Source: Baffinella frigidus (taxonomy: Eukaryota > Cryptophyceae > Cryptomonadales > Baffinellaceae). Taken from it: DNA of 40,335 nt. A model generated the notes under the pieces. The model was not told the origin of the DNA, did not search any database, and was given only the letters and a program-made list of their open reading frames with translations. This document shows, piece after piece, positions 1-40,335 of this stretch (positions are counted from its first letter, which is position 1; every line of letters begins with the position of its first letter). Position numbers and translations under genes: made by a program. The DNA lies in the NCBI GenBank assembly GCA_026770585.1, contig MU647038.1, positions 2,065 to 42,399 on the forward strand, given 5' to 3'.

Positions 1-1059
1 AAAAGAAGGTGGCACGGGGTTTTTCCTTTTGTGAAAACTCGATCCTGTGTCATGTGTTCCTATCGATCCGTCGACCTTTTTCTCTTGAAAAGATCCATAA
101 CCTAACAAAAGAAGGTGGCACGGGGGTTTTCCTTAATTTGGGACAGAAAAAAACTAACACCCCGAAGTGTTTAGATGGACGCAGCATAGTTTTCGGCCAC
201 AGTTGAATTTTGGGCATCGTCCATTTGTGATGAAACAGAATAATGAAAAGTTCGCCCACAAATGTGGTTTCACATTTTTGGATTAAGGGGTGGAAGGCAC
301 TCATGAGTCAAAACGAGGATTCGCGGCGTTTCCTGGTCCCGAGGCGGGCCCGTCGGGCGCTCGATTGAGTGTAACTTTCGACCCCCTGGGCTCATTTGAT
401 TGATTCTTCTCACGAAGAATCACCTTCGGCGATTCTTCGCCTCGCTTGCGCCGCAGGGGGTTTGGGGGTGGTGTTGAGATTTTTGGGCGTCGCCGAGGGT
501 TTTGGAACATTGGCGGCCTCCGGCGGCCCCTGCGGGGGGCTTCTTTTGTCGAAAAGGGTGGACGCGACAGCCTGCACGACATGGTGGTATCGTGGAAGGT
601 CCTTTCGTAATCAGACTCGACCAGAATTCCGGTCGAATGAAATTTTCCGGTACAAAACCAGGACGTGAGCGGTACAAAAACGGATGCGCCGCGGCCGTGA
701 TGACACAAGATTGCGAAGAAATGGATCACGACTCTCGTGGAAGGTCCTTTCCAACTCAGAAACGACCGGAAATCCGGTCGAGTGGACTTTTCTGGTACCA
801 AAACAGGACGTGAGCCGGTACAAAAAACGGATGCGCGCGCGCCCGTGACACTTGACCACCAAGACACACTCCGAAATTCATATTGACGCATTTCGGTTAC
901 GTTTAGGTGGACTTTTTAGGTACAAACTTAACGGCACGATAGGGTTGGCCTGCGAAACCACAGAAATTTATGCTGACGCCCGTGAAGTTGCTCCCAAGGC
1001 CCTAAAGGGCCCCATCATTACACTCCTCTTGCCACATCCATCGCGAGAAAATCCCTAGA
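1..1059. repeat. Gene-free stretch with short duplications
   Basis: AAAAGAAGGTGGCACGGGG at 1-20 recurs at 107-126. A block of about 120 bp starting TCGTGGAAGGTCCTTTC (590-706) is duplicated at 735-850 with about 80% similarity, sharing ATTCCGGTCGA-like and GGACGTGAGC motifs. I see no convincing exon on either strand. Confidence 0.6.
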
Positions 1060-1395
1060 TCCTAAACCCCTAAACCTTTGACCCTAATCCCTGAACCCTA
1101 AACCCTAAACCCTAAACCCTGGACCCTAAAACCCGAAAACCCCGAAACCCTAAACCCTGAACCCTAAAACCCTAAAACCCTAAAACCCCGAAACCGTAAA
1201 CCGTAAACCCCTGACCCCTGAACCTTGAACCCTAAACCCTAAACCCAAAACCCTGAACCCTGAACCCTGAACCCTGAATGATAAGCCCTAAACCCTAAAC
1301 CCTAAACCCTAAACCCTAAACCCTAAACCCTAAACCCTAAACCCTAAACCCTAAACCCTAGACCCTAAACCCCAAACCCTAACCCATCAACCCCT
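1060..1395. repeat. CCCTAAA telomere-like array (interstitial)
   Basis: Degenerate CCCTAAA/CCCTGAA units enclose a perfect run of about a dozen CCCTAAA between 1283 and 1370. The array is flanked on both sides by unrelated sequence, so it is not a chromosome end as seen here. No gene is apparent around it. Confidence 0.9.
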
Positions 1396-2596
1396 GGGAC
1401 CCTACAGTGTAGGTGTAGGCCTATCTATGGCCCTACGGTGGTCCTTGGGGGGGCGCGCCTCTTATGAGCGAGGTACCCCTGCACGAGCGCACCGACACGC
1501 CGACAGAGGGACCCTAGCTTTGCCTCATTTGGGTTGACTGAATATCCTTAAGTTGACATGCTGGGTGTGCGGTACGAATCCGTCAACTTTGGAAAGTAAA
1601 AGAGCCTGTTCTCACCAAATTGGTCAGACCAAATAGTCCGAGACGAGATAGGGTCCGGGCCTGGCTCAGGGTGCTCTGGAGATCGATCTCGCTCTCAGCA
1701 CGTCTTGATCCTGTTCACTATGTTTCTAACCTCTTCCGCACGGTGGGCTACAACAGTTTCGTTGGGGCTGGAATACAGGGTGTTGCGTCACCAAAGTGCA
1801 CCAGAAAATCCATCAAGTCAATTGCATCAAGACAATTTGACTTCTGGTGAAAGGCACGTAGTCCACCGTGTGGTTTAGAGAACAAGGATGAGAATTGGTG
1901 ACGTTGCGTGCTGAAGTCCGTATGCTACGTGACAAATTCTCATACAATCCTGGACCCGAACGTAGAAACCAGTGTTGAAGAAAAGGCCACAACACTCACG
2001 GTGGTGTGTCTAACACTAGTGTGTGTGTGTCTAACACTGATTTACGTGTGTCTAACACTCGCGTGGTTGTGCCCGACACTCCCCCGGGCGTTTCTAACGC
2101 TCGTGAGTGTGTCCAACAGGATGGATACGGCCAGCCTCGAGTGGGAGGGGCTCCTGGTCTGTGTTTTCCGTCTACCCAATGACTTATGTTCTATCGTTCG
2201 GAGTTCCCCTCCCAGAGTCGGAGTCGGAGTTCCCATCCTACCCACACTACCCACACCTGGTCCACGCTACATGTACACGAGTAACTCGCACATAAGAAAG
2301 CACCCCCCCCCTAGGACCACCATAGGGCCCTAGGTATAGGCCTACTGTAGGGTCCTACGGGGGCGCGGTTTCTTATGAGCGAGGTACTCCTGTAGGCCTG
2401 AAGAAGGTCTCGAGGCTCGAGTGGCAGGGTCAGAGCACACTGTACATGTCGTGCTCATTCCACTACGGAGGGCTTCAGGGGTACGTTGCTCATACGGAAG
2501 CGCTCCCCCCTAAAAGGGTACCTCGCTGATAAGAAACCGCCCCTCCCTGCGACCCTACAGTCTACACGTACGAATGTCTGCTGCAGCTAGCGCGCG

Positions 2597-2641
<45 letters not shown>

Positions 2642-3102
2642 ATGGGCGACTTCCGCGCAGCTCTCGCGGTGTCTAGCTCTGGCTGAGTAAATCCGGGAGA
2701 AACTTTATCTGGATGAAGTACTTACACAGATCCAAAGAGGACACTCTCCTAGGAAGGTCATCCAAAGATCAATTGATTTGGACCAGGGGTCGAGGAGTAA
2801 CGGCCGTTGAAAGGACGGGCCCCGCCCCACGAGGAAATTTGTTTTTGAAGTTTTTTGTAAAGCAAGAAGTCTTAAAATTGTAAGGCGCCCTTACAATTTT
2901 AAGTCTTTTTCAAAATCGTTTCCGGCCAGACAAAATTTTGGGCCTCAGGGAAAATGTAAGGATTTCCGGCCAGATATTATTTTTGAGATGTCGCTATTTC
3001 AGATCAGCCCGCTCAAAAAAACGGCTGTAGGCCTATGCCTAGGGCCCTAGGGTGGTCCTGGGGAAAGGGCGCTTTCTGATGATTGAGGTATCCCTGTACA
3101 CT
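1396..3102. repeat. Dispersed repeat family F, four copies
   Basis: Copies at about 1396-1490, 2300-2400, 2440-2580 (reverse) and 3020-3105. They share GTAGGCCTA, CCTA(C/G)GGTGGTCCT, GGGGGCGC and CTTATGAGCGAGGTACCCCT. The second and third lie head to head. No coding potential seen. A (GA)n microsatellite is at 2599-2638. A 16-bp palindrome (CTTAAAATTGTAAGGC / GCCCTTACAATTTTAAG) is at 2870-2903. Confidence 0.65.
1736..1874. mobile_element. Foldback element family C, copy 1
   Basis: Inverted ends CGCACGGTGGGCTAC and GTAGTCCACCGTGTGG. Shares CCAGAAAATCC(A/T)TCAAGT and GACTT(C/T)TGGTGAAAGG with the copy at 23925-24036. Terminal motif resembles family A. Confidence 0.6.
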
Positions 3103-3332
3103 GTACATGTCGGCCATGCTGGAAATGATCAGGTCTCTGTACATGCAGAGTGCACATGAAATCTCTCGTCGTCCCTGCTCAACCAGAGCCTCGAGGGGGG
3201 GGGGGCACATGGCGGCCATGTTTGCATTAATTTACATGTAAGGTCTTGTTTTTGAATCCGGAAAAGTCATTCTGATGACTTTACGGGGCTGGCGGTAGGG
3301 TCTCTAGGTCCTTCTGACACCTAGCCCCCCCT

Positions 3333-3463
3333 ATGGGGACTGGTAACAATAACGCTCTCCTTCTGTCTCTCTCTCTCTCACACACACACACACTGTCCTT
3401 CTGTTTTTTTCTCTCTCTCTGCTGTCCCTCTCTCTCTCCCTTTCTCTATCCCCCCCTCTGTCC

Positions 3464-3494
<31 letters not shown>

Positions 3495-3510
3495 CGTCGC
3501 TCTCTCTCTA
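3333..3510. repeat. CT/CA microsatellite
   Basis: Simple (CT)n with a (CA)n segment at 3380-3393. The open frame across it is repeat-encoded serine/leucine and is not a gene. Confidence 0.9.
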
Positions 3511-3599
3511 CTAAAGGAGCTACGAAAAGGCATCTAGACACAGAGACGACTCTACATAAAGTCATCTCACATCTAGATAAATTTTATCAAGTCACCCCA

Positions 3600-3702
3600 T
3601 AACTTTACGTAATGTCATCTGAATGACTTTTACGTAATGTCATCTGAGTGACATTACGCAAAGTCATCTGAATGACTTTACGCAAAGTCATCAGAATGAC
3701 TT
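3600..3702. repeat. Palindromic 24-bp array abutting the gene 1 stop codon
   Basis: Four to five units built on GTCATCTGAATGAC with linkers TTTACGCAAA or TTTACGTAAT. Each unit is self-complementary. On the minus strand the array begins right after the TAA of gene 1, so it lies in the 3' untranslated region and would form a row of short RNA hairpins. Confidence 0.75.
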
Positions 3703-6419
3703 ACACAGCAGGAGCCGAAGTCGCGGTGGACGAGACGTCAGCCATCACGTCGAAGAACTGCTTCAAATCGTCGGGGCTGACATGGAACTGCACCTGTTCG
3801 TGGACGGAACAGGCCGTTTAAGAGGGGAAAGAGCCGTGATGGATTGGAAAGAGCCGTTTATACGCTGTTTATGGAGGGGACATCGCCGTTTATGGATGGG
3901 GAAGAGCCGTTTTTGGATGGGAAGGAGCCGAAGAAAACATTGTTTACTGAGGGGACAGCGCTGGTTTTCAAGGCAAAAGCGCCATTGATGGAGGTGAAGG
4001 CACCGTCATGCTCACAGACAAGACGTTTTGGAGACACGCAGCCGTAATATTTTAATTAAAACATTTTAATCAAAAAAAATTAATTAAAATTGTGTACTTG
4101 GCGGGGAAGGTGCACCCAGCAATAATCGTACATCTCAAATTGTGGAGTTTTGGGGGGTTTGGTTCTTGGAGTTTGGATTCTGGGGGTTGGTTATAAGGTT
4201 TAGGGTGCAGGGTTTAGGGTTTACCAGACAATATCAGGATTTAGGGTTTGGGGTTGTAGGGTGTAGGGTGTAGGGTGTAGGGTGTAGGGTGTATAGTTTA
4301 GGGTGCATAGTGTAGGGTTTAGGGTTTGAGGTTTAGGGTCTAGGGTCTAGGGTTTAGGGTTTAGGGCAGGGTTCAACCAACAATATTAGGGTTTGGGGTG
4401 TAGGGGTGTACCCGGCAATAATCGTATATCACAAACTGGAGGGCGATAAGCGCCGCGCCGAAGATCAGCCGCGGTTGCAGCCCCTTCATCACGTCCCCGT
4501 ACCTGGATACGTCAGCGTCGTATATCACACACTGGGATGGTCGTATATCAGAGACGAGAATAGGTGCACGAGTCGTGTATCAAGTCGAAGATCAGCCGCG
4601 GTTGCAGCCCTTCATGACGTCTCGGTACCTGAAGAGTCGTATATCAGAGACGAGAATAGGCATAAGATTCGTATATCAGAGACGAGAATAGGTGTATGAG
4701 TCGTATATCAGAGACTAGAAGAGGTGCAAGAGTCGTATATCAAGTGGAAGATCAGCCGCAGTTGCTCACATCGCCATACCTGAAAGGGCTCTCTGTTTTC
4801 AGGTGTGGGGATCTATCTGTTTCCAAGTACGACCTTCAAACTCTGTTTTCAGTACCCCCTTGTTCATCACGTCGCCTGGATACACAAGAGCCGTATATCG
4901 CGCACTGGGATGATCGTAAGAGTCGTATATCAGCGACGAGAATAGGTGTAAGACTCGTATATCACAAACTGGAGCGCTCATCGCGGCTGCAGCCCGTTTG
5001 GGGGTTTGGGGTTTGGGGTTTGGAGGTTAGGGTTTAGGGCTTGCGGCTTAGTTAACAACCACCAGCCCGCCAGACGCGTGGCCAAATCCTCGATGAGGCT
5101 TTTCCGAATCCAGGCGGGCGTTTCAGCCTTTCAGGGGCTGGGGTTTGGGGTTTGGGGTTTGGGGTTTGGGGTTTGGGGTTTGGGGTTTGGGGGTTGGGCG
5201 AGCACCGCCCAGCTTCCATGTAGCTTGACAGCGCGCCCGAGAGCGTTGATCCCGCCTTCTCGCTTGACTGTGCGGGGTTTGGGGGGTTTAGGGTTTAGGG
5301 TTAAGGGTTTGGGGGTAAGGGTTTGGGGTTTGGGGTTTGTGGTTTAGGGTTCAGGGTCTTGGGTTTGGGGCTTGGGGTTTGGGGTTTAGGGTTTGGGGTT
5401 TAGGGTTTAGGGTTTAGGGTTTAGGGTTTAGGGTTTAGGGTTTAGGGTTTGTAGTTTCGGGTAGGGTTCAGGGTTTAGGGTTTAGGGTTTAGGGTTTAGC
5501 GGACCTTAGAGAAGAAGTAGTCGCCAGGCTGAGAGGTGAATGACGACATCATCCCTGCAAAGCTCCCTGCAAGAAATGTGACGGTTTAGCAAAAGTTGAC
5601 GGTCAATCGCAAAAGTTGATCATTTTTGACCGCCAGGCTGAGAGGTGCATGATGACACCATCCCTGCGAAGCTCCCTGCCCGCGCAAAATGATTTAGCAA
5701 AAGTTGACGATTAAGACGATTTATCAAAAGTTGACGATTCATCTTTCCATGAAAAAGTCGGCGGTTAATCGCTAAAGTTGAGCATTTAGTACCAGCATCG
5801 TCAACTTTGCCACGCGCGTGTGAAGCGTTGAGAAGCCTGGCCGGATCAGGTTCTTTCAAAACCATCATCCCCGCAAAGCTCCCTCGCACGAGCGAGAGCC
5901 TTGCACTCTAATCTCTAAAATATGAACCCTTTACCCTTTACCCTTTACCCTTTACCCTGCATCCTACACCATAAAACCATATACCCTAAAATCTACTGTC
6001 TAAACCCTAAACCCTAAATGGTGTTTCGGGGCATACGAATCAGGGGTCTCTCAGATCGCCAAGGTTTGAACATATTTTGTTTCAGATCACGCCCGAGACG
6101 CCAGTTATTTTCTCAGAATTTTCCTCCGAGGGACGGCCGAGCTCTTCCCAAAACCGGGAAATGGCGCCGCTATCCTCTCCACACAGCGGACTTCGAAGAA
6201 ATTTTGAAGAACCCCTAGGCGATAAGACCTAGGACCCTGCAGTAGGCAACCCGTAGGGAAATAGGGGGGTTCCTACAGATAAGGCAACGGCTAGGTTGCC
6301 AGATCTAGGCCGAAAATCCCTCGTAGCCCGCTGTGTGGGGTCTGCATGTACCGGCGACGAGCGAGACGAGGAGCGCGGACGAGAGGTCGTCCCGCGCGAG
6401 CGGGAACGCCGCGAAGAGG
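3701..6419 (-). CDS. Gene 1 exons 35-40: carrier repeat 3 and C-terminus with stop
   Basis: Exons 6419-6352 ([19 protein letters not shown]), 5566-5501 ([19 protein letters not shown]), 5267-5206 ([17 protein letters not shown]), 5127-5063 ([19 protein letters not shown]), 4502-4412 ([19 protein letters not shown], then [11 protein letters not shown]) and 3793-3701 ([18 protein letters not shown], ending SAPAV-stop). Third signature P838-G-D840; then M-K-G-L-Q-P-R and the final helix ending IYD, all standard for SLC25. The join between the second and third exons keeps frame only with a GC donor (GTCC|GCTAAA); the GT three bases earlier gives another open frame, so this junction is uncertain. 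The AETPAW exon is an insertion relative to ordinary carriers. Stop TAA is at 3703-3701. Confidence 0.82.
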
Positions 6420-9400
6420 CTGCCGGTGGGGGTGAGGGTTTAGGGTTAAGGGTTTAGGGTTCGATGAAACTGTGGAGGGGGGCAGGGGTTAGGGTTTCAG
6501 GTTTAGGGTTTGGTTTTGGGTTTGGGGTCAGGTTTGAGGGTTGAGGGTTGAGGTTTTAGGGTTTAGGGTTTAGAGTTGAGTGTCTCGGGTTTAGAGTGTA
6601 CGGTTTGGAGACGTAAAAATGAAAGCGAGAGCGATATGCACAAACCTCTGTCTGGAGATGTCACACACCGCGAACTTGCACATCACCAACGTCAGGTCCC
6701 CTCCCGAAAACCCGAAACCCGAAAACCCATAAACCCGAAACCCCTAGCCCCAAACCCCGAAACCCGAAACCCTACAATTGTGTTTCGGTATGTCAAACAC
6801 CATGAACCCAAAATCGCAAACGCTCAACCCCTAATCCTAAACCCTGCACCTAACCCTCAACCCCAGGCTCTACACACCTCTGTTTCGAGAGGTCGAACAC
6901 CATGAACCCAAAATCATCAACGCCAAACCCCCAATCCCAAACCGCACACCTCTGCTTGGAGATGTCGAACACCGCGAACTTGCACATCACGAACGTGAGA
7001 TCCTTCAACAGCAGCGGCGCCAGCCCATTAAAGAACCTAGTTTGCGGTTTAGGGTTGAGCGTCTGAAGCTTGCAGTTTGCGGTTTGGGATGAGGGGTTCG
7101 TGGGTAGGGGTTAGGGGTTAGGGGTTAGGGGTTAGGTCTTAGAGTTTGAGATTTGGGGGTTGGGGGGTTAGGACAGCAGCGCCAGCCCGTTGAAGAACCT
7201 AGTTTGGGGTTCAGGGTTTAGGGCTTAGGGTTTAGGGCTTGAGGTTTGGGATAAGGGTATTAGGGGTTGAGGGTTTGAGGTTTGAGGTGTGGGGGTGACG
7301 GTCTAGGGTTTATGGTTGAGGAGTTCAGGATTTGGCGCGTACGGGTTGGGTTCAAGATTGCGGGTTGCGGGTGCAGGTTGGAAGGGTCAGGGTTCAGGGT
7401 TCAGTGTTTCGGAGTTGGGGTTTCGGGGTTGGGTTTTCGAGGTTGGGGTTTAGGTGTTGGGTTTTAGGGTTCAGGGTTTAGAGGTTGGGGTTCAGGGGCT
7501 GGGGTTTGGAGTTCACCCGAGCGCCCCCTCTTCCTCCACATACCGGGTCATCCCTGGTTTAGGGTTTAGGGTTTGGGTTAGGGTTTAGGGTTTAGGGTGT
7601 AGGGTTTCTGGTTCAGGGTTGAGGGTTTAGGGTTTAGGGTTTAGGGTTTGGGGTCCAGGGTTTAGGGTTTGGGGCTTAGGGCTTGGGGGGCGCATGCCTG
7701 CCGCTAGAGAGCCCCCTGCAAAATCCTCGTCCGAGATCATCCGTGTTTTTACCTGGTTCAGGGTTTGTGGTTTAGGGTTTAGGGTTTAAGGTGTAGGGTT
7801 TAGGGTTTAGGGGTTTGGGGGTAAGGGTTAAGGGACAAGGGATTAGGGCTTGGGGTTTAGAGTTCAGGGTTCAGGGTTCAGGGATGAGGGTTTACGGTTT
7901 AGGGGCTAGGGTTTACGGTTCATGATTCAGGATTTAGGGATGAGGGGTTAGGGTTTAGGGTTCAGGGTTTAGGGTTCACGGTTTAGGGATGAGGGTTCAG
8001 GGTTTAGGGTTTAGGGTTTAGGGTTTAGGGTTCAGGATTCAGGGATGAGGGGTTAGGGTTTAGGGTTTAGGGTTTAGGGTTTAGGGTTAACGGTCTAGGG
8101 ATGAGGGTTGAGGGTTTAGGGGTCAGGGTTTACGGTTCAGGATTTAGGGATGAGGGGTTAAGGTTTAGTGTTTAGGGTTTAGGGTTGAGTGTTTGGGGTT
8201 TACGGTCTAGGGATGAGGGTTGAGGGTTGAGGGGTTAGGGTGTACCGCCATGAAGGGGCAGGCAACGATCGTGGCGAAGATCGCTGCTGTGACCGAGCCT
8301 GGTTTCACGTTCAGGGTGTAAGGTTTAGGGTTTAGGGTTGAGGGGTTTGGGTTTGGGGTTTGAGTTCTGGGATTTAGGGTTTAGGGTTTAGTGCTGAGGG
8401 TTTAGGGCTTGGGGTGTAGGGTTAAGGGTTTAGGGTTTAGGGTTTAGGGTTTAGGGTTTTGGGTTGAGGGTTTGGGTTTTTGGGGTGTGAGACCTGCCAC
8501 GACGATCGGGATGGGGTACAGCAGCGTTGCCTGCAATTGGGGTTTAGGGTTTATGGTTTGAGGTTTGGGGCTTGAGGTTTGGAGCTTGAGGTTTGGGGTT
8601 TGGGGTTTGGGGTTTAGGGTTTAGGGTTCAGAGTTTGGGGTTTGGGGTTTAGGGTTTGGGTTTCAGGGTTTAGGGTGTATAGTTTAGGGTTCAGGGTGTA
8701 GGGTTTAGATTTTTAGGGGTTTGAGTTCAGGGTTGAGATTTTATGGTCCAGGGTTCAGGGTTTCGGGTTTCGCGGGGGAAGCGGGTTCGTGGCGAGACAC
8801 TTTCGTATCGATTTCGATGGCAAGCCGAGGTTTGCTTTGGCAGAGCTAGGGGATTGGAACCTTAAACTAACCCCCCAACCCCAGACCCCGCAACCCTCAA
8901 CCCTCAACCCTCAACCCTCAAGTCTAAACTCTGCACCCTAATCCCGAACCCCAACAACTAAAACATGACCTTAGCGCCTGCAAGCTGAGCAAACCAAAAC
9001 CCTAAACCCCAAACCCTGAATCCTAAACCCTACACCCTAAACCCTAAACCTTAAACCCTAAACCCTAAACCCTAAACCCGGGTGTTGGAAATCCTGGAAA
9101 CGCCCAAGGAACCAAACCCTCAACCCCTCAACCCCTCAACCCCTCAACTCCAAACCCTAACCCCTAACTCCAAAGACTAATTTCTTACCCCTAACCCCCA
9201 ACACCTAACCTTCAAAAAAATACCTTAGCGCCTGCGAGCTGAGCGAACCAACGCTTGAAAAACTCCGTCCCGCCCAAGGACCCAAACCCTCAACCCCTCA
9301 ACCCCTCAACGCTTAACGATTAACGCTTACCACATAAGGCTTAAGGCTTAAGGCTTAACGCCTTACGCTTGACGCTTACCTTAGCGCCTGCGAGCTGAGC

Positions 9401-12400
9401 AAACCAACGCTTCAAAAACTCAGTGCCGCCGAACGACCCAACCCCTCAACCCCTCAACCCCAACCGCTTAACGCTCAAAGCTTAACGCTAAACCCTGACC
9501 TTGGCGCCAGCAAGCTGCGCGAACCAACGCTTGAAAAACTCTGTCCCACCCCGACGACCCAAACCCTAAACCCTAACCCCTAAAACCCCACTCCCGGAAC
9601 GCTAAACGCTAAACCCGTACCTTAGCGCCTGCGAGCTGAGCGAACCAACGCTTGAAAAACTCCGTCCCGCCGAACGACACTGCTCCGTACAGCCCGTACC
9701 CGAGTACCTTCAGAGGTTAGGGTTTGGAGTGTGGGGGTTGGGGTTTAGGGGTTGGAGTTTGGGGTTTGAGGTTTAGGGTTTAGGGATAACTCCGTCCCGC
9801 TGAACGAGACGGCTCCGTACAGCCTGTACCCGAATACCTTGCGGGTTTAGGGATTAGGGTTTGGGGTTGAGTGTTGAGGGTTGAGGGTTGAGGGTTTAGG
9901 GGTTAGGGATTAGGGTTTAGGGTTTAGGGTTTAAGGGTTAGGCTCTATGGTATAGGGTGAAGGGCCAAACACAAATCTCTTGATAAGTACCAGAGCATGA
10001 CAGTCCCACACAGCGGACTTCGAAGGGATTTCGAATAACCCTTGAGCGACAAGACCTACGACCCTACCGTAGGCAACCCGTAGGGACATAGGGGGGGTTC
10101 CTACGATAAGGTAATGGAAACTCGGCCCGATTTGGGCCGAAAACCCCTTCGTAGCCCGCTGGGTGGCATTACTCAACTGCTCCTCCGCGGAATCCGCGAG
10201 AAGCAGTTGACTGAACCAGGGAATTGGTCAACTGCCCCTCCGCGGAATCGCAGTATCAGTACGGTTGACTGAACCGGGCAGGGTTTGTACCAGGGCGGTG
10301 ATTAAACCGGGCAGGTCTTGTACCAGTGAATCTGGTTTGAGTCAACTGTTCCTCCCTAAATTAGTACGGTTGACTAAACCAGGCAGGCTTTGTACCACAC
10401 CGGTAACTAAACCGGGCAGAATTAGACCAGGGACTCTGATTTTAGTCAACTGCTCCGCGGAATCGCGTACCTCAGCTTGCAGGCCGCGGAACAGCGCGTC
10501 GAGGCCCCCCTCCTTTGTCAGAACCTGATGTGGAACATCCGTGTCAGTTTGATTCGAAAAAGGTCGAGAACCGAAACGGGCGATTTGGTCGCCCTCTGAG
10601 AGGTTTTGGTGTGCAACGTCCCCCCTACTTTGTCAAACCCTGATGAGGAAAATTCGGTTCAGTTTGATTTGAAACCCCGGTTGGTGGCACGGGGAGGGTT
10701 GTGTGTGCCATCTTAGCCTCTTCTCGGCGCTATGCCAGCCGCACCCCCTACTCCTCAAGTCACCCCCACAAACTTCACTTTTATCTCCTTCTTTCTGGAG
10801 CCGGTTGCGCCTCGTGTGGTGTGCCATCTTAGCCTCCGAAGGCGATTTGGTCGCCCTCTGAGGGTTTGTGGTGGCCCTCCTCCTTTGTCAAAAGCTGATG
10901 AGGACCCCCTCACGTTGTGGGACCGATTCGTGGTAGCGCCGAACATTGATAGCACCGTTACAGACAAACACTATTGGAATCAAGCCGTCCACACATATCA
11001 GACCTTGGACGTTGAGGATTCAGGGGTTAGGGAGGTCACCTTCATAGTAGCGTCGCCAAAGCTGGAGTAGGTGCCCTGAGGCGCGGTCTGCATCCGGATC
11101 TTGACCATGTCCAGCGGAACTAACGCTCCGTGCGCCACTGCAGAGAGGATGGTGTAACGTTTATTGTAAAGCAACTTTGTTCCAGGAGAGCCGCTTCACA
11201 AAGAAAAAACTCACCACCTAAAACTGCAGGAGGTGCTTAGGGTATAGGGTTAAGGGGTCAGGGTTTCAACTGCTTAAGGGTCAGAGTTTAGGTTTTAGGA
11301 ACAAAGCAGGGGGGCGTTCCCGAGAAGCAAATAGCTCCAGAAATGTCAGTGTTTCGAGTTTCTAGTTTCGGGTTCCGGGCTTCAAGTTTCGGTTTTCGGG
11401 TTTCGGAATCAGGGTTTCGGGTTTCGGGATCAGGGTTTCGGGTTTCGGGTTTCGGGTTTCGGGTTGCGGGTGTACCAGACGCGCAAATGGCTCCAGAAGC
11501 AGCGAGTCTCCAGTAGACCCCGAGGTCGAGCGTCTGCTCCCTTTCGGGCGGGCGGGGCCTGGCAGTTTGTTGGTTTTGATTTTGTTTGTTTGTTTGTTTG
11601 TTTGTTTGTTTGTTTGGGTATGGGTTTTGGGTTTTGGGTTTTGGTTCGGGGTTCTGGGGTTCTGGGGTTCTGGGGTTTGGGGGTTTTGAGTTTTGGTTTT
11701 TGGTTTTTGGGTTTGGGGGTTTGGAGTTTAGGGTTGAGGGTTTAGGGTTCAGGGTCTAGGGTGTGGGGTGCACCTGTAGGCGCGTGCGAGGGAGGATGAG
11801 AAAGCTTCTTCTGGCCCGAAAGTGACGTTGTTGCCCAGGAGCGTCCTGCATTTGGGTTTTCGGGTTTGGGGTTTGGGGTTTAAGGTTTAGGGTTTAGGGG
11901 TCTAGCGCCGCATGCTTCGTCAGCGCGGTACTCCAAGGCTGTACAGGTCTAGGGTTTAGGGTTCCGCCGGAGGCTAGTCGCCGCGTGTTACAGGGGCTAC
12001 AGACTGGGAAGGGTGTAAGTTGGGTCGGTAGGGTGTGGGGTCTAGGGGTCTGGGGCTTCTTCTGGCCCAAAGGTGACGTTGTTGCCCAGGAGCGTCCTGC
12101 ATTAGGGTGTTAGGGTTTGGGGTTTGGGGTTTGGAGTTGAGGGTTTAGGGTTTAGGTTTCAGGTTTTAGGGTAGCTGTCAGGGGTTACGGGTTAGGGGGT
12201 CAGACTAGGGTTTGGGGTTTCGGGTTTCGGGTTCCGAGGCACGGGGAGCATACGTCTTGACGAAGCTGAAGCGGCCCTGATCGCTGTCGTAGGCCACCTT
12301 TACCGTGGGCGGCAGCAGCCTGCATCGCAAACACCAATTCAGTCCCGTCACCTGATAGACTGTATCTCCGATTTCGCTTGGCGCTAGAGAAAATACCAGG

Positions 12401-15374
12401 ATGTGTACCGGAGTTTTTTAGAAGGACGCGTTGCCACATAGAAAGTAATGAAATGATGGTGTGGTTGTGAGGTTTGACGAAGCTGAAGAGGCCCTGATCG
12501 CTGTCTTTCGTAAGCCACCTTCACCGCGGGCGGCAGCAGCCTGCATCGCAAACACCAATTTAATTGGGGCGGGTATCTAAATTATATGCACTTAATTACA
12601 TATAATTTAAATTATACGGGCAATTAAATTATATGCATTTAATTGCATTTAAATGCCCGTAGGGAACACTGCCCGTAGGGAACCAGAGAGCCATTTACAT
12701 TTATCGAACAGAGTCATTAGGGCGGTTTTCGCATCTGCTGGCCACGCAAACAATGAAACAACGGTCAACGATGACGGTCCAGTAGCAGCATCGCAACATT
12801 TGGCACCGTTGCGTTGCCACTGGTGATCTGTGAGATCATCCACGCGTGGATCATCGGGAAGCACCTCATCTGCCAGGAATGTCAACAAACCCACAAAAGT
12901 TACTACGCAAATGCCCACTTGTAAAAGCATCTCGGGTTGGAATTGGGTGCCCCAGCATTCGCGAGTGGTTACCGGAGGATGCGTTTGTCCCACACAAGGC
13001 TGGAGGGGGGGGGTATTCAAAAGTCATTTTTCCAAGGAAAACTATATTCAAAAGTCAATCTTTAAAACGGCTCCAAGAACGCACCAATGGCTCCAAGAAC
13101 GCGCCTGGAATACCCTACCCAAGAGCCTGGCGTGGGATCTCCTTGACATCCTCGCTCTGATCTGAGCGAGGCAGCGTCTTCTCTCCGAGATTTCCTGGAG
13201 ATATCCTAGACGTGTGGCGTGTTTCCCGGGTAACAACCAACCTTGGATAATTTCCCGGAGTGACCCGAGCCTGTCAAGTGGGTTGGGAAGCACCTCAGGA
13301 TGCGTTCGCCGATCTCTTTCACATCCCAACGTGTAATTATCCATAGCGTCAAGCCTAAACTCCTCGGCTGGCGTGCGCTCAAACGGCTGTGGTAACTTTC
13401 AGGATGTAAGTCATCGAGAACTACATACCCACGTGCAAATATGCATAGTGGCAAGGTTACCGGAGGATGCGTTCGTCGATCTCTTTGACATCCTCGCTCT
13501 GATCTGAGCGAGAGAGCGTCTTCCCCACCCACCCCCCTTGCCTGCAAAGGTTCTCAGGGGTTAGAGAGGGAGAGAGAGGTTAGGGGTTAGGGGTTGAGTG
13601 TACGGGTTCAAGGTTTCGGGGTTGGGGGTTTCGGGTTTCGAGTTCAGTCCACCCACCCCCCTTGCCTGCAACTCCGTTTCGGGGTTAGGGGTTTCGGTTT
13701 GATATTTAGGGTTTGGGGGTTTGGGGTTGAGGGGTTTCGGGTTGAGGGTTCGAGGTTCGGGGTTAGGGGTTTCGGGTTTCAGGTTCAGGGTTCAGGGTTT
13801 GTGGTTCAGGGTTTGTGGTTCAGGGTTCAGGGTTCAGGGTTCAGGGTTCAGGGTTTAGGGTTTAAGGTTCAGGGTTTGCGGTTTAGGGTTCAGGGTTCAG
13901 GGTTCAGGGTTCAGGGGAAACCTTTCCGTGCTCTGCGCTTTCGCCTAGTCCCCCTGCTCTCAACCCTAAACCCTAAAACCTGAGCCCTAAACCCTGAACC
14001 CTGAACCCTGAACCCTGATCCCTGAACCCCAACCCCTATACCATGAACACGGAACCTTTTGTTACAGTGCTCACCCTAAACCCTAGGAACCCCTGAACCG
14101 TCAACCCGTGAACCCCGCCACCCCAAACCACAAAGCACTCACCCCGCCTTGTTCTTCCCTGTCTTTTGCCCCCCCGAAGCCCCTGGTTGATATTTAGGGT
14201 TTAGGTTTAGGGTTGACGGTTTAGGATTTGGGGCGTAGGGTTTAGTGTTGAGGGTTTCGGTTTAGGGTTTCGGTTGATGGTTTAGGGTTTAGGGTTTAGG
14301 GTTTAGGGTTTATGTTTAGGGTTGATGGTTTAGGGTTTAGGGTTTAGATTTCAGGGTTTAGGGTTTAGGGTTTAGGGTTTAGGGTTTAGGGTTTAGGGTT
14401 TAGGGTTTAGGGTTCAGGGTTTACCCCGACTCTGCCTGCCGGGGTACGATCCCAGGGTCGCCTTCGCCTCCGCGGGCCTGCAATAGCGTTGAGGGTTCCG
14501 GGTTTAGAGTTGAGGGTTTGGGGTTTAGAGTTCAGGGTCCAGAGGGTTAGGGTTCAGAGTTTATTGGTGGGGTGGGGGTGGGGGCGCCTTTCTGCGTTAA
14601 ATCGTACCTTGAGGAATCGAGGCAGACGCACTCCCGCGGTCTTTAGAAGCGCACTTCGACCGGGTAGCCTTCGAATCTCGTATGGAAACAGATTTAACAT
14701 TAACCACCTTTGCGCTCTCTTAGGGGTGAAGTTTGTGTTATGTTAAAGCTACATGGGGGCTAAGATGGCAAATTTTAAGATAGCACAAAACGGTTTATCA
14801 GATTGAGTTGATGTCCTTGAAAGAGCATACCTTCCGGAATCGAGGCCACCGCACTCCCGCGGTCTCTGGGACCGCACTTCTTTTCGTGCTATCGTACGGG
14901 TAATTTATATGCTGCGGTGAAGCTATTCAGAGGCGAAGATGGCAAATTCTACCCTTAAGATAGCACACAACGTGATTAAGATTGGGTCTGGTCCCGCATT
15001 GAATGGTACCTTCCGGAATCAAGGCCACTACACAACCGCGGTCTCTGGAAGCGCACTTCGACCGGGCATGACTTTTTGCTATCTTAGGGGTGATTTTGGG
15101 CTATGATACAGCTATGTCGAGGCTAAGATAGCAAATTATACCCTCAAGATAGCACAAAACGGGTTTATTTCCTTGAGGGAGCGTACTTTCCGGAATCGAG
15201 GCCGCCACACTCCCGCGGTCTCTGGAAGCGAACTTCGATCGGGCATGACGGCGAGTACCCTGCCCCCTCCGAAATGATCTGGTTTCGGGGTATCGGTGTA
15301 GGGTTCAGGGTTCAGGGTTCAGAGTTCAGGGTTCAGGGTTCAGGGTTCAGAGTTCAGAGTTCAGAGTTCAGGGT

Positions 15375-15406
<32 letters not shown>

Positions 15407-18057
15407 GGTCAAGCGAACTTGGATCGGGCGTGATAGCGTACACCCCGCCCCCTGAGAAACGATATGCTCGGGGTTGTAGTTTGGGGCTTAGTGTTTCGCG
15501 TGCTGGGTTGAGCGCTTGGGGCTGATGGTTTAGGAGTAGGCCCCCGTCTGCGGTCTCTGGAAGCGCACTTCGCCCGGGCAGGGTGGGGTGTGTCCCGCAC
15601 CCTCCGAAACGATCTGGTTTCGGGGTTAGGGTGTAGAGTTCAGGATTTGAGGTTACGCGAACTTCGATCGGGCGAGGTGGCATGTACCCCGCACCCTCCG
15701 AAACGATGTGCTCGCTCGGGTTGGTGTTTTAGGGTTTGGTGTTTGGTGTTTGGGGGTTAGGAGGCTGTAAGCGGTGTGTGTACGCGGAGTTGGATCGGGC
15801 AAGATGCCGTGTAGCCAGTCCCCTCCGATACGATATGCTTGGGGTTGTCGTTTGGGGTTTACGGTTGAGGGTTCACGCCGCCGCCTGCAATCTGGGTTCG
15901 GGTTTGAGGTTTGGATACTTGAGTTTGGGGTGTGGGGTGGGGGGATGGGGCGCAGGGTGGAGGGGTAGGGGTTGGGGATTAGTGATTGGGGTGTATGGTG
16001 CAGGGTGGAGGGATAAGGGTGAAGGGCTTGGGGTTCGGGGTTTAGGAGCTAGGGTTTGGGGTCAAGGGTTCAGGGTTCATCGGGTTTGGGTTTCAGGTTC
16101 ACAGTTTGGGGTGTTTCAGGTTCACGGTTTAGGGGGTTACCTGAACAGTGTCGATTTCACGGTCGAGCACCGCACACACGAACGCCTGGTTTGCGGTTGA
16201 GGGTTTCGGGTCTAGGGTCTAGGGTTTAGGGTTGCGGATTCCGTGTTTAGGGTTTAGGGTTTAGGGTTTAGGGTTTAGGGTTTAAAGGTTAGGGTGTAGG
16301 GTTTAGGATTTACCGGCGAGAAGACATCCGCCTTCTTTTTCACCTCCTGCACCGGGTTCAGGGTTTAGAGTTCAGGGTTTCGGGTTTAGGGTTTCGGGTT
16401 TCGGGTTTAGGGTGTAGGGTGTAGGGTGTAGTGTTTAGGGTTCAGGGTGTAGGTTGTAGGGTTTGGGGTATACTTGTAGGGAGTGGGCGGGCAACCGCAA
16501 ACCAGGTTCAGTGTTGAAAGTTTGAGGTTTGAGGTTTAAGGTTAAGGGTGCATGGTGTAGGGTGCATGGTGTAGGGTGCAGGGTGTAGGGTGTAGGGTGT
16601 AGGGTGTAGGGTGTAGGGTGTAGGATTTAAGGTGTAGGATTTAGGGTGAAGGATGTAGGGTGTAGGGTGTAGGGTGTAGGGTGTAGGATGCAGGGCGAGG
16701 GGTTCAGGGTTTAGGATGCAGAGTGTAGGATGCAGGATGCAGGGTGCAAGGTGTAGGGTGTAGATGCAGGGCGTAGGGTGTAGATGCAGGGCGTAGGGTT
16801 CAGGGTGCAGGATGCAGGGTGTAGGATGCAGGATGCAGGGTGCAGGGTGCAGGGTGCAGGGTGCAGGGTGCAGGGTGCAGGGTGCAGCGTGTAGATCCAG
16901 GGCGTAGGGCGTAGGGTGTAGGGTTTGGGGTGTACCTCCCCCTCCACCTCTGCCTGGAGGTTCTCCTTATGGTCGTACCTGGTTTAGGGTTTAGGGTGTA
17001 GGGTGTAGGGTGTAGGGTGTAGGGTGTAGGGTTGAGGGTTGAGGATTGAGGATTGAGGGTTTAGGGTTTAGGGTTCGGGGTTCAGGGTTTGAGGTTTAGG
17101 GTTTAGGGTTTAGGGTTTAGGGTTCGTACCTCAAATCGACTCTCAAGAGAGCCTTGCGAAGATCGTCATCGTCACCCTCTGTTCGGGAACGAGAGGGAAT
17201 AGGGTTAGATAACCACCAAACTTAGGGTTAGATAACCATCGACCCTCAACCCCAAACAGCGACGGGGCTTTGGGCACGGACCACACACAAATCATAAGGA
17301 GAAGCGTTTACCAATCGAGAAGGAGAAGCGTTTACGGCCCCTCGTGTTCGAGAAGGGGGAGTGTTTACTCAACACTACACCGACACTACACCGAGAAGCG
17401 TTTCCTGTGTCGCAAGGGAGGGGTTCAGTGTCAACGCACGAGAAGGATTCAGTGTAAAGCAGCTGATGCAGAGTGAGACGCGTTTATTGTACAGCAAGCG
17501 ATGCACTGAGAGAATCGATTTGATGTCGAGACTCACGGAGTGGCTTAGGTGTATGATCTGGGGTTTAGGAGCTAGGGGTTCAGGGCTAGGGTTTAGGGTT
17601 TAGGGCGTCGGGACTCAAGTGGTGGCTTAGGTTTATGTTTTATCTTTTAGGATCTAGGGCCTGGGGTCAGGGCCTGGGGTCTAGAGTCTAGGGTCTAGGG
17701 TCTAGAGTCTAGGGCGTGGGGTTTAGGGTCTAGGGTATCAGGTCTAGGGTCTAGGGTCTAGGGTCCAGGGTCTAAGGTCTGGGATTTGGGGTTTAAGGTG
17801 TAGGGTGTAGGGTGTAGGGTGTAGAGTGAAGGGTGTAGGGTTTAGGGTGTAGGGTCTACTGTCGAGGGTTTAGGGTGTAGGGTGTTGGGACTCACGTGGC
17901 GGCAGCACGATGGTCTAGACGATGGTCTAGGGTCTAGGGTCTACTGTATAGAGTCAACTGGCTAGGGTGTAGGGTGTAGGGAACTGACGTGGCGGCAGCA
18001 CGATGCCCTTCCCCGGGTACGTGACCTTGATCGCTACAACCGACCCTGCTTCCGGGT

Positions 18058-18096
<39 letters not shown>

Positions 18097-18100
18097 GGTA

Positions 18101-18158
<58 letters not shown>

Positions 18159-21100
18159 TGGTTGAGGGTTGAGGGTTGAAGGGTGTATTAAGGCGCAGAG
18201 ACTGTTGTATCACTCAACTTAAGGCTGAAGGGCCTGGACCTGTATCCAGAGAAGTAAAGAATACGAATCAAATTATATGGTTGAGGGGCATCGTGCACGT
18301 ATTTCAGCACGTAGAAACCAACAAAGGAACGATATGGGTGCATACCACACGGTGTACCACGAACCTTTCATCAAATGTCAACTTGCCAAGAGATAATTAA
18401 CGCCAAGGCTTTTCCTATGCAAATTGGTGACGTCAGCCCCTAAAATCCAGCTCCAACAAAACCCTGGTAGTCCACCGTTTGGCATGGCGGCCGTGTCGGT
18501 AATAAATGTCTCTCGCATAGCGGTATCCGTCGGCAGAGCTAGCCACCAACCCGCACCCGGAGGCGAAAACGTCTACAGAATTTAAGACCCGATGCAGGTC
18601 TTATCAGACACACACTTTCGCAACGTTTCACGTCTCCACGGGCCCCCTTTTCGAGATAAAGAAGTAATATTTCGATGTTTTCTGACAATTTCGGATAATA
18701 ATCTCTTTTCTTTATGTGAAAACACGTATCGGTTCACGAAAATGTAGGTGAAAACGTAGACCTTTCGGTGTCCGGGTGCGGCCTCACGGTCGGAGCAAAT
18801 CGTTGAATTTTGTTCACGTCCATCTATTTCCGTCCAAACATCGTAGGGATCCTACGGTAGATAATTGGTAGAGATCCCCTATGCCCCTAAAGAACCGATG
18901 GACTACAAAATAACCGACGTCGGAATCCGACTTCAGCCTGGGGCGATACGTGAGGTAAAATTCGACGATTTGCTCAATCCGTGAGGGCTAGTGGAGACTC
19001 CGGAACTATACCCGTAGGAACCCCCCAATGTCCCTACGGTATTACCTACCGTAGGTGCTATGGTTTAGTATAATCACGAAAACCCTTCGTAGTCCGCTGC
19101 GTGGGGTCTGACCGTTGGACATTTTTAGGGTTTACGGTGTGTGGTTTATGGTTTATGGTTCATGGTTTATTCTTTGTGGTTTGTGGTTCATGGTTCATGG
19201 TTCATGGTTCATGGTTAATGGTTCAGTATAGTCAAGAAATCCCAGTATAGTCAAGAAATCGCTTAGTAGCCCGGTGTGTGGGGTCTGACCGTTGGACATG
19301 ATAGCCTGCGCGGACGGCATCTTCAACTCCTTTCCTTGCTCCTGCGTGGAGCGTGCGTGGTTTCATTTCTCTCATTCTCTCTCTCTCTCTCTCTCTCGCT
19401 CTCTCTCTCTCTCGCTCTCTCTCTCTCGCTGTCTATCACTCTTTCGCTCGCTTTCTCTCTCTCTCAGCTCCTTTCCTTGTTCCTGCGTGTATCGCACGGG
19501 TTTTTATTTCTCTCTTTCTCTATTTCGCCCTCTCGCTCTCGCTCTCGCTCTCTCGCGCTCTCTCACTCGCTCGCTCTCTCCATCTCTCTCTCGCGCGCGA
19601 TCTCTCTCGCTCTCTACATCTCTCTCTCTCTCGCGCGCGCGCTCGCTCTCTCGCTGTCTCTATCTCTCTGAGCTCCTTTCCTTGCTCCTGCGTGTAGCAT
19701 GCGGGGGTTAGGGCTTGGGCTTTAGAGGAGGCCCGCTTTAAGTCTAGCCCTGCCTGCGTTTTATTCAAGCTGGTCCTAAAGGCTTTCAATTCGCCCTTTT
19801 GTACAGGATTGCTGCTCTCCAATGTTTTCAAGGACGCGCGAGAATAAAACTCATGCAGAGCTAGTAAGTGGTACCTGCAGCTGCTTCTGGAGCTGTTCGA
19901 GCAGCGGAAATACCACCACCGGAGATTCTGCGGGTATTTTCGCCAGATATGGCGAGATCCTGCCTGCCTCAAGAATCGTTTTCCATGTCCTACCCCGAGA
20001 ATCGATTTCCAAACCCCCGAGAATCGATTTCGAACTTGGGCGTGGAGTACCAGATTCTAGTACAAATCGTTCGAAGATTCTAGTACAAATCGTTTGGATG
20101 GACTGTATCCGTGAAGCCCTCGGTGGCTGCTAAGTGGTAAGGAAGAAGGTAAGGAAGCAGGACGGACTATTTGAAAAAGCCTCGAGTGGTATGTATGTGT
20201 ATATGTATATGTACATGCATATGCATATGTATATGTATATGTAAATGTATATGTAAATATGTATATGTATATATAAATGTATATGTATATGTAAATGTAA
20301 ATGTATATGTATGTGTATATGTAAATGTACATGCATATGCAGATGCATATGTATATGTAAATGTATATGTAAATGTATATGAGATGCAAGTGGTACCTGC
20401 TGCTGCTTCTGGAGCTGTTCGAGCAGCGGGAATACCACCACCGGCGGCGCAAGGTACCTGGTTTAGAGTTTAGGGTTTAGGGTTTAGGGTTTGGGGTTTG
20501 GGGTTTGGGGTTTGGGGTTTGGGGTTTGGAGGTTGGGATTTGGGGTTTGGGGTTTGGGGTTTAGGGTTTGGGGGTTGGGGTTTAGGGTTCATGATGTAGG
20601 GTTTGGTGTTTGGTGTGTGGGGTTTGGGTTTTGGGGTCAAGGTACCCCTCCCCGCCATCCAGAACCTGGACCATGAGGATCCGCCCCGCGTCCCGCAGCG
20701 TGCACGTCGCTCTGTTGTTCGGGGTTCGGGTTTAGAGGCCACTTACCAGCGAGCGGAGACCTTTTCACCGTGAATGCAAGGTAAAATTCCGGTTAGGCTC
20801 CAGGGCAATGGATAAGATTCTAGTACGAATCGTTTAGATGGACTGTATCCGTGAAGCCTGCCAAGTGGTAGGGTTTAGCACCGTCATCATCGTCAGCACG
20901 CGCGGCAGCAAACCGGCCAACTCTCCGCGAGTGTCCCAAGACAGTGGGATTTATCTCAGAAAACGAGTTCTAAAACTCGTTTTCTTAAGTCAATTCCCCT
21001 ACAAATTTGTCAACTTATGCGGAGAGTAAAGAATAAGTTGACGAATTTGTAGGGGAATTGACTTAAGAAAATGAGTTTTAGAACTCGTTTCCTGAGATAA

Positions 21101-24100
21101 GGATACAGGTCTGCGTTTCGGGCATATGGTTTAGCAAGCCCTGGATATACCCCTTTCGCACATACACATTTGGTACCAGCTCGTACGAATACACTGTACG
21201 TAATACCCCACCCCAGCGTACAATTGAAACACTTTTTGGTACCAGCACGTACTTTTAGGTTGTAAGTAGTACCACAATGTGCTTTAAAACACCATTAAAT
21301 CACTTTTTGACGTTTATCAAGTGGCGGGGGCAACCTGGCCTCGCTGGCTGTTTCGTAGCGTCTTGTAGGCCGGCCGCGTGAGCAAATTCGCACACGCGTT
21401 TCGTACCAGCGCGCACTTTTAGATTGTAAGTAGTGCCACAAAGTGCTTCAGAACACCATTAAATCACTTGTTGACGATTGTTAGGTGTGGGGGGCAACCT
21501 GGCCTCGTTGGCGGTATCGTGGCGTCGCGTCGGCCGTGTGAGGATCGTAACCTCAGGAACCGCCCCCGTGTATCCCGTCCTGGGTTGGAGTTTCGGGGTT
21601 GGGTTTTAAGTTTAGGGTTCAGGGTTCGGGGTTCAGAGTTCAGGGTTTAGGGTTTAAGGTTTAAGGGTTTGGGGTTAAGGGTTTATGGTTTGGCGTTTAG
21701 TTTTTAGGGTTTACTTGTGGGAGCGGGCGAGCGACTGCAAACTAGGTTTAGGGTTTAGGGTTCAGGGTTCAAGGTGTGGGGTTGAGGGTTTAGGATTGAG
21801 GGTTCAGGTTTTAGGGTTTGGGGTTTAGGGTTCGGGTGGAGTTACCCGCGCTGGGAGAGCGTGAGGTTCGTGATGCCCAGGTCGTCGTATGATGCCAGGA
21901 GCCTGGTGTGGGGTTAGTGATTAGGCTTTGGGGCGTAGGGGGTGGGAATTATGGTTCAGGGTTTAGGGTTTAGGGTTTAGGGTGTAGGGTTTAGGGTTTA
22001 GGGTTTAGGGNNNNNNNNNNGGGTTTAGGGTTTAGGGCTCAGGGTTAGGGTTCAGGGTTCAGGGTTCAGGGTTCAGGGTTCAGGGTTCAGGGTTCAGGGT
22101 TCAGGGTTCAGGGTTAGGGTTCAGGGTTCAGAGTTCAGGGTTCAGGGTTCAGGGTTTAGGGACCCCGAAGCTAGTGGCTAATTTGGCTATGCCCTCCACA
22201 GGCTGGTTCTTAGACTATCATCAAGTTGACATGCTGGTTGCGCGGTACAAATTCGTCAACTTTTGAGCGGGGAAAAAAACGGGCTTAGCGCCGAAATAGA
22301 CTGAGTGAGCGCTGGATGGCGGGGAGGGCGTGTCTGGCGATGCCTTCGACAGGCTGCTTCTTTTCGCCCCTTCAGTACGAAATAGCTCCAACGCCAAGCC
22401 AGATCTGGGATATGATATATATGGTGGCGAGGCTGGATCGTGTGGGACGTGCCTGGCAATGCCTTCCACAGGCTGGTTCTTCTCGAGCAGCGAGAAGAGG
22501 AGAGCCAGGTGCATCGCGCTCATGTAGTTGTCCACGTCGCTTTCCCGGTACAAATTCCCGGTACAATCAAGGATTTTTCACCCGAAAAGGATGAAATGGC
22601 TCCTGCTCCAAGCCAAATCTGAGATGGGGTGTATTAGGTGGCGGGACGAGATCGTGTGGGACGTGCCTCGCGATGCCTTCGACAGGCTGGTTCTTCTCCA
22701 AAAGCGAGAACATCAGAGCCAGCTGCATCGCGCCCATGTAGTTGTCCACTTGCCCATACTTCTGACTCAGCGTCCTGTTTGAGGGTTTGGGGTTTGGGGT
22801 TTGGCCACACGTGGGGGCATAGTGTACCGTAGGGTCCTGTGGATGATCCATTGTGGTTTATTCGCGACATCCCTCGAGAGCATCCACACAGCGGACTTCC
22901 AAGGGATCTCGAATCACCCCTAAGCGATAAGACCTAGGACCCTACGGTAGGCAACCCGTAGGGACATAGGGTCGTTCCTACGGACAAGGTAACGGAAACT
23001 CGGGCTATCAGAGCCCGAAAATTCCTTGGAAGCTGTGTGGGAGGCCTGAGCGTCCTGCGCACGTGTTTCGGTTTCAGGCCTCTCAAACCCTAAACCTCTC
23101 GTTTAGGGTTTAGGTTTTAGCGTGTTCGGGTTCTCTCGTTGAGGGTGTGGGGGTTACAGTGTTAGGGGGGGTGTTAGGGGGTGCGGGATTGAGAGAAGAG
23201 GAGAGCTGCATCGCTCACGTGTAGATTCATCTCCATGAAAGTATTAATTTATTGCTTTAAAATTCCTAGAATTTCAGAGTTTTTCCTGAAAAAAAAATCA
23301 AAATTTATCTGCAGTTTTCCACGTCTCTGTACCTCTGGCTCAACTTCCTGATTTAGGCTTTAGGATTGAGGGTGCAGGGGTTAGGGGGTAGGGCTGAGAG
23401 CTTAGGGCTTAGGGTGTGGGGTTTGGGGGGTCGAATTTAGGGCTTGCGGTTTAGGGTTTCGGGTTTCGAGTTTGGAGTTTGGGGTTTGGTGTTGAGGGCT
23501 GAGGGTTTAGGGTTTAGGGCGTGTGCGTTTCGGGGGTGGCTGCATGTTGGGTGTCGTGTTCTACGAATGGGTCGGCAATTCAAAAGTACTCAAGGCTTAA
23601 GGGCCTCATTTAGGTTAGGACCTGTATCGAGAGTAATAAAGAAAAGAAGAAGAAATGATTCAAAAGTGAGGGGTTGAGGGGTTCGGACCTGCAGAGCCGT
23701 TCGGGGCCGTCCGGACCGTCGAAGGACCGAAGCCCGTACTGCACCTGAGTCGTGCGTTTGGGGTTCAGAGGTTGAGCTTTGGGGTGTGTACCACGAGCCA
23801 CAATTTCATCCCGCCTGGTATTTCAATTGAATTCTCGGGAGTTCCCGTCAGATTATGCAGAAGCCAAAAGTCATAACTTCCCCCCACCAGTCGGTGGTTT
23901 TCGAGGGTTTCGGATTTGAATTTGGGGCCGGATTCTGGGGTGTTACGTGACCAAATTTACACCCAGAAAATCCTTCAAGTTAATCATCTCTGGGCAAGCT
24001 GACTTTTGTTGAAAGGTCCGTAGCCCACCGTGTGGGGCAGGTACATACCGCGTATTTCATTTAAATATCCGGCGGGACGAAATTATAGCACGCAACCAGA

Positions 24101-27100
24101 ATTCAACCCGAGACCGCGGGATCACCGAGGTGTACAAGGAGTTTCGGGTTGAATTCTGGTTGCGTGCTATAATTTCATCCCGCCGGGTATTTAAATGAAA
24201 TACACGGTATGTACCTGCCCCACACGGTGGGCTGTCGAGACCAACCGCGGGATCACCGAGGTGTACAAGGAGACGAGAAGTTGGACATTAGTTTAGGGTT
24301 TGAGGTTTTGGGTTCAGGTTTTGAGCTTGAGGGTTGAGGGTTGAGGGTTGTGGGTTGTGGGTTGAGGGATGAGGGTTGAGGGTTTGGGGTTCGGAAATCG
24401 AGGTGTAGAAGGACACCAATTTTGACACGGTTTCAGGGTTTAGGGTTTAGGGTTCAGGGTTCAGGGTTTGGGGTTTGAGGTTTGGGTTGAAGGGGTTCGG
24501 AAACCGAGGTGTAGAAGGACACGAAGGTGGACATGCGGTTCTCCGCCACGTTGGCAGACACCACCTGCAGGTAATTCAAAAGTCAACACGGTAATTCAAA
24601 AGTCAACATCTCGAGACTTTTGGACCACCAGCCATCACAAGAGAACCAGACGGGTTGGAGGTGAGGGATCAACGTTCAGGGTTTATCGCTGGCGAAATTT
24701 AGTAGAGCTGGCATGCCCCGATGTGGTTCTCTTCTGGTGGCTGGTGGCACCATCGCAGCACTCTCTCGCGCTGCCTGACTCGACTTCACAGACTATCCGC
24801 AAGTTGACATCCTGGGTGCGCGGTACAAATCCGTCAACTTTGGAGCGGGAAGAGGCCCGGGCTCACCAAAGTGGTGAGCCCAAATCGACTGAGACAGAGC
24901 TAGTCAAGCGGTTATGACGGACCGCGGAGAGCTCGCGGGGAATTCAAAAGTCAACATCGCGAGACGATCGCCTGCTTTCGAACCCCCGCGCGGGGGAAAA
25001 CCTGGTCCACTTACTGCCTATAACCCGGGAACGGTTTTTGTTGGCGTTACCGAGGAGAGCTCCTCGGAGTTTTTCCAGTAGTTTGCGCTCGGCGTGTCGA
25101 AGTTCAGCAGGAACTTGCCCAGGTATCTGATGTAGGGTTTGGGGGTTAGGTGAAGGGGAAAGGGTAAGGGGTGAGGGGTGAGGGTTTGGGGTTTGTCGAA
25201 GTTCAGCAGGAACTTGCCAAGGCATCTGCGTTCGTGTTTGGGGTGTGGGGTTTGGGGTTAGGGGTTAGGGTTTAGGGCTAGGGTTTGGGGTCTGGGGTCT
25301 GGGGTTGAGCAGGAAATTGCCCAGGTATTTGCGTTGGGGTTTGGGGTTAGGGGTTAGGGTTTGGGGTTTGGGGTTTGGGGGTTGGGGTTTGGGGTTTGGG
25401 GTTTAGGGTTGAGGTTTTGGGGTTCAGGGTGTAGGGGTGAGGGGTTAGGGGACAGGGGTTAGGGGTTAGGGGTTAGGGTTTGTGGTTTGGGGTTTGGGGT
25501 TTAGGGTTTAGGGTTTGGGGTTCAGGGTTCAGGGTTTAGAGTTTGGTGTTTACTCGATGAAGGATTGCGAGTAGGTGCTCTCGGCCTTGTACAGGTTCGC
25601 GTAGCGGTTCTCGCCCCCTTGCGTGATCACCTGGGTAAGGGTTTAGTGTTAAGTGTCATTTTTTAGGAATCATGGTTTATGGTTTATGTTTTATGTTTTT
25701 TTGGTTTAAGGTTTGTAGTTTATGGTTGATGATTCATGGTTCAGGGTTTATGGTTTATGGTTTAGGGTTTGGGTGTAGGGTTCAGGGTTTAGGGTTTAGA
25801 GTTGAAGTTATAGGGTTTAGGTTAAGGGTTTAGGGTTTAGGGTTTAGGGTTTAGGGTTTAGGTCTGGGTTTAGGGTTTGGGGTCAGGGTTTAGGGTCTAG
25901 GTCTGGGTTTAGGGTATAGGTTTTAGGTTTTAGGGTTTAGGGTTTAGGGTTTAGGGTATAGGGTTTAGGGTTTAGGGTTTGGGTTTAAAGTTTAGGGGTG
26001 ACCTGCCGCCAGAGGCTCGTCGAAACCCTAAACCCTAAACCCTAAACCCTAAACCCTAAACCCTAAACCTGCCGCCAGAGGCTCGTCGACGCCGGATCAC
26101 CAGCATTTGCGGGTTTTCCTGGTTCAGGGTTTAGAGTTTGGGGTTTGGGGATTAGGGTTGGGGGTTAGTGTTGAGGGATTAGGGTTTAGGGTTTGGGGAT
26201 CAGGGTTCATGATTTAGGGTTTCGGGTTTGGTGTTTAGGGTTTAGGGTTCAGGGTTTAGGGTTCAGGGTTTTGGGGTTCAGGATTCAGGGATTAGGGAGT
26301 TGGGAATAGGGGACAAGGTTGAGGGTTTAGGGATCAGGAATTACGGTTCAGTGTTGAGGGATTAGGGTCGTCGACCCCGGCTCTCCCGCCCCTGCGGGAT
26401 TTCCCTTGGGAGCGTCCCACTCCGGTAGAGTGATCTGAAATGCTTTCCACCAACCAACCGAATTCAACCAGATCGGGGTGCAGTTGAGCATCTTTTTCCC
26501 CCCAGGACTTGAGGGTGTAGTCTTGGTGAAGTTTACTACAGGTGACATATCCCGATCTGGTACACTTCGAGTGGCTGGTGGTTGTACGTGGACAATGACT
26601 CAACCGCACAGGGTTCTAGGTCCCGGGGGTGCTGGCCATTCTTAACTGACATTCTGGGTCTGTGGTACACATCCGTCAACTTCGGGGTGGAAACAGGCCC
26701 GGTCTCATCAATGTGGGGAGACCAAATCAGACTTGAGACAGAGCCAGGTGTTGGTGCAAGGAACCACGAATTTCACTTCATGTGTTGCAGCTGTGTTGCA
26801 GCTGGCTGACCTGGCACCAGCATCGCCGCCGCCGCCCCTGCGAGCCCGAGCGCCCGCCGTCGGCCGGTGTTCACCCCGCCGTCCCCACCCGCTGAGCGAT
26901 GCTTTCTGCCCTCGGCGACGGCAGGCTTTTGAGGCTTGAGACCGCGCGCGGGTGCCTGGCACTCCTTGCCGGTTCCCTCCGCTGACGGCGGGGATTCGAG
27001 TTCGTCCCTCATCGCCAACTTTCGCCCCACTGCCCGCAGCGCCCCACGCCCGCTTGAGACGCCACGAGCGGCCCCCCAGGCCAGCGATCCGGAGCGATGC

Positions 27101-27210
27101 TGCATGAAACTCGCCCCCCCCGGCACGGCGGGGAGAAACGCGTGAGAGAAACACAGACAGCCCCCGATGATTTGAATGAATAGTGCGGCATTGAAGGAAC
27201 GGACGGCCAT
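3701..27210 (-). CDS. Gene 1: ~40-exon gene, plastid-targeted protein with C-terminal SLC25 phosphate-carrier-like domain
   Basis: Exons, in transcript order: 27210-26811, 26118-26069, 25630-25554, 25126-25051, 24564-24505, 23744-23689, 22774-22667, 21902-21846, 21579-21499, 20711-20646, 20457-20397, 19341-19290, 18045-17989, 17178-17130, 16978-16936, 16346-16314, 16185-16141, 15278-15187, 14477-14425, 14182-14143, 13958-13922, 13498-13461, 12319-12254, 11845-11774, 11558-11476, 11137-11040, 10524-10471, 9707-9621, 8845-8801, 8530-8494, 8298-8246, 7752-7698, 7553-7517, 7036-6950, 6419-6352, 5566-5501, 5267-5206, 5127-5063, 4502-4412, 3793-3701. They sum to 2,850 nt (949 residues plus stop) and each junction keeps phase. 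Domain order: targeting presequence (1-133), unknown domain (~135-290), G-x-G-Y repeats (~290-500), linker, three carrier repeats (~600-915), short tail. Family knowledge: SLC25 proteins move metabolites across inner organelle membranes. A thylakoid or plastid-envelope location is inferred from the presequence only. Introns are telomere-like repeats. The fusion of N-terminal and carrier parts into one transcript is inferred from phase continuity. Confidence 0.72.
3800..3985. repeat. Degenerate GGAAAGAGCCGTTTATGGAT repeat in the last intron of gene 1
   Basis: Six to eight units of about 20-30 bp sharing GAGCCGTTTATGGATGG. It follows the acceptor of the terminal exon. Open frames across it are repeat-encoded. 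Confidence 0.6.
4108..4995 (-). repeat. Array of exon 39 fragments (echoes)
   Basis: Besides the intact exon at 4412-4502, copies of its parts recur: the IYDYC-end with donor side at 4108-4140; repeated TCGTATATCAGAGACGAGAATAGG units at 4525-4740; the YGDV start at 4590-4640 and 4745-4790; and a composite reading GLQPR[13 protein letters not shown] at 4955-5000. Several are frame-broken. The intact exon has the best splice sites. Confidence 0.7.
5575..5890 (-). repeat. Two echoes of exon 36 within AAAGTTGAC-rich spacer
   Basis: At 5630-5685 the minus strand reads [17 protein letters not shown], a close copy of exon 36 with its acceptor side. At 5835-5889 it reads [19 protein letters not shown], a copy that diverges after SFAGMM. 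Between them are about eight repeats around AAAGTTGACGATT. The open frame joining both copies (5889-5620) is therefore an artefact of duplication. Confidence 0.65.
6179..6338 (-). mobile_element. Foldback (MITE-like) element family A, copy 1
   Basis: Ends CCACACAGCGG...CCGCTGTGTGG. Internal GTAGGCAACCCGTAGGGA and CTACAGATAAGG pairs fold back. In sense orientation for gene 1 it begins 13 bases after the exon 35 donor (GCCG|GTACATGCAGACC). Non-autonomous, no coding capacity. Confidence 0.7.
6950..8845 (-). CDS. Gene 1 exons 29-34: carrier repeat 2
   Basis: Exons 8845-8801, 8530-8494, 8298-8246, 7752-7698, 7553-7517 and 7036-6950. Peptides in order: [79 protein letters not shown] and FAVFDISKQ. 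The signature is split across an intron (PFMA|VKTR). The linker EEEGALGFFNGL and the helix [14 protein letters not shown] are diagnostic of phosphate-carrier-type SLC25 proteins, which have RQIPYTMxKFAxFE there. The signature's acidic residue is replaced by Met (P739-F-M741). Exon 32 ends CGGCAG|GCATGC, a GC donor; no GT fits there and the phase-1 join to exon 33 (AG|GG ATG) is exact. Exon 29 (45 nt) is weaker, resting on phase and an AAA|GTGTCT donor. Confidence 0.85.
8869..9606. repeat. Orientation-switched C-rich telomere-like block
   Basis: CCCTAAA, CCCCTCAA and CGCTTAA units, here C-rich on plus, opposite to neighbouring introns of gene 1. Contains four echoes of exon 28 at 8969-8995, 9221-9287, 9379-9440 and 9499-9560. 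Confidence 0.85.
9621..12319 (-). CDS. Gene 1 exons 23-28: linker and carrier repeat 1
   Basis: Exons 12319-12254 ([19 protein letters not shown]), 11845-11774 ([19 protein letters not shown]), 11558-11476 ([18 protein letters not shown]), 11137-11040 ([19 protein letters not shown]), 10524-10471 ([15 protein letters not shown]) and 9707-9621 ([19 protein letters not shown]). The last four make a complete first SLC25 repeat: a small-residue helix, the signature P-L-D-M-V-K-I-R (P at about residue 625), the E-G-x-x-A-L-F-R-G-L linker and the second helix. GYGLYG...TEFFK matches the phosphate-carrier branch, whose members carry G-F-Y-E-x-F-K there. All junctions keep phase (2, 2, 1, 0, 0, 0). 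Confidence 0.85.
10006..10166 (-). mobile_element. Foldback element family A, copy 2
   Basis: CCACACAGCGGACTTCGAAG at the left and CTTCGTAGCCCGCTGGGTGG at the right. The internal TACCGTAGGCAACCCGTAG and the GGCCCGATTTGGGCC palindrome are shared with the other copies. In the intron between exons 27 and 28 of gene 1. Confidence 0.7.
12649..12931 (-). CDS. Open frame inside the gene 1 intron between exons 22 and 23
   Basis: From an ATG at 12931 the frame reads [20 protein letters not shown] (a likely membrane segment), [18 protein letters not shown] and onward to TGI-stop at 12649. Exons 22 and 23 of gene 1 join in phase without it, so it is probably intronic: a nested gene, a transposon remnant or a skipped exon. 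The surrounding intron holds three copies of the exon 22 end. Confidence 0.3.
13461..17178 (-). CDS. Gene 1 exons 14-22: charged linker and further G-x-G-Y unit
   Basis: Exons 17178-17130, 16978-16936, 16346-16314, 16185-16141, 15278-15187, 14477-14425, 14182-14143, 13958-13922 and 13498-13461. Readable peptides are [73 protein letters not shown] and [12 protein letters not shown]. The fifth carries another G-A-G-Y-x-P unit (around residues 458-475). Exons 19-21 are low-complexity, Gly/Lys-rich, and the least certain. Exon 21 uses an acceptor TTGAG|A chosen to hold phase; the alternative GCAG four bases on would shift frame. The acceptor of exon 22 (CAGATCAG|AGC) lies inside a longer open stretch, so the exon may be longer. 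Confidence 0.6.
13560..17130. repeat. Telomere-like blocks with locally uniform variants
   Basis: TTCAGGG dominates 13780-13915; TTTAGGG 14280-14420; TGTAGGG and TGCAGGG 16400-16925. A C-rich patch occurs at 13960-14100. Seven copies of exon 18 parts lie in 14596-15842. Confidence 0.9.
17630..18180. repeat. GGGTCTA and TTGAGGG arrays
   Basis: GGGTCTA-type units at 17640-17780, TGTAGGG at 17800-17890, and about 17 TTGAGGG units, nearly perfect, at 18055-18178. Between them are echoes of exon 13's end with a GTGAGT-type donor (17525-17545, 17600-17625, 17890-17930). 18180-18840 holds no exon I can support. Confidence 0.85.
17989..21902 (-). CDS. Gene 1 exons 8-13: G-x-G-Y repeat region, part 1
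   Basis: Exons 21902-21846, 21579-21499, 20711-20646, 20457-20397, 19341-19290 and 18045-17989. Three units share the pattern 'A-x-A ... I/V-x-V ... G-x-G-Y/I-x-x-x-P-x-V': [19 protein letters not shown] (around residues 290-306), [19 protein letters not shown] (around 335-353) and [15 protein letters not shown] (around 386-400). This resembles the short beta-rich 'GGSGYTSPPTVTF'-type repeats of many secreted or surface proteins. Between the second and third units is a glutamine-rich helix ([17 protein letters not shown]). Junction phases are 2, 2, 2, 0, 1, 1. The 20-nt island at 21720-21743 between exons 8 and 9 would break phase and is left out. Confidence 0.7.
19011..19281 (-). mobile_element. 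Foldback element family A, copies 3 and 4 (partial, tandem)
   Basis: Copy 3 ends at 19104 (TTCGTAGTCCGCTGCGTGG). Copy 4 is a short right end at 19229-19281 (AGTAGCCCGGTGTGTGG). Each is followed by the same bases GGTCTGACCGTTGGACAT, the end and donor of gene 1 exon 12. Element and exon edge were therefore duplicated as one unit. Confidence 0.65.
19371..19672. repeat. CT-rich microsatellite between exon 12 echoes
   Basis: (CT)n with CG interruptions, broken at 19471-19500 and 19669-19700 by copies of the start of gene 1 exon 12 (EQGKEL on the minus strand) with its ACGCAG acceptor. Serine/leucine frames across it are not genes. Confidence 0.85.
20188..20388. repeat. ATGTAT/ATGTAA microsatellite
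   Basis: About 200 bp of six-base ATGTAT-type units between exon 11 (20397-20457) and its echo at 19870-19935. Tyrosine/isoleucine frames are repeat-encoded. Confidence 0.9.
20951..21100. repeat. 68-bp inverted repeat (hairpin) with 14-bp loop
   Basis: Left arm 20951-21018 starts TTATCTCAGAAAACGAG; right arm 21033-21100 ends CTCGTTTCCTGAGATAA. About three mismatches. Each arm contains a smaller palindrome (ACGAGTTCTAAAACTCGT). In the gene 1 intron between exons 9 and 10. Confidence 0.88.
21940..22160. repeat. TTTAGGG and TTCAGGG arrays around an assembly gap
   Basis: TTTAGGG units before the ten-base gap at 22011-22020 and after it, then a nearly uniform TTCAGGG run from 22040 to 22160. The gap lies inside the intron between exons 7 and 8, so its true length is unknown. 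Confidence 0.9.
22453..22539 (-). CDS. Gene 1 exon 7b: in-frame duplicate of exon 7, candidate alternative exon
   Basis: Encodes [20 protein letters not shown] then NQPVEGIA, against [19 protein letters not shown] in exon 7. It has an acceptor GGGAAAG|C, phase 2 at both ends, a length of 87 nt (divisible by three) and the same GC-type end (GCCAG|GCACGT). It could replace exon 7 or follow it without changing frame. It lacks the first seven codons of exon 7. A third, diverged copy of the 3' half is at 22300-22365 and the short end again at 22176-22205. Confidence 0.45.
22667..26118 (-). CDS. Gene 1 exons 2-7: unrecognised domain after the presequence
   Basis: Six exons: 26118-26069, 25630-25554, 25126-25051, 24564-24505, 23744-23689 and 22774-22667. 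Typical peptides are [66 protein letters not shown] and [19 protein letters not shown]. They read as one mostly helical soluble domain of about 150 residues. I do not recognise the family. Junction phases run 1, 0, 2, 0, 0, 2. Exon 2's donor is GTTTAGGG, itself a repeat unit. Exon 3's donor is GTAAACAC. Exon 7 fits exon 8 only if its donor is GC (CGAG|GCACGT). The GT four bases further on breaks phase. Each exon except exons 3 and 6 has nearby partial copies. Confidence 0.7.
22884..23040. mobile_element. Foldback element family A, copy 5
   Basis: CCACACAGCGGACTTCCAAG to CCTTGGAAGCTGTGTGG, with internal GACCTAGGACCCTACGGTAG and AACCCGTAGGGACATAGGG. In the gene 1 intron between exons 6 and 7. 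Confidence 0.75.
23890..24036. mobile_element. Foldback element family C, copy 2
   Basis: Contains CCCAGAAAATCCTTCAAGTT and TGTTGAAAGGTCCGTAGCCC, ending ACCGTGTGG. Its right end overlaps the left arm of the 90-bp inverted repeat at 24022-24233. Confidence 0.55.
24022..24233. repeat. Near-perfect 90-bp inverted repeat with 32-bp spacer
   Basis: Left arm 24022-24111, right arm 24144-24233, with only a few mismatches. The spacer (24112-24143) holds a 29-bp piece of gene 1 coding sequence (CCTTGTACACCTCGGTGATC on the minus strand), repeated just outside the right arm at 24245-24273. The piece resembles the end of exon 5. Confidence 0.85.
24628..24748. mobile_element. Foldback element family D, copy 1
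   Basis: Inverted ends CCACCAGCCATCACAAGAGA and TCTCTTCTGGTGGCTGGTGG. In the gene 1 intron between exons 4 and 5. Followed by a family B copy at 24794-24905. Confidence 0.65.
25230..26360. repeat. Telomere-like blocks around gene 1 exons 2 and 3
   Basis: TTTGGGG, TTTAGGG and TTTATGG units. At 26027-26067 the orientation flips to CCCTAAA on plus immediately next to exon 2, giving exon 2 a GTTTAGGG donor. Echoes of exon 4 lie at 25197-25232 and 25305-25337 and of exon 2 at 25984-26012 and 26365-26400. Confidence 0.9.
26438..26583. mobile_element. Foldback element family D, copy 2
   Basis: CCACCAACCAACCGAATTCA on the left and CGAGTGGCTGGTGG on the right, with GATCGGGGTGCA and TATCCCGATCTGG pairing inside. 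Lies between exons 1 and 2 of gene 1. Confidence 0.55.
26811..27210 (-). CDS. Gene 1 exon 1: tripartite plastid/thylakoid targeting presequence
   Basis: ATG at 27210 sits in a good start context (GCAGG before ATGG). Residues 1-24 form a signal peptide (hydrophobic core [13 protein letters not shown]) ending at SHA, followed by F25-L-P, the 'AF' motif of secondary red plastids. Residues 25-115 are rich in R, S, G and A with few acids until about residue 68, as in a transit peptide. Residues 117-119 are RRR, followed by the hydrophobic stretch [13 protein letters not shown], which resembles a twin-arginine thylakoid signal. The donor at 26810 (CCAG|GTCAGC) splits the Gly-134 codon. Exon 2 completes it and gives [11 protein letters not shown], where ANA|G could be a lumenal cleavage site. 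Without splicing the frame runs to a stop at 26773. RRR plus the hydrophobic run could instead be a simple membrane anchor. Confidence 0.8.
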
Positions 27211-27687
27211 CCTGCGGCCTGCGTAGGGGCCCGGACGGCAGGCGCTACGAAACCTGGTATTTCCTCGTTCGGTGCGGCGTTAGACCCCCTCCCAGACCCA
27301 CAATCGAATCTCTGGGACGCGTTAGATCCCCGGCTGCGCAGCCTCAGCGCCACCCTCCGAAGAGCATCAAATCCTGAATCTGTTTTTGGATTTCAGCTGG
27401 GGCTGAGACCGAATTCGCGGCTTGCAAAGGGGCAAATGACAACGTTAAAATCCAAATTGAGCCCAGTTTACTACATGTCATTTATGGGGGTCATTGGTCA
27501 TGGAATCGGATTTTGTAAACCGCAAAGTCATTTTCCCAAGGTTGACAACACCAAAGCACCTTCAAAATATCTATTTCCGGTACGAGCGTACCGGTAGGAT
27601 CCTACGAGTGCACATCCCCATATCTTTGGTGTCCAACTGATTTCACCTCACACCCCCACACAATTCCTCTCACCTTGTGGGGTATTC

Positions 27688-28570
27688 GTGATTGAAGCTC
27701 CTAAACTTCAACCATGGGATACCATGAGCCTCATGTGGTTCGGTGTGTGTTCAGTGAGCATGGGAGCGATGTCGCATACCTTCACCCACCCCAAGAGAAC
27801 CAACCCTTTATCCCCTCTTCACGAGCCTCTGCACTGGAGAGCTAAACGCGATCCGAAAGCAAAAATTCTTTCTCTGCAGATCCCTTCTACGGAACGGCGT
27901 GTCGTTGGCATATGTTGGGCGAAATTAAAACCTAAAGGACCTAAAGGAGCACCATGCAGTTTTACATGTATTTCGGTAGGTCGTGTCCAGGCTGGTGAAT
28001 TAACGGGTTTCCCTACGAGGACAGCATTTCTTAAGTAGTAAAATTTTCCAAATGCTTGCCAGCCCCCTGGGCTTGGCCGTGCCCCGGCGGTTGGTTCGTA
28101 CCCTCACTTCCAGGTAGCTCGTCCTCTAGGACGCTAGAGCGGGCGAGATGCAATTGAACGACCCACCCCTTGAGGGTGGTTATGGGCGGTAGAGCCCTGC
28201 GTCTCGGCCTACCTCTTCACGTGGCGTGCAGCGGTCGTGTTTGTCAACCTATTAAACCTCGCTTTTCCCCCATCCTCTCTTTTAAAAAAAAAACTCTGGG
28301 GTATCCGTTGTTGGAGCTCTCATACTTCAACCATGGGATACCATGAGCCTCATACAGACTGACTTGGGTTTGGTGTGTGTGCGAGCGCGTTCCTCTTTGG
28401 GATAACTCAAACACCCCAAGAAAACCACCCACTATCCCTTCTTCACGAGCCTCTGCACTGGAGAGCTCAACGCGATCCGAAAGCAAAAATGCTTTCTCTG
28501 CTGATCTTTTCTACGGAAGGGCGTGTCGTTGGCATATGTTGGGAGAAATTAAAACCTAAAGGACCTTAGA
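27688..28570 (+). repeat. Dispersed repeat family R3, two long copies
   Basis: Copies of about 260 bp at 27688-27946 and 28297-28570 share ACTTCAACCATGGGATACCA, TCTTCACGAGCCTCTGCACT, GATCCGAAAGCAAAAATGCT, GTGTCGTTGGCATATGTTGG and a tail rich in CCTAAAGGA. Further copies, reversed, are at 29325-29420, 29525-29640, 30955-31160 and 31168-31262. Several frames stay open but stop positions differ between copies; I read it as a mobile or SINE-like repeat. The 27211-27680 and 28030-28290 stretches hold nothing I can identify. Confidence 0.6.
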
Positions 28571-29150
28571 GAGTAGGTTTTAGGGAGCAGGGATTAAGGT
28601 CGAGGGTTGAGGGTAGAGGGTTGGGGGTTTAGGATTTAGGGATGCGGGTTTAGATTTTAAGGTTCAGGGTTTAGCTACTAGTGTTTAGGGTTCAAGTTTT
28701 AGGGTGAGGGTTTGGGGTTGAGGGTTTAGGGTTTAGGAATAAATGTTCCGGGTTTAAGGTTTGATGTTTGAGGATTTACGGTTTACACTTCAAGGTTTAC
28801 GGTTCAGGGTTCAGGGTTTAGTATTCAATGTTCAGGGTTTACAATTCAGGGTTTGTGATGTGGGGTTTAGAGTTCAGGGTTCAGGGTTCAGGGTTTAGGG
28901 TTCAGGGTTTAGGGTCAGGATTTGGGTTCAGGGACCATGCACCCTAAACCCTAAATCCTCAACACTTGGCCCTCAACTCCGAACCCCAAACCCCAAACCC
29001 CAAACCATAAACCCTAAATCCTGAACCCTAAACTCTAAACCCTCAACCCTAAGCCCTAAACCCTAAACCCTAAGCCCTAAACCCTAAACCCTAAACCCTA
29101 AACCCTAAACCCTAAACCCTAAACCCTAAACCCTAAACCCCAAACCCTAA
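28570..29150. repeat. Telomere-like block with internal strand switch
   Basis: G-rich on plus to 28935, then C-rich (CCCTAAA, nearly perfect 29050-29140). The switch falls at ACCATGCACCC. No exon was recognised inside. Confidence 0.9.
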
Positions 29151-29304
29151 ACCAGTCCTGCACTTGGAACCGTTTTTGCCTGAATGATGGAAAGATGCAC
29201 CGCCGGTAGGTGACCAGCGTCTCCCTCCCCATCTCCGCCCGCCACTCACCCGAAAGATCCTTTAGGTCCTCCAGGTTATTCGAACTTCCAACATAGGCGG
29301 ACAC
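29119..29304 (-). CDS. Possible exon downstream of the third presequence
   Basis: Open island reading SSNNLEDLKDLSGEWRAEMG then RETLVTYRRCIFPSFRQ on the minus strand, ending in telomere-like repeat below 29152. A GTGAGT within it (AAAGATCTTTCGG|GTGAGT) could be a donor. The upstream half (GTTGG...CCTAAAGGA) is shared with the dispersed repeat family R3, so it may be a repeat-derived open frame, not an exon. Function unknown. Confidence 0.25.
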   Translation of the reverse strand: MSAYVGSSNNLEDLKDLSGEWRAEMGRETLVTYRRCIFPSFRQKRFQVQDWFRVWGLGFRV

Positions 29305-29675
29305 CGGAACTTATCTGCAAAAGAGCCATTCTAAATCCTTCAGGTCCTTTAGGTTCTTCAAGCTCCCAACATAGGCGGACACCGGAAATTTTTCTGTAGA
29401 ACGGCCATACTTCCTTTCGGATCACATCAAGTCCCCCTGTACAAAAGATTTTTTAGAACCGGCGGCAGTTTCTGGCCACTTTTTCAAGTCAATTTCTTCA
29501 CAAAACCAACACCTCAAGTTGTAAGAACAGTCCTTAAGGTTTTGATTTCTCCCAACATAGCCCAACGACACGCGTTTCCGTAGAAAAGATCAGCAGAACC
29601 AGTATGTTTGCTTTCGGATCGCATTGAGCTTTAGGAAATCGACTTTTTCAGGAAAGGGGCCCGATGGAGCTTTCG

Positions 29676-29885
29676 TTAGCGAGCTGGCGCCCTGAGTATC
29701 AGCTCAAACAACTGCGTGCTTGGTTGGGAAGGGCACTGACACTGCGTGACGCCCGCACGGACCGCCGATGCGGTGCGGAGCCCCAAGGAGCGAGTGTACG
29801 CAAACGGAGCCGTGAATCCTGCCGTGACGGGGAGCGCGAGGAGGAGGAACGCCGCCTTGCAAGGCAAGGGCCCGGCATTCTGCAT
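29676..29885 (-). CDS. Possible gene 3: first exon with plastid-targeting presequence
   Basis: 69-codon frame from ATG at 29885. Residues 9-23 (CKAAFLLLALPVTAG) form a signal peptide; the next residue is F24 in FTAPFAYTRSLGLR, a textbook F-x-x-P transit-peptide start for a red secondary plastid. Basic and hydroxylated residues follow. The frame stops at 29676 without a mature domain, so a splice donor must lie within or the gene is broken. I could not connect it to later exons. The nearest downstream candidate is the open island at 29152-29304. Its start is oriented away from gene 2. Confidence 0.5.
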   Translation of the reverse strand: MQNAGPLPCKAAFLLLALPVTAGFTAPFAYTRSLGLRTASAVRAGVTQCQCPSQPSTQLFELILRAPAR

Positions 29886-30225
29886 CTTCCCTCCCCCGCT
29901 TGCGTCCGACCATCGCCTTGCAATTGGGATTGACGGCGGCCATCACGATGAATCAGCACACCACCGAAGCCAGAGCCCTTGGTGTCTAACGACCAACTCA
30001 AACGCCTGGTGGTCAAGCCCCTTCCTTATGGAGCTTCACTCGCCCCTTCGTCACAGGGCTCAAATGAAGGTAGTTTCGCCTACGGCATTGCCTAGGACCT
30101 CCTACAGTAGGCCGAGGGCTCGGCCCTCTTTCTTTCCGGAAAGAGGGCCTGGTCACTGGTCAGACCGAAAAAAATCTGATATTTGGAGTCCTAAAAAGGT
30201 GTATGCACGAAACACTCAACCCTAA

Positions 30226-30295
30226 ATGGATCTTATGCGCGGCGTTTCTTCCACGGACCTCACAATGCTCAAGTGGTCTGGGTGGTTCCTCGGGT
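30226..30295 (+). CDS. Possible short first exon on the plus strand
   Basis: ATG at 30226 opens MDLMRGVSSTDLTMLKWSGW, FLG, up to a possible donor CTCGG|GTGTTA, directly before a CCCTAAA array that is C-rich on this strand, as in the introns of genes 1 and 2. A related GTGTTAC island occurs at 30588-30625. No further exon was found, so this is weak. Confidence 0.22.
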
Positions 30296-30945
30296 GTTAA
30301 ACCCTGAACCCTAAACCCTAAACCCTAAACCCTAAATATTACTAAACCCTAAACCCTAAACCCTAAACCATAAATGTTACTAAACCCTCAACCCTAAACC
30401 CTGAACCCTAAATGTTACGAAACCCTAACCCCTAAATCGTAAATCCCAAACTCTAAGCCCTAAACCCTAAGCCCTAAACCCTAAACCCTAAACCCTCAAC
30501 CCTCAACCCTAAGCCCTAAACCCTGAGCCCTAAATTCTAAACTCTAAACCCTAAACCCTAAACCCTAAACCCTAAACCTGAACAAGGTGTTACACCACCC
30601 GGTCCCAGTGCTTGCTCAACCCTAAACCCTAAACCCTAAATCCTGAACCCCACACCCTACACCCTACACCCTACACCCTAAACCCTAAACCCTAAACCCT
30701 AAACCCTAAACCCTAAGCCCTGAACCCTAACCACTCAAGAGAGAGCCCTTTTTAAATGTCAACACGGCCGCCTCAACCCTCAATCATAAACCCTAAACTT
30801 TAAACCCTACCCCCTACCCCCTACCCCTCTATCCCCTTATGGAGCTTATCTCCTACACTCTACACCCTAAACCCTAAACCCTAAACCCTAAACCCCAAAC
30901 CCCAAACCCTAAACCCTAAACCCGAACCCTAAACCTACTTCAACT
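30296..30945. repeat. CCCTAAA arrays
   Basis: C-rich on plus, with ACACCCT units at 30650-30680. Short non-repeat islands at 30588-30625 and 30720-30775 have no convincing frame. Confidence 0.9.
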
Positions 30946-31439
30946 AAACCCTTCACCTTTTCCTTTAGGTCCTTGAGGTTTTAATTTCGCCCAACATATG
31001 CCAACGACACGCCTTTTCGTAGAAAGGACTGCAGAGGAAGCATTTTTGCTTTGGGATCGCGTGGAGCTCTCCAGTGCAGAGGCTCGTGAAGAGGGGATAG
31101 AGGGTTGGTTCTCTTGGGGTGCTTGAGTTGATCCATAGGACCGCGCTCGCCCACACACCGAACCACAGTGTTACCTTTAGGTCCTTTAGGTTTTAAATGC
31201 TCCCAACATAGCCCAACGCCACGCCCTTCCGTAGAAAGGACTGCAGAGAAAGCATTTTTCGCCGGAACACCTTATTTAGGTGAGAGAGAGACTTTTATTG
31301 AACTTATGACGTCGGACCGTAAACTTAAGGCGTCCAGAGAGGGCTCGAAATTAAAAACCTAAAGGACCTAAAGGACGAACTAAGACCAGTAAATGCTTCT
31401 TAATTAAATGACCTAAAGACCTAAATGTACAACCGAGTC

Positions 31440-31805
31440 TACCTACCTTAGCGTCGGAGGTACTCGCTTCACGGCTTTGCTTGCCATCACTAACTCAAAC
31501 TCAACGATCTCCAACTCAGTGGGAGGGTCCCCGGTGTGGGCACCGAGCGAGAGAGAATTGAGACCAAGCTAGAGGTGGCGAGGCAGCGTCGGAAAGAGAG
31601 TCATCCTACGCTCTAGCGTCTCAGTGGTCCTAAGCCGGCAACCTATCGCTCTAGCGTCACGACTGTCCTACTCTCAACGTCCCCGCACTTCGGTGTCGTC
31701 GCCACTATCCTACTCAGCGTCACATTGCTCCAGCGTCCCACTTTTCCTACTCGGCGTCCGAGAACTTCTCAGCTTTCCTACCTAGCGTCTTTGTGAGCGA
31801 CGGCC
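31440..31805. repeat. Degenerate CCTACTCAGCGTC repeats upstream of gene 2
   Basis: About ten units around (C/T)TAGCGTC or CAGCGTC with TCCTAC spacers, 25-40 bp apart. They lie 400-750 bp upstream of the proposed gene 2 start and could be promoter or leader sequence; no direct evidence. 29886-30225 and 31263-31440 hold nothing I can support. Confidence 0.5.
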
Positions 31806-31850
31806 GCCCGGCCACGCGCCTCCGACCTGCACAACCTGCGCGGACACACA

Positions 31851-32142
31851 CTATGTCTCGCAGGGGTTGGTGCGGACACGGAGGTAGACGGGCGAAAGGG
31901 AGGCAGGGTCGCGGACGGCGACCCTGGGGGAGGTGAAGGAGCGGAGGGTCCCTAGGAAGGTGGAGTCACGCCCGCTGCCGCGGGCAGCACCGGCCACCCA
32001 GGCCGCGATGGTGAGGCGGGCCCGGAGGCGGGAGAAAGAGACGTTAGCGGGGGCAAGGTCCGAGGAGGCAAGAATGGGACGGGAGGGGATGTCGCAGGAG
32101 GTCTGCTGGGTGCGGCGGTCCAGGAGGTAGAGCAGGCCCTTT
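31851..32142 (-). CDS. Unrecognised open frame without ATG, ending in stop
   Basis: After a possible acceptor GACCAG|A at 32143, 96 codons stay open to TAG at 31853-31851. It reads LLYLLDRRTQQTSCDIPSRP, ASSDLAPANVSFSRLRARL, TIAAWVAGAARGSGRDSTFL and ending LRVRTNPCET. Amino-acid composition looks natural, but the stretch is GC-rich, lies just upstream of and antisense to the gene 2 start, and has no upstream partner I can see. It may be a terminal exon, a transposon fragment or chance. Confidence 0.3.
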
Positions 32143-32192
32143 CTGGTCTCTGGTCAAATCCAGATTCCCAAAAAAAAAAAAGGATCTGGACC

Positions 32193-32626
32193 ATGCGGCT
32201 GGACCCAGGCTCTCGCCGCGGCCTTGTGCAGACGCTCCTTCTCTCGAGCGTGGTGGTGGCATGCGGCAGTGGACATCCCCGGCACGGGGCCTCCCCATTG
32301 CCGTTATGCTTTTCCTCCCTTGGGGCGGGCTCGATGTCGAGGGTTGGGGCTCCTCCCCGGCCTCTCTGTAGCTGGGCAACAAGGACCCCTCCGGTGACCG
32401 CTGGATACCGCCAGGGAGACGCTTCAGAATACCTGGTGCGCTATAGCGCGCGCAGCCGCGTTGGTCTGGCGCGGCGGGGAGGAGCGCTTGTCCTGGCAGC
32501 GTCGGCGGGGAGCACAGGGGCAGCGCAGGTGGAGGCGGCGGCTCTTCTATTGAAGTTCGACTTGGACCAGCAGAAAGCCGCGAGGGAGGGAGGAGAAGGT
32601 CTCGGGGGCGGCACCACAGCCACCAA
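32193..32626 (+). CDS. Gene 2 exon 1: candidate presequence
   Basis: ATG at 32193. Residues 11-24 (LVQTLLLSSVVVAC) look like a signal peptide core. Residues 25-90 are rich in R, S, P and A. Around residues 92-112, LARRGGALVLAASAGSTGAA resembles a twin-arginine thylakoid signal ending A-A-Q. Donor ACCAA|GTGCGT at 32627 gives phase 2, matching exon 2. No F follows the first predicted cleavage site, unlike gene 1. The region is GC-rich and the minus strand is also open (32649-32044), so strand and start are uncertain. A foldback element (family A) begins 20 bases after the donor. Confidence 0.45.
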
Positions 32627-35600
32627 GTGCGTGCCCTGGACCCCCCCACACAGCGGGCTACGAAGGGATTTTCGGTCCATTTCGGGCCGAGTTTCTGTTA
32701 CCTTTTCCGTAGGAACCCCCCTTTGTCCCTACGGGGTCCTGTGTCTTATCGCTTTGGGGTTGTTCACGAAATCCCTTGGAAGGCGGCCGTTTGGCCGCAG
32801 GAACTTCCTCCAGCTCTTGGCATCCTCCCCAAATCATAAAATAATAAAAATATGTCTCTGCTAGTTTCAGCTCTGCACTGAGTTTGAACCCTCCCATACA
32901 CATTCTAGCTATGAATCGCTCGGGTAAGCAGAATATTCTCATGGTGACAAGCTCGGTCAGTGGAATCCGTCAACTTTGGAGCGAAACAGAGCCCGGGCTC
33001 GCCCGGGCTCTGAGACTGACAGACTGCAGTCTGTCAGACTCAGTCTGTCAGAATCAGACTGCGACAGAGGTAGACCTTCGGGATGATTTCATCCCGGCGA
33101 GTATTTCTGAGAAACACGATTTCGGGGATCTCCGATTCGATTTGCAACGAAAATTACTACACGGACGTGACTGAAAATGTCCGGTGTGTAGTAATTTTCG
33201 TTGCCAGGATCGTATTTCTCAGAAATACTACCCAGGATGAGATTCCGCTGGCTCTGGATGTGAAGCATATCCTCGCGATCCTCGCTCCTCGCTCCTCTTT
33301 ATTGTTCAGGAATTAGGGGTTCGGGTTAGGGTTAGGGTTGAGTGAATGTCTAATGACCAGGCGTAAGAGTGGGAGGCAATGGTGGTCTGAGGTGCCTTGA
33401 TGTGTTTCGGGGCGAGCCGGACTCCGGCTCACTCCAGTACACACCAAGGCGATTGAAAGGGACATGTGTTCCCAGCTGCGACTGTTGCTGGAAGGGTGGA
33501 CGCCCTGCCACTTGAAAGCCACCGGTGCCTTTCTCTCCCGGATTTCCGGGAGAGATTCTGAGTTGATCCGTATTGAGTTGCAATTTGTACAGGAATCGTT
33601 TGTATGGACCGATTACTGAAGGCACCTGTGGCTGCTGGTGTGTCAATGTTTCAAACCTCGCTTCCCCCCCTGCTAAGTGGCTTACACCACCTCCCAAATC
33701 ACGGCATTTCTTAAGGTGCTCCCCGTATGCAACACTCCCTCTCGGACACGAACAGTGTATCCAGCACTTCTGTTCGGACGCGATCAGTGTATTCAACACT
33801 TCCTCTAGTGTATGCAACACCGGCGAGCAGCCAGGGGGGGGGCTGGAGGGGCTTGCAATGGCTACCTGGAAATGCAGTCAACCATTTCCACGCCTAGCAA
33901 AGTTGACAGACGGTAAAGTTGTCAGATGCCTAGCAAAGTTGGCAGACAGTAGGGTGGTATGGATCCCATATATTCCCTCCCCGAGTCCCGACCCGTCCAC
34001 CAACCACCAGAAGAGAACCAAATCGAAGACTGGAAAAAGTTGATTTCCCCTGCAGACTAAACTCTCAGGGTTTAGTCTGCAGGGGAAATGAACGTTTGCT
34101 GTGGTTGACTTTTGGTGGGTGGTGGGTGCGGTGACCCTGTATCGGCAGGCGCGGTTCGGCATACGCAGAACCGCGCAGGCTTCCCGCCAAGTCACCCGTG
34201 CTCTCATTCCCTACGGGTGGACGTCCTGATCATAGGTAAAGCCTGATCCCAGTATCGGCAGGTGCGGGGTATGCAGATCGCGCGAAGCGGTCAACGGCCT
34301 CTACCTTACTACAGTCCCGTACTTGTGAGGTGTGAGAACCGGGTCCTGGATGGGCCCGCCTCAGGAGAAAAGGGCTCCAAGGTTGGGCGGGGCTGCGCGA
34401 GGCTCTCAACGACCTCTACCTTACTCCACCTCCTTTCTCACTGTCCGAATGTCTGACCCTACACCCTGTATCGACAGGTGGGGGGCGGCGTATGCAGATC
34501 GCGCGGGGCTGCGTGAGGCTGTGCTCACCCTCGCTGCGCCCTCCACGCGGGTACTTACTCCGCCACCCGAAACCCGAAACCCGAAACCTGAAACCTGAAA
34601 CCCGAATCCCGAAACCCGAAACCCGAAGCTCGAACCCCTAGTCGCTAGACCCTAAGCCTGGAACCCTCGGTGCGCCATCTAAGCGGGTACTCCCCACCAA
34701 CCGCCACTCTAAAACCTAATCCGGAAGCCCGAAGCCCCGATTGCTAAAACTTAAAACCTGAACCCTTGTGGCTCTCTCCTGAATTCCGCAAGTCTATGCT
34801 AGCGTCATGCTACTATGCTAGCCTCGGTTTGGTGGCGGCAACCTGTCGCCTGCAGACCGCTTTGGGTTAAGGGTTTAGGGTTTAGGGTTTAGGGTTTAGG
34901 GTTTAGGGTTTAGGGTTTAGGGTTTAGGGTTTAGGGTTTAGGGTTTAGGGGCTGCGCGTACCATCGTCGTGCCCGCCACGTGCTGGATCGAAACCTGAAA
35001 CCCGAAACCCGAAACCCGAAACCCGAAACCCGAAACCCGAAACCCGAAACCCTGCAAACCCAGCACCCAGACCCCTAACCCCAATACCTCAACCCTACGT
35101 CCTGAACCCTCGCCGCTCCCCCCACTCGGGTACTAACCGCCAAATAAACCTGAACCCCTAAACCGTACACACTGAACTCTAAACCCTAATCCCCACACTC
35201 TCGCTCTTTCGTCGTTATTGTTGAAGTGCTCGAAGCGTTTCTCGTTGTGGGCGCTAAACCCTAAACCCTACGCCCAAAACCCTAAACCCCAAACCCTAAA
35301 CCCTAAACCATGACCCCTCAACCCTCAACCCTAAACCTTAAACCCCGAACCCTAAACCCCAAACCCTCAACCCTCAACCCTGAACCTTACACCCTAACCC
35401 CTAACCCCTAAACCCTAAACCCGCAGGTAATGCTGGGCTCCTCGCAGTCTGAAATAATCACTTAATTTGAAAATAATTCGACAATGGTTCAACCTTTTGT
35501 TCAGATGTCGAGTCACTCAAACGCTCGTCCGAATCGACACGGTGGTGCCACGGAGACACACGACAAAATTGGCATGCAGCAGGGACACGTAAACAACTAT

Positions 35601-38600
35601 CAATCAAGTCATGGAAATGGTACGGGGATATGGGTTTCCCCGAACCCCGAAGCCTAACCCCCGATTCAGCAGTTAATTCTGGGGTTCTGCGTTTTGCGTG
35701 GGGGCCCTCAACGCTAAACCCTAAACCCCAAACCCTGGACCCTAATCCCTAAAGCCTGAACCCGCAGGTGATGTTAGGCTTCTGCGGGGACGACGCGTCA
35801 CAGACGGTCGAGACACTCACGGCCTGGATCTCTGCCGGAAGACGAATATTTTGCATTTGTTTCGCGCAGGTAATTCTAAGCTCCTGCGCCCAGAACACAT
35901 GCAGGTGGTATGGGAATGAAATGCAAAATCCACGTCTCTTTCGCTTAGGTATTCTCGAGTTTGGCAGGTAATGCCAAATGCTCTCTCTCTCGTCGTCATC
36001 GTTGAAGTTCTCTAAGCGTTTTGCGTGGGGACCCTAAGCCGTAGAACCTTGACCCGGAACCTGCAGGTCATGCTTGGCTTCTGCGGGGACGACGCGTCAC
36101 AGGCGGTCGAAGCACTCAAGGCCTGGATCACTGCGCTCGCCCTCCCGCGTGGGATGTCATTTCCCGAACCCCGAAACCCCCTCCGCTCCTGTTCCGCCCC
36201 AAAGTTGACACCGCTCCAAAGTTGACAGGGTCCAGGTCAGCCGCGCGGGTTGTGCGTTTCCGAACCCCCAACCCCCAACCCCCAACCCCCAACCCCCAAC
36301 CCCCAACCCCCAACCCCCAACCCCCAACCCCCAACCCCCAACCCCCAACCCCCAACCCCCAACCCCCAACCCCCAACCCCCAACCCCCAACCCCCAACCC
36401 CCAACCCCCAACCCCCAACCCCCAACCCCCAACCCCCAACCCCCAACCCCCAACCCCCCTCCGCTCCCTTTCCGCTCCAAAGTTGACGGGGTCCAGCCAC
36501 CAGTCCTTGGAGGTGGCCCAGATAGTGCTCTGGAGCATTTTTGTTTTACCTTGGATCGGGGTCAGATCCGACCCCGACCCAAGGTCAACTCGAAGAACTT
36601 TCGGGGCACTATGTGAGGCACTTGGGATGGCTGGTGGAGGTCAGCCGCGCGGGATGTGAGTTCCTAGCCCTCTCACTCAGTCTCGTTTGTTCTCGCCAGT
36701 TTGGTGAACTTGGGCTCGTTTTTGCTCCAAAGTTGACCCTGCTGTACCACGAACCCAGCCTGTCAACCTGAGAAAAGTCTCTCTGCCCTCTCTTCCTGCA
36801 CTGGAAATCCCACGGGGGATGTGAGTTCCTAGCCTTTGACTCACTAGCTCTGTCTCAGTGTATTTGGTCTCGCCAGGTTGGTGAGACCGGGCTCGTTTCC
36901 GCTCCAAAGTTGACGGGTTTGTACCACACACCCAGCCTGTCGACTTAAGAAAGGTCAGCCAAACCGACTGATGGAGAGCTAGGCTCAGTCTGATTTGGTC
37001 TCGCCAGTTTGGTGAGCCCGGGATCTTTTCACTCTTTCGCCATCGTTCCTTTCTTGGCCACCAGATGTGAAAACCGCTCTCTCCCTAAATGCCTCCCCCC
37101 TCCTCCTTCTCCCACCAGCCCTCAGAGTGGGATCAAATCGCCCTTTTCAATCCCCTTGATTCGTACTGGAGCTCGTCGGAATCCGGCGACCCGTGGTACA
37201 AATCAGGGGACTCGAAAAGGACGATTTGGTTCCACTCTTATCTGTGGCAACCTCTTTTTCTTTCGTTTCCTGGCAACGAAAATTACTACACAAATGCTTA
37301 AATATTACTAGTAAGAACAAATTGTGTACTAATTTTCGTTGCCAGGAAATGAAAGAAAAATAAGTTTCCCCGGATAAACACTGAGGGCTGGTGGTCTCGC
37401 TGCAGGTTGCAAATTTGGGGCAATTAAACCAACGGACTTTAGGCGAGGGCCCGGCTCCGGGCGAGGGGACGGATCTCCGAATTTCGAGGTATAAATTATG
37501 TCTCGAAAAATCGCAGGTTGCACGGGATGGATAAGGAAGGTGTGCCGATCGACATGTCAATTTTCGGCGCCGTGTACATTAAGTACTCCAGCACCGGCGC
37601 TGAGGTCCCGTACGCCTGTTGACTACCGCTATCGAGGCAACACGGGGTTCATTTAAAAGCCAGGACCGGAAATCCGGTCCCAACTTTTTCATTAAAAAGC
37701 CCCTTTCCCTTAGAATTCAGGTGAAAGTTTTTTAAATTCTTTAAAATTGAATCACGTCCTCGCTCGGCAGCGGTCCGAGGATTTTCTGGTAATGAACGTG
37801 CCTGATTTAGGTACCGTCTCGGTACAAATCCGGTCAGTTTTAGTCAACTGTCGTGGGGCAGGCGTCCACTTTCGGTTCCGTGCAATTTTAAGTATTCAGG
37901 ACGTGCAATTTAAGTGTTCAGGCCACGTCACCCCCCCCCCCAGCCCTCCCACTTCAAATATCAACCTCGCCACAATCTAAGGTGGAAACTCTTTTAATTT
38001 AAAAAACTGGATTTCAATGAAAATTACCACACGTTTTCTTCAATATTACTAGTTAAGATCGTTCTCTATAGCAAATTTCATTGCCGAAGTTGTTTTAATT
38101 GAAAGATTTTCCATGTGATTTCGCACTGCTCAACAACGACACCGCCAACAGCCCATCCTCTCCACATCACTCACCGGGGCCTTCCTCTCGCACCCCTCCT
38201 TACCCACCAGCCCTCCGAGGTGGCTCAAATAGCGGTCTGGAACAAAAATGCCCAAAGTTGATTTTGTCCCAATGTTGCGACTTCTCAAGTCGTAGACACC
38301 CCAGATCTGGGTTGTCTACAATGTAAAATGGCTCCAACTCCAGACCACAATTTGAGCCACCTCCCAGGGCTGGTGGACTCACAGCAGCCTTTTGCCATGC
38401 AGGTCTTTGGCCCTGGCGACGCGAACCTCAACGGCACGCAACCCCTCCCCCGACCCAAAACCCAAAACCCAAAACCCAAACCCCAAGCCCCAAAACCCAA
38501 AACCCGAACCCCAATCCCCAAACCCCAAACCCCAAACCCAAAACCCCCAAACCCAAACCAGGGAAGTTCCAGGGCTCCCCCCAAAACCCCACACCCCAAA

Positions 38601-39826
38601 CCCCAACCCCCCAACCCCCAACCCCAAACCCCCAAACCAGGGTACGACGGGGCCTTCCGGGGGGTCTACTTCAACCCCCAGCTCCCAGACGGAGAGTTCC
38701 GGCAATACGCGGTGACTCCCCACGACGCTTCACTGAAACGGCCATGTTTTTTTGAACCAGGACGGTACCTGCACAGGGCATGTTTTGAACCAGGAAAAAA
38801 TGAGGTTAGTCAACAGTCGTGGGACTTGACAACGTGTGGCGTGCCAATGCCCTCTGTTCGTCCCTGACCAACCCATATCGCTGGAGTGCTGCGAGGCCGA
38901 GGAACACGCAAGGCAGTCACGACCGACCGTCTGGCTTCGGCGTCCGCGTGACCGGTCACGTGGGCGTTCACGAGCCTGCCGGCGGGGCTGTTCCAACAGA
39001 GGGCAATGACCTCTGTTCGTCCCTGACCAACCCATAGCCTCCATGGGGGGGGGGGCAGGGCGTCCGTGTTGGTACTAATTAATGTCTCGCACCTTTCGAT
39101 CTGGCACACTCTTTGGCCAACGTCGACAGTTGAGAAGCAGCACCGTCAATTCCGCCATCCCCTCATGGTTGAGACAGACGCCGTAGTGCCTCGAGCTAAT
39201 CCGGGGGGGTGTTTCAATTAAAAGAGAATGGATCCCTATGTGTTCATAGGAGTTGGACGAAGATTAATCAGGGCCCTAAGTAAATTTAATTAGGGCAGAA
39301 TCCGGTTTGATAGTCCATTTCATTTTAAATTCAACACGTTCCCGGATGAGAACCTCCGCAGGGTCGGGCAGTCGTCCGCTGCAGAGAGCGGCGCCTCTGC
39401 TGCCGCAAGGGGGGCTGGCTCCTGCGGAACCGTCCTTGAAGATGTAAACGTCAACTGGGCGACAACTTTAGGTGTTGTCTTTACAGATCCGAAAACCGCT
39501 CTACCCGTTCGTAAACCATTTTTTTTGGCGGTTAGATGCTAGTCTTACAAGGCCTTCACAGAAGGGAATACATGGTGGCCATGCTGGCTTCGATCCGTAA
39601 TAAACGATTTCCTCTCTCCACCTCCCCCCGGCAGGTCCTTCCTCTGGACCTCTTCGCTTTACAAACCGCCGAATCGAGCCTCGAGGGCTCGCAACCTGTC
39701 CCTTCAGCCTCGCAACTTGACGTTGCCGCAAACGAGAGCCTCAAGAGGGAACTCGAACTCTTCCTTGCATCCGTACGTTCCCGCCCTCTCAAACAGTTGG
39801 CTAGTTTCATGTGGAAACTCGTTTAA
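32193..39826 (+). CDS. Gene 2: seven-exon gene, probable targeted protein of unknown family
   Basis: Exons: 32193-32626, 34478-34550, 36067-36155, 37517-37604, 38403-38433, 38641-38711 and 39635-39826. They total 978 nt, 325 residues plus stop, with matching phases at all six joins (2, 0, 2, 0, 1, 0). Characteristic peptides after the presequence: WGAAYADRAGLREAVLTLA, VMLGFCGDDASQAVEALKAW, GMDKEGVPIDMSIFGAVYI, VFGPGDANLN, YDGAFRGVYFNPQLPDGEF and LPLDLFALQTAESSLEG. I do not recognise the family. The conserved look and the presequence suggest a plastid protein (inference). Exon 5's donor is GC (AACG|GCACGC). Introns hold C-rich telomere-like arrays and several foldback elements. Stop TAA at 39824-39826 lies within the start of a hairpin element. 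Confidence 0.62.
32646..32794 (+). mobile_element. Foldback element family A, copy 6
   Basis: CCACACAGCGGGCTACGAAG at the left; right end CTTGGAAGGCGGCCGTTTGG is degraded. Contains TCCGTAGGAACCCCCCTTTG. Begins 20 bases after the proposed donor of gene 2 exon 1. Confidence 0.65.
33079..33250. mobile_element. Family E element with nested inverted repeats
   Basis: Inner arms 33144-33162 and 33186-33204 are perfect 19-mers (GCAACGAAAATTACTACAC). Outer arms around GAGTATTTCTGAGAAACACG (33098) and CGTATTTCTCAGAAATACT (33211) match with one mismatch. Lies in the gene 2 intron between exons 1 and 2. Confidence 0.75.
33999..34126. mobile_element. Foldback element family D, copy 3, with perfect internal hairpin
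   Basis: Ends CCACCAACCACCAGAAGAG and TTTTGGTGGGTGGTGGG. Inside, 34043-34062 and 34070-34089 are a perfect 20-bp inverted repeat (ATTTCCCCTGCAGACTAAAC) with a 7-base loop. Confidence 0.65.
34478..34550 (+). CDS. Gene 2 exon 2
   Basis: Acceptor ATCGACAG|G, then codons for WGAAYADRAGLREAVLTLA and the ending APSTR, then donor CGCGG|GTACTT. Phase 2 in, phase 0 out. Related, degraded copies lie at 34130-34170 and 34253-34310 (acceptor side plus exon start), 34385-34436 (middle, with a different continuation), and 34668-34705 and 35105-35135 (exon end plus GTACT donor). Confidence 0.6.
34860..35425. repeat. Telomere-like blocks in gene 2 introns
   Basis: TTTAGGG at 34867-34950 (G-rich on plus), then CCGAAAC units at 34990-35055 and CCCTAAA/CCCTCAA at 35260-35425 (C-rich). 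Islands at 35185-35255 and 35985-36025 are copies of each other (CGTTGAAGT...TAAGCGTTTT) with no clear splice sites. Confidence 0.85.
36067..36155 (+). CDS. Gene 2 exon 3
   Basis: Acceptor CCTGCAG|GTC and donor GGGAT|GTCATT frame 29 codons: VMLGFCGDDASQAVEALKAW then ITALALPRG. A near-identical copy of the first 23 codons at 35768-35840 differs mainly at third positions in this frame (GTG/GTC, GAG/GAA, GCC/GCG), which supports coding on the plus strand. That copy lacks a usable donor. Copies of the exon end with its donor lie at 36244-36262, 36645-36663 and 36806-36826, two of them with a consensus GTGAGT. Confidence 0.65.
36263..36458. repeat. Perfect AACCCCC array (about 28 units)
   Basis: Uniform 7-bp units with no interruptions, unlike every other telomere-like block here. 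Six-frame translations give PPTPNPQ and GGWGLGV repeats, which are not genes. In the gene 2 intron between exons 3 and 4. Confidence 0.97.
36494..36640. mobile_element. Foldback element family D, copy 4
   Basis: CCAGCCACCAGTCCTTGGAG on the left; right end GGGATGGCTGGTGGAGG. The centre is a palindrome (CCTTGGATCGGGGTC...GACCCCGACCCAAGG). In the gene 2 intron between exons 3 and 4. Confidence 0.55.
36663..37025 (-). repeat. Three copies of dispersed repeat family B
   Basis: Unit of about 110 bp: CTCAGTCTGATTTGGTCTCG, CCAG(G/T)TTGGTGAG, CCGGGCTCGTTTCCGCTCCA, AAGTTGAC, TTTGTACCACACACCCAGCC and TGTCGACTTAAGAAA. Copies at 36663-36775, 36826-36955 and 36970-37025. Others, in the opposite orientation, are at 1540-1630, 22212-22262, 24794-24905, 26644-26752 and 32960-33062. 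Confidence 0.7.
37112..37394. mobile_element. Family D element carrying a family E hairpin inside
   Basis: Ends CCACCAGCCCTCAGAG and CACTGAGGGCTGGTGG. Inside at 37269-37349 is a family E hairpin (CTGGCAACGAAAATTACTAC and its complement around AATATTACTAGTAA). The reading frame across the left half is open but I regard it as element sequence. Confidence 0.65.
37517..37604 (+). CDS. Gene 2 exon 4
   Basis: Acceptor AATCGCAG|G and donor GCTGAG|GTCCCG frame GMDKEGVPIDMSIFGAVYI and YSSTGAE. Phase 2 in, phase 0 out. The exon lies in otherwise unique, non-telomeric sequence just downstream of a family D foldback element, and I see no copies of it nearby. Confidence 0.68.
37984..38110. mobile_element. 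Family E element
   Basis: Left GTGGAAACTCTTTTAATTT; TTCAATGAAAATTACCACAC pairs loosely with ATAGCAAATTTCATTGCC around a core ATATTACTAGTT. In the gene 2 intron between exons 4 and 5. Confidence 0.65.
38204..38376. mobile_element. Family D element with 38-bp terminal inverted repeats
   Basis: Left arm 38204-38241 (CCACCAGCCCTCCGAGGTGG...), right arm 38339-38376, about 32 of 38 positions paired. The centre contains a second palindrome (GTAGACACCCCAGATC / GATCTGGGTTGTCTAC). It ends 26 bases before the acceptor of gene 2 exon 5. Confidence 0.78.
38403..38711 (+). CDS. Gene 2 exons 5 and 6 flanking a 207-bp C-rich intron
   Basis: Exon 5 is 38403-38433 (acceptor CCATGCAG; VFGPGDANLN plus one base; donor GCACGC). 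Exon 6 is 38641-38711 (acceptor AAACCAG; YDGAFRGVYFNPQLPDGEF, RQYA; donor GTGACT). The intron between them is CCCAAAACC/CCCCAAA repeat on the sense strand and is the cleanest example of a telomere-like intron here: the donor sits one codon from the repeat and the acceptor is AAACCAG. The GC donor is required for phase 1. Confidence 0.65.
38434..38640. repeat. CCCAAAA/CCCCAAA intron repeat
   Basis: Fills the gene 2 intron between exons 5 and 6, with an interruption AGGGAAGTTCCAGGGCTC at 38559-38577. C-rich on the sense strand. Confidence 0.9.
39635..39826 (+). CDS. Gene 2 terminal exon with stop
   Basis: Pyrimidine-rich acceptor (CCCCCCGGCAG) followed by 63 codons and TAA. It begins LPLDLFALQTAESSLEG, continues through ANESLKRELELFLASV and ends FMWKLV-stop. 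The last codons (GTGGAAACTCGTTTAA) are the left end of a family E hairpin element, so the present C-terminus may have been supplied by the element. The frame also extends upstream to an ATG at 39536, so a longer exon or separate small ORF is possible. Confidence 0.6.
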   Translation, partial: VLPLDLFALQTAESSLEGSQPVPSASQLDVAANESLKRELELFLASVRSRPLKQLASFMWKLV

Positions 39827-39945
39827 GTTAAAAAATTTTGGCAATGAAATTTACTACACAGAACGATCTTTACTAGTAATATTAAAGCAAACGTGAAGTA
39901 ATTTTTATTGAAATTCAGTTTTTTCAATTTCAAGAGTTTCCGCAT
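39813..39945. mobile_element. Family E element overlapping the gene 2 stop codon
   Basis: GTGGAAACTCGTTTAAGTT on the left, TTTTTTCAATTTCAAGAGTTT on the right; inner arms GGCAATGAAATTTACTACAC and GAAGTAATTTTTATTGAAAT around TACTAGTAATATT. The left end supplies the last codons and TAA of gene 2. Confidence 0.7.
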
Positions 39946-39954
39946 TAAATTTGA

Positions 39955-40210
39955 GATGTCTTGGTACTGGGATTAGTACCAGGAAACGCACGTGGTACTA
40001 GACTTAGTACCAGGGGAAACTGATATCAGTCAACAGCCGTGGGAATGCGAAGACGTTTATCAATACCGACACGGCTGCCTCCCGCCCTCTCGAGCAGTTG
40101 ACTAAATCGAGCTTTCCTGGTACTGGGCTTTACAACCAGGAAACGTTTATGGTACGGGGATTAGTACCGGGCAAAGCTCGTATTGGTCAACAGCCAAGGG
40201 AGGCACTGTT
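39955..40210. repeat. GGTACTA repeat family with inverted parts
   Basis: Repeats of TGGTACTGGG(A/C)TT and TTAGTACCAGG, with GTCAACAGCCGTGGGA and GCAGTTGACTAAAT in opposite orientation. Related pieces are at 10200-10460, 37805-37860 and 38755-38830. No gene seen. 38830-39530 includes a short duplication (TCTGTTCGTCCCTGACCAAC at 38851 and 39013) and otherwise nothing I can identify. Confidence 0.6.
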
Positions 40211-40224
40211 CTCGCAAACTTGTC

Positions 40225-40335
40225 GCTTTTCACCAATCTCCCCCAAACCCTGAACCCCAAACCCTGAACCCCAAACCCTGAACCCCAAACCCTGAACCCC
40301 AAACCCCAAACCCCAAACCCCAAACCCCAAACCCC
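40225..40335. repeat. CCCTGAACCCCAAA array at the window's right edge
   Basis: Alternating CCCTGAA and CCCCAAA units running off the window. Confidence 0.9.

Follow-up and report, generated by a model that had tools for sequence, protein, structure and literature searches.

A many-exon SLC25-type gene set among telomere-like blocks in an alga, and the probable formation of introns by telomere-repeat insertion and local duplication

How new spliceosomal introns arise is an old question, and among their active sources the transposon-like introners are best known. The locus described here bears on that question, as short minus-strand islands are separated by blocks of telomere-like sequence within the window (the whole stretch of DNA analysed, 40,335 nt, from an assembly whose 1364 contigs total 382,457,362 bases). 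Do the islands form a gene, and how did telomere-like sequence come to lie between them? Our reading, which we consider likely, is that this is a nuclear SLC25-type gene of ~37 exons and that the insertion of telomere repeats into genes, together with local duplication, forms introns.

Minus-strand islands between telomere-like blocks were joined at GT/GC-AG borders, and the joined model has 37 exons that run from 27210 to 3701 on the minus strand, an interval that takes in the stop codon, in one frame of 913 codons. Exon 1 measures 400 nt and the internal exons 33-108 nt (median exon 62 nt), with introns of 128-1244 nt (median 589 nt). The borders comprise 34 GT and 2 GC donors and 36 AG acceptors, a tally that is partly circular, as the sites were chosen by the model. 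This model revises an 865-aa draft under the guidance of homologues, which brought in exons 2 and 9 and shifted five borders. Two other constructions did not stand. One joined the third carrier repeat through GC donors in a phosphate-carrier frame and was dropped when the homologues gave another frame, and a codon-usage gene model made without homologues took in decoy exons from partial copies and was mended by hand and by alignment.

The 865-aa draft was searched against 5.8 billion proteins, from which the 7996 candidates with the most words in common with it were scored, and five of these matched it (P0001-P0005). P0001 and P0002, from JGI contigs, share 40-41% identity over 84-88% of the draft, and P0003, from the transcriptome of Guillardia theta (Cryptophyceae), shares 46% identity over 72% (E 1.9e-147); P0004 (27% over 71%) and P0005 (24% over 21%) are weaker matches. 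No near-identical protein was found among the scored candidates, 46% being the best identity. A second search with the alignment of P0001-P0004 (7993 candidates scored) gave two shorter relatives, P0006 of 533 aa and P0007 of 400 aa, and viral contigs searched for protein relatives yielded nothing usable. The best match of the draft in the PDB is uncoupling protein 1 (9.8e-11). A structure prediction of the homologue P0001 from 4 sequences reached a mean pLDDT of 38 and was set aside.

In the joined protein, Pfam places Mito_carr (PF00153) in three stretches (1.5e-32), the three-repeat organisation of an SLC25 carrier. Each repeat of this family carries the signature P-x-[DE]-x-x-[KR]. Here the signature prolines lie at residues 627, 726 and 825. 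The repeat 1 signature, PLDMVKIR, is canonical, and the second and third are degenerate, with M replacing D/E in repeat 2 and no K/R at position 6 in repeat 3. The same degenerate forms occur in P0001 and P0002, and P0003 diverges ahead of the third signature in the alignment. The original prediction had foreseen the SLC25 match, now found in Pfam and in near full-length homologues, and the interval 3701..27210, whose ends are those of the joined model with its stop codon. Its many-exon, single minus-strand frame also holds, but the counts of 40 exons and 950 codons do not; its exon size of 33-108 nt suits the internal exons but not exon 1, and its three signatures occur in the order given but not with prolines at 625, 739 and 838.

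By eye, the ~600 N-terminal residues begin hydrophobic and continue with a Phe-led and then a twin-arginine stretch; the RR of the latter is the same in all 4 aligned proteins. Features of plastid and thylakoid targeting include a signal peptide, a transit peptide starting with Phe and a twin-arginine signal. The leader suggests a plastid, perhaps thylakoid, location, and from its sequence the protein would presumably function in transport as a carrier. Together with the 46% identity to the Guillardia theta protein, the leader makes a photosynthetic cryptophyte the most likely host. The three Mito_carr stretches and the canonical first signature are what it shares with the SLC25 family (PF00153), whereas the degenerate signatures 2 and 3 and the extra N-terminal residues with their plastid-type leader set it apart. 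Plastid or thylakoid SLC25 members of plants include TAAC and PAPST.

Support for the gene that is independent of exon joining comes from tblastn of P0001-P0003 against the raw window, which gave 65 HSPs on the minus strand and 0 on the plus strand (E<=1), a split that argues against a chance assembly. While 46 of the 65 fall on model exons, 19 lie off the model, and 17 of these 19 overlap partial exon copies. Also off the model, the HSP at 15834-15769 falls on the part of P0003 that exon 18 also matches, and the one at 18197-18078 is chance-like. The matches of P0001 and P0003 follow gene order except at exon copies and the chance-like HSP, and 18 of the 37 exons are matched singly, the other 19 not being so matched. 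The best homologue spans 25 of the 36 junctions ungapped (±6 residues); J1 and J31 contain solely columns gapped in both sequences, and the remaining nine (J11, J13-16, J18, J19, J23 and J35) fall where homologues are gapped and conservation is poor, so that their splice sites are less certain. J20 is ungapped, yet has 3 identities in 13. Taken together, sequence comparison supports a many-exon SLC25-type gene set between telomere-like blocks, and the 37-exon model would presumably be spliced in vivo.

All exons below lie on the minus strand and belong to the joined model. Exon 1 (26811..27210) holds the signal peptide-like start, the Phe-led transit-like stretch and the twin-arginine motif recognised by eye, and exon 2 (26069..26118) is placed by the 4-sequence alignment and the junction alignment. 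The junction alignment also covers exons 3 (25554..25630), 5 (24505..24564), 8 (21846..21902), 21 (13461..13541), 28 (8494..8530) and 31 (7517..7553). Both the junction alignment and tblastn agree with exons 4 (25051..25126), 6 (23689..23744), 7 (22667..22774, GC donor), 9 (21499..21579), 10 (20646..20711), 22 (12254..12319), 26 (10471..10524), 27 (9621..9707), 29 (8246..8298, start of the second signature, PFMA|VKTR), 30 (7698..7752, GC donor), 32 (6950..7036), 33 (6352..6419), 34 (5505..5566, third signature, QPGDYFFSK), 36 (4412..4502) and 37 (3701..3793, with the stop codon). The carrier domain starts in exon 24 (11476..11558), seen by Pfam and tblastn, and the first signature lies in exon 25 (11040..11137), matched by tblastn.

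The weakly supported junctions are the 3′ ones of exons 11 (20397..20457), 13 (17989..18045), 18 (15187..15278, also matched by tblastn), 23 (11774..11845) and 35 (5206..5267) and the 5′ ones of exons 12 (19290..19341) and 17 (16141..16185), all seven exons being covered by the junction alignment. Both junctions are so classed for exons 14 (17130..17178), 15 (16936..16978), 16 (16314..16346) and 19 (14425..14477), as is exon 20 (14143..14182) as a whole; these five come from the joined model.

What fills the introns was measured by counting sequence within one mismatch of CCCTAAA as telomere-like, termed sense-C where the C-rich strand lies in sense and sense-G where the G-rich strand does. 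Intron bases of the SLC25-type gene are 35.2% sense-C vs 6.2% sense-G, compared with 1.3% and 1.0% of exon bases and with 8.5-10.4% and 1.4-1.8% in five composition shuffles. Sense-C exceeds sense-G in 32 of the 36 introns (the exceptions are introns 21, 27, 32 and 33) and makes up ~30% or more in 24 of them. Introns 19, 29 and 34 are nearly all array (0.94-0.95 of bases); intron 29 (7753..8245, minus strand), for example, is 95% CCCTAAA-like in sense orientation and ends in aaccag. Introns 4, 11, 21 and 33 have at most 4% sense-C, and thus non-telomere-like sequence forms introns too. Sense-G makes up 11-36% of introns 2, 20, 26, 27, 32 and 33, and at exons 2, 27 and 32 the G-oriented sequence sits between the exon and its copy. 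The blocks had been described as looking like telomeric junk, which undersells repeats that are strand-biased, favour one 3′ register and recur beside other genes.

Other repeats accompany these arrays. TATGTA and TC-rich tandem repeats (20190-20381 and 19323-19669) lie mostly in intron 11, so introns are also filled by non-telomeric repeats. A variant heptamer array, AGGGTGC/AGGGTGT, occupies 16545-16924, suggesting that arrays expand once formed, and 28 perfect copies of AACCCCC at 36263-36458 form a homogenised telomere-like variant. A dispersed element of ~160 bp (..CCCTACGGGTTGCC..) occurs at 6179-6338, 10005-10170, 19013-19105, 22884-23003 and 32646-32794, in both orientations and with the other copies 73-88% identical to that at 10005; it may represent a short, non-autonomous transposon. 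Another dispersed element, at most ~130 bp long, lies at 1549-1680, 22223-22266, 24801-24903, 26647-26727, 32963-32993, 36686-36767, 36844-36947 and 36993-37029, its other copies being 71-89% identical to the first (1549-1680).

CCCTAAA-like arrays stand at internal sites across the window, as interstitial telomeric sequences do, with TTTAGGG as the putative telomere repeat of this alga. The outer 70 bases at either end of 9 large contigs showed no clean terminal TTTAGGG telomere, and one of these ends closes in CCCTAAA repeats of the wrong orientation. A blind genome sample of 15 stretches (12,472 readable bases out of 60,000) is 15.3% telomere-like vs 8.7% in one shuffle, a sample too small to lean on.

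The same arrangement recurs at other genes. Divergent from the SLC25-type gene, a DUF1824 gene (PF08854, Pfam 1.9e-11) lies on the plus strand at 34478..39772, with telomere-like sequence between its exons, which are modelled from codon usage at 34478-34550, 35768-35869 or 36067-36155, 37517-37617, 38641-38711 and 39635-39772; the two options reflect a near-copy of exon 35768-35869 at 36067-36155. Between the modelled exons, 15.8% of bases are C-oriented vs 4.7% G-oriented on the plus strand, and the strand bias thus tracks gene direction in the minus-strand SLC25-type gene and the plus-strand DUF1824 gene. Of 45 kinesin matches in the rest of the genome, 30 were taken as loci; these are spread over 18 contigs, and overlapping ones were merged. 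Sense-C outweighs sense-G on 15 of the 18 contigs (one-sided sign test, 0.004), with 10,757 vs 3,304 bases in total; the contigs without the bias are C138, C657 and C391. Contig C506 (L030 and L037) carries two copies of a kinesin exon a few hundred bases or less from each other, and the flanks upstream of them contain telomere-like sequence.

The arrays also meet the splice sites in a preferred phase. An intron was taken as array-ended if at least 8 of the 12 bases directly ahead of AG match the repeat, and 16 of 19 such introns share one 3′ register, CTAAACC|AG. Three registers place C before AG; were these three equally likely, finding 16 of 18 cases in a single one would have a probability of 1.7e-6. 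Counted without gene models, AGG after arrays is in the CTAAACC register in 16 of 32 cases in the window and in 30 of 75 in 139,772 other genome bases (30 of 44 when the count is limited to C-ending registers). AAACCCT|AGG forms a further peak (20 of 75 in the other loci), which looks like a simple repeat variant without an obvious tie to splicing. Viral contigs searched for the array-acceptor pattern yielded nothing usable. At position -4, before CAG/AAG/TAG, C is present in 12 of 19 array-ended introns vs 3 of 17 others, in which G is commonest (9 of 17), so CCAG is no general splicing preference here. At the 5′ end, G|TAAACCC is the commonest register, although it is not fixed (8 of 17). 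AG is found 1.8 times per 100 bases in the last 60 before the acceptor, vs 4.4 in introns overall and 6.1 in exons. Rather than the chemistry of insertion, common ancestry or a spliceosome that prefers such ends could lie behind the favoured 3′ register.

Copies of exons lie in the same introns. By blastn, 16 of the 37 exons have 37 partial sense copies, all of them in an adjacent intron and none distant; the same blastn gave 6 antisense matches, of which 5 are distant and 1 (exon 21) is in the adjacent intron. The exon copies are 86-100% identical, a spread that suggests different ages. Exon 27 and its five partial copies span 8970..9833 on the minus strand (copies at 9833-9788, 9547-9504, 9437-9380, 9274-9224 and 8997-8970), with telomere-like sequence between them. 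Adjoining exon 2, a telomeric insertion (26001..26066, minus strand) consists of 43 nt of perfect TTTAGGG repeat in sense, opposite in orientation to the rest of intron 2, with the 23 bp exon end repeated after it. This is the layout that would be expected of a telomere-repeat insertion with target-site duplication, an event described at primate and rodent loci (PMC2246262).

A wider scan looked for exact non-telomeric direct repeats of at least 12 nt in the 80-nt flanks of arrays, in the window and at the other loci. It recovered the exon 2 insertion, and found flanking direct repeats at 26 of 263 arrays (12 of 95 from the window and 14 of 168 from elsewhere); 200 reshufflings of the flanks gave 1.6 arrays on average and never more than 5. 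As tandem duplication of an array-bearing segment leaves the same trace, the direct repeats support insertion and do not prove it.

We propose that telomere repeats repeatedly enter genes, probably during the repair of double-strand breaks, and that bases at the break may at times be duplicated in the process. With its C-rich strand in sense, an array would then be close to a ready intron, providing a GTAAAC-like donor after G and a pyrimidine-rich CTAAACCAG acceptor before AG|G. The perfect C-rich repeat contains no GT or AG, and this orientation would be tolerated, whereas the opposite one would be selected against and purged because GT and AG occur in every unit. Local tandem duplication would subsequently scatter dead partial exon copies across the introns, and later duplication and drift would blur the arrays. 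Insertion would thus be the origin of the introns, with telomerase or break repair as its agent and selection as the cause of the strand bias. A stronger form of the proposal, which we regard as doubtful, is that telomerase or telomere-repeat capture at breaks is a main source of new introns in this alga, C-rich sense arrays being spliceable at once. If true, repair inside exons would be harmless and introns would accumulate, and the 3′ register would mark the start of repeat addition and the variable 5′ register the point at which end-joining sealed the break.

The same observations may be read in other ways. Ancient, ordinary introns may have served as safe havens in which repeats were inserted or expanded later, with antisense arrays removed by selection because they add false splice sites. 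This is a serious candidate, if short of an even chance: the same gene has introns with few telomere-like bases, duplication inside existing introns can yield both exon copies and arrays, and selection alone accounts for the strand bias. However, arrays reach the acceptor in a single phase, an arrangement not predicted if intron interiors were filled later, and introns 19, 29 and 34 are almost wholly array. The phase, in turn, would suit an introner-like mobile element whose body is telomere-like, whose end is CTAAACCAG and which spreads as introns, as would the direct repeats near some arrays. We judge such an element improbable, since intron length ranges from 128 to 1244 nt, the 5′ register varies, and by eye neither a common non-telomeric body nor terminal inverted repeats were noticed.

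That the locus is exon debris amid repeats, a pseudogene or an assembly artefact with no working gene, would fit the many partial exon copies and the difficulty of assembling tandem arrays. Against it, 913 codons remain open over 37 exons whose splice sites, as picked by the model, are intact, the homologues, one of them transcript-derived, are conserved across 25 of 36 junctions, and kinesin exons on other contigs also have telomere-like flanks; we consider it very improbable. Insertion of telomere repeats with local duplication is the reading we carry forward.

Interstitial telomeric repeats and introners are each already known. Interstitial telomeric sequences described at double-strand breaks in primates and rodents are short internal arrays, sometimes with target-site duplication (PMC2246262), a pattern that the exon 2 insertion fits; in this alga, arrays instead account for a large share of many introns and show a strand and register bias. 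Introner elements likewise involve a repeated intron-making sequence in many genes with direct repeats at its borders, but those of Amoebophrya end in inverted repeats, and none were noticed by eye in the introns of the alga (PMC7789003, PMC11453091). Introns bordered by direct repeats are similar in having repeats near splice sites, which are read as marks of insertion after a break; telomeric content is not mentioned in the abstract of that study (PMC11782384). Among the titles and abstract openings listed in searches of the open-licence literature, no description was found of introns built of telomere repeats with a strand and register rule.

It is plausible that gene finders would overlook the SLC25-type gene; that the scored candidates include no near-identical protein agrees with this without proving it. 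Masking telomere-like repeats ahead of gene prediction would strip the splice-site context from such genes. More broadly, the locus suggests that stray telomere repeats can turn into introns. Were a genome to form introns from telomere-like arrays, following a strand rule and favouring one junction, it would provide a second source of new introns, one that is repair-based and directly testable.
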